Source: a virus
Strand: one strand, 5' to 3'
Length of the DNA stretch: 51,124 nt
Virus record (IMG/VR): IMGVR_UViG_3300044703_000055
Location: 1 to 51,124 of that record
Shown: piece after piece, positions 1 to 51,124 of the stretch
Layout of the letters: every line of letters starts with the position of its first letter
Position numbering within the stretch: position 1 is the first letter of the stretch
Translations under genes and position numbers: made by a program
The notes under the pieces: generated by a model
Seen by the model: only the letters and a program-made list of their open reading frames with translations
The model's database searches: none
What the model was told of the DNA's origin: nothing

Positions 1-954
1 GGTAGGATTGCGGATGGATTCGGTCGAGAACTGCGCCAGGGACGGGTGAATAGAGCGAACGCGATCGCGGTTTTCATGCATAGCTTTCAGGAATTTGTAG
101 ACGGTCTCATCGGGAACATGCGCGCCGGCCAGCATGGCGGTCCAGAGCGTCAGGGTCGTCTCTTCCTGTGTAACGAATGGATAGGCGCCCTTCGGCACCG
201 TATACGTGTCGTACCCCCAGCGGTCGCCCGCCATCTTCATCTTGGCCGGATCCGATGATATCCACACCAGCGGTCGCCCGCGAGCGACGTCTGCGACTTC
301 CGCCGTCGGCACGAAATTACCGTTGATGTAAACGTCGATTTTGCCGTCGCGCAGCGCGTCCATTCCGCCTGCCGAATTGCTGCGGAAAACGCTGCCGCCC
401 TTGATTACATCCGCTTCCTTGATGCCGTGCGCATCGAAGATCGCGACATACATGCTCAGCGTCGACTGCAAATTGGCCGGTTGATTTACCGCGAGACGCA
501 TTGGCGGCTTCTTGGCCGCGATATCGGAAAACGATCTGATGCCATGGCGATCCGCCCATTCCTTGGTCATCATGTTATGCACGACCAAGTGGTTGTGAAT
601 CAGCATCACGAAATTGAACTTCCCCTTCAGGGATTCGGTGAACGGTGCTTTCCCCTCCAGTGCATGGGCGATTTCAGGAGCGCCTCCGGTGAACGTGAAG
701 TCCGACTGCCCCTTGGCAATGTTCAGAACGCCGCCGGCGGGACTGCCCGGTTTATAAGTCGCGGCGGAGCCGGCATACGTTTCCCGCATGATCCCGTTGA
801 TGGCTTCCGCCACAACTTTGAAATAGCCTTGCGCCGTGGCGCCATCGACCGTGTAGTTGATCGGGCCTTTGTCGTTGAAATCCGCTCGCGACGCGGATGA
901 AGAAAAAGCGGCAGCGATCGCCAACAGTGCGGACGCAAATCGGCCGAGGCTCAT
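1..954 (-). CDS. TAXI-family TRAP transporter solute-binding subunit (3' end cut by window)
   Basis: The minus-strand frame is open from an ATG at 954 to the window edge, giving 318 residues without a stop. An N-terminal signal peptide (about residues 1-24, ending SSASRADF) predicts a periplasmic protein. The segments PGSPAGGVLNIAKGQSDFTF, IHNHLVVHN and LRDGKIDVYINGNFVP fit the TAXI class of TRAP solute receptors, which capture organic-acid or amino-acid ligands for a DctQM-type membrane permease. GGAAGGAA lies just upstream of the start. It belongs to the host chromosome outside the integrated element. The ligand is not predictable, and the permease genes are not in the window. Confidence 0.85.
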   Translation of the reverse strand, partial: MSLGRFASALLAIAAAFSSSASRADFNDKGPINYTVDGATAQGYFKVVAEAINGIMRETYAGSAATYKPGSPAGGVLNIAKGQSDFTFTGGAPEIAHALEGKAPFTESLKGKFNFVMLIHNHLVVHNMMTKEWADRHGIRSFSDIAAKKPPMRLAVNQPANLQSTLSMYVAIFDAHGIKEADVIKGGSVFRSNSAGGMDALRDGKIDVYINGNFVPTAEVADVARGRPLVWISSDPAKMKMAGDRWGYDTYTVPKGAYPFVTQEETTLTLWTAMLAGAHVPDETVYKFLKAMHENRDRVRSIHPSLAQFSTESIRNPT

Positions 955-1080
955 CCTGGTGTTCCTTCCCTTTGGCGATCATCTGTCGGATCGCTTTAGG
1001 GGGCACTGTAGAATGGACCTCGGCAGAACGAAACGGGTCGTCCGAACATTTGTATGACGAGCACCCGTCGGCGCTGGCCC

Positions 1081-1782
1081 TCAGCGAGGAGCGCCGATTT
1101 TTCCGTCGGCGACCGCGACGTAATACTCCCACGCACGCACCGGCTCGTGCACACGATCGTCACCGTGGCGGCGCGCGGCGCCTTCCGCGGAATAGGATTT
1201 CGGCTTGAACCCGGCGCCTTGAGCAAGCAGTTGCGCCTGCGCCATCTCCTCCAGAAACAGCGCCTGCACGCAGGCATGCGGCACCGACTGCCCCACCGCC
1301 AGCATGCCGTTCGACTGCAGGATCACGGCCTCCGAATCTCCCAGAGCGTCGGCGACGCCCTCCCCCATCTCGCGGCTGGCAACCAGAAACGGCTCCGGAA
1401 AGACTCGCACTTCGGCGCCGAGATTAGCTCCGAATCCATGCGCGGCCCGCAGCGGCTCGGCGGCGCAGGCATAGGCGGCGACATGGCGAGGGTGCCCGCG
1501 CGCGATCGCCATCACGTCGGCGCGGCGGCGATAGACCGCGAGATGCATCGCGACTTCGAGCGGCGGCCTGCCGCCGCCTGCGGTTTGCTGCCCGTCCAGA
1601 TCGAGCTCGACCAACTCGTTCTCGCTCACCAGCCCCAATGCGCGCCGCGGCGTCATCAGAATCTTGTCGCCCGGGAGCCGCGCGCTGATATGTCCGAACC
1701 CCTCGACGATGCGAAAGTAATGCAACACGCGGCAGCCGGCGAGTACTTCGGCGCGCAACTCTGCCGTTGACGTGAAATCCAT
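1081..1782 (-). CDS. class II aldolase/adducin family protein
   Basis: This 233-residue protein has the class II aldolase/adducin fold: HYFRIVEGFGHISARLPG near the N-terminus, a GHPRH metal-ligand pair in the middle, and the segment LQSNGMLAVG where most relatives have an L..HG motif. The third usual histidine is therefore Asn here, which may change metal binding. I chose the ATG at 1782 because a strong AAGGAGGGG lies just before it; an in-frame start at 1869 exists but lacks such a site. Family members act on sugar phosphates or small hydroxy acids. Substrate unknown. Chromosomal gene next to the left end of the element. Confidence 0.82.
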   Translation of the reverse strand: MDFTSTAELRAEVLAGCRVLHYFRIVEGFGHISARLPGDKILMTPRRALGLVSENELVELDLDGQQTAGGGRPPLEVAMHLAVYRRRADVMAIARGHPRHVAAYACAAEPLRAAHGFGANLGAEVRVFPEPFLVASREMGEGVADALGDSEAVILQSNGMLAVGQSVPHACVQALFLEEMAQAQLLAQGAGFKPKSYSAEGAARRHGDDRVHEPVRAWEYYVAVADGKIGAPR

Positions 1783-1984
1783 CCCCTCCTCCTTTTGTGA
1801 TGAGAATGCCGGCACGATCAGTACCATCGCCGCGCTGGCAGGCGGTTTCCAAGACTTTATCGAAGACAAGGAAATAGGTCGCGCACTTTGTGCCGCGATC
1901 GGTGGCTAACCCGGGCGCTCGTCGGCGTCCTGGAGGGAATCAGAGAATGGTGCGCGCACTCTACTTTCCGGCTACATCCTGCCG

Positions 1985-2037
<53 letters not shown>

Positions 2038-2169
2038 GATTTTTGACGCAGAACATCTCATCATACCCCGCCACTTTTCGCACGTAAGTCATTTGATTCG
2101 CTTGCTTTTACCCGCTCGCGCTACTACAGCCCATATCGCCGCACCACTCATACATCGAGTACCTAGACC

Positions 2170-3357
2170 GTGCCTAGAATACCTTTTTCGGATGCCGGAC
2201 TCAGAAGCTTAAAACCGCCCCCCACCGGTCAGCTTGATTATTGGGATAGCAAGCTACCCGCGTTCGGTTGCCGCGTCTCGCAGGGAGGCGCTAAGACGTT
2301 CGTACTCAAACGGCAGAATACCCGCATTACCCTCGGTAGGTATGGCATTCTGAGCCTCTCGGAAGCCCGTTCAGAAGCGCGCCGGATGCTTGCCGAGTTC
2401 ACCCTTGGCAAAGTCAGACCCCAATCCATTACCTACCCCGAAGCCGTCCGGCTGTTCATCGAGGATAAGAAGCGCAACCGCCGCCTTTCGACCGCTGAAC
2501 AGTACGAATGGTTCCTCGGTCGCCTTAAGTTCGGGCAGCTTGCCGACATCCGGCCGGATGACCTTTCGCGGCAGCTCGCCAAGGTAAAGTCCCGCAGCAC
2601 CTATGATCACGTTTTGGTTGCGGCACGGATCTTCTTCAATTGGTGCATGAAGCGGCAGTACACCAGCCAAAACCCCACCTTTGGCCTGTCCCCCCATGGG
2701 ACGGAGAAGCGCGCTCGCGTACTTTCCGATCAGGAGTTACAATGTATTTGGCGAGCTTGTGAGGGTGTAACGGTACAAACGCCTAATCCGACGCTGGAAA
2801 GCGCTCAAGAGAATATCGGAAGATTGCCCGCACACTTCGCCACAATCGTTAAACTTTTAATACTTACAGGTGCTCGCAGGGGAGAGATCGCGGCACTCCA
2901 AAATTCATGGATAGACTTTCAAAACTCATCGCTTACGTTTCCCGCGTCTATTACAAAGAATGGGCGCGAACACACTATTCCACTGCCTGCAACATTTGCG
3001 CAGCTCGTCACCCCGACAGACCTGACTACATCCCCCGCGCTCATTTTCCCAGCACGGGGCAAGGCGAATACGCCCTTCAATGGTTGGTCAAAGAGCAAAG
3101 CCGCCCTCGATAAACTTTCCGGCGTCACCGGCTGGACTTTGCACGATCTCCGCAGAACGTACCGCAGCACCCTTGGCCGCTTAGGGGTTCGATCTGATAT
3201 TGCAGAACGGTTGGTCAATCACATATCCGCCCGCTCGGAGATGGAAATCACCTATGACCGGTACACCTACATGCCCGAAATGCGCGAGGCGGTAGCAAAG
3301 TACGAAGCTCATCTTTCACGCCTGTTCGGCGCGCCCCAAAAATCTTTGGCTGCGTGA
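2170..3357 (+). CDS. int: tyrosine recombinase/integrase (P4-like)
   Basis: 395 residues with a GTG start. The N-terminus resembles the DUF4102 arm-binding domain (YWDSKLPAFGCRVSQGG, ITLGRYGILSLSEAR). A SAM-like core-binding domain follows at about 85-170, and the catalytic domain at about 180-375. Visible catalytic elements are the first Arg in GARRGEI (~236), Lys in ITKNGREH, HDLRRTYRS (His ~324, Arg ~327), a second His in LVNHIS, and the nucleophile Tyr in ITYDRYTY (~362). It sits next to the left attachment repeat and should catalyse integration and excision at the tRNA-Ala site. The start codon is uncertain because no strong ribosome-binding site is visible. Confidence 0.93.
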   Translation: MPRIPFSDAGLRSLKPPPTGQLDYWDSKLPAFGCRVSQGGAKTFVLKRQNTRITLGRYGILSLSEARSEARRMLAEFTLGKVRPQSITYPEAVRLFIEDKKRNRRLSTAEQYEWFLGRLKFGQLADIRPDDLSRQLAKVKSRSTYDHVLVAARIFFNWCMKRQYTSQNPTFGLSPHGTEKRARVLSDQELQCIWRACEGVTVQTPNPTLESAQENIGRLPAHFATIVKLLILTGARRGEIAALQNSWIDFQNSSLTFPASITKNGREHTIPLPATFAQLVTPTDLTTSPALIFPARGKANTPFNGWSKSKAALDKLSGVTGWTLHDLRRTYRSTLGRLGVRSDIAERLVNHISARSEMEITYDRYTYMPEMREAVAKYEAHLSRLFGAPQKSLAA

Positions 3358-3461
3358 GGTTTGTGCTGTTGCGCCGTCACAACCCTAACGTTATCCTCTC
3401 GTTTGCCCGCTGGCATTAACCCAGACTGGCACCGGTGACCAGCTCTGCAAGGAGCTAACCG

Positions 3462-3680
3462 ATGACAGTCGAGAAATTGCTAGTGACGAGGAACGAGTGC
3501 CGACAGATGGGGCTCAAATACTCTTCGATGCAGTTTTTGCGATGGGAGAAGATGGAACTGCTGACTCCAATAAAGCCAGCGGGCCGCTATTCCCGCGTAC
3601 ACTACCGTATCGAGCAGGTGAAAGCCCTCATTGAGGCGCGAGCCTCGCAGGTGAAGCCGACCGCAAGGAAAGCTGCTTAA
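3462..3680 (+). CDS. small excisionase-like DNA-binding protein
   Basis: A 72-residue basic protein starting at ATG after AAGGAG. The pattern LLVTRNECRQMGLKYSSMQFLRWEK followed by GRYSRVHYRIEQVKALIEARA (each quoted in part) fits the winged-helix of AlpA/MerR/excisionase proteins: helix-turn-helix, beta wing, then recognition of the next residues. It lies directly downstream of the integrase on the same strand, which supports a role in excision directionality. A transcriptional regulator is the alternative. Confidence 0.6.
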   Translation: MTVEKLLVTRNECRQMGLKYSSMQFLRWEKMELLTPIKPAGRYSRVHYRIEQVKALIEARASQVKPTARKAA

Positions 3681-3690
3681 AGGGCACAGA

Positions 3691-3721
3691 GGGGCCGCCG
3701 GGTGCACACCGGCGGCCCCTT
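3691..3721 (+). terminator. strong hairpin after the excisionase-like gene
   Basis: An 11-bp perfect GC-rich stem (GGGGCCGCCGG paired with CCGGCGGCCCC) with a short loop follows the stop codon at 3680. Only two T residues follow, so termination efficiency is uncertain. Confidence 0.6.
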
Positions 3722-3736
3722 CACCGGGGGGGTCGC

Positions 3737-4909
3737 TTGGTCTCGTTCCAAGAATTCATCTCAGATTATCCATCATTCTTTGCTGAATGGCAGGTAGCCA
3801 ATCGCCACAAGATCTATTTCTTCCTCGTTTGCGACGCGCTTATCTTTGTTGGCTTTCTTACCGCATTCGCAATTAGGCGAAATCACGACACACCGACAAA
3901 ACGCATAAAGACGATCATAGAAAATTTTTTCGGACTCGTTGTCGTTATGCCCGCCATCTGCATTTTCTTGGAGTCATTTCGCGGCTGGATTGCTCCAACT
4001 TACCCGCAACTATCTTTCTACATCCTATTCGCTCCCTTCGTGATATTTCTCATTGCTCTGGTGATATATTTCGCCGTCATGTTTTATAAGAACCAAAAGA
4101 TTAGATTATCCGGCCCGTGGAACGGCGTTTCTCGCAATCATTTCTCGGTCTCTCGAAAACCTCCACCGCCATCTAGACAGTCCACGCAACCCCAGGCGCA
4201 AACGATGACAAATGCACCGCAACACACCGAGGCTCGAACTCCGCAAACGGGCATGAAGCCAATTCGCGACCCTACTGACCTGAAGCCGCTTTCCGATACG
4301 CTATTTGAGTTTGGTGGTAGTTATATTGTTCTCAGCATTCTAGTCGGTCTTTGCATCATCAACGTGATCGGAATCGCTCTTGATCCCTTTATGCACACCA
4401 TTCTTGCGGCCCTATTTGGCGTCGGCGCTTTCATATATTGGAACTGGCATCAACGTCCGCGCACGATCGTTAGCGCCACCAAACCGCCCGACACCGCACC
4501 GATCGCGAAACCAGTAAGCGGGAATATGCGAGTTGATTTCCAACGCCGAGAAGTTGTTCGCAAACAAAAGACCGGCGGGCTTTCCTCCGTGACCTACAAC
4601 ACCTTTGAGCTAATCATCCAGGTTCAGTTCAGCGAAACCGCTCTGAAGATAATCCATCACGCTAATTTAATGCCATATACCCTATCAAAATATGCAGCCA
4701 GCATGTTCGATTTCACATTGGAACACAAGTACGATCCGCCTATCGTTGTCGCGGACCTTGTCGGCAAACCGCTCGTTATCATTCGCGACTCTCTGCCGGA
4801 ACTTAACACCATGGAAAGCCAATTGCGGGAAGCGCTAAAGACTTTGAACGAGGCGATTAAAACGGCCGGTGAGACACAGACAACCGCTCGGGAGACGTTT
4901 GAGCTATGA
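3737..4909 (+). CDS. multi-pass membrane protein, partner of the coupling ATPase
   Basis: About 390 residues starting at TTG (no ATG is available; GGGGGG precedes it). Hydrophobic segments are visible at about residues 24-46, 62-80, 92-117 and a pair around 195-240. A Pro/Gln-rich linker (RKPPPPSRQSTQPQAQ) separates the first group from the second. The C-terminal ~130 residues look soluble and mixed alpha/beta. Its stop overlaps the start of the coupling-protein gene in an ATGA, so the two are translationally coupled. I infer it supplies the membrane anchor that the downstream ATPase largely lacks. No family recognised with confidence. Confidence 0.65.
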   Translation: MVSFQEFISDYPSFFAEWQVANRHKIYFFLVCDALIFVGFLTAFAIRRNHDTPTKRIKTIIENFFGLVVVMPAICIFLESFRGWIAPTYPQLSFYILFAPFVIFLIALVIYFAVMFYKNQKIRLSGPWNGVSRNHFSVSRKPPPPSRQSTQPQAQTMTNAPQHTEARTPQTGMKPIRDPTDLKPLSDTLFEFGGSYIVLSILVGLCIINVIGIALDPFMHTILAALFGVGAFIYWNWHQRPRTIVSATKPPDTAPIAKPVSGNMRVDFQRREVVRKQKTGGLSSVTYNTFELIIQVQFSETALKIIHHANLMPYTLSKYAASMFDFTLEHKYDPPIVVADLVGKPLVIIRDSLPELNTMESQLREALKTLNEAIKTAGETQTTARETFEL

Positions 4910-7047
4910 GCAGGCTGCCCACATTGTGGGACGCTGTTATCGACGAAATGCCCAGGAGCCGGCACAGCCGCACCTGGACAGGATTCGCCGGGGCTGTCGG
5001 GGGACTTGTTGTACTCTCACCGTTTTTGGCCGCGAGTGCTGTAGCGCGAGAACTGCTGGCTCCAAATCCCAACGATACGGACATCAACCGCCAACTCAGG
5101 ACGTTGAGCGGAGATAGCGAAGGCCTCCACCGGATAGCGCAACAGATTGCCTCAACGATTTCCTACCCGTCTCCCGAAGAATTTCTACGTCTGGTGCTCA
5201 GCGCATGCATCGACCGACTGATTGCGGAGAACTGTTCGCCACCGCCCACGTCCGTATTCGATGCCTTCTCAGACATAGTAATCGGATTGTACGACTTACC
5301 TGAACTAGCCGTTCCTCCACCACGGCCCCCTGATATTCTTCTCCACACGATTGATGGCGCACGCTGGCGTGATGCAACACGTGTCTATATCTCCCACTTC
5401 TCCAATCCCCACCTTCTGCTAACACTTACGGCCGCCGCGTTCCTGGAAAGCCTCTATGAATTCATCCGAGCACTTCCTCCGTCGATACTTATTTCATGGG
5501 ATGAATTTGCTGAAGAATGGGACGACCTGCCGCCCACTTCATTTCGGGTCCCATTGACTGATGTAACCGGTCATCCCGGTTCACTAATCACGACAATCCT
5601 TCTACCTTTCTATTCCCCTGGCGTTGTAGACAATGACTTGTTCGTGCGGCTCCGCGCGCACATGAATGAACGCGTAGACCAAATCGGCTATATGCCTGAA
5701 AACTATCGCGGCAGCCCCGCGGAGGTGCTCGATACTTATGTAGCCCGAACCCCATTTGAGCGGGTTTTTTCGGCGGAAGTACCCCTGCAACTGCCGCAAG
5801 AACAGCGCTTCGCAGGTCACTGGATCATCGCCCCCGCCGGTCGTGGCAAGACTACCCTTCTGCATAAGATGTTCCTGGACGATCTCAAGCGAGAAGCTTC
5901 TATCGTCATTATCGATTCTAAAGGAGAGCTGATCGAGCCGATAAAGAACTTGCGAGCCATATCTGACCGCCTCGTATTGGTTGAACCGGACGAGCATTTT
6001 CCCTTGGCTCTCAATCCCCTAGACATTCCCAATGCCGGGGTGATGCAGACGATCGCGCTCATCGAGTACGTAATGTCTGCGCTTTTGGAAGCTAAGTTCA
6101 CGCCACTTCAATCGGCGCTCTTCAGAAACGTCATTCCGGCGATAGTCGAGGCAATTCCCAACGCAACACTCGACACCTTCAAAGCGGTGATCACGAGCGG
6201 CTTTGAGCCATTCCAGGAGCACTTCTCACGCCTTAGTGCGCGGACCCAAGCGTTCTTTCTCGACAAGCAAAATGGGTTCGCGTCGAAAACGTATGCCGAA
6301 ACGCGCAACCAGATCATCTGGCGGCTCGACTATTTAATGACGAACCCTGTCATGCGAGCAATGTTCGCCGCCGCGAAGACGAAGCTCGATCTGGGAAAGG
6401 AGATGGATGCTGGCAAAATTATAATTATCAATAACTCAAAGGCGCTCCTCACAGACGAAGGCGCGGAATTCTTCGGGCGGTTCTTCATTGCTCTTATCCT
6501 TGCCGCCGCCCAGCAGCGCGCCTCCCGAAGACCCGCCGATAAGCTGCCGTGCTACGTTTATATAGACGAGTGCCACAATGTGATCGCCCGCGATCTGAAA
6601 ATCCCAACCATCCTTGATGAGTGTCGATCGCAAAAAATCGCCCTGATCATGGCCCATCAGCGGACCGCGCAATTAACCGCCCCCGTGCTCGATGCCGTCG
6701 CTAACTGTGCTATCCGTATGGCGAATAGTGACGATGAGGCGAAATATCTCGCAGATAAGCTTCGCACGAGCACCGAGGCCATCCGCGTTTTGCCGCGGGG
6801 CACCTTCGCGACGTTTGTGCGCGATCTGACGCCAACCGCGCTTGCCCTTAAGATTCCGCGCGTAGATCTGACCGCCCTGCCGCAGATATCGGCCCAGCAA
6901 CGCTCTGTGATACATGAACGTATGCGCCAAGAATTCGGTTATTCGCCTGTGAACCTACCTCTGACCACGAGTTCTGCGGTCTCTCATGATATCGAACATC
7001 CGACTGAGCCTGCGCGAACATTCGGGCCGAAGTCGTGGGGAGCATGA
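4906..7047 (+). CDS. VirD4/TraG-type coupling-protein ATPase (HerA/FtsK superfamily)
   Basis: 713 residues. Walker A is APAGRGKTTLL (~309-318) and Walker B is CYVYIDECHN (~549-558). Further hallmarks are DSKGELIEP after strand 2, ALNPLDIPN, and a sensor/arginine region AHQRTAQL followed by ANSDDEAKYLADKL. These match type IV coupling proteins, which pump DNA through membranes using ATP. The ~300-residue N-terminal part is helical with only one hydrophobic stretch (~25-48), unlike the two-helix anchor of classical VirD4. The start overlaps the upstream membrane gene. No relaxase or mating-pair genes are nearby, so it may serve a partial transfer system, a defence role or DNA handling in the phage cycle. 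Confidence 0.85.
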   Translation: MSRLPTLWDAVIDEMPRSRHSRTWTGFAGAVGGLVVLSPFLAASAVARELLAPNPNDTDINRQLRTLSGDSEGLHRIAQQIASTISYPSPEEFLRLVLSACIDRLIAENCSPPPTSVFDAFSDIVIGLYDLPELAVPPPRPPDILLHTIDGARWRDATRVYISHFSNPHLLLTLTAAAFLESLYEFIRALPPSILISWDEFAEEWDDLPPTSFRVPLTDVTGHPGSLITTILLPFYSPGVVDNDLFVRLRAHMNERVDQIGYMPENYRGSPAEVLDTYVARTPFERVFSAEVPLQLPQEQRFAGHWIIAPAGRGKTTLLHKMFLDDLKREASIVIIDSKGELIEPIKNLRAISDRLVLVEPDEHFPLALNPLDIPNAGVMQTIALIEYVMSALLEAKFTPLQSALFRNVIPAIVEAIPNATLDTFKAVITSGFEPFQEHFSRLSARTQAFFLDKQNGFASKTYAETRNQIIWRLDYLMTNPVMRAMFAAAKTKLDLGKEMDAGKIIIINNSKALLTDEGAEFFGRFFIALILAAAQQRASRRPADKLPCYVYIDECHNVIARDLKIPTILDECRSQKIALIMAHQRTAQLTAPVLDAVANCAIRMANSDDEAKYLADKLRTSTEAIRVLPRGTFATFVRDLTPTALALKIPRVDLTALPQISAQQRSVIHERMRQEFGYSPVNLPLTTSSAVSHDIEHPTEPARTFGPKSWGA

Positions 7048-7057
7048 TAAACTTTTA

Positions 7058-7089
7058 GTGAGCTATCCACTTCCTATAACATAGCTCAC
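7058..7089. promoter_or_regulatory. perfect 9-bp inverted repeat upstream of the Replic_Relax-like gene
   Basis: GTGAGCTAT at 7058-7066 and ATAGCTCAC at 7081-7089 are perfect complements separated by 14 bases. It lies 45 bp before the next start codon and has no T-run, so an operator or mRNA hairpin is more likely than a terminator. The repressor or other factor that would bind is unknown. Confidence 0.45.
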
Positions 7090-7133
7090 CCGACGTTTTT
7101 CTGCCGGTTCGCTGAATCGGCTACCTTTCACAT

Positions 7134-7958
7134 ATGGATTACACACCACGGTGGCAGCGCAATCTTCCAGCGAAGCGCAAATATCGCCTGACCTTCAACG
7201 AGGGCGATCTTGAAATCTGCAATCTGTTGTCGCCCACACGTGCGCCATGGGGCTATCAGTATTTGCCGTCCGGCTACTTTCCGGCGCTTTTAAACCGTCG
7301 CGAGGGGATGAAGGATCGGCTGGGTCCGCTTTCGCGCCCCCCGAATACGTACCTCAAAATCCCCGAACAGCCGCACAACAACTACCGTGACCTGATCTAT
7401 TCGCTCGATTCAAAAGGCGCGGACGAGCTGAGGGAGGCCGGGCACACCGTCCCGCGCCTGCACCTACGCAAGCTTCCGCACGAGCTTATGGCTTGCTGTA
7501 TCGGCGCTTCATTCGAGATCGGTGCCACCAAACACGAGCTGCCGATCACCATTCATACCGTATCGAACGACTTCTACCCCGACTGGCCGGTGTTCTCCCT
7601 TGCAGGCTCCCCGCCGATTTACATCGAAGCCGACCTTGCGACGGAAACGCTCGACACCCGCAAGGCTGACGCCACGAGCATTGCCGGGAAATTCGTCGAA
7701 TACATCAAGCTCCTGGAGAAAGAGGACATCATTGTCCTTTTCATAACGACCCGGGACACGCGCCGCGATTCGATGGCTGGGCTCCTCGGATCAACGCTTA
7801 AGCCGCACCAACGCGAGATGGCCCGCCATTTCGGGTTCATGTCCATTCAATACGACCGCTTCGTGAACACCATCCCAAAGCTGTCCGATTGGGCGGTCTC
7901 GAGCCGGTACCACCGCGCCATTTTCCCCCACCTGAACCTGCTTGAACGGAGGCTCTAG
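7134..7958 (+). CDS. Replic_Relax-like winged-helix protein
   Basis: 274 residues. The N-terminus (KYRLTFNEGDLEICNLL, then a Leu-rich helix and IYSLDSKGADELREAG) looks like the winged helix of the replication-relaxation family (Pfam Replic_Relax). The C-terminal half has the family hallmark IYIEADLATETLD, then KFVEYIKLLEK and IIVLFITTRDTRRDSM, which resembles the second domain of that family. Such proteins occur on conjugative plasmids and ICEs beside coupling ATPases, as here. Function in this family is poorly defined; DNA binding at an origin or transfer region is my inference. It is followed by a 1-nt overlapping GTG gene. Confidence 0.62.
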   Translation: MDYTPRWQRNLPAKRKYRLTFNEGDLEICNLLSPTRAPWGYQYLPSGYFPALLNRREGMKDRLGPLSRPPNTYLKIPEQPHNNYRDLIYSLDSKGADELREAGHTVPRLHLRKLPHELMACCIGASFEIGATKHELPITIHTVSNDFYPDWPVFSLAGSPPIYIEADLATETLDTRKADATSIAGKFVEYIKLLEKEDIIVLFITTRDTRRDSMAGLLGSTLKPHQREMARHFGFMSIQYDRFVNTIPKLSDWAVSSRYHRAIFPHLNLLERRL

Positions 7959-8119
7959 TGCTCGACAGCAAGCTCGCCCGGCTGAAGGAACTTATCAACG
8001 AAAAGGAGCGGATTGATCGAGAGCTGAGCGTCCTGCTCGGCGAGACGGAGAAGCCGAAGCGCGGGAGGCCAAAAAAAGAGGGCGGCAATGCGCCGCCCTC
8101 GTCGTCTACAGGAGCCTGA
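7958..8119 (+). CDS. coiled-coil mini-protein with AT-hook motif
   Basis: 53 residues starting at GTG 7958, which overlaps the previous stop (TAGTG) and follows GGAGG at a good distance. Residues 1-31 form a charged helix (KLARLKELINEKERIDREL) likely to be a coiled coil. Residues 32-41 (KPKRGRPKK) contain the GRP core of an AT-hook, which binds the minor groove of AT-rich DNA. The tail is GGNAPPSSS. Coupling to the Replic_Relax-like gene suggests a shared DNA-bound function. The 3' end overlaps the terminator of the opposing gene. Confidence 0.68.
   Translation: MLDSKLARLKELINEKERIDRELSVLLGETEKPKRGRPKKEGGNAPPSSSTGA
8071..8100 (-). terminator. rho-independent terminator of the minus-strand gene 8123-8380
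   Basis: A perfect 9-bp stem (GAGGGCGGC/GCCGCCCTC, 8078-8100) with a 5-nt loop. Read on the minus strand it is followed by seven T residues (8071-8077). The same bases encode the last codons of the converging AT-hook gene. Confidence 0.85.
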
Positions 8120-8122
8120 AAG

Positions 8123-8380
8123 CTATTCGTCGTGGATCGGCTCGTCTTCCTCGACGAACGGCGGCACCAGGACCATCGCGCCGTTCCAGCCGCTAATGGG
8201 CAAGGTGTTGAGCTTCACGGTGAAGCCGGGTTCTCCGTTCTTTCGTGCGAATGCAACACCGACGGGGCTCCAGTCGCGCGCGCCAGGTCCCGTTTTCGCC
8301 CGAACATAGAACGCGATTTCCCGCCGCTCCGCAGTCTGCTGCCGCCGCGTGCGCGGATCGGCACGTTCAGTGATCGACAT
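8123..8380 (-). CDS. small conserved-looking protein of unknown function
   Basis: 85 residues, with ATG at 8380 preceded by AAGGAG at 6 bp. The sequence has AFYVRAKTG, PVGVAFARKNGEPGFTVKLN, LPISGWNGAMVLVPPF and an acidic end. I recall similar short proteins ending in a GF.lKLnalP...G...L.PP-type pattern on alphaproteobacterial plasmids and ICEs, but cannot name a family. It has its own terminator and is transcribed against its neighbours, diverging from the primase-like gene. Confidence 0.65.
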   Translation of the reverse strand: MSITERADPRTRRQQTAERREIAFYVRAKTGPGARDWSPVGVAFARKNGEPGFTVKLNTLPISGWNGAMVLVPPFVEEDEPIHDE

Positions 8381-8519
8381 CACCAGCTCCTTCGTGAGGC
8401 ATGATTGCCGTCATTGATTATAACAGGGAATTATTTGCTGTAACCGTGAGCTGTGCTCGACAACGTGATTGTTTGTTTGGATGTACAATTGGCAGCAGGC
8501 GACTACAAAGGAGCTTGCC

Positions 8520-9310
8520 ATGTTCATCGACTTTCAGCAGTTAAAAGCCGAGCTGTCCATTGAGCGTGCCGTGCAATTGCTCGGGCTCACTCTGCCCAAG
8601 AAGAACGGCGACCAGCTCCGCGGCCCTGCCCTTTCTGTAAGGCCGGCGGCGAGCGAGCGTTGGCGGTCAATCTGAACAAAGGTGCGTTCTATTGCTTCTC
8701 GGCAGGCAAAGGCGGCGACGTTATCGCCCTAGCCGCGCACGTCCTCGGCTACACCGGCGACACTGCCCAGAGGCAAGCAGCGGAATTTCTCACCGGGAAC
8801 GGTTCACAATCCACCGTTCACCGTGAGACACGTCCCCCCAGCTCCGCCGAAGGTTCCGGTGGAAGCAGGCGTGGGCAGGGTTTCGATGCCGAGGCTTATG
8901 CCAAGCGTCTCGATCCTGCCCACGACAATCTCAAAGCCCTCGATGTTTCACCGGAAACGCTCACGGCTCTGAAGGCAGGGTACGCCTCGGCCGGCGTCAT
9001 GCGCGGCAGGCTCGCCCTCCCCCTGCATAAGGGACAGGAGATCGTCGGCTACTTCGGCCTGGCGATCGGGGACGCTCAGCCAACCTTGCTCTTTCCCACC
9101 AACCTCCAGCCTGCCGATTACATCTTCAACTCGGGGAATGTCGCAGGCGGAGAACTCATGCTGCTTCGCGATCCGCTTTCTGTAGTGCGGGCGCACGAAG
9201 CCGGGATCAATGCCGTCTGCTTCTTAACGGAAGGATTGACGGCGCTTCAGCTCGAAAGTCTTGCAGCCGTGATGAGCACGGCTGGCGCTGAGACAATCGA
9301 GATCACGTAA
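8520..9310 (+). pseudogene. CHC2-zinc-finger/primase-like gene broken by a one-base frameshift
   Basis: The ATG at 8520 follows AAGGAG. The first frame encodes MFIDFQQLKAELSIERAVQL up to GDQLRG. Coding then continues in the -1 frame from 8627 as CPFCKAGGERALAVNLNKG, FYCFSAGKGGDVIALAAHVLG, the CxxC and C.gg.GGD signature of a primase-type CHC2 zinc finger (its usual fourth ligand appears to be Ser). Exactly one base is missing between 8624 and 8627. The downstream ~200 residues (LPLHKGQEIVGYFGLAIG, LLFPTNLQPADYIFN) look like the start of a Toprim-type domain but end early for a full primase. It is either a true pseudogene or a sequencing indel; no classical slippery site is present. Confidence 0.75.
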
Positions 9311-9341
9311 CTGACGAAAGGAGGAGTCCAAAGCAACGAGA

Positions 9342-9373
9342 GAGGCCACGTTCGCCGCGTGGCCTCATTCTTT
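9342..9373 (+). terminator. terminator after the primase-like gene
   Basis: A perfect 9-bp stem (GAGGCCACG/CGTGGCCTC, 9342-9366) with a 7-nt loop, followed by ATTCTTT. Confidence 0.75.
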
Positions 9374-9383
9374 GGAGGAGCAC

Positions 9384-9557
9384 ATGTCAGACGAAATTTA
9401 TCGCGCTTACTTCAAATGTCCGCGCTGCAAAATGCGCTTCACCTTTGTCTGCAATCTCACGGAGTACATAGCAACCTGCCCTCGCTGCCATGAACGAAAT
9501 ATCTGGAACTACACCTACAAGCTCGTTTCATCGGTGGATTTAAGCCAGATTTACTGA
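9384..9557 (+). CDS. small zinc-ribbon protein
   Basis: 57 residues with ATG at 9384 behind GGAGGAG. FKCPRCKMRF and ATCPRCHERN form two CPxC knuckles 21 residues apart, a classic zinc ribbon. The remainder is short and aromatic-rich. It may bind nucleic acid or act as a subunit of a larger complex. It has a terminator on each side and so is probably an independent transcription unit. Confidence 0.75.
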   Translation: MSDEIYRAYFKCPRCKMRFTFVCNLTEYIATCPRCHERNIWNYTYKLVSSVDLSQIY

Positions 9558-9635
9558 GGTAGAATTAGTTACGGCATGTTCGCCCACTAAACTCATCAAG
9601 CCGCTGCAGCCAGCAATTCTGCCGCACCCAAACTT

Positions 9636-9661
9636 GCCTCGCTCACGCGGGGCTTTCTTTT
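9636..9661 (+). terminator. terminator upstream of the ArdC-like gene
   Basis: A 7-bp stem with one G-T pair (GCCTCGC/GCGGGGC), a 4-nt loop, and TTTCTTTT directly after it (9654-9661). Confidence 0.8.
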
Positions 9662-9706
9662 GTCATGAGACAATTACGAGCGGGCTCTTTCACAAGGAGA
9701 ACGCTC

Positions 9707-10570
9707 GTGCGCACACAGGACCTCTATCAGAAAGTTACGAACGACATCATCAAGGAGCTGGAAGCCGGCACTATTCCATGGGTTCAGCCGTGGAAGAATA
9801 ATAGCCGGCACGTCGGCATCATGCCGGTCAACGTAGCAACCGGAAGAAGCTACTCGGGCATCAATATCCCGATTCTCTGGCACTCCCAAAGGATGCAGGG
9901 CTTTCCCGAGCCAGCATGGATGACCTTCCAACAAGCACTCCACCTCGGGGCGCATGTGCGGAAGGGGGAGAAAGGCACGACGGTCGTGTTCACCAAGCCA
10001 CTCATCTTCAAGGGCGAGGACAACGAGGAACACCGCAAAGGTTCGATGCTCAAATCCTTTACGGCATTCAATATCGCGCAGATCGACGAGCTGCCGGAGA
10101 CGGTCAACGCGCCGATCGCGCCGCCTCCGCAGGGCGCCGTACAGAGCTTCGTGGACGCTACCAAGGCCGACATCCGCTTCGGCGGGAATAAGGCGTGCTA
10201 CGTCCCGTCGCTCGACTTCGTATCAATGCCCGCTACGGAGCAGTTCGCGAGCCTGGACCATTTCCATGCGACCGAGCTGCACGAGCTGGTGCATTGGAGC
10301 GGCGCGAAGTCCCGGCTTGATCGGGATCTGAGCGGCCGATTCCGAACCCGCGCATATGCAGCCGAGGAGCTGATCGCCGAATTCGGGGCAGCATTCCTCT
10401 GCGCGCACCTGGGGGTAACCGGCAGGCTCCGGCACGCCGATTACATCGCGAACTGGCTCGAACTCTTGCGTCACGACGATCGCGCGGTCTTTACGGCCGC
10501 ATCCCGCGCCTCACAAGCCGCTGACTACCTTCGGGCATTCAGGGAGTACAAGGAGGCGGTGTCATGCTGA
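9707..10570 (+). CDS. ardC: ArdC-type antirestriction protein with zincin domain
   Basis: 287 residues from a GTG at 9707 placed after AAGGAG; an upstream in-frame ATG at 9665 overlaps a terminator T-run and is less likely. The N-terminal ssDNA-binding domain shows DLYQKVTNDIIKELEAG, IPWVQPW, GINIPILW and GAHVRKGEKGTTVVF. The C-terminal metallopeptidase domain has ATELHELVHWSG (HExxH at ~192-196) and AEELIAEFGAAFL with the third ligand Glu. ArdC proteins protect incoming conjugative or phage DNA from restriction. The stop overlaps the next gene (ATG at 10564). Presence here supports a DNA-transfer role of the left arm. Confidence 0.9.
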   Translation: MRTQDLYQKVTNDIIKELEAGTIPWVQPWKNNSRHVGIMPVNVATGRSYSGINIPILWHSQRMQGFPEPAWMTFQQALHLGAHVRKGEKGTTVVFTKPLIFKGEDNEEHRKGSMLKSFTAFNIAQIDELPETVNAPIAPPPQGAVQSFVDATKADIRFGGNKACYVPSLDFVSMPATEQFASLDHFHATELHELVHWSGAKSRLDRDLSGRFRTRAYAAEELIAEFGAAFLCAHLGVTGRLRHADYIANWLELLRHDDRAVFTAASRASQAADYLRAFREYKEAVSC

Positions 10571-10776
10571 GCAACGTCAAGCGTACCTATGCGCTCGCTG
10601 ACTTCACCGTCGAGGGTAAATCCGACAAGTGGTACTTCTGGCGAACCGCCCGATACGGCGACCGTGAGGAGCGCAAGGGACCATACGGCAGCATCGCGAG
10701 CGTCACCCTTATGGTTGCAAGGGAGATGAAGAAGGAGATTACGAAACGCGACGCGGCTCACCAGTTGCCGGAGTGA
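10564..10776 (+). CDS. small unknown protein coupled to ArdC
   Basis: 70 residues with ATG at 10564 overlapping the ArdC stop; AAGGAGG lies 7 bp upstream. Sequence features are KWYFWRTARYGDREERKGPYG and a helical VTLMVAREMKKEITKRD. It is basic and contains no cysteine cluster or membrane segment. I do not recognise a family. The position suggests co-expression with ArdC and the following clamp-motif protein. Confidence 0.7.
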   Translation: MLSNVKRTYALADFTVEGKSDKWYFWRTARYGDREERKGPYGSIASVTLMVAREMKKEITKRDAAHQLPE

Positions 10777-10779
10777 GCC

Positions 10780-10962
10780 ATGAAGACCGTAGAGATCAAC
10801 GGCGTTCGTATGCTCTGGCGCGATGTGCTGAAGCTTCGGAGAGAGCAAGAGAAACAGGCTCGACAGCCGCAACCTGCATTGTTCGAGCTTAAAGATGACT
10901 GCCGCCCACCCTCGCAGAAGAAGGCTGACGGCCGATTTCAAGAACCCACGCTGTTTGAATAG
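10780..10962 (+). CDS. small protein with two possible sliding-clamp motifs
   Basis: 60 residues; ATG three bases after the previous stop. A basic helix (WRDVLKLRREQEKQARQ) is followed by QPALFEL and, at the very C-terminus, QEPTLFE. Both resemble the QxxLF-type peptide that docks in the bacterial beta sliding clamp; the first fits better. If real, the protein could link a replication or transfer component to the clamp. No domain is recognised, and short LF motifs arise by chance. It is followed by a clear terminator. Confidence 0.65.
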   Translation: MKTVEINGVRMLWRDVLKLRREQEKQARQPQPALFELKDDCRPPSQKKADGRFQEPTLFE

Positions 10963-10970
10963 TGTGGATA

Positions 10971-10994
10971 GCGCCGCGCAAATGCGGCGCTTTT
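10971..10994 (+). terminator. terminator of the ArdC operon
   Basis: A perfect 7-bp stem (GCGCCGC/GCGGCGC) with a 6-nt loop, followed by TTTT (10991-10994). Confidence 0.85.
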
Positions 10995-11115
10995 CGTGTG
11001 ATATGATTTCGGTAGTTTCTCCATACAGAGTCCGAAAGGACATGGCCCATAGCGAGGGCCTGTAGCTGAGATTGGAAGGAGATTATTCTGACCTCCTTCG
11101 CTCGGCTCGGGCTCT

Positions 11116-11439
11116 GTGCGGAGAACAGCAACAGAGACCGAGGCACAAGCCGCAATACTTGACTATCTAAGTGCGCGCGGCGTGTTCGCGATACGACAAA
11201 ATAACCAGCCCATCTATGACGCGAGCCGCGGCACATTCCGTGCGCTGCCGAAACACACGCCAAAGGGCGTCGCAGACATTCTAGCGGTGAAGGACGGCCG
11301 CGCGATCTTCCTTGAGGTAAAGAGTGACAAGGGCCGCATGTCACCGGATCAGCATGAATTCAGCCGGCGCGTCATAATTGCCGGCGCGGATTACCATGTC
11401 GTGCGCTCGATTGATGATGTGCAGAAGATCGGGTTATGA
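11116..11439 (+). CDS. VRR-NUC domain nuclease
   Basis: 107 residues from GTG at 11116. It matches the stand-alone phage/plasmid VRR-NUC type: TETEAQAAILDYLSARGVFA with the N-terminal Glu, KGVADILAV with the catalytic Asp, AIFLEVKSDKGRMSPDQHEF with the E-x-K pair, and DYHVVRSIDDV at the end. This is a PD-(D/E)XK-fold nuclease acting on branched or damaged DNA. The 153 bases upstream (10963-11115) hold the terminator and no other gene. The stop overlaps the following ATG (11436). The start lacks a strong ribosome-binding site. Confidence 0.88.
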   Translation: MRRTATETEAQAAILDYLSARGVFAIRQNNQPIYDASRGTFRALPKHTPKGVADILAVKDGRAIFLEVKSDKGRMSPDQHEFSRRVIIAGADYHVVRSIDDVQKIGL

Positions 11440-11642
11440 CCACGAAACGCCAGAAGGTCGCCAAAGGTCTTACGGAGCAGCGGATCGTTGACGCGCTACA
11501 GCCAGGCTGGCGGCTCATCCACATCAATTGGAAGAAGCGGAAAATTCATGTGGTGAACGGGTTTGGAATGCGGAAGTTTATTTCCCTTCCAGAAAAGCAG
11601 AGGGGCCCGGAAGTGAGCCGGACCCCTCGTTTTGCGGATTAG
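11436..11642 (+). CDS. small basic protein of unknown function
   Basis: 68 residues, overlapping the VRR-NUC stop (ATGA). It is rich in Lys/Arg with KRQKVAKGLTEQRIVDALQ and GWRLIHINWKKRKIHVVNG. The last ~15 codons run through a terminator stem, so the C-terminus is constrained by RNA structure. It may be a small DNA-binding partner of the nuclease. No family recognised. Confidence 0.55.
   Translation: MTTKRQKVAKGLTEQRIVDALQPGWRLIHINWKKRKIHVVNGFGMRKFISLPEKQRGPEVSRTPRFAD
11600..11633 (+). terminator. terminator inside the 3' end of the preceding gene
   Basis: An 11-bp stem with one mismatch (GAGGGGCCCGG/CCGGACCCCTC), a 7-nt loop, then GTTTT. It closes the VRR-NUC transcription unit against the converging gene at 11639-11911. 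Confidence 0.8.
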
Positions 11643-11911
11643 AACAGGTTGCCGAACGGACGATTGATCACGCTGTTCGGCCCGCCACGCCAGCCATGCT
11701 CCCTAATAGCTTTCATGCTGACACCAGTGGCAGCCTTTAAGCCCTTGTCCACTACAGTCTTTTCCTCCTTGGCGCCTTCGATGTTCGCCTTTGCCCGATC
11801 AGCGCCCCAAGCCGCAGCTGCCGAGGTAGCGGCTTCTTGGGCCTGCGCCAGATAAGCGCCTGCCGCGGTCAATACCAGGGCAACTGCAGCATTTGCGAGA
11901 AACTTAGACAT
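11639..11911 (-). CDS. small secreted protein
   Basis: 90 residues with ATG at 11911 preceded by GGGAGAG. An N-terminal signal peptide (MSKFLANAAVALVL... ending LAQAQ) predicts export; the mature part is about 65 residues with Ala-rich and Lys/Glu segments and a GWRGGPNSVINRPFG end. It is transcribed away from the late operon and converges on the VRR-NUC unit. Function unknown; it could be a lysogenic-conversion product. Confidence 0.65.
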   Translation of the reverse strand: MSKFLANAAVALVLTAAGAYLAQAQEAATSAAAAWGADRAKANIEGAKEEKTVVDKGLKAATGVSMKAIREHGWRGGPNSVINRPFGNLF

Positions 11912-12024
11912 GCTAGCTCTCCCTACTATGTGTTGCTCGATGAGATGAGAACGGCTTCTACATAGATGGGTTCCGACGCTGTTTTTCACACTAAATTGCA
12001 GCTACGTTTTTGGACCGTTCATTC

Positions 12025-12041
12025 ATCGTTCAGGAAACGAT
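12025..12041. promoter_or_regulatory. short palindrome in front of the late operon
   Basis: ATCGTT/AACGAT, 6 bp per arm with a 5-nt spacer, ending 7 bp before the small-terminase ATG. It lies in the 137-bp divergent gap between the secreted-protein gene and the late operon, where promoters for both should be. Operator or weak hairpin; not tested. Confidence 0.35.
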
Positions 12042-12048
12042 CATCTTT

Positions 12049-12693
12049 ATGACACAATCGTTAGCCGACCTTATGGGTGGTATATTTAATCCCATGAGGC
12101 GTAAGACGTCCCCCGAGCAAGCCGGCAATACCCTTAATCCAAAGAACGAATTGTTCTGCCGCTACTACACTCAAAACTCAGAGCTATTCGGCAACGCCAC
12201 CCACGCATATGCCGAAGCATTCGATTACAAACTCGATACTCTGTCCCAAAAACCGGTCTATTCCGATCCAGATGAGGACGGCAACACCGAGAAAATCGAA
12301 GACAGTGAGTACGACAGAGCTTGTCACGTGTGCGCCGTCGAGGCGTCACGCCTCCTGAGAAAGCCTGAGATTCAGGCTCGCATCACTGTCTTCTTGAACG
12401 AGCTGTTGAAGGACGAGATTGTAGATAGCCAGCTCGCTAAACTTATTACGCAGGACGCGGATAACACTGCGAAGATTGCCGCGGTTCGCGAGTACAATAA
12501 GCTGCGCGGTCGCATTATCGACAAGACGCAACAGGTCAGCCGCTTACCATTCGGAGAAACTGATTTATCCGCAGTGATCGCAGCGCTCCCGCAGGAGCGT
12601 CAAGACTATTTCTATGAAATTATCAAAGGACTTATCGAAGAAGCCGAGCTACTCCGAAGCACTGCAACGGCTCAAGGCGGCGGCACTCGGTAA
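12049..12693 (+). CDS. terS: terminase small subunit
   Basis: 214 residues from ATG at 12049 (T at -1, no Shine-Dalgarno). KNELFCRYYTQNSELFGNATHAYAEAF fits the N-terminal DNA-binding helix-turn-helix of small terminases (quoted region spans the first helices), and ASRLLRKPEIQARITVFLNE is the usual central helix. A long helical C-terminus follows. The product recognises phage DNA for packaging. Its 3' end overlaps the large-terminase gene by 80 bp, which supports the pairing. Confidence 0.75.
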   Translation: MTQSLADLMGGIFNPMRRKTSPEQAGNTLNPKNELFCRYYTQNSELFGNATHAYAEAFDYKLDTLSQKPVYSDPDEDGNTEKIEDSEYDRACHVCAVEASRLLRKPEIQARITVFLNELLKDEIVDSQLAKLITQDADNTAKIAAVREYNKLRGRIIDKTQQVSRLPFGETDLSAVIAALPQERQDYFYEIIKGLIEEAELLRSTATAQGGGTR

Positions 12694-14242
12694 TCCGGAA
12701 GACATACGCAGACGCTTCGGCCGCACGCCGATCCAGCTCCTCCGGTTCATCGACCCTAAAATCCGCTTCCCGAAGAAGCTGCGCATCATCTTTGCATGCC
12801 TATGGCTTGGACAGGACCTACAGGGCCGCCCGGCTACCCGCTTCATCATGAAAGGCCCGCGAGGCGGCGGCAAAAGCAAGATGCTTGGCGCCCTCGGCTT
12901 CGTCATCTGGTTTCTAAAGCTGCTCAACTGCATCGACATGGGTGGTTCGCTCATGCAGGCGCAGGGAGTCTACAACTACTTCACCGGCCACATATTCGCG
13001 CAGGAGGGCATCTCGGGCGCATTGCCTTCCGAGCCGACGATGCACCGGACGCAGAGCGACAGGGGCAACTACTTCAAGGCCGTGGCCGCATCGCAAAAGC
13101 AGGTGCGCGGTCCGCACCCCGATTGCCTTTTCGTGGACGAGGCGTGCGAAACCAAGGACGAGCTGATCCTGTCCGCGCTGCCAATGGTGGACACGTCGAG
13201 CACGCCGCTCGTGGTCATGACCTCGACCTTCCACAAAATCTTCGGGCTGTTTCAGGAGATATGGGACCAGGCGGACACTTACGAATACGTGCGTCTGTCG
13301 TGGGACGCATTCGATGTCTGCAAGCAGTTCGATCCCGGCATATGGGAGGACGAGAAGTACACGAAGTACATTCCCGACCTTGCAAAGCTGAAGGAGCGCG
13401 CGGCCGGGCGCACCGGAGATCCCGAAGGCTGGGTACCGATCGAGAACATCATCCAGGCGTGGCGTGAAAAGCCATCCATTGACTACTTCGACGTGGAGTA
13501 CATGGGCTCGCGCCCGAGCGCGGCCGGCATGGTCAACGATCCCGAGGACGTAGACGCCTGTGTCATCGACGCGCTGGGCGAGTACGCCTACCGGCCCGGA
13601 GCGGAAACGGCGGGAGGCATCGACTGGGGTTTCTCAGGCATGACCGTCTGGGACGTGGAGATGGCGCACCGGGACAATATCAAGGTGCAGCTTGAAGCAC
13701 GTCACTGGACGCAAGTGCTCTCCGATGTGATCTGTGCGGAGATCGCAGACGACGTGGTGAAGTATCGCATCCGAACCATTCACGCCGATGCTTCCCATCC
13801 CTTTGAGAATGGCGCGCTTCGCAAGGCAATCGCGGAGCGCATCGCGCAGCTCCCCGAGAAAGAGCAGTTTCGCTGCACCGTCGTCGAGGTTCCGTTCGGC
13901 CGACCCGTGCAAATCGCAGAGCAAGACGGCCAGAAGCGCGAGATCAATAAGCGGCTCGGCACCGAGAAGGAAATGATGCTCGGCAACTATCGCGTCTATT
14001 TCCAACGCCGCCTCAATCGCATCCCTCGCACATGCAAGGAGGGTATTTGGCAGCATAAGCGGTACCGATATCAGGAGGGCACCGATAAGCCGCTGAAGGA
14101 GGACGACCACTACCCCGATGCGAAGATGCTCGCCCAAAAACGATGGCTTCTCGGCAAGACCACGAGTGCGATGCCGCGGGAAGAAAAGCTGCGAAAACGC
14201 ACTTCCACAGTCACAGGCGGCTTGCTCGAAGAACGCTTTTAG
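12614..14242 (+). CDS. terL: terminase large subunit
   Basis: 542 residues. Walker A is MKGPRGGGKSKML (~79-91), Walker B with catalytic Glu is CLFVDEACE (~170-178), and VVMTSTFHK is motif III. The RNase H-like nuclease domain starts with GGIDWGFSGMTVWD (~337) and has further acidic residues in IHADASHP (~389) and DDHYPDAKMLAQKR (~500). It packages and cuts DNA during head filling. The start overlaps terS, with T at -1 and no Shine-Dalgarno. Confidence 0.92.
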   Translation: MKLSKDLSKKPSYSEALQRLKAAALGNPEDIRRRFGRTPIQLLRFIDPKIRFPKKLRIIFACLWLGQDLQGRPATRFIMKGPRGGGKSKMLGALGFVIWFLKLLNCIDMGGSLMQAQGVYNYFTGHIFAQEGISGALPSEPTMHRTQSDRGNYFKAVAASQKQVRGPHPDCLFVDEACETKDELILSALPMVDTSSTPLVVMTSTFHKIFGLFQEIWDQADTYEYVRLSWDAFDVCKQFDPGIWEDEKYTKYIPDLAKLKERAAGRTGDPEGWVPIENIIQAWREKPSIDYFDVEYMGSRPSAAGMVNDPEDVDACVIDALGEYAYRPGAETAGGIDWGFSGMTVWDVEMAHRDNIKVQLEARHWTQVLSDVICAEIADDVVKYRIRTIHADASHPFENGALRKAIAERIAQLPEKEQFRCTVVEVPFGRPVQIAEQDGQKREINKRLGTEKEMMLGNYRVYFQRRLNRIPRTCKEGIWQHKRYRYQEGTDKPLKEDDHYPDAKMLAQKRWLLGKTTSAMPREEKLRKRTSTVTGGLLEERF

Positions 14243-14261
14243 CGGGTGATATGATTACCGC

Positions 14262-16481
14262 ATGAAGTTACTCGGCGTCGAAATACGACGCGCTAAAGAA
14301 GCAGCCGAACCGAAGACCACAAAAAAAGGATTGGTGATTGGCGATAGCGGCACGCGCATTCTCGATGGCATCATAAGCGAGGAATACAACACCAAACTTA
14401 ACGGCGCGACGGGCATCGAAGTCTATGACGAGATGCGCAAGAGCGATGGCGCGGTCCGCGCCGCGGTGCAAGCAGTCACACTCCCGATCCGCGCGGCCGA
14501 ATGGTACATCAAACCCGCAAGCGAAGATGCAGCGGACAAGGCGGTCGCCGATTTTGTAACCGAAGAACTATTCAACAATCCATCATTCACGTTCGACGAC
14601 TTCCTGCGCCAAGCGCTTCTTTCCCTGCCGTTTGGCGTCATGGTGTTCGAGAAAGTGTTCACCACGCGCGATGTGGACGGAACGACGCGCATCGTGTGGG
14701 ACAAGCTCGGAGCGCGCATGCCGCGCTCGATTCAGAAGTGGGCGATTGGCGGCGGCAAACTCGGCATCCTGCAAAACAGATCGGACGGACAGCCTGTCGA
14801 AATTCCTTTCGAGAAGCTGATCGTTTTTGTCAACGAGATGGAGGGCGATAACTGGTGGGGCACCTCCATCCTTCGTGCCGCGTATAAGCACTGGTACATC
14901 AAGAATACGTTTTACAAGATCGACGCGATTGCATTCGAGCGCCAGGGGCTCGGCATTCCTTCCGGCACATTGCCGGACAATTACACCGAGCGCGATCGCT
15001 CGACGATGGAAAGCATCCTGAAGAACATGCGCGCGAATTCGCAATCGTATGTCATCAAGCCGAAAGACTACGAGATCGCATTCATGGACATGATGGCGCG
15101 CACCACGCGCGATCCGCAAAGCTCTATCGCTCACCACAACCGCGAGATCATGAAATGCGTGCTCGCCCAATTTCTCGAACTCGGTTCGACGGACGCCGGA
15201 GGTACGGGCGGCTCGCGTGCTCTCTCCGAGGATCACTCGGACCTGTTCTTGCAGTCGATCGAAAGCATTGCACGCTCCATAGCCTCCACATTCACGCGCC
15301 AGGCTGTGAAGGAGCTTGTGGACCTCAACTTCGAGGGAGTGAAACAGTACCCCAGCCTCGACTTCGAGGGCATCACCGCAGACGACGTGCAGGCGCTCTC
15401 CACTGCCTACCAGACGCTCCGTGGCGCGGGAGGCTTGACCGCGCAGGATGCGGACGAGGCTTACCTGCGCAAACTGCTCGGCTTGCCGGAATTGGACGAA
15501 CAAGGCGTGCGGGAGGAGAAGACGACCAATGTGCCGGTTGATCCGAACAATCCCAACCCCGGCACGCAGCAGCCCGATAACAAGCAGCCACCGAAGAAGA
15601 ACGCGAGCGAGCACACCCACGGCGTAAAAAAAAACTTTTCAGATGGCTTTAAGGCGTACCGGAAGCTCACGTTCGCGGAGGAAAAAGTAGATTTCGATAA
15701 GCTGCAGCAGAAGATGGACGAGCTGGAAAGCCAGTTCGACCAAGCCACGAAAAATATGCTGCATGATGCGCGCGACGAATACATGGCCGCATTCACGAAG
15801 GCAGCGCATGCCGGCGACACGCAGGCGATCAAGGACGCTACGCTAAAGGTGCAGAGTGACTACGCGCGGATAATCAAGAACGCGGGCAAGTCCGCATTCG
15901 AGTATGGGAAAAACAATGCGGCAAAAGAGATCGGCGTAGGGGCTCCGCCGAATCCGTCTGACCTTCTCCGGCAGATCGACATACAGGCGGATACGATTGC
16001 CGACGCACATATCACCGAGATCATATCCGACAGCAAACAGGCGTACGTGCAGGCGCTCAATAAGGGGCTATCGGTCACAGCCGCCCTCGCCGCAGCGGAT
16101 GCGGCAGCGGAAGCGGCTATTGACGCGCTCACGGACGACACCGGCGGTATTCTCCTATCCGCGTACATCAATCATGGCCGCAACGAGGTGTTCGACCGAA
16201 ACAGCGCAGACGTGCACGCGCTACAGCGTTCGGAAATTCTCGATGAGGTGACGTGCAACTATTGCATGTCGATTGACGGCCGCATTATCGAGAAGGACGA
16301 TGCATTTGGCCAGAACACCATCTTCCATAGCAACTGCCGTGGCATTTGGGTCGCGATCCTAAAGGACGAGGAGGAGCTGCCGAAAATCAGCGGCATACCG
16401 CAGTCACTGCGGGATCGGTTCGGAGATGCGGTGAATGATCTTATTCAGCCGAAGAGCCCGATCACGAGAAAACGGAGTTAA
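14262..16481 (+). CDS. portal protein (DUF935/Mu gp29-like) fused to gpF-like head morphogenesis domain
   Basis: 739 residues. Residues 1-430 match Mu-type portals: VYDEMRKSDGAVRAAVQAV, LPIRAAEWYI, VMVFEKVF, a WWGTSILRAAYKHWY segment and a Gly/Ser-rich LGSTDAGGTGGSRAL. After a Pro/Gln/Asn-rich linker (~430-455), a helical region leads to a gpF-like minor head domain with CNYCMSIDGR (~664) and HSNCRGIW, the Cys/His cluster typical of that family. Portal and gpF are separate genes in Mu, so this is a natural fusion. It is one of three phage-module starts without T at -1. Confidence 0.85.
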   Translation: MKLLGVEIRRAKEAAEPKTTKKGLVIGDSGTRILDGIISEEYNTKLNGATGIEVYDEMRKSDGAVRAAVQAVTLPIRAAEWYIKPASEDAADKAVADFVTEELFNNPSFTFDDFLRQALLSLPFGVMVFEKVFTTRDVDGTTRIVWDKLGARMPRSIQKWAIGGGKLGILQNRSDGQPVEIPFEKLIVFVNEMEGDNWWGTSILRAAYKHWYIKNTFYKIDAIAFERQGLGIPSGTLPDNYTERDRSTMESILKNMRANSQSYVIKPKDYEIAFMDMMARTTRDPQSSIAHHNREIMKCVLAQFLELGSTDAGGTGGSRALSEDHSDLFLQSIESIARSIASTFTRQAVKELVDLNFEGVKQYPSLDFEGITADDVQALSTAYQTLRGAGGLTAQDADEAYLRKLLGLPELDEQGVREEKTTNVPVDPNNPNPGTQQPDNKQPPKKNASEHTHGVKKNFSDGFKAYRKLTFAEEKVDFDKLQQKMDELESQFDQATKNMLHDARDEYMAAFTKAAHAGDTQAIKDATLKVQSDYARIIKNAGKSAFEYGKNNAAKEIGVGAPPNPSDLLRQIDIQADTIADAHITEIISDSKQAYVQALNKGLSVTAALAAADAAAEAAIDALTDDTGGILLSAYINHGRNEVFDRNSADVHALQRSEILDEVTCNYCMSIDGRIIEKDDAFGQNTIFHSNCRGIWVAILKDEEELPKISGIPQSLRDRFGDAVNDLIQPKSPITRKRS

Positions 16482-16487
16482 TCCTGA

Positions 16488-17381
16488 CTACGATTCGGCT
16501 TTGCCGGACCGTTTCAATAGACCTTTAAGTGCATCGGCAACCGGCTTGCCACCGACCAACACGGCCGATACGGCAACCGCCGTCTGACCTCCCGCTCCAG
16601 CTAAGGAGCAGATGGTAACTGCCGACAAGAACATGCTCATGTCGTATGCCTTCGCACATATCTTCTCGTGACCCCTGTCCCACCAGTTGCGAACACCATC
16701 GGAAAAAGATCGAACCGATTTATTAATGTTCTTTTCCCTTTCCTCCGGGTGTGATTTAGACGCTTCAATGTTCTCGGTTAGCGCGTGTAACTCGGTCCTA
16801 AGATTTTCATAATCCGCGATCTGCGCGTCACGATTAGCAATAGCCTCCTCTGAATTCGGCCGCTCTTGACGCAGGGCAGCAAGTTTCTCGTCAAGCAGTA
16901 ATCGCAATGCAGATGATAATAGAAGGATTTGCGGCCTGTTGGCCGAGACGGATTTAATCACCTTTTTGCCACGAACATTCTGGCCAGAGGTTGAATTTCG
17001 CCGTTTTTCGTCGGTCAACCCTCCAACAATTTCTTCAAGTTCTTTGAAAGTCCAAAGGCGTGCATCCGCTTTACGAAAGCGGGCTTTAGCTCGGGGAGTA
17101 TACTCGTTGGTCACCACCCACAATTCGTCCGCTTCGCGGGGAAGAAATGACGATTCCCATGCCCGAAGCACCGTATTCGCATTTCCACTGTTAAATGGCC
17201 TTTGATAGTCCTTACACTCGATCGCATATCGCCGCTTGACACCTGCTTGCGCTGCCTCGGCCAAGAGATCAACCGTAATTCCCTGTTGTATAACACCTTT
17301 GTCAACTATGAAGCCGGCCCGTCTTAAAAGCTCTGCGACATGAGTGGCCAGCGGGTGCATTTCTCGAGATTTGGCAGACAT
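16488..17381 (-). CDS. Mrr-like PD-(D/E)XK nuclease with coiled coil and membrane tail
   Basis: 297 residues, antisense within the head operon. The N-terminal ~110 residues form a restriction-endonuclease fold: ELLRRAGFIVDKGVIQQG, ITVDLLAEA (Asp) and YAIECKDYQRP (E-x-K), then DELWVVTNEY and KARFRKADARLWTFKELEE. The middle is a Glu/Lys-rich coiled coil (LRQERPNSEEAIANRDAQIA, LTENIEASK). The C-terminus has hydrophobic helices (MFLSAVTICSLAGAG, AVAVSAVLVGGKPV), suggesting membrane association. Cargo in this position and orientation is often a defence or superinfection-exclusion gene. I cannot name the system. It is separated by 6 bp from the portal stop and about 100 bp from the next head gene. 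Confidence 0.7.
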   Translation of the reverse strand: MSAKSREMHPLATHVAELLRRAGFIVDKGVIQQGITVDLLAEAAQAGVKRRYAIECKDYQRPFNSGNANTVLRAWESSFLPREADELWVVTNEYTPRAKARFRKADARLWTFKELEEIVGGLTDEKRRNSTSGQNVRGKKVIKSVSANRPQILLLSSALRLLLDEKLAALRQERPNSEEAIANRDAQIADYENLRTELHALTENIEASKSHPEEREKNINKSVRSFSDGVRNWWDRGHEKICAKAYDMSMFLSAVTICSLAGAGGQTAVAVSAVLVGGKPVADALKGLLKRSGKAES

Positions 17382-17485
17382 CGGGTTTGCGCGTGCTCCC
17401 CACTTCTTCCGAATAAAATGGACGTTATCAACAGATGCACCAGCCAGTTTCGGATATTGACAGAGATGGGCTGTATCATGACATC

Positions 17486-18703
17486 ATGAGCAAGAAAGAG
17501 CGCGATAGCAAGAAGCGAATCGCGTTCGTGCAGCTCTTCGCGGAAGCGTCGTCTTCCACGGCAGTACCGGAGGAGATACACGTTGTCCCAACGGGCAAGT
17601 GGGATCACCCGGTATACGGCGAGATGGAGATCACGCCGGCAGACATCGCGGAGTTCATACAGAACTTCAGTCGCGGTGTCCGCCGAGATATCCCCATCAC
17701 GCAAGGCCATGACAATGGCATGAGTGGAGGCGAGTTGCCCGCGATCGGCTGGTTCACAGAACTAAGCGATCGTGGATCAAGCGGCCTTTACGCTTCGGTC
17801 AAGTGGACCGATGAAGGCAAGCAGCTCCTTACAAGCGGTTCGTTCAAGTATTTCTCCCCGGAGTTTTACGAGCAGTACAGCGACCCGGAAACGGGCGTGA
17901 AGTACGGGCACGTGCTCGTGGGAGGCGCACTGACGAACAAGCCGTATTTCAAAGAGCTTGACCCGGTAGCCGCATTTAGCGAGCCGGAGATTAGAAATCA
18001 ATTTAATGATGATATGACACTGAAAGATATAATGGCAAAGAAGCCCAACGAACTCTCCGAGACGGAGAAAGCATTCGTTCGGGAACATAAAGGGGAACTC
18101 ACCGCGGAGCAGACTACTGCTTTTGCAAGCGTGTTCGATGAATCCGCCCCGGAGGAATCCGAGGAGGAGAAGACGGCGCGCGAGGAAAAGGAGAAGGGTG
18201 ACGCGAATGAGGCGAACGGGTTGAACCGCGACGGTTCGGCCAAAGTGGACGCATCTGAGAAAGTAATGGTTTCGGCGGCCGAACTTACTCTCCTCCGCCA
18301 AAAGGCGGATAAGGGGCAGGAAGCATTTTCGCTCGTTGAGACGATGAAGCTCGAATCCGAAATCTCGAAGATGGTCTTCACAGAGGCCAATAAGGAAGGA
18401 CGAATTCTTCCGAAGCAGCAAAAGTCCGTCGTTGACTTTATGAAAACGCTTTCCGAGAAGCAGCGCGATCAATTCCGCAACATCGTCAATAATCTTCCGA
18501 CCTATAAGTTGTTCGGAGAGATGGGCGATGCGGGCGGGGAACCGGCCGCAACGAAGGCAGCGGAAGTTGAGGTGGCAATCAACGCCAAGATCAAGGCGTC
18601 TGAAGGCAAGCTCTCGTACTCGGACGCGCTCTCGCAGGTTTCTAAAGAAAACCCGCAGCTCATCAAGGAATACAACGACGAGATGCAGGCCAACCGCGGT
18701 TAA
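17486..18703 (+). CDS. phage head maturation protease/scaffold (Mu gpI-like)
   Basis: 405 residues from ATG at 17486; a longer in-frame reading exists but begins in the divergent gap. The N-terminal ~180 residues match the Mu I-type protease: TGKWDHPVYGEMEITPADIA, RRDIPITQGHDNG, IGWFTEL, LYASVKWTDEGKQLL, FKYFSPEFYE and HVLVGGALTNKPYF. The rest is a charged, helical scaffold-like tail with long Glu/Lys runs. The protease part typically removes the scaffold after capsid assembly. It lies directly before the decoration and capsid genes, as expected. Confidence 0.82.
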   Translation: MSKKERDSKKRIAFVQLFAEASSSTAVPEEIHVVPTGKWDHPVYGEMEITPADIAEFIQNFSRGVRRDIPITQGHDNGMSGGELPAIGWFTELSDRGSSGLYASVKWTDEGKQLLTSGSFKYFSPEFYEQYSDPETGVKYGHVLVGGALTNKPYFKELDPVAAFSEPEIRNQFNDDMTLKDIMAKKPNELSETEKAFVREHKGELTAEQTTAFASVFDESAPEESEEEKTAREEKEKGDANEANGLNRDGSAKVDASEKVMVSAAELTLLRQKADKGQEAFSLVETMKLESEISKMVFTEANKEGRILPKQQKSVVDFMKTLSEKQRDQFRNIVNNLPTYKLFGEMGDAGGEPAATKAAEVEVAINAKIKASEGKLSYSDALSQVSKENPQLIKEYNDEMQANRG

Positions 18704-18727
18704 TTAATACGATAATTCCATTCGTTT

Positions 18728-19093
18728 ATGTCTACACAAATTACTGGCCACGTTCGCAGCTCGACTGCCGACGCGGCCATCACGCTCCACCAGGTGCTGA
18801 AGAACACTTCGACCGGCGTGGACGTGGCAACCGCCGGCACCGATAAAATCGTTGGCGTTGCGCAAAACGCAGCGGCTACGGGCGAACAGGTGGGCGTTCA
18901 GTTCACCGGCACTGCGAAGTGCATCGCATCGGCAGCTATTAGCAAGGGCGCGTGGGTCACTGCGACCACGGGCGGCAAGGTCGTCACGACCGTGACCGAC
19001 AAGAACGTCGTACTCGGCCAAGCATTGGAGGCGGCAGCGGCTGACGGCGACTTCATCGAAGTCCAGCTCGGTATCTTCACGCTCTCCGTTTAA
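18728..19093 (+). CDS. capsid decoration protein (DUF2190-like)
   Basis: 121 residues, beta-rich. ATAGTDKIVGVAQNAAATGEQVG, ISKGAWVTATTGGKVV and VLGQALEAAAADGDFIEVQL (each partial) are typical of head-stabilising proteins of the DUF2190 type. It sits immediately upstream of the capsid gene, the usual place. Start has T at -1 and an AT-rich, Shine-Dalgarno-free leader. Confidence 0.78.
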   Translation: MSTQITGHVRSSTADAAITLHQVLKNTSTGVDVATAGTDKIVGVAQNAAATGEQVGVQFTGTAKCIASAAISKGAWVTATTGGKVVTTVTDKNVVLGQALEAAAADGDFIEVQLGIFTLSV

Positions 19094-19112
19094 TCGATTT
19101 CACTTAATCACT

Positions 19113-20051
19113 ATGTCTACAAATCGTTATCAAGGATACGACCCGATATTGTCGAACGCGGCTATTGCCTACACGAACGACGCCTATATCGCTTCGGAAC
19201 TCCTCCCGACCCTTCCGGTCAATTTCCAGACAGGCAAACACTGGATTTACAATCAGGGACGTTTCCGCAACACACCTTCGAAGCGTGCCACAGGCGCGAA
19301 ATCCGGTGAAGTCGAGCTGACGCTCACGACCGGTAATCCTTATTTCTGCGAGGATCATGCTTTGAAGCAATTCGTCGCAGACGAGGATGTGGAAAACGCG
19401 ACTACTCCGACCGATCCGTACACGGATGCCAACGAGAACGTGAACGAGATGCTACTCATTGGTCGCGAGATCGAGGCGGCGACCCTTCTCACTTCGACGG
19501 CAAACATTACGCAGAACACTACGCTTTCGGGCACGTCTCGCTTGGACGACTACTCGAACAGCGATCCGTTCGCCACGATTGAGACAGGTCGCCAGACGAT
19601 CCACAGCGCTACGCACCTGACACCTAACGTGCTCGTCATGGGCAAGCAGGTATGGGACAAGCTGAAGTACCACCCGGCTCTTATGGAGCGTGTGAAGTAC
19701 AGCCAGCGGGCGCAAATGACTACCGATTTGGTCGCCTCCCTTTTGGAGGTTGACCGCATCTTGGTCGCGGCTGCCGGTTACAACACTTCGAAAGAAGGCC
19801 AGACCGACAGCATGTCGTACATCTGGGGCAAGGACATGCTCCTCGCGTACGTGGCTCCGAAGATCGCTCCGAAGATGCTCTCCCTTGGTATAAATTACCA
19901 ATGGGCGAAGAAGTCCAAGGTTGTTCAGCGCCTCCGCGGTACGGACGAGGAAGACCGCCAGGGTACATACATCCGTGTCGGCGGCGATTACTACGACATG
20001 AACATCACGTCCGCATCGTGCGGCTACCTGATGAAGACTGTCGTTTCCTAA
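19113..20051 (+). CDS. major capsid protein
   Basis: 312 residues with no delta domain visible. The pattern of an N-terminal arm (NAAIAYTNDAYIASELLPTL), an E-loop-like beta segment (GKHWIYNQGRF), a long spine-like helix (ENVNEMLLIGREIEAATLL), and a P-domain (HLTPNVLVMGKQVWDKLKYH, EVDRILVAAAGYN) fits HK97-fold capsid proteins of Mu-like and related phages. It is flanked by protease/scaffold and decoration genes. The scaffold function is thus supplied by the upstream gene. Confidence 0.82.
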   Translation: MSTNRYQGYDPILSNAAIAYTNDAYIASELLPTLPVNFQTGKHWIYNQGRFRNTPSKRATGAKSGEVELTLTTGNPYFCEDHALKQFVADEDVENATTPTDPYTDANENVNEMLLIGREIEAATLLTSTANITQNTTLSGTSRLDDYSNSDPFATIETGRQTIHSATHLTPNVLVMGKQVWDKLKYHPALMERVKYSQRAQMTTDLVASLLEVDRILVAAAGYNTSKEGQTDSMSYIWGKDMLLAYVAPKIAPKMLSLGINYQWAKKSKVVQRLRGTDEEDRQGTYIRVGGDYYDMNITSASCGYLMKTVVS

Positions 20052-20111
20052 GCTTATTAAGCGCATTGGCCCGGCGGAAACGTCGGGCCAGGGCGCATAG
20101 CCAAATTACTT

Positions 20112-20660
20112 ATGGCAGGAACAATTGATAACAGGGATGTCGGTATTGCCGCACCTGAGTTCATCGTCAAAAATAAATCCGGCGTTACGCGCACCAAGCG
20201 AACGGGCACTGTTGTCCGCGAGATCGCGGTTGCGACGTTCGACACGGCAGCGGCCGACAGCTCAGGCGTTGCGAATACGACCATCGCGGCTCACGGCCTC
20301 GGTGTCTACCTTCCTACGAAGGCGATCATCACGCGCGTATGGGTAGACGTTGTAACGACATTCACATCTGCAACCGATGCAGCAACGATTGCGCTTAAGG
20401 CGCAGTCAGCGAACGACATCGTATCCGCTATCTCCATTGCAGACGCATCAAACGTCTGGGATGCGGGTATTCACGGGTCCAAGATCGGCCTTCCGGCTCT
20501 TGCGGACACGACATCGGAAACCGCGCTTGCCGTCTCAGCGCTGTTCGCCGCTTCGATGCTTAAGCTCACCGCGGTGCGCGAGCTTACCGCCACGGTCGCA
20601 GTGGAAGCGCTCACAGCAGGCAAAGCCAATATATTCGTGGAGTACGTAGTCTCCGACTAA
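20112..20660 (+). CDS. putative virion surface protein
   Basis: 182 residues, Ala/Thr/Val-rich and beta-prone (TGTVVREIAVATFDTAAAD, YLPTKAIITRVWVDVVTTF, AGKANIFVEYVVSD). No cysteine cluster or membrane segment. It is the first gene of the island between capsid and connectors, so a decoration or head-fibre component is likely. No family recognised. Confidence 0.65.
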   Translation: MAGTIDNRDVGIAAPEFIVKNKSGVTRTKRTGTVVREIAVATFDTAAADSSGVANTTIAAHGLGVYLPTKAIITRVWVDVVTTFTSATDAATIALKAQSANDIVSAISIADASNVWDAGIHGSKIGLPALADTTSETALAVSALFAASMLKLTAVRELTATVAVEALTAGKANIFVEYVVSD

Positions 20661-20664
20661 GCGT

Positions 20665-21096
20665 ATGGAGTACTTCGTTGCTCGGAACCTAAATCATGAC
20701 GGACGGGAATACGTTGTCGGAAGCATCGTGCAACTGACGACGGAAGCCGCCCAACCGCTTTTGGACGTAGGGGTCCTCAGTTCGACAGCTATCGAGGCTG
20801 CCGCACCAGTGCAGGAGCCTGTGGTGGAGGATGCCCAGCCAGAGGCGGCGGACGTTGCCACTGCGGGAGGCACGCCAACGGAGACAGGAGAACCGTCGCT
20901 CGATACCGACCTGACCGAGAGCACCGACCCCGATACTCGCGAGATCGGTCCGCACTCGGAAACCTCCCCGGCGCCCGTCAAGGAGGCACCCGCACCAGTG
21001 CAGGAGCCCGAAAAGCCGAAGCGTGCCGCTACAGGCCGCAGGAGCAAGCCTCAAGAGCCTACGGAGCCGGAGAATGATCCATCCGCAAACCTCTAG
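20665..21096 (+). CDS. small protein with long Pro/Glu/Ala disordered tail
   Basis: 143 residues. The first ~45 (YFVARNLNHDGREYVVGSIV, LTTEAAQPLLDVGVL) form a compact fold seen in small phage head proteins near connectors. The rest is disordered, with APVQEPVVED and APAPVQEPEKPKRAA sharing an APVQEP repeat and ending in a basic patch (ATGRRSKP). Spacing to the previous stop is 4 bp (TAAGCGT before ATG). Virion role inferred from position. Confidence 0.6.
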   Translation: MEYFVARNLNHDGREYVVGSIVQLTTEAAQPLLDVGVLSSTAIEAAAPVQEPVVEDAQPEAADVATAGGTPTETGEPSLDTDLTESTDPDTREIGPHSETSPAPVKEAPAPVQEPEKPKRAATGRRSKPQEPTEPENDPSANL

Positions 21097-21099
21097 CGT

Positions 21100-21588
21100 A
21101 TGAGCCTCACATCTATTCAGACGCTTAGAGCCTCGGCAGCGCAGGCTACAGCAGGAACGGTCACCGGATCGGCTGTCAGCTTGCAGCAGGCATTCAAGGA
21201 ATTGAATGTGCAGCTCGCAGTATCCGCGGCGGGAACGGATGCGGGCGACACGCTGGATGTGTACGTCGACACGAGCTTCGACGGAGGCGCGACCTTCGTG
21301 AACATCGGCCACTTCACGCAGGTGCTCGGCAACGGCGGCGCAAAGACATTTGTGATGTCCTTCTGCAATGCCAATCCGGGCACGTCGGCCGTCGTGAACG
21401 TCACCAGCGATGCAGCAGCAGGCGCAACCCGTCAAATCGATTTCGGCTCGCAGCTTCGCTATCGCGGCATCATGGTGGACGGGGATGCAAACGGCTCATT
21501 CACTTATTCGCTAACAGCGTTTCTCAAATATTATGCCGAAATACGCCATCAAAGTTACGGCCGCAGACAAGCTGCACATTCAGGATAG
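21100..21588 (+). CDS. putative virion protein, beta-sandwich type
   Basis: 162 residues with alternating hydrophobic beta strands (LNVQLAVSAAGTDAGDTLD, VYVDTSFDGGATFVNIGHFT, FVMSFCNANPGTSAVVNVT). This resembles the jelly-roll-like proteins that decorate capsids or form neck fibres. The 3' end overlaps the next gene by 56 bp; the last ~20 residues are in the overlap and less certain. Start T at -1, no Shine-Dalgarno. Confidence 0.6.
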   Translation: MSLTSIQTLRASAAQATAGTVTGSAVSLQQAFKELNVQLAVSAAGTDAGDTLDVYVDTSFDGGATFVNIGHFTQVLGNGGAKTFVMSFCNANPGTSAVVNVTSDAAAGATRQIDFGSQLRYRGIMVDGDANGSFTYSLTAFLKYYAEIRHQSYGRRQAAHSG

Positions 21589-21829
21589 TGACACTACCGT
21601 GCTCTCGGTCCAATTCGACATCGAAAAGGACGGCGAGGTAATAACCACCATGCGGCACGGCTTCCTGCTCGATACGAGCGTGGCGGATGTGGAAGCCGAA
21701 TTGCAGAAGGTGCTCGACGCATACATTCAGGATGCGGAAACCGCCGAGAGTAAATCTGAGTACGCCAAGGCTGACGCACAAGCAGATGAGACGATCGCGG
21801 AGATCGTCGGAAAGGAGATTAGCAACTAG
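21533..21829 (+). CDS. small acidic phage protein
   Basis: 98 residues. Beta-rich first half (KYAIKVTAADKLHIQDSD, VLSVQFDIEKDGEVITTMRH) and a helical acidic C-terminus (VADVEAELQKVLDAYIQDAE, ADAQADETIAEIVGKEI). The pattern of a short beta domain plus helix is common among head-completion or chaperone proteins, but no family is recognised. It overlaps the upstream gene by 56 bp. Confidence 0.6.
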   Translation: MPKYAIKVTAADKLHIQDSDTTVLSVQFDIEKDGEVITTMRHGFLLDTSVADVEAELQKVLDAYIQDAETAESKSEYAKADAQADETIAEIVGKEISN

Positions 21830-21839
21830 CAAAACGATT

Positions 21840-22469
21840 ATGAATAAATTAGTTCGGATGGTGTACGCTGGACGAATCCCCATTGACGCCAACGTGCAGA
21901 TGCGTCACCTCGACCGCTTCGGTAATCCAAAGCCGATATTTCAAGAAAATCCACTGTGCATTTTTCTTATCAAATGGGGCATTCTCTCCCCGTTGTGGAT
22001 CAACGGACCGCACGCAGCTCGTCTTTCCCGATTCTTGGGGTATTGGGCCACTGAAAAAGACGGTCGCAACCTCATCACCGACGCAGGGCGCGCAGCAGTA
22101 GCTTCGCGGATCAATGGATCTGGTGGCGCAGCGGCATTTACCGCGATCGGCCAAGGCACCGGAGCGACGGCCGCCAACGCTGCCGACACGACGCTGCAAA
22201 CCGAAGTCAAAGCCGATGGTACGGCAGCATCGGGCGTGCATGCGCTCGCCACTGCATCCGTCACAGTTTCACGTGTAACCACAACGGTCACAAACGATAC
22301 GGCGCAGCTCGTGGGTACCATTGCGGAAACCGCAACAATCGCAGTTACCGAGTCCGGCGTGTTCAACGCCGACACGAACGGCACGCTCTTGTGCCGACAG
22401 ACCTTCTCGGCAGTGAACGTGATCTCAGGCGATTCGATTCAGTTAACGTGGAAGATTAAAGCCGCATAG
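21840..22469 (+). CDS. virion protein with C-terminal beta domain shared with 31840-32403
   Basis: 209 residues from ATG at 21840 (T at -1). Residues ~95-209 (FTAIGQGTGATAANAADTTL, LQTEVKADGTA, VTNDTAQLVGTIAET, AVTESGVFNADTNG, LLCRQTFSAVNVISGDSIQL) resemble the second half of the protein at 31840-32403, both being strand-rich with an IG.GT.A..A..T.L.TE start and a final Q-L-T beta strand. The N-terminal ~80 residues are distinct. A fibre or decoration role is likely. Confidence 0.62.
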   Translation: MNKLVRMVYAGRIPIDANVQMRHLDRFGNPKPIFQENPLCIFLIKWGILSPLWINGPHAARLSRFLGYWATEKDGRNLITDAGRAAVASRINGSGGAAAFTAIGQGTGATAANAADTTLQTEVKADGTAASGVHALATASVTVSRVTTTVTNDTAQLVGTIAETATIAVTESGVFNADTNGTLLCRQTFSAVNVISGDSIQLTWKIKAA

Positions 22470-22474
22470 ACCGT

Positions 22475-22984
22475 ATGGCGCTCTATCAGATTTACAATGG
22501 GCCATCGCCAACGACAGCAGCCCAGGTGGCCGTAACTACGGGCACATCGATCAAGACGCTTCTACAGGTGAAGGCATCAGCCACGAAGCCCTTCATTATC
22601 GTAGAGTGGGGCATTTCCTTCGACGGTTCGGCCGCGGCTACTCCGATCAAGGTTGAGCTGTTGGAAACTGACGTGGCAGCGACGGTGACCGCCTCGGCCG
22701 CCGCGGACATCGTGAAGCTGGATTGCGAGGCGCTTAACGGCGGCGATCCCACAACAAACCTCGTTCCTGTGGGCACCACGTCAACGGGGTACACGTCTAC
22801 GGCTGAAGGAACGATAACCGCGACACGCGAATTCGACGTGCAATTCATCGCGCCGACAAATCAATACGTGAAGCAATTTCCGCTCGGTCGCGAGCCGATG
22901 ATCCAAGTCTCCAAATTCGCGCGCATTCGCGTGACTGCGGGAGCGGCAGTTAACGCCTACTGTTACATGACGATACAGGTTTAG
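22475..22984 (+). CDS. putative virion surface protein
   Basis: 169 residues, strand-rich: ATTGTSIKTLLQVKA-like segment, PFIIVEWGISFDGSAAATPI, KVELLETDVAATVTA, and a C-terminal FARIRVTAGAAVNAYCYMTI. The layout (strand pairs with EWG and a final V.AYCYMTI strand) resembles compact phage head-decoration or fibre-tip proteins. It is part of the island between capsid and connector genes. No named family. Confidence 0.6.
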   Translation: MALYQIYNGPSPTTAAQVAVTTGTSIKTLLQVKASATKPFIIVEWGISFDGSAAATPIKVELLETDVAATVTASAAADIVKLDCEALNGGDPTTNLVPVGTTSTGYTSTAEGTITATREFDVQFIAPTNQYVKQFPLGREPMIQVSKFARIRVTAGAAVNAYCYMTIQV

Positions 22985-22993
22985 CCCTATGCT

Positions 22994-23671
22994 ATGGCCT
23001 GGACCGCGGAAGATACAATCGAATCCTATTCTGTCGGCACGCTTAATGCTGGCGCTGGTGGTACGGGTTGGAGTGGAGACTGGGGAGCTGTCGGAAGCTT
23101 CAATCCGTCGCAATTCTCGGTAGTCACAACAACTGCATACGAAGGTACAAAAGCTGTCATCGCTGATGGCGGTACTGGTCCTGCAATCGGACGGGCGCTA
23201 AGCACGTCCATCTCCGCCTCGGCAGTTCTTTACATTGCGATGCGGCGCACCACGACCGGCGGCGTCAATGAGGGGCAATTCACGCTCCGTAACACGTCTG
23301 ACCAACAGCGAGTCGGTGTCTTCTTCAATATCTCAGGACGTATCATTCTCGGCTCGGGAGGCGGCGCCGTCGATGTCGCGCCGTATAGCATAAACACTTG
23401 GTACGTCATTCGCCTTACATTTAATCCGGCCACGAATGCGGCAACGATGGCTTACAGCACAAACAGCTACGGATCGGCAGGCACATTCAGCGCTGAAAGT
23501 TCGAGCTATACGATGGGAAATACTGGCGACGTTGCATGGCTAGTTTTGAACGGCGGAGATGATGACACCATGATGTTTGATTACATCAGCGGTACCAGTC
23601 CCTTCGTCGCCGGTAAACTTCCAGCTCCCATACTTACGAGACAGGCGGTAAAGCGCGCGGCGTCTTACTAA
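22994..23671 (+). CDS. LamG/concanavalin-like virion protein
   Basis: 225 residues. It opens with WTAEDTIESYSVGTLNAG and GTGWSGDWG. Later segments are FTLRNTSDQQRVGVFFNISG, INTWYVIRLTFNPATNAATM and MMFDYISGTSPF. Together these match the strand order of LamG-type jelly rolls, which bind glycans. A surface-exposed receptor- or particle-binding role is inferred. It precedes the 18-residue-repeat protein. Confidence 0.66.
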   Translation: MAWTAEDTIESYSVGTLNAGAGGTGWSGDWGAVGSFNPSQFSVVTTTAYEGTKAVIADGGTGPAIGRALSTSISASAVLYIAMRRTTTGGVNEGQFTLRNTSDQQRVGVFFNISGRIILGSGGGAVDVAPYSINTWYVIRLTFNPATNAATMAYSTNSYGSAGTFSAESSSYTMGNTGDVAWLVLNGGDDDTMMFDYISGTSPFVAGKLPAPILTRQAVKRAASY

Positions 23672-23679
23672 CAAGCGAT

Positions 23680-25005
23680 ATGGCCCGCCTTGGAAGAGCA
23701 CAGCCATTCAAGCCTATTATTCGCACGCGCGGCCGAAGCCTTTGGACAGCAACCCTCAGCGAAACGGTGACGCTAACGGATTCGATCATCAAACTTACCA
23801 GTAAGCTGCTCTCCGATACGGTCACGTATACTGCTACAATTTTGCGTCAGCTTGTCCGCACGCTCAGTGAAACGACGACACTCACGGATTCGCTCATACG
23901 CCAAGCAGCCAAGGTTCTTACCCAAACGATCACTCACACCGACACGCTTGTGCGGCAGCCGGGAAAGGTGCTTTCGGACACAGCTTCCTTGACCGACACC
24001 ATTCTTCGTATGGCCGGAAAGGTGCTTTCAGATACGGCTTCCTTGACCGCTACCATTCTTCGTACGCCGGGAAAGGTACTTTCCGACACCGTTACTTTCA
24101 CGGATAGCCTTATACGCCAGGGTGGAAAGGTGCTCTCTCAAACGATCACGCTTACCGACAGCGTGATTCGTATGACCAGCAAGGTGCTCTCCGACACGGT
24201 AACGTCCACGGACACCATTCTAAAGCAGCTCACGCGCGCCCTCACCTTGGAAACGACGACCCTTACGGCATCGCTCGTAAAAACCGCAGGCAAGGTGCTG
24301 TCCGACACAGTGACTTCGACCGATAGCCTTCTTCGTCAGACACAAAAATTGCTTGCCGATACAGTTACGCTCACGGGTGTTTTGCTGCGTCAGCTCGCGC
24401 GCACGGTGAGCGAAACAATCACGATGGCGGATACCATCCTAAAGCAGCTTGGCCGATCACTGGCCGAAACGACCACAGTCTCCGATACACTTCTCCGCAT
24501 ACCGGGGAGGATGCTTGCAGAGACGATCACCTATACCGATACACTTTTTAGACAGCTCACGCGGTCTCTCGCTGATACGATCACACTTACGGATACTGTC
24601 CTCCGGCAATTAGCCCGCTCGCTTACGGAGGCGATTACTTTCTCCGACGTGCTGACCCGAAGTGTCGGGATTGTCAGAGCAGAGGCATTCACACTAACCG
24701 ATTCCGTCATAAGGACGGCAAGTCGCTCCTTTGCAGAGGCCGTCGATTTTACGGATTCAGTGCTTCGTCAAATGGCGCGGAGCCTCACCGAGCAGATATC
24801 ATTGACCGATACTGTTGTGCCGTTTCTGCGCACTGCGATGCGCAAGGGCATTACTGTTTTGACATCGGTCGTTCAGCGGATCGTGGTACCATTAAGCTCA
24901 TGGAGCGCTCATCGTCTGACAACGAATACGTCCGCTACCGAGCTGACAACAAAGCAGGGTGCCGCGACGGAGCTAGGGACGAGCACCGATAAACATATTC
25001 TATGA
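23680..25005 (+). CDS. 18-residue-repeat fibrous virion protein
   Basis: 441 residues. From ~26 to ~386 it consists of twenty tandem repeats of about 18 residues with consensus LS-D/E-T-x-T-x-T-D-[ST]-[ILV]-[ILV]-R-Q-x-x-[KR]-[VS], for example LSDTVTFTDSLIRQGGKV. One repeat has a single-residue insertion. The C-terminus (~390-441) is non-repetitive and Thr-rich. There are no cysteines in the repeat region. Regular Thr/Asp and aliphatic positions suggest a fibrous beta structure or stalk. The stop overlaps the connector gene by 4 bp. Exact structure unknown. Confidence 0.75.
   Translation: MARLGRAQPFKPIIRTRGRSLWTATLSETVTLTDSIIKLTSKLLSDTVTYTATILRQLVRTLSETTTLTDSLIRQAAKVLTQTITHTDTLVRQPGKVLSDTASLTDTILRMAGKVLSDTASLTATILRTPGKVLSDTVTFTDSLIRQGGKVLSQTITLTDSVIRMTSKVLSDTVTSTDTILKQLTRALTLETTTLTASLVKTAGKVLSDTVTSTDSLLRQTQKLLADTVTLTGVLLRQLARTVSETITMADTILKQLGRSLAETTTVSDTLLRIPGRMLAETITYTDTLFRQLTRSLADTITLTDTVLRQLARSLTEAITFSDVLTRSVGIVRAEAFTLTDSVIRTASRSFAEAVDFTDSVLRQMARSLTEQISLTDTVVPFLRTAMRKGITVLTSVVQRIVVPLSSWSAHRLTTNTSATELTTKQGAATELGTSTDKHIL
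23755..24837 (+). repeat. tandem 54-bp coding repeats (20 copies)
   Basis: DNA counterpart of the 18-residue repeats. Copies are diverged, but neighbours such as those encoding LSDTASLTDTILRMAGKV and LSDTASLTATILRTPGKV are nearly identical, which indicates recent duplication in the middle of the array. Confidence 0.75.
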
Positions 25006-25907
25006 GGACACTTCTTGCCGTAACCGAGGATTTCATAAAGACAGAGCGAACCGAGCTTGCTGCGGATGCGGCTGCAGGATCGAACGTTAGCCTGACCCTT
25101 CTGAATAACGGCGGCTTTACCAACTCCGCATTCGTGGTCATCGGCTACGAGGGCAATGAGCTGTGCGAGATGGAACAGATCAACCAAGCGCCGAGCGGGA
25201 ACACTTCGATACGGGTCGCAACCCTCAAATTTAATCACCAGAAAGGCGAGCCGGTCACCGTCTATCGGTACGACAAACGAAAGTTCTACGGCGCGACATC
25301 CGCGACGGGCAGCTTCGCGGAATTGACTGCTGATGGATCTCCGCTCCCGATCCAGGTCGATGATCCAACGGGCACGATTATCGAGTACACGGGCATTGAG
25401 GGCTACACCTATTTCAAGGCCACCTACTACAACAGCACGACAACCGACGAGACCAGCCAGGACGATAGCGACGCGGTGCTTGCGAACGAGTCGGTGCGCT
25501 ACGCTTCGCTGTATGCGATCCGAAAGCATGCAGGCCTTGCCGGCAATCCTCGCTATTCCGAAAGCCGTCTTGAGACCAAGCGCAAGCAGGCAGAGAACGA
25601 GATCAATAGCGCGATCGCCGCCAAGTACGTGCTGCCCCTTTCCGAGGTCCCTCACCTCGTGAGCCAAATCTGCGAGCTGCTTGCGGCGGGCTACATCGAT
25701 TACGAGGAATTCGGGAAGAACGGCGAAGGCGTGAAGTGGCTTGGCGAAGGCCGAGCGCTATTGAAGGCCATACAGAAGGGTACGCAGCTCTTGATCGGGA
25801 CCGATGGGACTGAGCTGGCGCGCAACACCAAAGTGGGCGTGCTCGACGGCTATCCCAATGACGAGGACACGGACTCCGCGCAGTTCAGCATGAGCGACCG
25901 ATATTGA
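25002..25907 (+). CDS. head-tail connector (Mu gp36/DUF1320-like C-terminus)
   Basis: 301 residues. The N-terminal ~150 residues are a beta-rich domain (GSNVSLTLLNNGGFTNSAFV, YEGNELCEMEQIN) that may be an added surface module. The C-terminal ~140 residues (VRYASLYAIRKHAGLAGNP, SRLETKRKQAENEINSAIAA, YVLPLSEVPHLVSQICELLA) match the helical DUF1320/gp36 adaptor that sits under the portal. Position between capsid and tail genes agrees. The start overlaps the repeat-protein stop. Confidence 0.72.
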   Translation: MRTLLAVTEDFIKTERTELAADAAAGSNVSLTLLNNGGFTNSAFVVIGYEGNELCEMEQINQAPSGNTSIRVATLKFNHQKGEPVTVYRYDKRKFYGATSATGSFAELTADGSPLPIQVDDPTGTIIEYTGIEGYTYFKATYYNSTTTDETSQDDSDAVLANESVRYASLYAIRKHAGLAGNPRYSESRLETKRKQAENEINSAIAAKYVLPLSEVPHLVSQICELLAAGYIDYEEFGKNGEGVKWLGEGRALLKAIQKGTQLLIGTDGTELARNTKVGVLDGYPNDEDTDSAQFSMSDRY

Positions 25908-25912
25908 TATGT

Positions 25913-26371
25913 ATGTCGTTTCAAATTTCGTGGGAGATCGAAGGAAAGACGCAGTTATCCCGCGTGCTCATCGGTATGGAATCGAGCATGAAGGACTACA
26001 CGTTCCCATTCCGGCAATCTGCGGATTACTTACATCACACATTCGCTGTGGACGTATTCGAGACCCAAGGGGCGGCGATTGGGGAGAAATGGAAACGCCT
26101 CTCGCCTGCGACAGTGTCACGGAAGGCGCGGCAGGGAATGCCGGACACGCCTCTCATTGCGACGGGCAACATGCGCGCCAGTTTTCAAACGGAGGTGTCG
26201 AAGGATCAGGCTGTGATCTCCAACACCGCCGAGTATTTCAAATATCACCAGTCGAACAAGCCGCGCGAGAAAATACCACGGCGCGTCATGATGAAGCTGG
26301 CCGAGGATCAAAAGCAGCAGATCGTAAAATATTTCCAGGAGCACATTCGAGTGTCGATGCAACGCCCATAG
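25913..26371 (+). CDS. virion morphogenesis protein (HK97 gp10/Mu gpG-like)
   Basis: 152 residues from the ATG at 25913. MRASFQTEVSKDQAVISNTA, YFKYHQSNKPREKIPRR and the preceding WKRLSPATVSRKARQG, PLIATGNMR are characteristic of the tail-completion/head-closure family (HK97 gp10, Mu gpG). An overlapping frame starting at 25909 is an out-of-frame reading. The gene lies between gp36-like and tail-terminator-like genes. Confidence 0.78.
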   Translation: MSFQISWEIEGKTQLSRVLIGMESSMKDYTFPFRQSADYLHHTFAVDVFETQGAAIGEKWKRLSPATVSRKARQGMPDTPLIATGNMRASFQTEVSKDQAVISNTAEYFKYHQSNKPREKIPRRVMMKLAEDQKQQIVKYFQEHIRVSMQRP

Positions 26372-26372
26372 T

Positions 26373-26873
26373 ATGAATTATTCCGATCCGGTCATCGCGA
26401 AATATATCGAACTGCTCAAAACGAACACTGGTCTAATCAACCAATATTTCCAAGGCGAGCCGATCCGCGTGCCGTCTGTAGATTTTCCTTACGCCATGAT
26501 CTCCAAACGGGAGACGCGCGTTGGCCCCCTAAACAATTCCGACGACGAACACGGAATTGCGATGTCTATCACCATCGTGGCCGATATTCGCAAGGACTTA
26601 TCAACAGAGGAAAGCGCCGGCGCAGTGAATGCAGGCGTCGCGTCTTTGTACGAGATTGTGGAGGGACGGAACGCCGATTACACGCTCAAAGACAATTCGG
26701 TACTCGCCATTTTACGGGGCAATACCTTGGTGGATTCGACATACGGTCTTCGCACCGACCTCGGAACACAGACGCGCGTGGACTATGGTTTGACGCTCCG
26801 TAACCGGGCGCCGGAAGAGTGGTCTATCGAAGCGCGTGTGGATTTCGTCGCGCACTTCACACAGATGCGGTAG
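26373..26873 (+). CDS. probable tail terminator/completion protein
   Basis: 166 residues, one base after the previous stop. The N-terminus resembles the Mu gp37/DUF1834 or gpU type (YIELLKTNTGLINQYFQGEP, VPSVDFPYAMISKRET), with a mid MSITIVADIRKDLSTEESA and a C-terminal VRTDL-like strand pair (YGLRTDLGTQTRVDYGLTL). Position before the tube gene fits. Family assignment is tentative. Confidence 0.58.
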   Translation: MNYSDPVIAKYIELLKTNTGLINQYFQGEPIRVPSVDFPYAMISKRETRVGPLNNSDDEHGIAMSITIVADIRKDLSTEESAGAVNAGVASLYEIVEGRNADYTLKDNSVLAILRGNTLVDSTYGLRTDLGTQTRVDYGLTLRNRAPEEWSIEARVDFVAHFTQMR

Positions 26874-26882
26874 AATACAAGC

Positions 26883-26984
26883 ATGAGCTACAAAGCATGG
26901 ATGACGGTTGGCTCCATCGCTCTTGCTGTTGAGGGAGCAATATTCTTAACAGGATGTCTTCTCATAATTCTTCAATTGGTATGA
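26883..26984 (+). CDS. 33-residue single-pass membrane peptide
   Basis: ATG at 26883 to TGA at 26984: MSYKAWMTVGSIALAVEG, AIFLTGCLLIILQLV. Nearly the whole peptide is one hydrophobic helix with a possible LTGC lipobox-like motif. Its stop overlaps the next start (ATGA at 26981). The -1 base is C, unlike most neighbours. A small membrane peptide in a tail operon is unusual, and no function is known. Confidence 0.5.
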   Translation: MSYKAWMTVGSIALAVEGAIFLTGCLLIILQLV

Positions 26985-27142
26985 AAGTAACGTCTAACCG
27001 CAGCGTCGAATTTCCAAAGCTTGGTTTCGCGATTTCGGCGGGCGAGACAAGAGAGCTTCCCGAAAACAAAGAGGCACAAGCAGTCATTCTCGCGCATCGT
27101 TCCATTTCCAAAATCAAGGAGGGTAAAACTACTAGCAATTAA
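26981..27142 (+). CDS. small phage protein before the tail tube gene
   Basis: 53 residues: MKVTSNRSVEFPKLGFAISA, GETRELPENKEAQAVILAHR. Short beta strands and a helix in a compact fold. T at -1 and overlap with the peptide gene. Several Mu-like phages carry a short protein at this place; function unknown. Confidence 0.6.
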   Translation: MKVTSNRSVEFPKLGFAISAGETRELPENKEAQAVILAHRSISKIKEGKTTSN

Positions 27143-27154
27143 TTTTATTGATGT

Positions 27155-28135
27155 ATGGGACTTACAAGCGGAACGCAGACGAACGTCGGCATCGGAATTG
27201 AGACAACCCCCGGAACGGCCGTAGCCGCAACGCACTTTCCGAAATGGGCTGAATTGTCCATGCAGGGGATCGCGGAAAAGGAATTGCTTGGATCGCAGCG
27301 CGGCGTGCGCAACACGCACAGCGATTCGATGATCAAGCGCAAATACTCACAAGGCAACCTGGTCGTAATCCCGAACGGTGATATCGCCGCGCCGATGTTC
27401 TATTGGGCGCTCGGCTCGAAAGCGACGGCCGGACCGACCGATGGCACGTACACGCACACCTTCACTGTGCAGAACACCAACGCATCCATGAAGACCTGCA
27501 CCGTGCTTGTGGAGGATGGCGCAATCGTCACGGAGCGCTTTGCCAACGTCGTTGCGAACACGTTGAACCTCGAAGTCTCGGACTCGTACGCCAAGATGTC
27601 GCTCGGCTTAATCGGCGGCTTCCCCGATACCGGCACCGTAACGGAATCGTTCGCCCAGGAATTTGAATACGCATATCACCAGATGACGGCCAAGTTTGGC
27701 ACGACCCTTTCCAATGCCGCGAGCGCGTCGGCAACACCGCTGAAGTCGTTTACGCTGAATGTGAACAACAACGTGCTCGTGGATGAGGCTTTCCTTTCCG
27801 GGGCGAATACGCCGGTTGCAGGCGGCTTCGTCGCGGGACGCTTGCAGATCACCGGCTCATACACGCTTCAGTACAGCGATACGGTAGAACTCGCTAAGTA
27901 CAAGGCGAACACAAAAAACGCCCTTCAAGTGCAATTCACCGGAGCCGTGACGGGCGGCGGAACGACAGCCGAGACGATCACCATCAAACTAGGCCGCTTG
28001 ATCCTTACCTCTCCACCGAAGGAGTACAACCTGGACGGCCTCACGCTCATCAACCAGGAATTCGCGGTCGAATACGAAGCGACCGACAAAGAGATGACCG
28101 TCGTCGTGGTGAACGACACCGCAAGCTACGCATAA
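27155..28135 (+). CDS. major tail (tube) protein
   Basis: 326 residues, beta-rich. LTSGTQTNVGIGIETTPGTA is the typical N-terminus of phage tail tube proteins, followed by MFYWALGSKATAGPTDG, YTHTFTVQNTNASMKTCTV, FKSFTLNVNNN-like LKSFTLNVNNNVL and the final EFAVEYEATDKEMTVVVVND. Position immediately before the tail-assembly chaperones and tape measure confirms the assignment. No tail sheath gene is present, which supports a non-contractile tail. Confidence 0.85.
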   Translation: MGLTSGTQTNVGIGIETTPGTAVAATHFPKWAELSMQGIAEKELLGSQRGVRNTHSDSMIKRKYSQGNLVVIPNGDIAAPMFYWALGSKATAGPTDGTYTHTFTVQNTNASMKTCTVLVEDGAIVTERFANVVANTLNLEVSDSYAKMSLGLIGGFPDTGTVTESFAQEFEYAYHQMTAKFGTTLSNAASASATPLKSFTLNVNNNVLVDEAFLSGANTPVAGGFVAGRLQITGSYTLQYSDTVELAKYKANTKNALQVQFTGAVTGGGTTAETITIKLGRLILTSPPKEYNLDGLTLINQEFAVEYEATDKEMTVVVVNDTASYA

Positions 28136-28138
28136 TGT

Positions 28139-28483
28139 ATGGCCGCCGAACGACCTACACAAACGATCAAAACGCCAGGTGGATTTACCGTTGAGCTGAA
28201 ATCCTACATCACTGGACGCGAGCACTCGCAGATCCAGGACGTGTTCTTGAAGCGCATGGAAATCCGCTCACTCCAACAGAAGGGCGAGAACTCCTCCGCC
28301 GAAGTAAGCGGCTTACAGGGATCGGCAGCGACCGAAGCGGAAGCACTCACGATCAAGCTTCTTGTCGTCTCTCCCGATGGCTCGACCGAAGACGTGCATA
28401 ACCGTGTCCTCGATTTACCGCTGGCGGACTATAACGCCATTAAGCAGGAGATCGAGGCGATCACTGAGAGTAAAAAAAAATAA
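28139..28483 (+). CDS. tail assembly chaperone, short form (gpG-like)
   Basis: 114 residues. The C-terminus is AITESKKK followed by TAA. The last codons form a run of nine A residues (28472-28480), the slippery site for the longer frameshift product. The N-terminal GGFTVELKSYITGREHSQI and the central ITGREHSQIQDVFL fit a chaperone in the usual location between tail tube and tape measure. It scaffolds the tape measure during tail assembly. Confidence 0.8.
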   Translation: MAAERPTQTIKTPGGFTVELKSYITGREHSQIQDVFLKRMEIRSLQQKGENSSAEVSGLQGSAATEAEALTIKLLVVSPDGSTEDVHNRVLDLPLADYNAIKQEIEAITESKKK

Positions 28484-28665
28484 CTGAGGCTGTGGTCTCG
28501 TACATCGGGGGCGCGGTCAAAGGGCCGATGATAATCGCTGTCGTGTGTGAGCGAATGGGATGGGATTACCTCACATTCCAATCGCAGCCGACATGGTTCA
28601 TCAATCTACTACTCCGCAAATTCGAGATTGACGCGGACCAGCAGAAGCGAGCCACCACTCACTAA
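28139..28665 (+). CDS. tail assembly chaperone, -1 frameshift product (gpGT-like)
   Basis: About 175 residues. After a -1 slip in A9 (28472-28480) the frame continues without a start codon as ITEAVVSYIGGAVKGPMIIA, VVCERMGWDYLTFQSQPTWF, INLLLRKFEIDADQQKRATT and ends at TAA 28663-28665, three bases before the tape-measure ATG. The downstream frame has no independent start of its own. This is the conserved GT frameshift of long-tailed phages, with an unusually long A run. Confidence 0.82.
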
Positions 28666-28668
28666 CCT

Positions 28669-30357
28669 ATGGGACTTTTCAATTCAGCAGGAGATCAGAC
28701 ACTTTCGATAATCATCAAGGCCAAGGATGAGGCAAGCGCCACATTCAAGGCCGTGCAGGGCAACGTAGAGAAGATGACCGGCGGCTTCGATAACGCCGTT
28801 CGTGCCTCTACCAAATTCGCTGTCGGTCTCGCAGCGGTCGGAACCGCGGCTGTGGCCTTTGGCTACAAGGCTGTGGAGGCAGCAGCCGAAGCCGAAAAGC
28901 AAATGGCTGAATTCGGGGCTACGCTGGCCACCATGGGGCCTAAGGGCGTGGCCGCGCGGGAACGCATCCTTGCGGCTGCCAAGGCGGCCGTACAGCTCGG
29001 TTTCGACGACGAGACGGCCGCTAATTCGATTGCGCAGCTCTTCCAGCGCACGGGTGACCTGGACGAAGCCTTGCGGCTCAACGGCCTCGCTATGGACCTC
29101 TCGCGCGCGAAATCCATAGACCTCTCGGAAGCCAACAAGATGATCGCGCTTGTCATGAGCGGCAATGCGCGCGCCTTGAAGATGTACGGCATCGAGATTG
29201 ACGACACGCTTGGGCCTATGGAGGCGTTGGGCCAGTTGCAGGAGAAGGTCGCAGGCCAGGCGCAGGGGTTCGCGAGCACCTTCCAAGGCCAGATGTCGGT
29301 CTTCAAAATCGAGTGGCAGAACTTCCTCGAAATCGTCGGAGCGAAGCTACTGCCGGTCCTGACCGCTGCCCTACGCGCGATCATTCCCGTTGTCGAAAAG
29401 CTAATGGCATGGGCGGACAATACAGCCGCGCTTGTGCGCTGGCTCGAACAGCACCGGACCATCATGCTCTTGGTAGCTGGCGCTATCATGGGCGCCCTCA
29501 TACCCGCATTCATTGCCCTCGCGGCCGTTATCCTCACGACGGTCATCCCGGCCATTGTTGCGGCTGCTATCGCGCTCGCACCATTCGTCATCGGAGGCGT
29601 CATCATCGCCGGCATCGTCGCGGGCGTACTCTGGGTCATTCAGCACTGGGACATGATCCGGCAGAAGGCTGAGGAGGTATGGACCGCGGTCGCGACGGCC
29701 ATCACGACAGCATGGCAGACCATCACGAGTGCAATCGGCACATACTTGACGTTCATCATCGGAGCGATCGGCATGTTCCTCGATTGGGTGTTTCCCAATT
29801 GGGACAAGACGCTGCAGTTGGTGTTCACCGTCTGGGTCAAGACGTGGGAGCTGATCCTCGACTATGGCAGGACGGCGCTCGCAGCGATAAGCGCCGTATG
29901 GAACGAGGTGTGGGGCGCGATGCGCGACTTCTTTGTCGCCATATGGGAGTCCGTCAAAGAGGCATTCTCCGGCGTCATTGGCTACATCGTCGGGGAAATT
30001 CAGCGGGTCATAGACCTGTACAACTCGATGAAGGCACTGCTTTCCAAGCCTATCAGCATCGTCAAAAACGCCGCGACGACATTTGTCGAGAGCGCGGTGA
30101 ACAGGGGCAATAAGCTGCTCAGCTTCGACAAGGGCGGCACCGTGCCCGGCCCCGAAGGATCACCCGTGCCAATCATTGCGCACGGCCAAGAAACCATTCT
30201 CCGGCCGGGCGAGCGCGGGAATTCCGGCGGGAACACCTACTCGGTCGTTATCAATAACCCCGTAATCCGTTCACGCGAGGACGCAAATTACCTGCGCATG
30301 CAAATCGAAGAAGCACTCCGGGATGTCACACGCGGACACAAGCTCGCCACCATTTAG
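28669..30357 (+). CDS. tail tape measure protein
   Basis: 562 residues: IIIKAKDEASATFKAVQGNV start, a helical AAEAEKQMAEFGATLATMG region, then hydrophobic segments (IMLLVAGAIMGALIPAFIAL, VILTTVIPAIVAAAIALAPF, VIGGVIIAGIVAGVLWVI) and a C-terminal GGTVPGPEGSPVPIIAHGQE with a metal/ligand-like GHG-type end common to tape measures. At about 0.15 nm per residue this predicts a tail near 85 nm. Position is directly after the chaperone frameshift product. Confidence 0.85.
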   Translation: MGLFNSAGDQTLSIIIKAKDEASATFKAVQGNVEKMTGGFDNAVRASTKFAVGLAAVGTAAVAFGYKAVEAAAEAEKQMAEFGATLATMGPKGVAARERILAAAKAAVQLGFDDETAANSIAQLFQRTGDLDEALRLNGLAMDLSRAKSIDLSEANKMIALVMSGNARALKMYGIEIDDTLGPMEALGQLQEKVAGQAQGFASTFQGQMSVFKIEWQNFLEIVGAKLLPVLTAALRAIIPVVEKLMAWADNTAALVRWLEQHRTIMLLVAGAIMGALIPAFIALAAVILTTVIPAIVAAAIALAPFVIGGVIIAGIVAGVLWVIQHWDMIRQKAEEVWTAVATAITTAWQTITSAIGTYLTFIIGAIGMFLDWVFPNWDKTLQLVFTVWVKTWELILDYGRTALAAISAVWNEVWGAMRDFFVAIWESVKEAFSGVIGYIVGEIQRVIDLYNSMKALLSKPISIVKNAATTFVESAVNRGNKLLSFDKGGTVPGPEGSPVPIIAHGQETILRPGERGNSGGNTYSVVINNPVIRSREDANYLRMQIEEALRDVTRGHKLATI

Positions 30358-30360
30358 CGT

Positions 30361-31827
30361 ATGGCAAAGACGCTCACGATCGCGGGAAGCAACTTCTTAC
30401 CGCAGTATCAAACGAACTCCGTTCGCATTCGTGAGACGGTACAAAATAAATCCGGCGTGATGCAGCTCACCGTTAACGTCAAACCCGGACAGTCTGCCCC
30501 GACCGAAGGATCAGAGATCGTCTATAAGGACGCCACGCGCTTTCTCTTTGGCGGGTATATTTCCAAAGTGTCTTCGGACGAACTCGGCAAGGGCGGCTTT
30601 TTCATCTACCACGTCGAGGCCAGCGATTACAGCTACATTTTCAACAACAAGATCGCACGGCGGGCATACACGAACCAGACGCTTGCCGACATCGTTACGG
30701 ATCTTATGGGTACGTACGTGGATACCGCCTATGGCTTTGATCTGACGAACGTCGCGACCGGCCCGACAATCCCGAGCATCACCTTCGACCACATCAGCAT
30801 CCGAAAATGCTTCGAGAAGCTTCAAAAGCTCACCGGATATGTGTGGTACGTGGACTACCAGAAGAAGCTTTACTTCAAGCAGCCGACCGCGACAGCCGCG
30901 CCGGAGAGCATCACCGACTCATCGACGAATTTCGAGGACATATCGATCGAGTACGATACTTCGCAAGTGCGTAATTCCGTCATTGTCATCGGCTCCGAAG
31001 ACGGAGAGGAATCGGCGACCACCGTTTCCCAGACATTCACCGGAGACGGCGCAACGCGCGCGTGGGAGCTGGAGGATAAGCCATCGACCGTTTCGTCCAT
31101 CAAGCTCAATGGTGTGAGCAAGCAGTTTTCACTCGACGTCAATGAGCGCGACACAGATGTGTTCGTGTACTCTTTCGAGGCCATGAGCTTTCGCCTGACG
31201 AGTGGCGCAGCAACTCCGGCTATTGGTGACTCAATCGTCATTACATACTACCCGCGCGTACCCATCATCGTTCAACGCACCGATGCAGCGAGCATCGCCT
31301 ATTTCGCAGCCAAAGACGGAGGCGATGGTGTGTACGAGCATACGGTTAAGGACAGCGCGATCGGCTCGAAGGCCGAGGCAGCAGCGCGTGCGCTCCAGGA
31401 GCTGGAAGAATTCTCGATGGCTCTAGTAAACGGGCAATTCACAACCCGTACGTCGCTTCTCACGGCAGGATCAATCTTTCAGCCAGGCCAATATGTCGTC
31501 GTGAATTTACCCACTTACGGCATCAGCTCCGATACGGCATTCCTTGTCCAAGAAGTCGAGATCAGCGTCACCGAAAACAGCACCACGACGGAGTACACCT
31601 ATCGCGTCCGGTTCGGCGGCAAAATGGTGGGCGTCCGGGAATTTCTCGAAAGCCTCGCCTCAGAAACTGCAGAAGTGAAAGACGCCACGCTCATCCTTAC
31701 CATAGAGCAGATAACGGATGCGGCGGCGGTCAGCGATGGCACGCCCACTCGCACGCTCACAACACCGCCATTCAAATGGGGTGTCGGTTCTCCCCAACTG
31801 GTTTGGAACAAGGGGGAGTGGTCGTAG
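30361..31827 (+). CDS. tail hub/baseplate-like protein
   Basis: 488 residues. YQTNSVRIRETVQNKSGVMQ, IFNNKIARRAYTNQTLADIV, VTDLMGTYVDTAYGF, ITFDHISIRKCFEKLQKLT, GYVWYVDYQKKLYFKQP and NSVIVIGSEDG are typical of hub proteins (gp27-like, D-family) that cap the tube end. The final WGVGSPQLVWNKGEW is Trp-rich. It is the only obvious tail-tip gene after the tape measure. Role: attach the fibre to the tube and trigger ejection. Confidence 0.75.
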   Translation: MAKTLTIAGSNFLPQYQTNSVRIRETVQNKSGVMQLTVNVKPGQSAPTEGSEIVYKDATRFLFGGYISKVSSDELGKGGFFIYHVEASDYSYIFNNKIARRAYTNQTLADIVTDLMGTYVDTAYGFDLTNVATGPTIPSITFDHISIRKCFEKLQKLTGYVWYVDYQKKLYFKQPTATAAPESITDSSTNFEDISIEYDTSQVRNSVIVIGSEDGEESATTVSQTFTGDGATRAWELEDKPSTVSSIKLNGVSKQFSLDVNERDTDVFVYSFEAMSFRLTSGAATPAIGDSIVITYYPRVPIIVQRTDAASIAYFAAKDGGDGVYEHTVKDSAIGSKAEAAARALQELEEFSMALVNGQFTTRTSLLTAGSIFQPGQYVVVNLPTYGISSDTAFLVQEVEISVTENSTTTEYTYRVRFGGKMVGVREFLESLASETAEVKDATLILTIEQITDAAAVSDGTPTRTLTTPPFKWGVGSPQLVWNKGEWS

Positions 31828-31839
31828 TATCATTTGTAT

Positions 31840-32403
31840 ATGGACACTTGCCGTGGTGTAGATCGGAGCACCGTACAGGGGATTGTAACTTTTCAGAATT
31901 TTGAGCTGTCGAATCCCCGCGCTCAGCAAATCGATCAAATCCTTACGTATACGTCTTCCCATCGAGAAATGTACGCTTTATTGGCAGAACTGAAACAGCT
32001 CTGCGTTCCTCGTACGTTAGTCGTGAGCAATCAGGTCGTCCTGGCCGCCCGCAGTGAGCTGGCAAAACGCCTCGTTGGATCTCCGGCGTATACCGGGACG
32101 ATCAATTACGGAGCACTCGGGACCGGCGTTACTGCCATCGCTGACGCCAACACGCAGCTCGCAACGGAGGTTGCGCGCGTACTGGTCGCAACGGCCACAC
32201 AGACCAACGACCAAGCGGCAATAGACTTCTACTTCAGCAAATCCAGCACGAACGGCACCTACCAAGAATTCGGCACATTCATTGACGGCACCGGATCGGC
32301 GAACAGCGGACTTCTCTTTAATCGAGCACTAACCGGCGGCTGGACCAAATCCAGTCTCGAAGCGATGACCGTGAGCGTACAGCTCACCTTCTCCGTTGCG
32401 TAA
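31840..32403 (+). CDS. tail protein with fibre-like C-terminus
   Basis: 187 residues from ATG at 31840. N-terminal half: CRGVDRSTVQGIVTFQNFEL, NPRAQQIDQILTYTSSHREM, ALLAELKQLC, mostly helical. C-terminal half: INYGALGTGVTAIADANTQL, ATEVARVLVATATQTNDQAA, IDFYFSKSSTNGTYQEFG, then LFNRALTGGWTKSSLEAMTV, a beta domain similar to that in 21840-22469. A fibre or adhesin role is inferred from position. Confidence 0.62.
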   Translation: MDTCRGVDRSTVQGIVTFQNFELSNPRAQQIDQILTYTSSHREMYALLAELKQLCVPRTLVVSNQVVLAARSELAKRLVGSPAYTGTINYGALGTGVTAIADANTQLATEVARVLVATATQTNDQAAIDFYFSKSSTNGTYQEFGTFIDGTGSANSGLLFNRALTGGWTKSSLEAMTVSVQLTFSVA

Positions 32404-32408
32404 TTTTT

Positions 32409-32933
32409 ATGGCTATCACTGCGGGAAGTAACGCGAACGCCAGCGATTTTGTTTCGACTTCGGCCGGAGCTGGCGACAGCGGCAAGGTCGCGAAGCTGAA
32501 TGCGAGCGGCAAGTTCGACAAAACCTTTCCGTCGCGTTGGGGCTGTAGAGTGAAATCAGCAGCGGGGCAAAGCTATAGCACAGGAACGACCATCGCATTT
32601 GGCGCAGAAGATTTCGACGACGACACGATGCACGATAACGTAACGAACAATACGCGCATCACGATAAAGACACCGGGCACGTACATGATCGGCGCGAACG
32701 TGGCCGGGAGCGCCACCACTTCAACGCTCGGCGTGAAGCTTCAGCTAAACGGAACCACGATGATTGCAAGCGGCGGAGGCGGTTATGCGAACAACGGCGG
32801 CTCGTCGGTCGTCACCGTACGCACCTTTGCCTTGAACGACTACATCGAAGTGATCGCATACGCAAACAGCGCGAACAACTCGTCTGCGGATGAATCGACG
32901 AACTTTTGGGCTATCCTTCTCCAGTCCACGTAG
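32409..32933 (+). CDS. tail fibre/spike protein with C1q-like domain
   Basis: 174 residues. An N-terminal ITAGSNANASDFV motif and SGKVAKLNASGKFDKTF resemble fibre attachment segments of phage tail proteins. The C-terminal ~130 residues (GTTIAFGAEDFDDDTMHD, TRITIKTPGTYMIGANVAGS, VKLQLNGTTMIASGG, TFALNDYIEVIAYA) fit a trimeric C1q/TNF-like head used for receptor binding. It is the likely host-recognition protein, in the usual place after the hub. Confidence 0.75.
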   Translation: MAITAGSNANASDFVSTSAGAGDSGKVAKLNASGKFDKTFPSRWGCRVKSAAGQSYSTGTTIAFGAEDFDDDTMHDNVTNNTRITIKTPGTYMIGANVAGSATTSTLGVKLQLNGTTMIASGGGGYANNGGSSVVTVRTFALNDYIEVIAYANSANNSSADESTNFWAILLQST

Positions 32934-32941
32934 TACTGCGT

Positions 32942-33160
32942 ATGAATGAAGAACCAAAAGAGATTGTTCATTACCAGTCTGACCACGACATCTTGATCCG
33001 CTTGGACGAGCGAACCCGCAACATGGATAAGAAGGTTGACCAACTCACGAACGATCATGAAAGCCGTTTGCGGTCCCTAGAGCGAGCACGGTGGATAGTG
33101 GGCGGTGCCGCTTCTGTGGTTGGTATAATTGGAGGGTACGTGATCCAGTTTTTCACATGA
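32942..33160 (+). CDS. small coiled-coil holin/spanin-like membrane protein
   Basis: 72 residues from ATG at 32942 (T at -1). A charged coiled coil (YQSDHDILIRLDERTRNMDK, KVDQLTNDHESRLRSLERA) is followed by one C-terminal membrane helix (IVGGAASVVGIIGGYVIQFF). This is the XhlA-type layout of holin-associated proteins. It precedes the broken lysin gene. Confidence 0.7.
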   Translation: MNEEPKEIVHYQSDHDILIRLDERTRNMDKKVDQLTNDHESRLRSLERARWIVGGAASVVGIIGGYVIQFFT

Positions 33161-33173
33161 TCACAACTCGAAT

Positions 33174-34107
33174 ATGAGACTTCTTATTTTGCTTGACAAG
33201 GATACGACCGCTCGCAAGCAAGAGGTCGAGAACGCGCTGTTGAAAATCAAGGACGACTACGCTACGGGAAATGTCCCCGTCACCTGGGAATACGAACTGC
33301 GCGACTTTTCGCAACTCACCTGGGTGGAGTACCTGCCGCAATCGCTCGGGATATCATACGATATCGTCAACAAGGACATCGCCGCTATCTACCTGCGCGA
33401 CGGCGAGAAATGGGACCAACATCATCTACGTTGTCGATCCTTCGCACTGGAAGGCGGACGGGATCGGAGGATGGAATCTTGGCGCGCCGCGCAAGGGCTA
33501 TACCATTCAGGAAATCATCGCCTCCCTGAACCCGTCATGGCTGTACAAGATTTTCGCGATGGAAATCGCCCATAGCTGGAACGACATCTGCATTCAGGAA
33601 ATAAACGACAACCTGCTATCGACCTTCGGGGTATGGGACTTTGATAATCAAGTCATCCACGGCGTCGATACGCGGTACGGACAAAATGTACCGCCGAACG
33701 CCCCCATGACGGGGTACTATACCGACTACAATTACCGGCCGATGATCGCCATCGCCAAGGTTAAGCTCGCCCTCGCCTACAAAACTCGCAAGGACCGCTT
33801 CGAGCATACGGCGTACAAGTTCGGACGCGACCTTTACTATGGGAAATCAGGCAGCGACGTGATCGAGCTTCAGAGGCGATTTAAGCGCGAAGGGCTGGCA
33901 ACCTACGAGCCCACGGGATATTTTGGCAATCTCACGAAAGCATCGGCCATCGCGTACCAGAAACTCCACAACATCACGCCGTCGCTCGGATTTGTCGGGC
34001 CAAAGACGCGACTGGTTCTCAACGGATCTTCGGTCACTCCCACGCCGAAGGCTCCGGATGCGGAGGTCGAAGCCATACTCCTTTCGGAGCTGGCCATGTG
34101 GGATTAG
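33174..34107 (+). pseudogene. lysin-like protein with peptidoglycan-binding domain, split by frameshift
   Basis: The first frame runs from ATG at 33174 (MRLLILLDKDTTARKQEVEN) to about EKW near 33412. The matching continuation lies in the +1 frame (TNIIYVVDPSHWKADGIGGW onward) to 34107. One base appears inserted around 33411-33416. The second part has AMEIAHSWNDICIQEIND (a peptidase-like helix, but Met replaces the first His of a HExxH) and a C-terminal PG_binding_1 domain (YYGKSGSDVIELQRRFKREG, YFGNLTKASAIAYQKLH, GFVGPKTRLVLNG). Without a frameshift the domain is lost. Sequencing indel or true pseudogene. Confidence 0.7.
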
Positions 34108-34118
34108 GTCGGTCCTAG

Positions 34119-34169
34119 CGCTCTCTCCCCTTTGCGCACTCATAGGCGCTTCGACAAAGAGGGAGAGCG
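34119..34169 (+). terminator. hairpin after the lysin-like gene
   Basis: A long imperfect stem: the CGCTCTCTCCC arm at 34119-34129 and the GGGAGAGCG arm at 34161-34169, with a ~30-nt loop, then a small GGTGG/CCACC hairpin. No clean T-run follows, so it is structural or a weak terminator rather than a confident one. Confidence 0.4.
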
Positions 34170-34210
34170 GTGGGTCAAACCACCACTTATAAACTAGCAA
34201 CTGAAATTAT

Positions 34211-34498
34211 ATGGATTTCATTAATTGGCTTATTACGTCATCGGCGGATGCGGAGAAGACATCGCTCGCCCTGAAGGGCGCCCTCACGCTCGGCGCAGCC
34301 TGGTTCTTACACGCGGCGACCCTCGCATGCGGCCTTGGATTGTATTGCATCGGCATTGATGCGGACTTTGTAAATCAAGCCGTGGGATCGATCACCAATA
34401 TCGCCTATTGGGCCTTACTCATCATCGGCGAATTCGCGACGGTGTATGGGCTCATTCGCAAGATCCACCTTCGCCGTTGGAGTGCGAGCAGTCTATGA
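34211..34498 (+). CDS. putative holin
   Basis: 95 residues with T at -1 and an AT-rich, Shine-Dalgarno-free leader. Two to three hydrophobic segments (LKGALTLGAAWFLHAATLAC, GLGLYCIGIDADF, YWALLIIGEFATVYGLI) with a charged tail (RKIHLRRWSASS). The position after the lysin-like gene and before a 24-residue peptide overlapping it supports a holin. Stop overlaps the next ATG (ATGA). Confidence 0.65.
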   Translation: MDFINWLITSSADAEKTSLALKGALTLGAAWFLHAATLACGLGLYCIGIDADFVNQAVGSITNIAYWALLIIGEFATVYGLIRKIHLRRWSASSL

Positions 34499-34569
34499 AC
34501 TGGCTGCCGCACTGCCTGATCGTCCTTGCGGCCTCAATTATCGTCCTAACCGCGACCGCCACGGCGTGA
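34495..34569 (+). CDS. 24-residue hydrophobic peptide overlapping the holin stop
   Basis: ATG at 34495 (ATGA overlap with the holin stop) to TGA at 34569: MNWLPHCLIVLAASIIVLTA and a short TATA tail. It is a single hydrophobic helix. In-frame sequence after the TGA stays open to 34710. It could be a lysis-associated peptide such as an Rz1-type or antiholin, or a chance reading. Confidence 0.4.
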   Translation: MNWLPHCLIVLAASIIVLTATATA

Positions 34570-34726
34570 ACGAACGCACGCACAGGGATCGGTTACAACG
34601 CCTATGCCCTATCCGTGAAGGCGGCGTACCAGGCGCCTATTCAGATGCTCTTTGGGATCCATTCGAGGCTTGGCAAATATATCACGCGGTCTATAAAATT
34701 CCGATCGTGAAATTCAACACTTGGTT

Positions 34727-36565
34727 TCAGGGGAGCATCCGAGCAACTCGAAACCCGACATCGTCCACACGATCTTCGGCGCTACCATCATGGCGCACTT
34801 TAGTAATATGTGGAGGCATGCGGAATGAGCCCCCTCGGCGCATTCGCTTGGTGCAGTCTCCAGTTAGCCAGGCCGAGCCATCCGTCGGAGCGCCGTCATA
34901 ATTCTTGTTCCCGCAGTGCTCTGTGATTTCCCAAGTATTGCCGTACATATCATAAAGGCCGAACCCGTTGGCCGAGAAGCTACCGATCGGCGATGTATAC
35001 TCAAATCCATCCCGGCGAAACTTTGCCGGATTTCCCTCAGAATCTTTCATTTGTCCGAAAATCGCTTTGGCTCGGCCGTAGTTCGCCGCCTCATCAAAAG
35101 TGTTGCCGTGTGAACAGATTTTCTCCCAAATTTCCGCATAGCTATCACCAAAGGAAACTCTAGTTTGTGCTCCGGCACGAGCTGCATACTCCCATTCGGC
35201 CTCGCTTAAAAGGCGGTACTGTTTCCCGGATTTCCTCTCTAGCCAAGCCGCATATGCCTTGGCATCGTACCAATTGATGCAAGCTACGGGATGTGATCCG
35301 CGGTGTGGATAGCCAGGACTCCGCCAGGAATGCCCAGTTTTCTCAAACCACGGTAGCATGCTAGTTTCGGGTTTTTCCTGCTTATGCGCGTCGTACATCA
35401 CCGCATCGAAGACAAAGCACTTACCGCCAGGATTATACCCAGTTTCTGTGACAAATGCGGCAAATTGATCGACTGTTATTTCGAAGCGACCTACTGCAAA
35501 CGATTTGGGTATAGTAACTCGATGCTGGGGAATGTGGGCATCGTCTTCGCTCCACCCATTGCGGTCAACGGCAATCCCCATCAGGTATGAACCTGCTGGT
35601 AGTACTACCATCTCAGGACATTCGTCACACTCTTTGAACATGTCCCTCGGCTTAAGCGCGCGCTCTTGCGCGGCATCGAGAGGGCGATGAAAAAGGCCCA
35701 AGGCCGGTTTTGTGCTCTCTGGAGGAGCTATAGTTCCTGCCCCGAGCGGTAAGCCTGCCAAGTAAATATCATCTCCGATGATTTGATCGTAGTAAGCGGG
35801 AGACTGTTCATGTGCCACCGACTCAGCCATCTTAAACACAACGCCACGTGTTTGAGTTATTACCCCTCGTAGACCGAGACCAGGGGTCTTTAGTTTCTCC
35901 GCGAACACACGCGTGAAAACCGAGTTGGGATTGCCGTCACCTGTAATATTATCAAGCGCGATTTGACCGAGCCCCGCTGAATAGATTGAGAACACCCCTT
36001 GGGGAGGTTGGCTTGGGGACAATCCCCGTGAATCTCCCAAGCTACGGCGGTTGCCAACTTGTAGCGGATTATTACGGCAAGCGTCCAAGACAACAATTGC
36101 AACACGAGCCCCCGCTCTGGTCATACGTTCAATCACTGAGGTTTCAGCTATGGCATGTTCAGCCATGCGGCTTTCCTCCGCAGGACCACTGCCTCGGGGA
36201 GAGGGAATATCGCTCGGGAGAAGATAATTTGCTCCGTGGAATGACACGCCGTGTCCCGCGAAGAAGAACATGGCCGTATCGCCTTTCTCAATACGCCCTG
36301 CAAAAGTGGTTAGCCTGTCAAGAAATTTGGAGCGGTCAACGTTGGTATCGAAGATGATATCCTCGTTACGGAACCCGATGCCCCTCAACGTGTCTTTTAT
36401 TAAACGCGCATCATTGATCGCATTATAGAGCTGCCCGCCGGCTATATTGGCGTAGCTATTAACCCCGATCACTAGCGCGACGCGCTTTTCGGCGAACGCT
36501 GGGGAATTGAAAGCAGCAGCTACGAATAGGCCAGCCAATGCTACGAATGCCCTTAGTGTGCGCAT
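34727..36565 (-). CDS. secreted caspase-domain/formylglycine-generating-enzyme-like fusion
   Basis: 612 residues from ATG at 36565 (an upstream in-frame start at 36616 is less likely because the signal peptide MRTLRAFVALAGLFVAA.. begins here). Caspase p20-like domain ~27-285: RVALVIGVNSYAN, FFFAGHGVSFH with catalytic His105, and VLDACRNNPL with Cys163. C-terminal domain ~310-612 is SUMF1/FGE-type: MVVLPAGSYLMGIAVDRNG, HRVTIPKSFAVGRFEITVDQ, FAAFVTETGYNPG, CINWYDAKAYAAWLERKSGK, YRLLSEAEWEYAARAGA and GFRVARML. Exported; periplasmic peptidase/sensor role likely. Antisense to the phage operon. Confidence 0.85.
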   Translation of the reverse strand: MRTLRAFVALAGLFVAAAFNSPAFAEKRVALVIGVNSYANIAGGQLYNAINDARLIKDTLRGIGFRNEDIIFDTNVDRSKFLDRLTTFAGRIEKGDTAMFFFAGHGVSFHGANYLLPSDIPSPRGSGPAEESRMAEHAIAETSVIERMTRAGARVAIVVLDACRNNPLQVGNRRSLGDSRGLSPSQPPQGVFSIYSAGLGQIALDNITGDGNPNSVFTRVFAEKLKTPGLGLRGVITQTRGVVFKMAESVAHEQSPAYYDQIIGDDIYLAGLPLGAGTIAPPESTKPALGLFHRPLDAAQERALKPRDMFKECDECPEMVVLPAGSYLMGIAVDRNGWSEDDAHIPQHRVTIPKSFAVGRFEITVDQFAAFVTETGYNPGGKCFVFDAVMYDAHKQEKPETSMLPWFEKTGHSWRSPGYPHRGSHPVACINWYDAKAYAAWLERKSGKQYRLLSEAEWEYAARAGAQTRVSFGDSYAEIWEKICSHGNTFDEAANYGRAKAIFGQMKDSEGNPAKFRRDGFEYTSPIGSFSANGFGLYDMYGNTWEITEHCGNKNYDGAPTDGSAWLTGDCTKRMRRGGSFRMPPHITKVRHDGSAEDRVDDVGFRVARMLP

Positions 36566-36616
36566 CCCGATCTTCCCCAAACGACCCTCTACCTCTGGTC
36601 CCCAGAAGCTCGACAA

Positions 36617-37133
36617 AAGGGCTATGAATTCACCCCGCTATGCACTTCAGTCTAATCTCTCTGTGGCGATTAGAACAAGTGCTCCCTCGCACCGATCCAG
36701 ACCAGACGGCCAAGGTGTCAGGGTCGCGGACATTTTCCTTGGCTTTCGCATCTGAACCTGTACGAGAGCTTGGCTCTATGAGCTGAAGGGGAAGGGCCTG
36801 TTGTCAGACCTGACCGGGGTCAATTTCGCAGGTAAGCGAATTTAGCCGTGGCGTTGGCTGAAGAACCCAATGCTTCACTTTCGCCACACCTCCCCCTTCA
36901 ACTCAAAGAGCATTTGATTTCAGCGGCGATTTTTTTACTTCGTATATGCCGAGCCGAAGTTGCAGGGTGAACATGCAAAAAGCCGCGATTACTCGCGGCC
37001 TTTATGCAGCGATCAAGCGGGAAATGTCCGACGTGCAGGCACTATCCGCTTGATACTTGATCGACTGCATACATTGTACACAATACACCCGTGAAGAGCA
37101 CGTGAAGCGGCGCAGGTGGGGATAACCGGGCGC
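36617..37133. other. 517-bp gap without a recognisable gene
   Basis: No reading frame with a plausible start and protein-like composition was found on either strand. It contains a terminator-like hairpin at 36982-36999 and probably the promoters of the caspase gene (minus strand). The remaining sequence has no obvious repeats. Confidence 0.5.
36982..37004 (+). terminator. hairpin in the gap before 37134
   Basis: A perfect 6-bp stem GCCGCG/CGCGGC with a 6-nt loop, then CTTTAT. Weak terminator candidate; read on the minus strand it would follow the gene at 37134-37727, and an A-rich run (GCAAAAA) precedes it on the plus strand. Confidence 0.5.
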
Positions 37134-37727
37134 CTATTTCCTCCGCCGAAATAATTTCTTCAGATCAACACCTATGCCGAACATGCCCGGCCGGATATTT
37201 ACGGCTTCCCACCAATCGAACCACGACTGTTCTTTCTTAGGCTCTTCCATTGGAAGCAATGCCATATGCGCCTCCACGAGCCGATGAATCTCCGCGTTCG
37301 CGTCCGAATGATATCCAGTCGAATTGAAAGGGTCGATCCGGTCAGGGTAGCCCTGGCCCCGTAGCGCCCTGTCGGTGTCCGTGGCGAGCGAAATGATGGA
37401 GGAGACAAATTGCCGTAGCAATTGTTCCGTTCCGGTCAGGGATGATTTTCGCAATGCAGTCGGGTAAGTTCGGGTTTTCTCATCCCAATTCTGAAAAATG
37501 TTATGAATTTTGGCGGATAGGTATCGTCCGATCGATTGCCAAAACATCGTTTGAATTTGACCCTGGAATACTATTCCGCCGGTATGAAAGCGACCACCGC
37601 GGAAGTCTTCGACCTCAACGACCCTTCCCTCTATATTTATGTTGTGCCACGGGAAGAGCCAATCATTGCTGAACCGCTGCCATTCGACGTGCAGTTCGTT
37701 TCGCAATGCCAGCTCGAATGGCGTCAT
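37134..37727 (-). CDS. unknown cargo protein
   Basis: 197 residues, ATG at 37727 with GGAG seven bases upstream. LALRNELHVEWQRFSNDWLF and FPWHNINIEGRVVEVEDFRG in the N-terminus; LRQFVSSIISLATDTDRAL and HRLVEAHMALLPMEE helices; a basic end (LKKLFRRRK). No catalytic motif, membrane helix or family recognised. Its neighbours (structured hairpin array on one side, caspase fusion on the other) are both cargo. Confidence 0.6.
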   Translation of the reverse strand: MTPFELALRNELHVEWQRFSNDWLFPWHNINIEGRVVEVEDFRGGRFHTGGIVFQGQIQTMFWQSIGRYLSAKIHNIFQNWDEKTRTYPTALRKSSLTGTEQLLRQFVSSIISLATDTDRALRGQGYPDRIDPFNSTGYHSDANAEIHRLVEAHMALLPMEEPKKEQSWFDWWEAVNIRPGMFGIGVDLKKLFRRRK

Positions 37728-37872
37728 TATCAGCTCCGGCCAGGTTCATCACATGCCCGATTGGACCATGGATTCGCCCATCGCTACACCCCTCCTTACT
37801 GTTTCCACATCACGTTTCCACAGCACACGCGCTATAAAGCGCGATATTACAACGATTCCGCCATGACTGTTG

Positions 37873-38284
37873 CGCGGATTAAATCCGCGACCCAAATACA
37901 TATATCCTTCGCTTGCTGTTTCCTATCGTCACAGACAAGCGACCCCGGGCGGCGGAACACAGAACACAACGTCGGACCCACAATTATCCAAAGGAAATTT
38001 CGGGCCTCCGGTGTTCTGTGCCGCCTTCGGGGACCGGATATGTATTTGGGTCGCGGCTGTAAGCCAGCGACAACAGTCAGGCGGACAGTCCCAACAACGC
38101 CCAGTCTATTGGGACAACGCTCTTACCAATCCCCAATTCGTGCCTTAAGTTGGGATCACGGAGCCAAAACCCGTCTGCGTCGATAAAGGAGCATTCCTTG
38201 CGGGCTATCGAACGTCGTCGCTAGCGCTCCGCCGTCACGATAGTCCGCGGAACGTCCTTTAATGCCGACAGCGGGTTTTGGCTC
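37873..38284. other. array of nested and tandem inverted repeats, no coding
   Basis: Five hairpins in 412 bp. H1: CGCGGATT/AATCCGCG at 37873-37889. H2: a 19-bp perfect pair at 37885-37903 and 38038-38056 enclosing a second pair at 37951-37967/38011-38025; the left arm carries an extra ~40-nt branch that can itself fold. H3: GTCCCAA/TTGGGAC at 38088-38115. H4: CCCAA/TTGGG at 38132-38154. H5: GAGCCAAAACCCG/CGGGTTTTGGCTC at 38161-38284, whose ~55-nt arms match further inward with gaps. Overlapping short frames here lack a plausible start and are interrupted. Candidate origin, structured RNA or recombination site. Confidence 0.6.
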
Positions 38285-38349
38285 AACCACGCCATATTTT
38301 GTCCGAGACGCATACTTCACAGCACGAATGCAGATGCGAAAATGTACGC

Positions 38350-38511
38350 ATGGAAAATATAAACGAATTGTGGGACGTAATTACCAACGTGCTCGGCAGC
38401 GAAACATCCCGCTGCCTCGATAATGTAGAAGATCGCGCAGCAGTGCGGGACCATCTATTGGCAACGCTTACCCAGACGTTTGATTGGCGACCTGCTAGGA
38501 AGACGGATTAA
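38350..38511 (+). CDS. 53-residue small protein
   Basis: MENINELWDVITNVLGSETS, RCLDNVEDRAAVRDHLLATL, ending RPARKTD. A helical protein, likely soluble, 18 bp before the GIY-YIG gene. No Shine-Dalgarno; -1 base is C. No family known; possibly an antitoxin-like or regulatory partner. Confidence 0.5.
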   Translation: MENINELWDVITNVLGSETSRCLDNVEDRAAVRDHLLATLTQTFDWRPARKTD

Positions 38512-38529
38512 AGGATCGGGATCGATTCA

Positions 38530-38922
38530 ATGCCAAAGCCAGGCGAACCGAAAGTAATCAGGAAGCTACTGAGGAAGCTTCGAGCTGCCCCGCTAACCCC
38601 CTTCCCGCCCCCACGGAAGTCCGTTGAAGCGCCTAACGAGCATGGCGTTTACATCATTTATTCTCCGAGGAGACGCGAAGTCCTGCACGTCGGACGAACC
38701 TACCGTGGTGCAGGCGGACTGCGCAAACGACTGCAAAATCATCTTCATGGCGCGTCATCATTCACACATACATACCTTGAGGGTCATGGTGCCATTTTGC
38801 GAAAGGGATATGCGTTTCGTTGTCTGGCTGTGAAGCGAAGCAGGCAACGCGCCCTCTTGGAGCTTTACGCAACCGGCGTTCTCTGTCCTGCGCATCTCGG
38901 CACCCACGTCGGGGATGAGTAG
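38530..38922 (+). CDS. GIY-YIG-like nuclease domain protein
   Basis: 130 residues. The GIY-YIG pattern is present with changes: HGVYIIYSPRRREVLHVGRT (first Tyr kept at ~41, the YIG Tyr is His), then GLRKRLQNHLHG with catalytic Arg ~67 and a Glu in LLELYA ~101 that may be the metal ligand. Family members cut or repair DNA and include homing nucleases. A short Pro-rich N-terminal extension precedes the domain. It could be active or regulatory; catalysis is uncertain because of the Tyr change. Confidence 0.65.
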   Translation: MPKPGEPKVIRKLLRKLRAAPLTPFPPPRKSVEAPNEHGVYIIYSPRRREVLHVGRTYRGAGGLRKRLQNHLHGASSFTHTYLEGHGAILRKGYAFRCLAVKRSRQRALLELYATGVLCPAHLGTHVGDE

Positions 38923-39034
38923 CAACCACGTGCGATAATTTGGGTGGGCAGCTCTGTTTTCGCGGCTGGCGAATCCCGCACGCAGATTCTGTCGGTGATG
39001 CGGAATAAATACGTGCCGCGATCTGCCAGCCCAT

Positions 39035-39790
39035 ATGAACAAGCTCATCATCGGCCTCGCCGACAAAACTTCCGCGCTCCCCACTAAGCAGGGGTTTCTT
39101 TTAATAGACGACGGACCGATAGCAGACCATTTTTTAAAGAAGCAGAAGCGTGCGGTGCTCTTTGACCACGCAGAACACAGCCTCAATCCGCTTGCGGGAA
39201 TGACCTACCAGCAGGCGCGGGAACTCACCGCGGTCTTGTACGGCTCGGAGGGAAAGGACACGCTCACGGTGCGCAACGGCAAGCGCTCACTGACGCGAAT
39301 GCTCCTCGAAGCGGACAGCCTCGACAAGATTAAGGGAGGAAAGAGCGACGCCGATAAGGAGGCTCAGGCTACGGTAGACGATATCCTTCTCTCGCCCGTC
39401 TTACGGGACGTCCTATGCCGGCGGACGAACTTCACCTTCAAGGAAGGGCAATCGATTGTCGCCAAGATCAATCGTGCGGAAATTGGAGACAACGACGCCT
39501 TTATCCTTGGCTCGCTGCTTATCTCCCAATTCAAGGGGCAGATCATTGTCCCTGATTTTGGATTTTACGCGCGAGACTTCCACGCCTCCTTAGTCCGTCA
39601 GAACCGCCTCATCGCGGGGATCTATTCGCTCTCCGAACTGGACAAGAAGCTCCGGCAGCTCTGCCTCTTGATGCCGAAGGTGCCGCTGCAATGCACTGTG
39701 GAGGATGCCCAGGTGCTGGCTTTATATGAAGGCCTGACGCCGGGCACCGTCGCATACTCGGACTATGTGTCGGGCGCGGTGGGTGCCTAG
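39035..39790 (+). CDS. VirD4/HerA-like protein lacking the P-loop
   Basis: 251 residues. Order of elements matches the C-terminal two-thirds of the coupling-protein fold: AVLFDHAEHSLNPLAGM (as LDP..gfNPL), LTRMLLEADSL helices, VAKINRAEIGDNDAFILGSL, IIVPDFGFYARDFHASLVRQ (position of Walker B, but no D-E pair), NRLIAGIYSLSELDKKLRQL (as the glutamine/arginine segment), and EDAQVLALYEG. No Walker A exists upstream in any frame. It appears to be a truncated, ATPase-dead paralogue or regulatory relative of the protein at 4906-7047. Start has T at -1. Confidence 0.6.
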   Translation: MNKLIIGLADKTSALPTKQGFLLIDDGPIADHFLKKQKRAVLFDHAEHSLNPLAGMTYQQARELTAVLYGSEGKDTLTVRNGKRSLTRMLLEADSLDKIKGGKSDADKEAQATVDDILLSPVLRDVLCRRTNFTFKEGQSIVAKINRAEIGDNDAFILGSLLISQFKGQIIVPDFGFYARDFHASLVRQNRLIAGIYSLSELDKKLRQLCLLMPKVPLQCTVEDAQVLALYEGLTPGTVAYSDYVSGAVGA

Positions 39791-39865
39791 GCGGAGTTGG
39801 CAGGAGCTGGGGGAATTGTATTCTGGAGTTGTGCCGGTACAATCACCTCAACTTGGGGGATTTCG

Positions 39866-40543
39866 ATGGCTGAGCACACCAAAGCCCACCTTTGGATCAA
39901 TACATGCATAGCAGTACTTGCGTTTGTCGCTTCTGGTGCCACTGCCATGTTGTCATGGTGGACATATCAGCTGAAAAGCGAATCTCTAGGCTTTACCACT
40001 AGAGCGAACTATGACTGTAGAATACAGTTCGTAAAATTTGGGAACACCGGCGTTCTTGGCATTTGCGCTTCCGTCACTATTACAAATCAAAGCGATATTC
40101 GTACCTCAATCGTGTCCTATGACACTCATTCCGTTGTAGACGGCGCGACCTCACACTTTAGTGGTTTCACAGAGCTGGAGGACGAAAACGGAAAGCAAAT
40201 TGCGCTTCCTGTTGCAATCGGCGCAGGCGATCCGCTCGCTTATGTGATGCGTGTGCCGATCACAGTTCCACAATCTGTCACCCAGATAATAGATAAGATG
40301 GGAGGGAGTGCACCTCTGTCTTCATTAACACTTGATAATTTGATGGACGAAGTACTTAGGTCCGCCATCGATCTAATCGGTAACCCGGTCGAGGTGCATC
40401 CGGATAGCGGCCGCAAGCTCGTAACGTATGGGCGATCTGCGAATGTCGTCATCGCCTTTATGAGATTTCATACGGGGCGCCACAATACCTTTACTGCTAA
40501 ATTCACCTACCCGCCCAATTACAGTGATTATCCCACCCATTGA
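39866..40543 (+). CDS. membrane-anchored protein, partner of the HEPN gene
   Basis: 225 residues from ATG at 39866 with GGGGGAT upstream. One N-terminal membrane helix (INTCIAVLAFVASGATAMLS) then a ~190-residue domain with two cysteines (YDCRIQF, LGICASVTI) and strand-helix mix: VKFGNTGVLGICASVTITN, NVVIAFMRFHTGRHNTF and NYSDYPTH end. It is followed by the HEPN protein with a few bases of overlap or gap. Family not recognised; the pairing suggests a two-gene module. Confidence 0.62.
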   Translation: MAEHTKAHLWINTCIAVLAFVASGATAMLSWWTYQLKSESLGFTTRANYDCRIQFVKFGNTGVLGICASVTITNQSDIRTSIVSYDTHSVVDGATSHFSGFTELEDENGKQIALPVAIGAGDPLAYVMRVPITVPQSVTQIIDKMGGSAPLSSLTLDNLMDEVLRSAIDLIGNPVEVHPDSGRKLVTYGRSANVVIAFMRFHTGRHNTFTAKFTYPPNYSDYPTH

Positions 40544-40593
40544 GGCGGAGCTGGGGAATTGAAGGAACTGCGCTACAGGAACGGCGCCAAGGG

Positions 40594-41379
40594 ATGCAGA
40601 AAAAGGCTATGTCCTTGAAGTTTTTTCGAGACTTCCCTAAAACTATTCGGCGCACCCTTTATGAATCCACCTTACCGCTTTTCGGTGGGGGAGCATGGGT
40701 TGCATGGTCTTGGTATAAAACTCTCCCATTTTTTGAAGCGTTGTCCGGCTTCGGAATAGGTTACCTTTTTGTTCTTTCCGTTCAAGGGCAATTCTTGCGC
40801 ATCGCAAAGAACGTTCGTGATGAAAGCGATGCGGATGAATTTCGCGGATCATTTGCGACCTTACAGCAGGGTCTGGATGAATTGCGCAGACTCACTGCAC
40901 GAAGCGGGTCAACACAGCCGTCAACGACCGTCCTTATTCCGGCCCCGGAGGCCTCCGACATCGCGGAACTTGACTTCGCGAAACAGGCGAAACGGTTACT
41001 TGCAGAGGGATACTATTACGCGGCCGTTTTGGTCGCTGCTGTCGGCTTCGAGCGCGCCGCCCGTGAAATATATATGAAAGTGGATTGGCGAGGAAAACGC
41101 GTGCCACTTGGAAGGATTATACGCGATTTTTCTCTCAAACTTGCAAACCGCGATGATATTGAGACTCTGGAAACCTTGAATCGGCTGCGCAACAATATCG
41201 TCCATGCTCAAGGTGAGGCGCCTTGGATCGGAAAGACTCAGGCCGAGGAGATGGTAGCTGCGTTCGAGAAGGGCTCCTCATTATTAACCGGTGCCTTTAC
41301 TGGTTTCGACGAAGATATCTATATAGACCACGAGCAAAGTGACTGGGAGCGTTCATCACGCGGTGTCACAATGAGATAA
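40594..41379 (+). CDS. membrane-anchored HEPN-domain protein
   Basis: 261 residues from ATG at 40594 (40609 is an alternative). Two hydrophobic segments near the N-terminus (LFGGGAWVAWSWYKTLPF, LSGFGIGYLFVLSVQGQF). The C-terminal HEPN/DUF4145-like domain begins near DFAKQAKRLLAEGYYYAAVL, continues with AAVGFERAAREIYMKVDW, and has the RNxxxH motif in RLRNNIVHAQG (Arg ~199, His ~204), the catalytic pair of HEPN RNases. Possible toxin/defence effector tethered to the membrane. The upstream membrane protein may be its regulator. The start is uncertain. Confidence 0.66.
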   Translation: MQKKAMSLKFFRDFPKTIRRTLYESTLPLFGGGAWVAWSWYKTLPFFEALSGFGIGYLFVLSVQGQFLRIAKNVRDESDADEFRGSFATLQQGLDELRRLTARSGSTQPSTTVLIPAPEASDIAELDFAKQAKRLLAEGYYYAAVLVAAVGFERAAREIYMKVDWRGKRVPLGRIIRDFSLKLANRDDIETLETLNRLRNNIVHAQGEAPWIGKTQAEEMVAAFEKGSSLLTGAFTGFDEDIYIDHEQSDWERSSRGVTMR

Positions 41380-41454
41380 CGGTACTTATGGGTTGTTTGC
41401 ATGTTGTTTCGAGTGTGGATAGCGAACACGAACGCTTGTGCTATGATGGCGACT

Positions 41455-41592
41455 ATGATCGAAACACTATCTCTTGGCCAACAGCTTGCGGCACTTTCTT
41501 TGAAAAAGCGACGTAAGACCCTGCGTACAAAAAAGGCGTGGAGCGACCATATGAAGAAGGTTCGCGCAGCGGCGCTTGACAAGCGTTCGTAA
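41455..41592 (+). CDS. small basic peptide
   Basis: 45 residues: MIETLSLGQQLAALSLKKRR, KTLRTKKAWSDHMKKVRAAA, DKRS. Basic, helical, with T at -1. Upstream alternative starts exist at 41401. Function unknown; possibly a nucleic-acid-binding peptide. Confidence 0.45.
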   Translation: MIETLSLGQQLAALSLKKRRKTLRTKKAWSDHMKKVRAAALDKRS

Positions 41593-41614
41593 TCAACGCC
41601 GAGCAGTTATCCAC

Positions 41615-41899
41615 ATGGACGGACGAGCGTTCGTCACTTACAATTATCCACGGATGGAAAGGAGCGGTGGCGGAATAGAAAACGCAACCACAGTGCGCGT
41701 ACTGCATTGCAAATGGGAAATGCAGGTAAACAGCGGGAGCCCAAAAAGTTCATGCGGCGCTTGCGGGGTGACTTACCTAGTGAGGGTCGCGCCCTCTAAA
41801 GGCGAAGACGGATGCCTTCAAATCCTCGCCCGCTTCAATCCATCTAGCTCATTCACACAACAAATAGCGGATACAGGGCTTACGGGGGAGCGAGTGTGA
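41615..41899 (+). CDS. possible zinc-ribbon protein, low confidence
   Basis: 94 residues in an open frame with ATG at 41615 (a later in-frame start lies at 41660). VLHCKWEMQ and SSCGACGVTYLV could supply a C-C-C-type ribbon. Composition (Ser/Gly-rich, few conserved-looking segments) is only weakly protein-like, and the preceding gene overlaps in another frame. Confidence 0.35.
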   Translation: MDGRAFVTYNYPRMERSGGGIENATTVRVLHCKWEMQVNSGSPKSSCGACGVTYLVRVAPSKGEDGCLQILARFNPSSSFTQQIADTGLTGERV

Positions 41900-42125
41900 G
41901 GTCGCGCGGCGGTTGGGCTTCACACCGATACTGGTGGTGCACTACCAGTTGGCTGAGGCTCCGCGCCTCCCCGCAAGTTCTGTATCGCAGACACATCGGA
42001 AGTGGACTGCTGGAAGACAGCTCTAAGGTTGTCGTCGGAGCGACGGCGTAACACGCAACCTGATAACGCGCCGTTTGAGCCTCCAGCCGCCCCCTTCCGA
42101 TGATCACCAGCTAACCAATTGAATT

Positions 42126-42215
42126 ATGGCAAGATGCATTTGCGTCTGCGGCAACGAGCACGAGATAGACGACCAACTCGACAACGATGCCGCAGACGAA
42201 GAATTATCAGGGTAG
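42126..42215 (+). CDS. 29-residue Cys-rich acidic mini-protein
   Basis: MARCICVCGNEHEIDDQLDN, DAADEELSG, from ATG at 42126 to TAG at 42215; T at -1, no Shine-Dalgarno. The CxCxCGNEH segment resembles a half zinc knuckle. It is followed by a hairpin. First gene of the dense early-type cluster; not noted by simple length filters. Confidence 0.5.
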   Translation: MARCICVCGNEHEIDDQLDNDAADEELSG

Positions 42216-42238
42216 CTAATCAACTTAATAGCCTTATG

Positions 42239-42279
42239 CCCTCCATCCCGCGTACCCATAAGGCGCGCGGGGTAGAGGG
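42239..42279. promoter_or_regulatory. imperfect 14-bp hairpin before 42295
   Basis: CCCTCCATCCCGCG at 42239-42252 pairs with CGCGGGGTAGAGGG at 42266-42279 (two mismatches). No T-run follows, so it is likely an mRNA structure or operator in the leader of the next gene. Confidence 0.45.
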
Positions 42280-42294
42280 AAAACAAAATCAATT

Positions 42295-42462
42295 ATGGGT
42301 TGGAAACAACAAATGGCTCAGTTGCGAGCCAAGAGTAAACGGCCGTCAAATTCCAAGCGAGCGCGTGGGCTTTGCCAGCACGACGGCTGCGAGGGCAAGC
42401 GACGGGCAAACTCTACCAGATGCGCGGAACACGCGCCAAAGAAGCGAGCGCCACGCATATGA
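42295..42462 (+). CDS. 55-residue basic zinc-finger-like protein
   Basis: MGWKQQMAQLRAKSKRPSNS, KRARGLCQHDGCEGKRRANS, TRCAEHAPKKRAPRI. The C-x4-C-x10-C-x2-H spacing suggests zinc binding, and Lys/Arg make up over a third of the chain. T at -1. The stop overlaps the next ATG at 42459 (ATGA). Confidence 0.6.
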   Translation: MGWKQQMAQLRAKSKRPSNSKRARGLCQHDGCEGKRRANSTRCAEHAPKKRAPRI

Positions 42463-42662
42463 GCTACACGCTAAAGAAGCACACCATCGTCTACACGTTC
42501 TACCACCTGCACCGCAAACAAGAGATCGTCTACAGCCGCTACACAGATCGAGGGCGGCAGATCGAGGCGGAGATGCTTCGCGAGCGGCGCGAGAAGGCCG
42601 CGCGGCATATCTCCATATTCGCAGCCTTTGGCTTTACGAGCTTCACCGCCGCATATGCCTAA
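42459..42662 (+). CDS. 67-residue phage protein
   Basis: MSYTLKKHTIVYTFYHLHRK, QEIVYSRYTDRGRQIEAEML, REKAARHISIFAAF. Tyr/His-rich N-terminus, then a charged helix and a hydrophobic end (FAAFGFTSFTAAYA). It overlaps the previous gene by ATGA and the following gene by eight bases. Function unknown. Confidence 0.6.
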   Translation: MSYTLKKHTIVYTFYHLHRKQEIVYSRYTDRGRQIEAEMLRERREKAARHISIFAAFGFTSFTAAYA

Positions 42663-42804
42663 CGCCGCGCGCCTCGCCTTCCTTGCCAAATACGGTCGCA
42701 GCGAGACCGACGTGTGGATGGATAGCCAAGGCAAGGAATACATCTACGTGGGAGATTACCGCAGGCTGTACTTAGAGGAGGGATTACCACATCAAAATAA
42801 ATAA
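42655..42804 (+). CDS. 49-residue small protein
   Basis: MPNAARLAFLAKYGRSETDV, WMDSQGKEYIYVGDYRRLYL, EEGLPHQNK. Compact, mixed charge, T at -1. It overlaps the previous gene by eight bases and ends two bases before the exonuclease ATG. Too short for ordinary length filters, but it fits the unbroken chain of coupled starts. Confidence 0.55.
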   Translation: MPNAARLAFLAKYGRSETDVWMDSQGKEYIYVGDYRRLYLEEGLPHQNK

Positions 42805-42806
42805 CT

Positions 42807-43745
42807 ATGAAGAAGATCATTCGAGAGACAGATGAAAAACTAGGAATCGTACAAGTCACTATCGCAGACGAACGCTGGTACATGAGGCCAGCGAAAGACC
42901 CGGTAACGGGATTGCCCACACACTTGGCCGTCCCGTCCGTCACCTGGATTGCCGGTCACTACCCCAAGGGTATCGGCTTTTATAAATGGCTCGCAGACCG
43001 AGGCTGGGACGAGGCGCAGGCTGTAAAGCAAGCCGCGGGCAACAAGGGCTCGAAAGTCCACGCGGCCATCAGCGCCATCATCGAGGGCGAAGAAGTCCGC
43101 ATTGATAGCAAGTATCTCAATCCCGAAACCGGCGTGTTCGAGGAACTCACACTCGAAGAATGCGACGCCATTAAATCGTTCGTCGATTGGCAGAAGGCAA
43201 CGAACCCGGAGACGATCGTGCAAGACGTGACGATCTTTTCGGAGAAGTACAACTACGCCGGAACGATTGACTACATCTGCAAGATCGACGGGAGGGTCTA
43301 TCTCGTCGATTTCAAGACGAGCGCGGAGGTGTGGCCGGAGTACGAGCTGCAGGTGTCGGCCTACAAGCAGCCCTTGCAGAATGCGGAATTCAGCATTCCC
43401 GGGTTCGTGGACGTGTCCGACATCCAGCTTGCCATCCTGCAGATCGGCTACCGACGCAACAAGGCCGGGTACAAGTGGAACGAGATCGAAGATCAGTTCC
43501 CCCTATTCCTGGCGGCTCGGCAAATCTGGGCGAAGGAGTGCGACGGCCAGCAGCCGAAGAAGCGCGATTACCCGATTGTGCTTTCACCGAAGCGCAAGGC
43601 ACCGCAGGTCGATGAGCCGAAGGAACAGTTGCCATTACCAGAAGATAAGTACGAAGCCGAGGCCGAACCCGAGCCTATGCCCGAGGCCGCGCCCGAGCCT
43701 ATGCCCGAGCGACCGCCGCGAAAGAAGGCGAAGGCCGCCAAATAA
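42807..43745 (+). CDS. Cas4/RecB-like PD-(D/E)XK exonuclease
   Basis: 312 residues. The nuclease core has GSKVHAAISAIIEGEE (helix), YAGTIDYICKIDGRVYLVDF with Asp ~155, VDFKTSAE with Asp ~168 and Lys ~170, and YELQVSAYKQPLQ as the following Q-x-x-x-Y helix. This is the phage exonuclease/RecB type used in recombination or DNA degradation. A PEPMPE-repeat and Lys-rich tail (PRKKAKAAK) follows, likely disordered and DNA-binding. It is followed by TM2 and SSB-like genes, pointing to a recombination unit. Confidence 0.82.
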   Translation: MKKIIRETDEKLGIVQVTIADERWYMRPAKDPVTGLPTHLAVPSVTWIAGHYPKGIGFYKWLADRGWDEAQAVKQAAGNKGSKVHAAISAIIEGEEVRIDSKYLNPETGVFEELTLEECDAIKSFVDWQKATNPETIVQDVTIFSEKYNYAGTIDYICKIDGRVYLVDFKTSAEVWPEYELQVSAYKQPLQNAEFSIPGFVDVSDIQLAILQIGYRRNKAGYKWNEIEDQFPLFLAARQIWAKECDGQQPKKRDYPIVLSPKRKAPQVDEPKEQLPLPEDKYEAEAEPEPMPEAAPEPMPERPPRKKAKAAK

Positions 43746-43748
43746 CAT

Positions 43749-43988
43749 ATGGACAGACCTATTTCGCCCAAGTCCCGCACCGTCGCCCTTGTGCTGTGCT
43801 TCTTCTTCGGTGCACTCGGTATCCACCGCATCTATGTCGGGAAGCTGGGGAGCGGCACCACAATGATCATCGTGAGCCTCACCATGATCGGCCTGCTGGT
43901 CACTGGCGTGTGGGCGTTCGTGGACATGGTCGTGATCGCGTGTGGGCAGTTCCGCGATGCAGAAGGGCAGCTTATTAGCAACTGGTAA
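43749..43988 (+). CDS. TM2-domain membrane protein
   Basis: 79 residues: SRTVALVLCFFFGALGIHRI, YVGKLGSGTTMIIVSLTMIG, LLVTGVWAFVDMVVIACGQF. The R-x-Y-x-G-K turn between two membrane helices is the TM2 signature. In cells it is often a membrane-sensing or scavenging protein; in a phage early cluster its role is unclear. T at -1, 3 bp after the exonuclease stop. Confidence 0.8.
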   Translation: MDRPISPKSRTVALVLCFFFGALGIHRIYVGKLGSGTTMIIVSLTMIGLLVTGVWAFVDMVVIACGQFRDAEGQLISNW

Positions 43989-43993
43989 AACCT

Positions 43994-44128
43994 ATGGACG
44001 ACGCAGAACGTGACGAATACGAGAAGCAAATAAAGCAGCTCAACGAGCAGCTTGACGACGCAATGGAGCAGCTAGGAAGCGCAATCGAACTATTAAACGA
44101 AATAAGACGCATGACCAAAAATGTATGA
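43994..44128 (+). CDS. 44-residue coiled-coil protein
   Basis: MDDAERDEYEKQIKQLNEQL, DDAMEQLGSAIELLNEIRRM, TKNV. Heptad spacing of Leu/Ile in EYEKQIKQLNEQLDDAMEQL suggests a dimeric coiled coil. The stop overlaps the ATG of the SSB-like gene (ATGA at 44125), so it is likely co-translated and may be an assembly partner. Confidence 0.6.
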   Translation: MDDAERDEYEKQIKQLNEQLDDAMEQLGSAIELLNEIRRMTKNV

Positions 44129-44967
44129 CTACCGAAACACCATTCGACCCATCAGTAGCTAGTGGAGAAAGCAATTACAACGCGCCGCGCCCTCTCGAAT
44201 TGAACGAGGTGATGCTAAACGGCGACGGTGACGTGAACGAAGTGACGCCGGGAAAATTCGAGCGCAAAGGGGGTTACTTCCGCAAGCGCCTCATCGTCGG
44301 TAATCCCAAGGGGGAGAAGCCCGAGGAAGTGAACCTTGGCACCGAAGTCAGGCTGGTATTCCTCAAAATCCGCCGCCGCCTGGTGCAGCGCGGCGCAGAC
44401 GGCAAAATCGTCCGCTCTACAACCGAGCACAATGCCCCGAACGAATCCGTGTTCCTTTACGAGGACGGTTCAAAGCAGCCGGTAGCCGGTGTCGCGTCGG
44501 ATCTCCGCACGAAGCACGAGGGCTTGCGTACCGTGCAGCACGTCTACGCACTTCTGCTTGGCGCGAAAGAGCCGGAGTTGGTGAAGCTGGTCCTTAAAGG
44601 CGCGTCGCTCGGCAGTGACGTGAAGGCAGATGGCGTGACGAAGTTCTACGAGTACCTTGGCTCATTCGGGAAGGAGCACTTCTACGAATACGAGACGGTG
44701 CTGAAGCCCGTGTTCGAACAGGGGAAGAAATCGTACTTCGCCATCAACTTCGTTCGCGGCGAGAAGCTAGACGCCGCGACGTACGCCCTTGCCATGCAGC
44801 ATATGAAAGCCGTGCACGAAAAGTGCGTGGAGATCGACACAGCACGTGCGTTGAAGATCGCGAGAGGCGTCACGAGTGACATCGTGCCGGACGGGGAAGC
44901 GGCGCCGGAGGAGACAGGCGTCGAATACCCAAAGGACGACATTAATCCGGATGATATCCCGTTCTAG
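44125..44967 (+). CDS. single-stranded DNA-binding-like phage protein
   Basis: 280 residues. The C-terminus ends PKDDINPDDIPF, the acidic tip (DDIPF) by which bacterial and phage SSBs recruit partners. The body has a strand-rich YFRKRLIVGNPKG, LGTEVRLVFLKIRRRLVQRG and EPELVKLVLKGASLGSDVKA that may form an OB-like fold. No canonical SSB Pfam is evident. It sits between the exonuclease and a zinc-finger gene, consistent with a recombination/replication set. Confidence 0.65.
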   Translation: MTTETPFDPSVASGESNYNAPRPLELNEVMLNGDGDVNEVTPGKFERKGGYFRKRLIVGNPKGEKPEEVNLGTEVRLVFLKIRRRLVQRGADGKIVRSTTEHNAPNESVFLYEDGSKQPVAGVASDLRTKHEGLRTVQHVYALLLGAKEPELVKLVLKGASLGSDVKADGVTKFYEYLGSFGKEHFYEYETVLKPVFEQGKKSYFAINFVRGEKLDAATYALAMQHMKAVHEKCVEIDTARALKIARGVTSDIVPDGEAAPEETGVEYPKDDINPDDIPF

Positions 44968-44969
44968 CT

Positions 44970-45278
44970 ATGGGAAAGCATCTTCACGAGTGCGAAAAAT
45001 GCGAGCGCTCATTCGCAACCGCACGAGGGCTACAACAGCACGATCGAAAAGCTCATCCCTATATCCCACCGCCGCCTCCAAAACGTGAAACGCACACTGC
45101 ACCGGATGAGTACGAGAACCATACATTGATAGGCGGTAACACGTTGTCTCTCGGCGACATCGTATGGGTTGGTCGAAAGACCGTCATCACGTCTATTACC
45201 AAAACCGAAGGCTCTAAAGACGTGTCGGTCGTGCTTCGGATCACACGCAAATGGTGGAGCGCAGAGGAAATCTCGTAA
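44970..45278 (+). CDS. C2H2 zinc-finger protein
   Basis: 102 residues. HECEKCERSFATARGLQQHD with RKAH gives C8-x2-C11-x12-H24-x4-H29, the classical eukaryote-type C2H2 spacing rather than the Ros/MucR form. A Pro-rich linker (YIPPPPPKRE) follows, then a strand-rich domain (VWVGRKTVITSITKTEGSKD, VSVVLRITRKWW). T at -1. DNA-binding regulator or replication partner; no family named. Confidence 0.72.
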   Translation: MGKHLHECEKCERSFATARGLQQHDRKAHPYIPPPPPKRETHTAPDEYENHTLIGGNTLSLGDIVWVGRKTVITSITKTEGSKDVSVVLRITRKWWSAEEIS

Positions 45279-45281
45279 CCT

Positions 45282-45611
45282 ATGCCCCTCACCATCGAAC
45301 GCATCGAACAGCGCATGAAGGGAGTGGAACTCACGCCGCGGCAGGTACGCGATTACAAAACGTACCTGACGGCGATCTACTCCCTTTATGCCGGTGAGAT
45401 GAAGCAGATCGCCACCGCGCGAGCAAGCGCGTGGCTCGACATCCGCGCCGAGAAGAACAGCGACAAGGCCGCGGATCGCGAGTGGCACACGACGCCTAAG
45501 GGTATCCGCGAGATCGAACTGAAATGGGACATGCGCCGGATCGACAAACTTATCAGCGCCCTCAATACGCACATGCGCGTCATGGAAGGCGAAGCTAAAA
45601 ACATCATGTAG
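45282..45611 (+). CDS. helical phage protein of unknown function
   Basis: 109 residues: VELTPRQVRDYKTYLTAIYS, YAGEMKQIATARASAWLDIR, KGIREIELKWDMRRIDKLIS. Three or four long helices, charged. T at -1. Fits the chain of early-type genes; could be a structural or regulatory helical bundle. Confidence 0.6.
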   Translation: MPLTIERIEQRMKGVELTPRQVRDYKTYLTAIYSLYAGEMKQIATARASAWLDIRAEKNSDKAADREWHTTPKGIREIELKWDMRRIDKLISALNTHMRVMEGEAKNIM

Positions 45612-45613
45612 GT

Positions 45614-45889
45614 ATGGAGCCTATTGGAGCGATCGTTCAGAAAAAGACTATCGAAAGGCCGAGCCGAAAGACCGAACGCGGGGAATTCCTGCAAGAATTC
45701 TTGCAGAACATTAAACCAGGTTGGGACGCCGCCCGCTTCGGAGAATTGACGATCGGGCGTATCGCGAGAAAACTTCAGGGCGTTCCAACTAAGGATCTGT
45801 ACTACCTCAAACGTGTTTGCGAGGACAGCAAGAACTACGCAAAGCGGTTCTTCTGGGAGCTTAATGCCGAGAAGCACAACAATCTATGA
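45614..45889 (+). CDS. 91-residue phage protein
   Basis: Basic N-terminus (VQKKTIERPSRKTERGEFLQ), central KPGWDAARFGELTIGRIARK and LYYLKRVCEDSKNYAKRFFW. Mixed helix/loop. T at -1; stop overlaps the next ATG. Resembles small DNA-binding proteins but no family is clear. Confidence 0.6.
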   Translation: MEPIGAIVQKKTIERPSRKTERGEFLQEFLQNIKPGWDAARFGELTIGRIARKLQGVPTKDLYYLKRVCEDSKNYAKRFFWELNAEKHNNL

Positions 45890-46218
45890 ACCAACCAACG
45901 CAGCAAGAGCGGATATTGAAGGTGCTCGAATCCGTCCGCGACGGCACACACCAGATCGCCGACGAGTACATTCGCCATCATCCCAGCGGAGACGGCGTAA
46001 GCGCCCGATACTTCAAGCAAGTCATGCTTATTTCGGAAGTGAACGGCCGCATTAGCGAGCTACGGGCGAAGGGTCGCGACATCGAGACCAGCAAGCAGAA
46101 GGATCGGTACGGCTTCGCCTACCATCGGCTTGCGCCGGATCGCGCCGCCCTCAGCCCCGCCGAGCTGATCGCGTGGAGTAAGGAGGCGGTTAAAAAGGAA
46201 TTTCCCACTACTGTATGA
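45886..46218 (+). CDS. winged-helix DNA-binding protein
   Basis: 110 residues. RILKVLESVRDGTHQIADEY, then VNGRISELRAKGRDIETSKQ and GFAYHRLAPD, form the pattern of phage-type winged helix-turn-helix domains (HTH_39-like, short helix, recognition helix, wing). T at -1, overlap with the previous stop. Likely a regulator of the early cluster. Confidence 0.72.
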   Translation: MNQPTQQERILKVLESVRDGTHQIADEYIRHHPSGDGVSARYFKQVMLISEVNGRISELRAKGRDIETSKQKDRYGFAYHRLAPDRAALSPAELIAWSKEAVKKEFPTTV

Positions 46219-46352
46219 GAACCAGAAAAGAGATAGAGGAAGGAGCATCGAATTTTGCACCCGATGGTATGGAGAACATGCGGGGTTCAATGTTGGAAGT
46301 CCTCCTCGACATCCGAGACCTCCTTACCCGCCCACCAGCGGCGACGCTATAA
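46215..46352 (+). CDS. 45-residue small protein
   Basis: MRTRKEIEEGASNFAPDGME, NMRGSMLEVLLDIRDLLTRP, PAATL, from ATG at 46215 (ATGA overlap with the winged-helix stop). Helical C-terminus (LEVLLDIRDLL). T at -1. Function unknown. Confidence 0.5.
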   Translation: MRTRKEIEEGASNFAPDGMENMRGSMLEVLLDIRDLLTRPPAATL

Positions 46353-46355
46353 GGT

Positions 46356-46613
46356 ATGAACGACTGGAAAAAGGAATTCGACGACACATTCATCCCTGTT
46401 TACTTCGACGCTGAAAGTCGGCGTGATCGGTACACGCACATGAGTGGTAAGCCGGGAGAAATCAAAGCATTCATCTCCCGCCTCCTCGAAGAGCAGAAGA
46501 AGCGGCATGTCAAGATTTTGGATGGACTAAAACTGGACCCATGGAACGGTAAGGGTGATTGGGATCACGCTCTGGCCGCGGCAATTAGAAGGATCACCGG
46601 CGGCAACGCCTAA
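46356..46613 (+). CDS. 85-residue phage protein
   Basis: MNDWKKEFDDTFIPVYFDAE, GKPGEIKAFISRLLEEQKKR and HVKILDGLKLDPWNGKGDWD. The EIK-x-FI-x-x-LL-x-EQ helix is a pattern I associate with short proteins from phage and candidate-phylum metagenomes, though this is recollection only. T at -1. Last member of the chain. Confidence 0.6.
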   Translation: MNDWKKEFDDTFIPVYFDAESRRDRYTHMSGKPGEIKAFISRLLEEQKKRHVKILDGLKLDPWNGKGDWDHALAAAIRRITGGNA

Positions 46614-46750
46614 CTGTACAAGACGCTACGAAGAAACAAAGAAGCGGCTTGCCCGAAACAGGCGCGCCCTATTGTTATCAACAAGGATATCCGGTTCTAC
46701 GAGGACGAAACGACTCTGCAATTTATCGTCCATCAGCGGAGGAAAGCAAC

Positions 46751-47095
46751 GTGGTGTACACAAAGGAATTCGACGAGCTGAAAGCTGAACTTGAGGAGGT
46801 CGACGGTAACGCGAGAATGGTTCTTCGCGCTCTCATTTGCGACGCGCCAGTTCCCCAACTAATCGACGAGAAACACATGACCGCCCTCGAGGGTCGTCTG
46901 CAGGATCTTTCCCAGAGGCTGAACATCAAGAAGTCAGCTCCATTTTTACAGTTTTATTCTCGGGCCTACCCTGCACTCGATGGTCCGGAGCTGTTCTACT
47001 GCAAGCTTCGCGCGAACCTATCGGACTGTCGCTTTTGGCTGACCGACAACTCGGCCCTTGCAGAAGATTACGCCAAAACGCCGCCTTCTGCTTAG
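46751..47095 (+). CDS. small protein with strong Shine-Dalgarno, unknown function
   Basis: 114 residues from GTG at 46751 with GGAGGAAA eight bases upstream; the in-frame extension back to 46649 is less likely. EFDELKAELEEVDGNARMVL and LEGRLQDLSQRLNIKKSAP are helical; FYSRAYPALDGPELFYCKLR and CRFWLTDNSALAEDYA follow. It is the first gene here with an ordinary ribosome-binding site, so the translation regime changes back at this point. Confidence 0.6.
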   Translation: MVYTKEFDELKAELEEVDGNARMVLRALICDAPVPQLIDEKHMTALEGRLQDLSQRLNIKKSAPFLQFYSRAYPALDGPELFYCKLRANLSDCRFWLTDNSALAEDYAKTPPSA

Positions 47096-47405
47096 CGTTG
47101 GATTGTCTGCGCGATCAGCAGGACGAGACTGCACTATCCACAACGGCGGTCATGGTTACTCTGGCACTCCCGAAGAACCGCTTTGCTGCGAGTACTGCGG
47201 GCACCAGTCAGTGTAGCGTCGCGAAATGTATATTCTCCGCGCATATGGCTTCTAGGGAATTGCTCCCACTCGCGTCCTGAAGGCGGAGCGGGCGCTGCCG
47301 TGGTGGTTCTAGTCGGAATACACTCCTATCATGCACAGGGGGTTGTGACCCACGGCTTTGCTCTGCTCTAATTGCGAATCACCAATGCATTTGACGAGCT
47401 GACCG
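47096..47405 (+). other. 310-bp gap with a possible zinc-finger remnant
   Basis: No complete gene is confident. A frame through 47120-47217 would encode CTIHNGGHGYSGTPEE and PLCCEYCGHQSV before a stop, reading like a zinc-binding tail, but lacks a good start. Otherwise nothing recognised. Confidence 0.35.
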
Positions 47406-48020
47406 ATGGCGAAGTTCGACTACAAGCATGCCAAGGATGAGATCGCGCAAATTAATGCGATCGTCGAAACGTGCCCTGAGACGGTGAAAGAGAAGTGCTT
47501 CGAACTGTTGTTCGCAGCCGTGTTCGGCCCTGCTAGATACCCGGTGGCACCCCCTGCCGAGCCTTCGGCAGCACTGAAAGAGCCGGAGAAGCCCGCCGAC
47601 GAAAAGACGAACATAACGCAAAAGAAGAGATTGCCTTCGAACGTCCTGGCGTTCGCACACCGCAACGGTGTCACAACCGAAGACATCGGGAAGCTTTTTC
47701 TCCTGGATCACGAGCCGATCCTGCCCGTCTACAAAATCCCGACCGGGAAGACCGCGTACGCGCAGATGTGCAAGGTCATGATGGTTCTCTTGGAAAACGG
47801 CCTGCTCAACAACTCGCTCACCGCTCCCTACCCCGAACTGCGTGAGAGCGTAAAAGAAGATGGCTTTTACGACGGCAACTTCAACAAACTGTTGAAGCGC
47901 AACCACGATCTGTTCAAGGGCGCTATTAGTGAAGAGACGATTGAGGAAGATAAGACCGTAGAGTTGACAGGCGCCGGCTTCACGAAGCTGGCTGAAATCG
48001 TGAAAGAGCTGGGTCAATGA
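47406..48020 (+). CDS. unknown protein coupled to the HEPN pseudogene
   Basis: 204 residues from ATG at 47406. PRLPSNVLAFAHRNGVTTED-like KKRLPSNVLAFAHRNGVTTE, then IGKLFLLDHEPILPVYKIPT and YAQMCKVMMVLLENGLLNNS suggest a helix-rich domain with a winged-helix-like segment. A Pro-rich linker (PVAPPAEPSAALKEPEKPAD) separates two parts. The stop abuts the next ATG at 48021, so the pair is translationally coupled. A regulatory partner of the HEPN protein is my inference. Confidence 0.6.
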   Translation: MAKFDYKHAKDEIAQINAIVETCPETVKEKCFELLFAAVFGPARYPVAPPAEPSAALKEPEKPADEKTNITQKKRLPSNVLAFAHRNGVTTEDIGKLFLLDHEPILPVYKIPTGKTAYAQMCKVMMVLLENGLLNNSLTAPYPELRESVKEDGFYDGNFNKLLKRNHDLFKGAISEETIEEDKTVELTGAGFTKLAEIVKELGQ

Positions 48021-48850
48021 ATGAAGGACGAGCTGCTTTCCATTACCCGTGCACAGGTCACTGACCTTGCCTCGGTTATTAAAGCAATCCGCGCTGCTCC
48101 AACAGCGCGGATACGTCAGCAAGCGTTATTGAATGCCGGCGCGGGCGCCGCGCGGCAATGGTTCGACACCGTACGACCGGCACTCGAAAAGGCTGGCTTC
48201 CCATCGGACACGATAAGTACGTTCTCGGCTCGGTTCGAGACGCTTCTCGCGATGACGCGAATGCAACCGACGAAAAGCAGGTACCTTGCTGCGGTCGCCG
48301 AAATTTCGGGCCGATATATCCCAGATATCGTTCATCACATCGAAATCGGTTCATTCACTTCCCTCACGGGACTAAGCATCGCGCCCTACGTCGAGGGCCT
48401 TCCAGTCGAGGAAGGCGATTTTCTTGACGAAGCACAGCGCTGCCTGAGCGCCAATGCTCTCCGAGGCTGTATTGTTCTGGGCTGGTGCGCTACCGTTGCC
48501 CGCATCCACGCAAGATCGAAGAAATTGGCTTTGATAAATTCAGCAAGGCCACGGAGGAAATGAAGGCCAAGACGACGGGCCGCTTCAAGCCGTTCACGAA
48601 AGTCTACGCAGTTGAATCGCGCTCGGAGCTACAACGTATCTTCGATACTGACATCCTTTTCATTCTTGAATATTTGCAGCTCATTGACAGCAACCAACAC
48701 GCGCGCCTGCGTCACTGTTTCGACTTACGGAACCACAGCGCTCACCCCGGCGAAGCGCCGATCACAGGCGAAAACCTGTACTCTTTCTTTTCCGACATCA
48801 CACAGATCGTGCTGAAGAACGCCAAGTTCGAGCTGAAGGCCAAAGCCTGA
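48021..48850 (+). pseudogene. HEPN-domain gene broken by a one-base frameshift
   Basis: Frame 1 runs from ATG 48021 (KDELLSITRAQVTDLASVIK) to about ARIH (48507-48509). The matching continuation is in the -1 frame from 48509 (RKIEEIGFDKFSKATEEMKA) to TGA at 48850. The intact reading has LSANALRGCIVLGWCATVAR leading to FDLRNHSAHPGEAPI, with RNHSAH as the RNxxxH HEPN motif. Without a shift the motif is lost. Either a mutated toxin-like gene or an indel error. Confidence 0.72.
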
Positions 48851-48937
48851 CCGAGCAAAAAGGCTCCTATTTTGTTCTCATGGCGGCATTTATAATCGCA
48901 ACAATGACACTGATTCTCTCAGGGTTCGTGTGCAACA

Positions 48938-49789
48938 ATGGTCCCTCAATACCGCCATGTCGCAAAGCAACGGCTCGCAAAAGCAATAGAGTTGCGTAAC
49001 ACCAACGATGACGACGATCTCACATATGCTTGTCTTGAGCTAAGGAAATCGATCGAGGCTCTCTCATACGACCGTTTGTTGTCATATCTAGCAGAAGTTC
49101 CGCTCAAACCACTCGCTGTGTGGCAAGCGGACAAAGTCATGAAGGAACTTCTTCGTATTGATCCCACGTCCGATAAAAGTTCTCACATCCATGTTAAGCG
49201 AGAGGCGGGGGAAGACGGCAGTCCCAAAGGCAAACGGCGATACCTCGGCGAAGACCGCAGGTGGAATACGCAAGAGGCGTCGAAGGCCTATCAGCAGCTC
49301 GGCCACTTCTTGCATGTTCCGACCATTAAGCAATCCAGAAACGAGGAGCCTCCCGATAAAGCGATGATTCGAGAACGGGCCAACGAGATTAAGGCGAAAC
49401 TGCAACATGTGCTTGCCTCTCGAATTTACAACGTAAATTTTTCTGAATCGGTAACCTTTGCCTGTATCGTCTGCGAGGCGCCTATAAAGAGGCAAACCCG
49501 AGTACTAGAGACAAATGCCAAAATCGAGTGCGGAAACTGCGGACAAAAATTTATTGGTGAACCCGTGGACGAACGATCTTATAGTTTTATTCCCGCATCG
49601 TTTAGGTGGAATTGTCAGGTATGCGAGACGGAACAAGAACTCATTGAAAGCAGCGCTAAAGACGGCCTCAAGATCACATGTCCGCAGTGTGAGGATGCCG
49701 CGACTCTCAGGTGGGTACAACGCTGGGAACTGGTTCGAGACGCCAATGATCAACCGGCTGACCGCGATCCGCCCGAAACGGCGGTATAA
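48938..49789 (+). CDS. double zinc-ribbon protein with HEPN-like N-terminus
   Basis: 283 residues. The N-terminal ~70 (AKQRLAKAIELRNTNDDDDL, ACLELRKSIEALSYDRLLSY) look like a HEPN-type helical bundle without the RNxxxH pair. The C-terminal ~115 hold two zinc ribbons: FACIVCEAPIK with CGNCGQKF, and WNCQVCETEQE with CPQCEDA. A nucleic-acid or tRNA-sensing role is possible. It follows the broken HEPN gene and may belong to the same defence module. Confidence 0.66.
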   Translation: MVPQYRHVAKQRLAKAIELRNTNDDDDLTYACLELRKSIEALSYDRLLSYLAEVPLKPLAVWQADKVMKELLRIDPTSDKSSHIHVKREAGEDGSPKGKRRYLGEDRRWNTQEASKAYQQLGHFLHVPTIKQSRNEEPPDKAMIRERANEIKAKLQHVLASRIYNVNFSESVTFACIVCEAPIKRQTRVLETNAKIECGNCGQKFIGEPVDERSYSFIPASFRWNCQVCETEQELIESSAKDGLKITCPQCEDAATLRWVQRWELVRDANDQPADRDPPETAV

Positions 49790-49908
49790 TTAAGATCAGC
49801 AGCTCCTCGGTTTCGGAATTGGTGGCGCGTTAACCGGCTTTCCCGGTTTCAACGTCATGCGCACGCGACGCTCACCGCGCCACCAGCCTCCGCAACGGAG
49901 GACTGACC

Positions 49909-50256
49909 ATGAGAAAGCTCGTTTACATAAGTCTGCTGGCGTTTGCGTTTCCCGCCTACGCCCAAGAAGGCCACCACGGCTACGGACATGCTCAGTGGCA
50001 TGAGCAGTTCTATAACAAGCTGATCCGCAAAGACACGAAGACCTCGTGCTGCAATCTTTCCGATTGCCGCCCGACGCAAAGCCGGATGACCGGCGAGATG
50101 CACGAAGTTCTCGTGGACGGCGAATGGATACCCGCGCCGCACGATGTCATTCAAAGCGTCGCGGCACCTGACGGCGGTACGCATGTCTGCGCACCGAAGC
50201 AGCTCGGCTCCAACAAAGGGAAGCTCTACTGCGTCGTGCTTCCTCCCGAAACGTGA
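49909..50256 (+). CDS. small exported protein
   Basis: 115 residues with ATG at 49909 after GGAGGACTGACC. Signal peptide MRKLVYISLLAFAFPAYAQ predicts export. The mature part has two adjacent cysteines and others (TSCCNLSDCRPTQSR, HVCAPKQLG, YCVVLPPE). I recall similar short secreted proteins near Bradyrhizobium elements. Starts an operon of two zinc-finger-like genes with normal Shine-Dalgarno sites. Confidence 0.7.
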   Translation: MRKLVYISLLAFAFPAYAQEGHHGYGHAQWHEQFYNKLIRKDTKTSCCNLSDCRPTQSRMTGEMHEVLVDGEWIPAPHDVIQSVAAPDGGTHVCAPKQLGSNKGKLYCVVLPPET

Positions 50257-50267
50257 GGGAGGAAACC

Positions 50268-50507
50268 ATGCCCCGCCTCGAAGTGAAGCAGTGCAACACC
50301 TGCCCGTATAAGCGCTTCGATCTTCCCATGAGCTGTGCGGACGCGGCACTCTATCTTTGCCACGACTGCCCCGAAAACGAGCCGCGCGATCCGGAACCCG
50401 TTCTCCGGCTCACCCGTGCTCCCCGCACCTACCCGCCCGATCGCCCCATGCCGCAGTGGATGAGTCGCCATTACGCGGACAGCAGGCGTATCGCAGGGAG
50501 GGCGTGA
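50268..50507 (+). CDS. zinc-finger-like small protein
   Basis: 79 residues from ATG at 50268 (GGGAGGAAACC upstream). VKQCNTCPYKRFDLPMSCAD and CHDCPENEPRD give two Cys-x2-Cys pairs. A Pro-rich tail follows. The stop overlaps the next ATG by one base (TGATG). Confidence 0.7.
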   Translation: MPRLEVKQCNTCPYKRFDLPMSCADAALYLCHDCPENEPRDPEPVLRLTRAPRTYPPDRPMPQWMSRHYADSRRIAGRA

Positions 50508-50656
50508 TGGAGCGATGTGCGTACGCCCACTGCAACGCGATCCTGGCCGGCAAGCCGGACGCGGACGTGTACATTGCGGAAGATGGCCGCGTGTTCTGCA
50601 GCGAGTTTTGCGAGCAGGACGAAGCGGAGCGCCGCCGAGATGACGAAGCGGCATAG
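50507..50656 (+). CDS. 49-residue zinc-finger protein
   Basis: MERCAYAHCNAILAGKPDAD, VYIAEDGRVFCSEFCEQDEA, ERRRDDEAA. CAYAHC and CSEFC form two Cys pairs of a small MYND/TRASH-like fold. GGGAGG precedes the start. Last gene of the element; a terminator follows. Confidence 0.7.
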   Translation: MERCAYAHCNAILAGKPDADVYIAEDGRVFCSEFCEQDEAERRRDDEAA

Positions 50657-50659
50657 CCA

Positions 50660-50690
50660 AGCGCGGCGACCTACGGGCCGCCGCTTTCCT
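50660..50690 (+). terminator. terminator at the right end of the element
   Basis: AGCG-C-GGCG and CGCCGCT pair with one bulge around a CCTACGGGC loop (50660-50685), followed by TTCCTTAG. Moderate strength. Confidence 0.6.
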
Positions 50691-50742
50691 TAGTGTCTAG
50701 CGCGTTCCTAAACGCCTACCGCAATTTCTCTAAGTCATTGAA

Positions 50743-50823
<81 letters not shown>

Positions 50824-50942
50824 AATTCGCTTTTCGCCGCTCCGAGGATCTCCGTGCCGCGTTCCGCTTCAGGCCCGCGCAGGCTTAAGCCGCCTGCGCA
50901 AACGCCGTGCGCGTCAGGTGAAATCATACATCGGATGCGGCC

Positions 50943-51124
50943 TCAAGTCTCCTCTTCGTCGGCGACGTCGCCAATGATGTCAGTGACGTCGGCATCCCCT
51001 TCTTCGGTCTCTTCGATGAAGGTGTCGTCGTCATCATCGTCCAAGGCTTCGTCGATTTCGATATCGTCTTCACCTTCCACCACCGGGACGGCCGCTTTCT
51101 TGCCGCCAGCAGCTTCCGCATCGG
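50943..51124 (-). CDS. TIGR02300/FYDLN-like acidic protein, C-terminal part
   Basis: Sixty codons including the stop, entering from the window edge in frame. Sequence is very acidic: VVEGEDDIEIDEALDDDDDD, TFIEETEEGDADVTDIIGDV, ADEEET. This is the typical C-terminal tail of the TIGR02300 family of Hyphomicrobiales, often beside tRNA-Ala. The family Cys-rich N-terminus is outside the window. Another acidic protein cannot be excluded from the tail alone. Confidence 0.65.
   Translation of the reverse strand, partial: DAEAAGGKKAAVPVVEGEDDIEIDEALDDDDDDTFIEETEEGDADVTDIIGDVADEEET

Follow-up and report, generated by a model that had tools for sequence, protein, structure and literature searches.

The window analysed here, a stretch of 51,124 nucleotides from IMG/VR virus record IMGVR_UViG_3300044703_000055, carries a group of genes that may well be a MOBC-like mobilisation unit, carried by a temperate phage in its early left arm and serving to feed nicked DNA into the channel of a helper. 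Phages and conjugative elements are customarily viewed as separate transfer routes. The parts of the module are of a known kind; what is unusual is their place in a phage and the extra partner proteins that accompany them.

Organization of the module and its host element

The four genes of the module (3737-8119) were confirmed at the positions given by an earlier sequence-only reading and are listed with their surroundings in Table 1. The membrane-protein gene starts with TTG and encodes 390 residues; it shares a 4-nt overlap, ATGA, with the gene of the ATPase (713 residues). The Replic_Relax-family protein has 274 residues, and the GTG start of the mini-gene falls on the last base of the preceding TAG stop (a 1-nt overlap), with GGAGG just upstream. 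Frames of 390, 713 and 274 codons remain open and the identical three-gene order recurs in dozens of genomes, so these genes are not chance. The four genes were earlier suggested to form one operon. Between the ATPase and Replic_Relax genes, however, lie 86 nt marked by an inverted repeat (7046-7066 / 7081-7101) and a T-run, and a single operon is therefore not certain.

Table 1. Positions of the module, its neighbouring genes and the attachment repeats in the window.
Feature	Position	Strand	Properties
Left att repeat, 53 bp	1985..2037	.	identical to 50743-50795
Tyrosine integrase of prophage	2170..3357	+	Pfam PF00589 8.5e-11; phrog_1 3.1e-48
Small ORF, possible excisionase/DNA-binding protein	3462..3680	+	follows integrase; weak PHROG DNA-binding match 0.075
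Membrane partner	3737..4909	+	four hydrophobic segments (hydropathy); C-terminal domain ~residues 256-390; family profile 240 bits
Coupling-protein-like ATPase	4906..7047	+	Walker A 309-316; Walker B D554-E555; one N-terminal hydrophobic segment; helical N-terminal domain
Replic_Relax-family protein, candidate MOBC-like relaxase	7134..7958	+	winged helix; PD-(D/E)XK-type core; D150, E165, D167, H116, Y190
Mini-protein, 53-aa accessory	7958..8119	+	helix plus AT-hook tail
86-aa conserved protein, member of syntenic block	8123..8383	-	homologues in other phages/chromosomal loci
CHC2-type primase gene	8520..9310	+	split, apparent frameshift near 8610-8640
ArdC-type anti-restriction protein	9665..10570	+	Pfam ArdcN 1.8e-38; MPTase-PolyVal 4.7e-47
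Right att repeat	50743..50795	.	within tRNA-Ala (50748-50823, minus strand)

The window is a siphovirus-like temperate phage, integrated in tRNA-Ala as a prophage and seemingly complete. Homologous integrases (35-39%) occupy the equivalent position in three related phages. The 86-aa protein has homologues that are 39-73% identical in three phages, and further homologues in four chromosomal loci. The primase gene, split in the window, has an intact homologue elsewhere (L002), and the ArdC gene adjoins the module in some relatives too.

The ATPase and its membrane partner

The ATPase is a TrwB/VirD4-type coupling ATPase of the HerA superfamily. The window protein matches TrwB_AAD_bind with 22.7 bits (cut-off 20.5), and the same profile is matched at E<=0.01 by 39 of its 41 relatives, across which the Walker motifs are invariant; the T4SS-DNA_transf and TraG-D_C profiles stay below cut-off for the window protein. 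The ATPase profile matches the MobB family at 90.5%. In the fold comparison TrwB is the best-matched T4CP, with a target-TM of 0.56-0.59, compared with 0.43-0.50 for HerA. The motor begins at about residue 290, and the unusual N-terminus of some 300 residues remarked on previously is a real part of the protein, about 290 residues long; the model folds its residues 57-260 into a helical domain, for the most part with pLDDT above 85. The N-terminal beta-barrel of HerA is absent from the model.

The window ATPase has a single weak hydrophobic segment (residues 28-46, 1.87), and among short-form pairs such a segment is found in the ATPase, the partner or both in 34 of 40. The membrane partner adjoins 53 of 67 short-form ATPases, and most related loci retain its C-terminal domain (approximately residues 256-390) in front of the ATPase. 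The earlier proposal of a DNA-motor module, centred on a VirD4/TraG-like ATPase and including a membrane partner, is supported.

In a tree of 85 ATPases, four phage copies fall in one supported clade, mixed with copies from metagenome bins, and the other phage copies lie outside it; long branches leave the exact placement unsure. The scatter of the phage copies implies either repeated capture by phages or frequent loss.

The Replic_Relax protein is a candidate relaxase

Single window proteins recovered almost nothing in searches, and a search with the Replic_Relax protein on its own gave no match in IMG/VR, phages or plasmids; family profiles were required. Profiles started from the window protein and from a protein named 'replication-relaxation' in RefSeq arrive at one and the same set of 66 sequences, and the window protein scores 144 bits against the profile of its own family. 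PF13814 is matched by 42 of the 46 aligned family members and by the MobC of CloDF13 type (8.2e-22). The window protein belongs to PF13814 by way of its family; alone it reaches 13.6 bits, under the curated cut-off of 25.3.

The AlphaFold2 model (pLDDT 88.8) consists of a wHTH and an alpha-beta-beta-beta-alpha-beta core, a topology that places D150 and E165-x-D167 of the predicted nuclease core on the expected strands. These residues are conserved among the 46 relatives (D150 in 45, E165 in 46, D167 in 41), as are H116 (46) and Y190 (45). MobC has a matching set of invariant residues, H, PD, E-x-E and Y, and in hhalign its H, PD and E-x-E pair with H116, D150 and E165-x-D167, in alignments whose probabilities of 1.9% and 0.8% are not significant. 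MOBC relaxases are PD-(D/E)XK-type enzymes (PMC12857230). Foldseek matches of the model in the PDB are weak (best E 0.1) and include PD-(D/E)XK nucleases and wHTH proteins; the top viral matches are phage proteins, among them gp146 of phage G, and both the RefSeq record of gp146 and its SPO1 relative bear the name 'replication initiation by nicking'.

The Replic_Relax protein is therefore a candidate relaxase, from a PF13814 family that also holds MOBC relaxases such as CloDF13 MobC. The description of the module as 'without a relaxase' thus does not hold: the candidate was within the set itself, and in related elements, where by that description no relaxase should lie nearby, a PF13814-family gene is found beside the ATPase.

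Conservation and genomic context

The block partner - ATPase - Replic_Relax is conserved, chiefly in Alphaproteobacteria. Replic_Relax lies directly beside the ATPase in 58 of 67 short-form loci, and in an independent sample six of seven full-length Replic_Relax genes adjoin the ATPase, so that these genes are not distributed separately. Three other phages carry the order integrase - ATPase - Replic_Relax - 86-aa gene - primase, with unrelated late genes. Integrases, primases, ArdC, RepA or ParA occur near some copies. The distribution is patchy, with the block in about 3% of genomes sampled from the class of one alphaproteobacterial relative. A Sulfitobacter plasmid that bears the block is typed 'non-mobilizable'.

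Of the four genes thought to form a unit, then, three travel together, and the mini-gene stands outside the conserved core. It is nevertheless not random. A search for the AT-hook motif had made it seem unique, a result overturned by a similarity search: of 71 Replic_Relax loci, 6 encode a related mini-protein in the equivalent place, in which a CCHC zinc knuckle replaces the AT-hook.

No match to VirB4 (PF03135), which a self-transmissible ICE would be expected to encode for itself, was found in the window, nor was VirB4 found in five related virus records or beside the module in 23 genomes. The absence of a T4SS ATPase beside the module is as expected for a mobilisable element. Among the 30 genomes or records holding relatives, VirB4 was found in no more than 9, so most hosts are without a resident helper. 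This speaks against mobilisation, as does the presence of Replic_Relax proteins in lytic phages (G, SPO1), in phage G with no coupling ATPase adjacent. No origin of transfer was identified: looking for repeats brought up nothing beyond short inverted ones, of which a 12-bp hairpin (3690-3720) and the 7046-7101 repeat are the best.

Comparison with known systems

Among the closest parallels is the CloDF13-type region (MobB and MobC). As in the window, the ATPase gene is directly followed by the Replic_Relax/MobC gene, and no T4SS is needed in cis; the coupling protein gene precedes MobC in four MOBC plasmids. The mob genes are interrupted in the CloDF13 record, and an intact relative was taken for comparison. 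Both MobC and the window family match PF13814 and have an equivalent H, PD, E-x-(E/D), Y motif. However, sequence similarity is very low, direct profile comparison of the Replic_Relax protein is not significant, and the window module adds a conserved upstream partner and sits in integrated elements and phages.

Streptococcus IMEs likewise combine an integrase, a PF13814 relaxase and a VirD4-like coupling protein without a T4SS (PMC5357655, PMC12479173), but are Firmicute elements, not phages. The plasmid-like gp11-18 block of the temperate Bacillus tyroviruses has a T4SS protein (gp17) and a replication-relaxation protein (gp18) beside a tyrosine recombinase (PMC9703825); this pair, as described, resembles that of the window in kind, and differs in its Bacillus phage setting and its ParM/RHH partition genes.

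Proposed mechanism

The Replic_Relax protein would bind a cognate origin site through its winged helix and nick a single strand at its PD-(D/E)XK-type active centre, an activity suggested by the protein class, which itself follows from homology and predicted fold. The ATPase, anchored in the membrane through its own helix and the partner protein, would take up the nicked DNA and, by analogy with MobB in CloDF13, engage the mating channel supplied by a conjugative element in the same cell; the element itself is without VirB4. The AT-hook or zinc-knuckle mini-protein may serve the nicking complex as an accessory specific to its lineage, the primase may convert the entering strand, and ArdC may protect it. 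The excised prophage, or plasmid-like elements sharing the block, could thus move by mobilisation besides moving in virions.

Alternative explanations

A role in replication or segregation, in which replication would start from a nick made by Replic_Relax at a phage or plasmid origin while the ATPase shifts or segregates the DNA within the cell, with no cell-to-cell transfer, is unlikely, yet it is the strongest of the alternatives. The conserved block runs on into the CHC2 primase, RepA and ParA lie near some copies, and in lytic SPO1-like phages Replic_Relax is labelled 'replication initiation by nicking'. Such genes in Bacillus phages have been interpreted by their authors as plasmid maintenance (PMC9658697, PMC9703825). 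However, replication inside the cell could do without a TrwB-like motor that is probably tethered to the membrane and has a partner there, and the TrwB_AAD_bind match and the gene order fit mobilisation regions.

Somewhat less probable is anti-phage or anti-plasmid defence, with a HerA-type ATPase and a PD-(D/E)XK nuclease degrading invading DNA. HerA-nuclease defence complexes (HerA-Sir2 and relatives), which similarly join a HerA-superfamily ATPase to an effector, are among the fold matches of the ATPase with similar scores, McrC and LmuA are among the weak Foldseek matches of Replic_Relax, methylase and restriction genes lie near some copies, and the distribution is patchy. In PADLOC, however, the ATPase matches mad8 only (1e-8), the other three genes match no family, and no system is matched as a whole. 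The HerA profile DUF87 gives 18.2 bits, under its cut-off of 23.2; the profile match is TrwB-type, the N-terminus is helical in place of the HerA beta-barrel, the nuclease partner has a wHTH, and many short-form members probably have a membrane anchor.

The motor and its membrane partner might also export DNA themselves, independently of a helper, as in single-ATPase conjugation or in ICETh1 of Thermus, which is tRNA-integrated and moves DNA out of the cell with a HerA/VirD4-superfamily motor (TdtA) and a nuclease (PMC5365140). That precedent, the closeness of HerA-like fold scores to those of TrwB, the presence of a nuclease partner and an integrase, and the lack of VirB4 in most host genomes lend this explanation something, but we consider it improbable. 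Long-form relatives that share the partner gene have neither the membrane segment nor Replic_Relax, no outer-envelope components were found, and the Thermus system depends on natural competence. ICETh1 also differs in having a NurA-like nuclease rather than Replic_Relax and, at 14 kb, is not described as containing phage genes.

Help in packaging or ejecting the phage's own DNA, to which the location in a phage and a weak PHROG terminase-labelled match (2.8e-8 over 80 residues) might point, is very improbable, as the phage has a portal and a terminase of its own, the latter with separate large and small subunits, and the module is also found on chromosomes and plasmids at loci with no phrog_38 terminase close by and accompanies phages of differing terminase types. 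Among the roles first suggested for the module, transfer by a non-canonical initiator is the idea that survives best.

Implications for phage and element biology

Among P1-like phage-plasmids, a survey found all but two to be without a relaxase gene or oriT (PMC10879196). We tentatively raise the possibility of a temperate-phage family with two routes of spread, in virions and by conjugative mobilisation through a MOBC-like relaxase, a coupling ATPase, a membrane partner and a swappable DNA-binding mini-protein, its left arm being a mobilisable-element core to which unrelated late genes have been joined. With a relaxase-plus-coupling-protein pair in an integrative prophage that seems complete, dual transfer could be put to a direct test. 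The block to which the pair belongs is common to phages with other late genes, chromosomal loci and plasmids; it is common enough, and its upstream partner unnamed enough, to merit a proper family and a mobility-typing rule.

Layout and setting of the module

The module is real and conserved. Its four genes, encoding a membrane protein (gene 1), an ATPase (gene 2), a Replic_Relax-family protein (gene 3) and an AT-hook mini-protein (gene 4), lie where the sequence-only reading placed them, including overlaps of 4 nt and 1 nt. Joint transcription of all four is only plausible, since gene 3 is separated from the ATPase gene by 86 nt containing an inverted repeat.

The window (51,124 bases) is apparently a complete integrated siphovirus-like prophage of ~48.8 kb, with the module in its early left arm. 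A tyrosine integrase is encoded next to the left repeat, on its inner side, and PHROGs matches include small and large terminase, portal, head, scaffold, protease, tape measure, minor tail and endolysin. The integrase, ATPase, 86-aa gene and primase are common to the window and three other phages, which have a Replic_Relax gene in the corresponding position; no match to the window late genes was found in these three. All four related virus records have their own terminases. Primase homologues are intact in related phages, whereas the window gene is split, which could reflect an error in sequencing or decay of the gene. The caspase-like peptidase gene is on the strand opposite to the late genes and is followed by unassigned genes at 37-50 kb; this region may carry lysogen cargo or defence functions.

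Features of the window and of loci of relatives (L-numbers)
Feature	Position or locus	Strand	Remarks
Perfect direct repeat, 53 bp	1985-2037 and 50743-50795		Overlaps tRNA-Ala
Gene 1	3737-4909	+	
Gene 2	4906-7047	+	
Gene 3	7134-7958	+	
Gene 4	7958-8119	+	
86-aa gene	8123-8383	-	
CHC2 primase gene	8520-9310		Apparent single-base frameshift near 8610-8640
Caspase-like peptidase gene	34727-36616	-	PADLOC caspase 1.9e-13
tRNA-Ala	50748-50823		
Second coupling-protein-like ATPase	L014 7381-9081; L022 457-1707; L072 3438-4760; ~30 other loci		~400-570 aa, without N-terminal domain; near module or within several kb
Long-form ATPases (800 aa or more)	L052, L056, L058, L069-L071, L074, L075, L077, L080-L086		Partner family upstream, no adjacent Replic_Relax gene
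Phage G gp146	L119 60-884		Replic_Relax-family-like

Gene 3 is a candidate relaxase

The module had been taken to lack a relaxase. This premise was wrong: the gene 3 family matches PF13814 (Replic_Relax), as does MobC, the relaxase of CloDF13-type plasmids. The gene 3 protein alone scores only 13.6 bits against PF13814, and gives no match to it in a six-frame search of the window record. Iterative profiles from gene 3 and from a RefSeq 'replication-relaxation' protein lead to one common family; PF13814 is matched by 42 of 46 aligned gene 3 family members (best 3e-20) and by MobC of a CloDF13-type, MOBC-typed plasmid (8e-22). MOBC relaxases, which bear an N-terminal winged helix, are kin of PD-(D/E)XK endonucleases (PMC12857230). 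The predicted model of gene 3 (pLDDT 88.8) has a winged helix and an alpha-beta-beta-beta-alpha-beta order in which D150 and E165-x-D167 sit on the two central strands. Invariant residues of MobC (H114, P147-D148, E161-x-E163, Y172) follow the same order; hhalign paired the H, D and E positions, but without significance. Since the catalytic reading draws on family, fold and motif and this pairing is not significant, we infer rather than prove it, and gene 3 is a candidate relaxase.

The ATPase, its partner and the mini-protein

In profile searches the gene 2 ATPase is above the cut-off for TrwB_AAD_bind and under those for HerA (DUF87) and T4SS-DNA_transf. Its AlphaFold model (pLDDT 85.8) gives target TM values of 0.56-0.59 with TrwB, 0.50-0.54 with H. 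pylori Cag-beta and 0.43-0.50 with HerA. All 41 relatives compared keep Walker A G312/G314/K315, D554-E555, R574, Q585 and Q589. This member of the VirD4/HerA superfamily is best described as coupling-protein-like.

The C-terminal domain of gene 1 is a separate conserved family (the partner), mostly found as a stand-alone protein of ~120 aa whose gene immediately precedes that of the ATPase. Among 40 pairs with short-form ATPases (those like the window's), a hydrophobic segment belongs to the ATPase alone in 23, to the partner alone in 8, to both in 3 (window included) and to neither in 6, counts confounded by relatedness of hosts; this spread fits a membrane complex. The 19 long-form ATPases adjoin the partner in 18 cases and Replic_Relax in none, and those tested lack the hydrophobic segment; they may represent a distinct, soluble form of the machine.

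Relatives of gene 4 occupy the same place after gene 3 in six other loci, with the same helix and a CCHC zinc knuckle as tail; gene 4 is therefore read as a lineage-specific accessory, putatively nucleic-acid-binding.

Conservation and interpretation of the block

Direct ATPase neighbours at 67 short-form loci include Replic_Relax (58), the partner (53) or both (46). Among 190 genomes sampled separately from the class of one alphaproteobacterial relative, five have full-length gene 3 members; of the 7 copies examined, with one genome already in the first set excluded, 6 adjoin the ATPase. One genome has three 94-98% identical copies of the partner-ATPase-Replic_Relax block only (3.6-3.9 kb) in otherwise different surroundings, as if it moved or recombined as a unit. 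The order ATPase, Replic_Relax, 86-aa gene, primase is also retained at several non-viral loci, and at one of them (L072) the integrase and ArdC are present as well; a terminase was found in 1 of 87 loci, with limited query and flanks. Of 30 genomes or records, 9 have the T4SS ATPase VirB4, in no case near the module, and VirB4 was not found in the window.

The block is best explained as a MOBC-like mobilisation module, a reading given about even confidence. The mobilisable plasmid CloDF13 encodes a coupling protein of its own, for which the membrane domain is indispensable, and uses the channel of another plasmid (PMC7431656). The window module matches this arrangement. It also matches Streptococcus IMEs that combine PF13814 with VirD4 proteins (PMC12479173), and the tyrovirus block that resembles a plasmid (PMC9703825). 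Replication by nicking is a less likely alternative; Replic_Relax is found in the large lytic Bacillus phages G and SPO1; RefSeq names gp146 and the similarly Replic_Relax-family-like SPO1 gp27.3 'replication initiation by nicking', and phage G has no coupling ATPase adjacent to gp146. A role of the module in defence is likewise a less likely reading, as is helper-independent DNA donation.

A Sulfitobacter plasmid (L003) with the full three-gene block is 'non-mobilizable' according to MOB-suite; current typing thus misses this family.

Follow-up and report, generated by a model that had tools for sequence, protein, structure and literature searches.

The window analysed here, the whole 51,124-bp stretch of IMG/VR record IMGVR_UViG_3300044703_000055, carries an integrated phage whose lytic modules probably initiate translation independently of Shine-Dalgarno (SD) pairing, in a mode that would be driven by the initiator tRNA. 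Genes lying directly behind a promoter would be translated from leaderless mRNAs, and operon-internal genes would be started at U-AUG, seen in the DNA as T immediately before the start codon (T-ATG, with T at position −1). The pattern, its conservation among related viruses and the division of the starts into two classes can be read directly from the DNA.

Organisation of the prophage

The phage is integrated at a tRNA-Ala att site and encodes a tyrosine integrase. The features used below are as follows.

1983–3357, plus strand: attL, the 3′ part of tRNA-Ala (copy at 1983–2037), and tyrosine integrase (2170–3357)
7958–10962, plus strand: left-arm genes conserved in the clade (7958, 8660, 10564, 10780), with strong SD sites
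12049–12693, plus strand: terminase small subunit, TerS (PF03592/phrog_51); T-ATG
12614–14242, plus strand: terminase large subunit, TerL (phrog_2); T-ATG overlapping TerS; T at −1 in 13/13 orthologues
14262–16481, plus strand: Mu-like portal (PF06074, 3e-61); predicted leaderless, extended −10 element TGATATGAT ending 6 nt before ATG; C at −1
17486–18703, plus strand: head maturation protease (phrog_328); predicted leaderless, TATCAT 6 nt before ATG; C at −1
18728–19093, plus strand: scaffold/decoration protein (phrog_673); T-ATG; T at −1 in 16/16 orthologues
19113–20051, plus strand: major capsid protein, MCP (phrog_1005, 1.6e-80); T-ATG after a G-poor leader; T at −1 in 16/16 orthologues
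20112–26873, plus strand: head-tail connector and tail genes; no SD; T-ATG at 20112, 20665, 21100, 21533, 21840, 22475, 22994, 23680, 25002, 25909 and 26373
26883–26984, plus strand: 33-aa membrane-type peptide; predicted leaderless, TAGAAT 6 nt before ATG, C at −1; box conserved in relatives
26981–27142, plus strand: small gene of 53 aa; T-ATG within an ATGA overlap; orthologues begin directly behind the TAGAAT box
27155–34498, plus strand: tail genes, all T-ATG without SD: minor tail 27155, chaperone 28139, tape measure 28669, hub 30361, then 31840, 32409, 32942, 33174 and 34211
39035–39790, plus strand: gene without assigned function; T-ATG, 112 nt from the previous stop
42807–46613, plus strand: recombination/early module, all T-ATG: exonuclease 42807 (phrog_298), 43749, 44125, 44970, 45282, 45614, 45886 and 46356
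50748–50823, minus strand: tRNA-Ala(GGC) on the attR side, intact

The att tRNA fits an alphaproteobacterial host. Plasmid matches to the att sequence of the window came from Paracoccus only, and the att tRNAs or flanks of the relatives match Paracoccus or Sphingomonas, with one Rhizobium IS5; indirectly, this speaks against a cyanobacterial host. Since an acidic protein fragment at the end of the window (50924–51121, minus strand) received no NCBIfam name, the assignment relies on att tRNAs and flanking sequence. The structural module is of the Mu/B3 type, with terminase, Mu portal (PF06074), protease, scaffold, capsid (phrog_1005), tape measure and hub. In the annotated phage collection the capsid had no relative above 60% identity and TerL had no match at all, and a scan of genomes with the MCP profile returned only distant relatives (30–39%) from Sumerlaeota and one MAG, with none from the core clade.

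Several genes deserve mention in their own right. The frame of the tail-assembly chaperone gene 28139 ends in AGT AAA AAA AAA TAA, and a conserved frame continues to 28665, just 5′ of the tape measure gene, with neither a T-ATG nor an SD-led start of its own; a programmed frameshift is probable at 28139–28665. The C-terminal family phrog_5417 occurs in both 21840–22469 and 31840–32403, which are perhaps paralogous virion proteins. The cargo gene at 34727–36616 (minus strand) joins a caspase domain (PF00656) to an FGE-sulfatase domain (PF03781), an arrangement reminiscent of defence genes.

T precedes the start codons of the lytic modules

In the regions 12000–34200 and 42800–46400, the leftmost ATG of each frame was taken as the start, so that the base at −1 played no part in the choice. 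T occupied −1 in 28 of 33 starts (binomial p = 1.1e-15), compared with 89/457 (19.5%) of the same-strand ATGs that are not starts and 15/136 (11%) of the in-frame internal ATGs. Most of the five misses are due to mis-called starts: 17435 and 21687 stand in for the conserved starts 17486 and 21840, 26954 falls in the 26883/26981 gene pair, and 33271 overlaps an ORF with a T-ATG start at 33174. The fifth, 14262, is one of the predicted leaderless starts treated below. In the curated list of starts T was found in 34 of 37, the only exceptions being 14262, 17486 and 26883, so that the original prediction proved correct both in placing T before most phage-module start codons and in naming these three exceptions.

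It had also left room for better start codons further upstream. Hardly any exist, as in nearly every case the open frame 5′ of the T-ATG holds no ATG, GTG or TTG. The tight packing described earlier, including ATGA overlaps, was likewise found, most starts lying −4 to +12 nt from the previous stop; the TGA stop of 26883, for example, overlaps the T-ATG of 26981. Reinitiation as the sole cause of T at −1 was rejected, because starts located 60–137 nt past the previous stop carry T as well.

Leaders without SD sites

Pairing of the curated leaders with the anti-SD sequence was negligible (median 0.1 kcal/mol; GGAG, GAGG or AGGA in 3/34), as the original prediction had it, and the energies were at or weaker than those of shuffled leaders. 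Its description of these leaders as AT-rich holds in part, and they are better described as G-poor, with 16% G at positions −15 to −2 against 27% in the region. Across the clade G is scarce in the leaders, T is favoured at −3 and −2 (T 0.52 and A 0.22 at −3) and A is absent at −1. They are less structured than internal windows (−4.9 versus −7.9 kcal/mol, p = 2e-4), to a degree that does not exceed shuffled leaders and is thus a consequence of base composition. Among orthologue-anchored lytic starts, ATG was used in 146/146, a count that the anchoring itself favours, and an SD site was present in 3/133, with TerL left out because its AGGAG, at about −20, sits inside the coding sequence of the overlapping TerS gene.

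Conservation of T at −1 among relatives

The comparison covered 30 viral contigs with GC contents of 32–65%, related to the window through capsid, terminase or portal. In the capsid tree the window belongs to a 23-member clade (SH-aLRT 99) ranging from 33 to 64% GC, in which nearly all marker genes have T at −1. This base was kept in every orthologue of MCP (16/16), scaffold (16/16) and TerL (13/13), while the remaining leader bases had diverged. Its retention despite fully diverged leaders and a GC range of 32–65% indicates that it is maintained now, and the idea that the modules merely evolved in another host is not supported in that form.

In the sister clade, T (36) and C (29) share −1 among 72 starts; its members L088, L094, L097, L101 and L102 have C or T after A-rich leaders such as aaaaac-ATG and accacc-ATG. 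This usage is a variant of the same rule. In L006, L112 and L128, which are more distantly related, SD sites are present and the base before the marker-gene start codons is mostly A. In three AT-rich members (L023, L025 and L026) CATG is missing from the coding sequence (0 versus 47 expected), which suggests avoidance of a restriction enzyme; the window does not avoid CATG (ratio 1.13).

Starts with a −10 box six nucleotides upstream

The three exceptions share a feature that the original prediction had missed. Each is preceded by a −10 box, TATGAT at 14262, TATCAT at 17486 and TAGAAT at 26883, ending exactly 6 nt 5′ of the ATG. In a sigma-70 promoter, a 6-nt spacer places the transcription start at the A of the ATG. 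The mRNAs of the portal, the protease and 26883 should therefore be leaderless, with their predicted 5′ ends at the A of AUG. The same spacing argument has been applied to leaderless genes with a TANNNT motif (PMC3160421). Over 287 non-redundant starts, TANNNT lay at this 6-nt spacing in 36, which stands out as a sharp peak. Alignment of 34 leaderless promoters gave TATNAT as the consensus box and no −35 box conserved across them. For the protease, a −10 box close to the ATG was found in 14 of 15 orthologues.

The two classes of starts differ at −1. For seven orthologue-anchored genes in the window's clade, T was found in only 8/36 starts having a −10 box at 6 nt and in 110/120 of the remaining ones (Fisher p = 1.2e-15), the contigs being related, so that the counts are not independent and p-values overstate independence. 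With spacers of 8 and 9 nt, where some boxes may be chance matches, T was present in 16/19 and 8/9, respectively; here a leader of one to three bases is expected, and T at −1 returns. In the leaderless class C predominates at −1. C is the usual base just before a transcription start. Given the predicted transcription starts, T is thus kept where the base at −1 should be transcribed and is free to vary where it should not, which points to selection at the level of RNA, acting in translation, against a DNA-level or mutational cause.

Two of these promoters have neighbours worth noting. A gene for an Mrr-type restriction nuclease (16488–17381, minus strand) is located between portal and protease, and minus-strand ORFs occupy the same slot in L004 and L019; this opposite-strand gene may be the reason why the protease keeps a leaderless promoter of its own. 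The 33-aa peptide 26883–26984 is an insertion that separates the small gene 26981 from a conserved −10 box, which this gene follows directly in relatives.

SD-led genes in the left arm

The left arm of the same genomes is started in the conventional manner. Its orthologous starts have SD sites in 16/18 cases, T at −1 in 1/18 and GTG or TTG as start codon in 6/18. SD sites had been claimed for left-arm and cargo starts, and they are there (median −6.7). From the earlier list of such starts, 4906 and 7134 do have T at −1, 4906 combining it with a moderate SD match (−7.4), but 8380 is a minus-strand start (8123–8380). The SD-led left arm is conserved phage DNA in the clade and not recent cargo. 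It follows that the host cells of the phage do read SD sites, and that its lytic modules manage without them. The left arm also encodes a TraG/VirD4-like ATPase (4906–7047), conserved in seven relatives; its neighbours are 8660, a protein with a primase-type zinc finger, and 9665, an antirestriction protein resembling ArdC.

Proposed mechanism and alternative explanations

In the reading that we favour, the start codon would be picked by the initiator tRNA instead of by pairing with 16S rRNA, and two devices would serve this end. Genes with their own promoter (portal, protease and 26883) would have the −10 element 6 nt from the ATG, so that transcription would begin at the A of AUG. Operon-internal genes would offer a G-poor, weakly structured leader with U at −1, which could pair with A37 of fMet-tRNA and extend the codon-anticodon contact from three bases to four; many of these starts may additionally be coupled to the preceding stop. 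We infer the transcription start positions, the U−1:A37 pairing and the lack of any role of SD pairing during infection from sequence. Position −1 has been implicated in stabilising the pairing with fMet-tRNA, and pyrimidines at −1/−2 have been proposed for cyanobacterial initiation (PMC5622118). In bacteria, leaderless genes are marked by a TANNNT some 12 bp before the start, but leaderless initiation is only possible for promoter-proximal genes, and distal ones usually need SD sites (PMC3160421). The clade appears to have another solution for its operon-distal genes, namely T-ATG. Of the earlier interpretation, the SD-independent mode is supported, and an RNA-level role of T at −1 through extended pairing with the initiator tRNA is plausible. 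Two observations run counter to the simplest form of this mechanism: UAUG is not depleted within coding sequence (observed/expected 0.92–1.00), which argues against U at −1 alone making a strong start, and C at −1 is nearly as common as T in the sister clade, which argues against pure U:A37 pairing.

It is also conceivable, although unlikely, that SD-less genes of the alphaproteobacterial hosts themselves are started in the same way and that the phage simply follows. Alphaproteobacteria do initiate much of their translation without SD; in Caulobacter, an SD site is missing from 75.4% of starts and 9.6% of CDSs are leaderless (PMC4117421), from which it follows that such hosts can translate these mRNAs. 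A host-wide preference exists, moreover, in some bacteria, as T precedes 22/36 annotated ATG starts of a Pseudanabaena (cyanobacterial) plasmid. However, when the same bias was looked for in proxy host DNA from Paracoccus, Novosphingobium and Rhizobium, following the original prediction, which had named such a bias in host genes as a refutation, T at −1 amounted to only 5–7%; the actual host is represented by about 2 kb. Alphaproteobacterial phages gave 0/18 (CbK) and 8/42 (a Rhizobium phage), and the left-arm genes of the very same phages use SD sites. T at −1 as a general trait of phages was rejected on annotated ATG starts, with 1/42 in B3, 3/29 in Laroye and the above counts for CbK and the Rhizobium phage; Pelagibacter phage HTVC008M was at background.

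The contrast within one genome between an SD-led left arm and SD-free lytic modules could also arise if a factor encoded or induced by the phage disabled SD-anti-SD initiation in the lytic phase, by removal of the anti-SD or by a change to an initiation factor or the ribosome, so that leaderless and U-AUG messages would win and the SD-led host and left-arm genes be silenced. Removal of the anti-SD by a MazF toxin has been described in bacteria (PMC12274833; Vesper 2011, as cited in PMC9841429). We regard such a switch as improbable, since SD-like words are not avoided within the phage genes (GGAG ratio 1.01 in the window). Furthermore, the 25 commonest families assigned by Pfam and PHROGs to 62 right-arm and small proteins include neither S21 nor an initiation factor, and neither an rRNA-cutting nuclease nor a relative of MazF.

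An endoribonuclease cutting the polycistronic mRNA at U^AUG, making all genes leaderless, would need U at −1 only where the leader is transcribed, as observed, but the undepleted UAUG of the coding sequence, where strong depletion would be expected, makes it very improbable. An artefact of wrong start calls, restriction-site avoidance or chance has next to no probability: CATG avoidance does exclude C at −1 in the AT-rich relatives, but upstream alternative starts are missing, p is about 1e-15, the pattern is conserved in 30 contigs and the CATG ratio of the window speaks against avoidance there.

Comparison with known systems

Initiation by the initiator tRNA at leaderless and U-AUG starts, as favoured here, resembles cyanobacterial initiation at starts with pyrimidines at −1/−2 in the enrichment of T at −1 and the reduced use of SD (PMC5622118). 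The examples cited include Synechocystis starts verified at the protein N terminus (Sazuka and Ohara 1996, as cited by others). The annotated ATG starts of the Pseudanabaena plasmid have T or C at −1 in 29/36, T making up 22. The pyrimidine enrichment at the 120 non-leaderless anchored starts is of the same kind, but here T reaches 85–92%, SD sites are almost absent, the usage is confined to the lytic modules, the hosts are apparently non-cyanobacterial and T is lacking at leaderless starts. With the TA-led leaderless genes (PMC3160421), the portal, protease and 26883 share TANNNT at a fixed distance about 12 bp upstream, the 6-nt spacer, the absence of an SD site and the ATG start. Such genes were found in only 2 of 117 alphaproteobacterial genomes surveyed, and according to the same study operon-distal genes usually need SD sites (PMC3160421); here they use T-ATG instead. 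Initiation in Bacteroidota, with its Kozak-like starts, is similar in lacking SD sites and in having weakly structured leaders, but its positive determinant is A at −3 (PMC6847099), a position mostly occupied by T in the present leaders. The B3/Mu-type phages (Beetrevirus) share the Mu-like order of portal, protease and capsid families; in contrast, SD sites precede 0.73 of the annotated B3 starts and T 1/42, and the window has a tyrosine integrase at its tRNA-Ala att site.

Experiments on an extended codon-anticodon interaction reportedly concerned single genes, with chloroplast petA as the case, whereas the clade presents a natural module-wide rule. The likeness to that interaction with the initiator tRNA (Esposito 2003, as quoted in PMC9841429) is U at −1 beside the AUG. 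The literature searched, which was covered in part, held no description of this rule for any phage. The way in which bacteria begin translating operon-internal genes that lack SD sites is an open question, for which the clade provides a natural experiment beside SD-led genes. As a nearly invariant U at −1 is present or absent according to expected transcription, the U−1:A37 idea becomes directly testable, and T at −1 without an SD site could help gene finders that score SD sites to place starts in such viruses. Taken together, the module-wide use of U-AUG in prophages whose alphaproteobacterial hosts apparently rely on SD sites looks like a new combination of known elements, the leaderless TA-led gene and the pyrimidine at −1.
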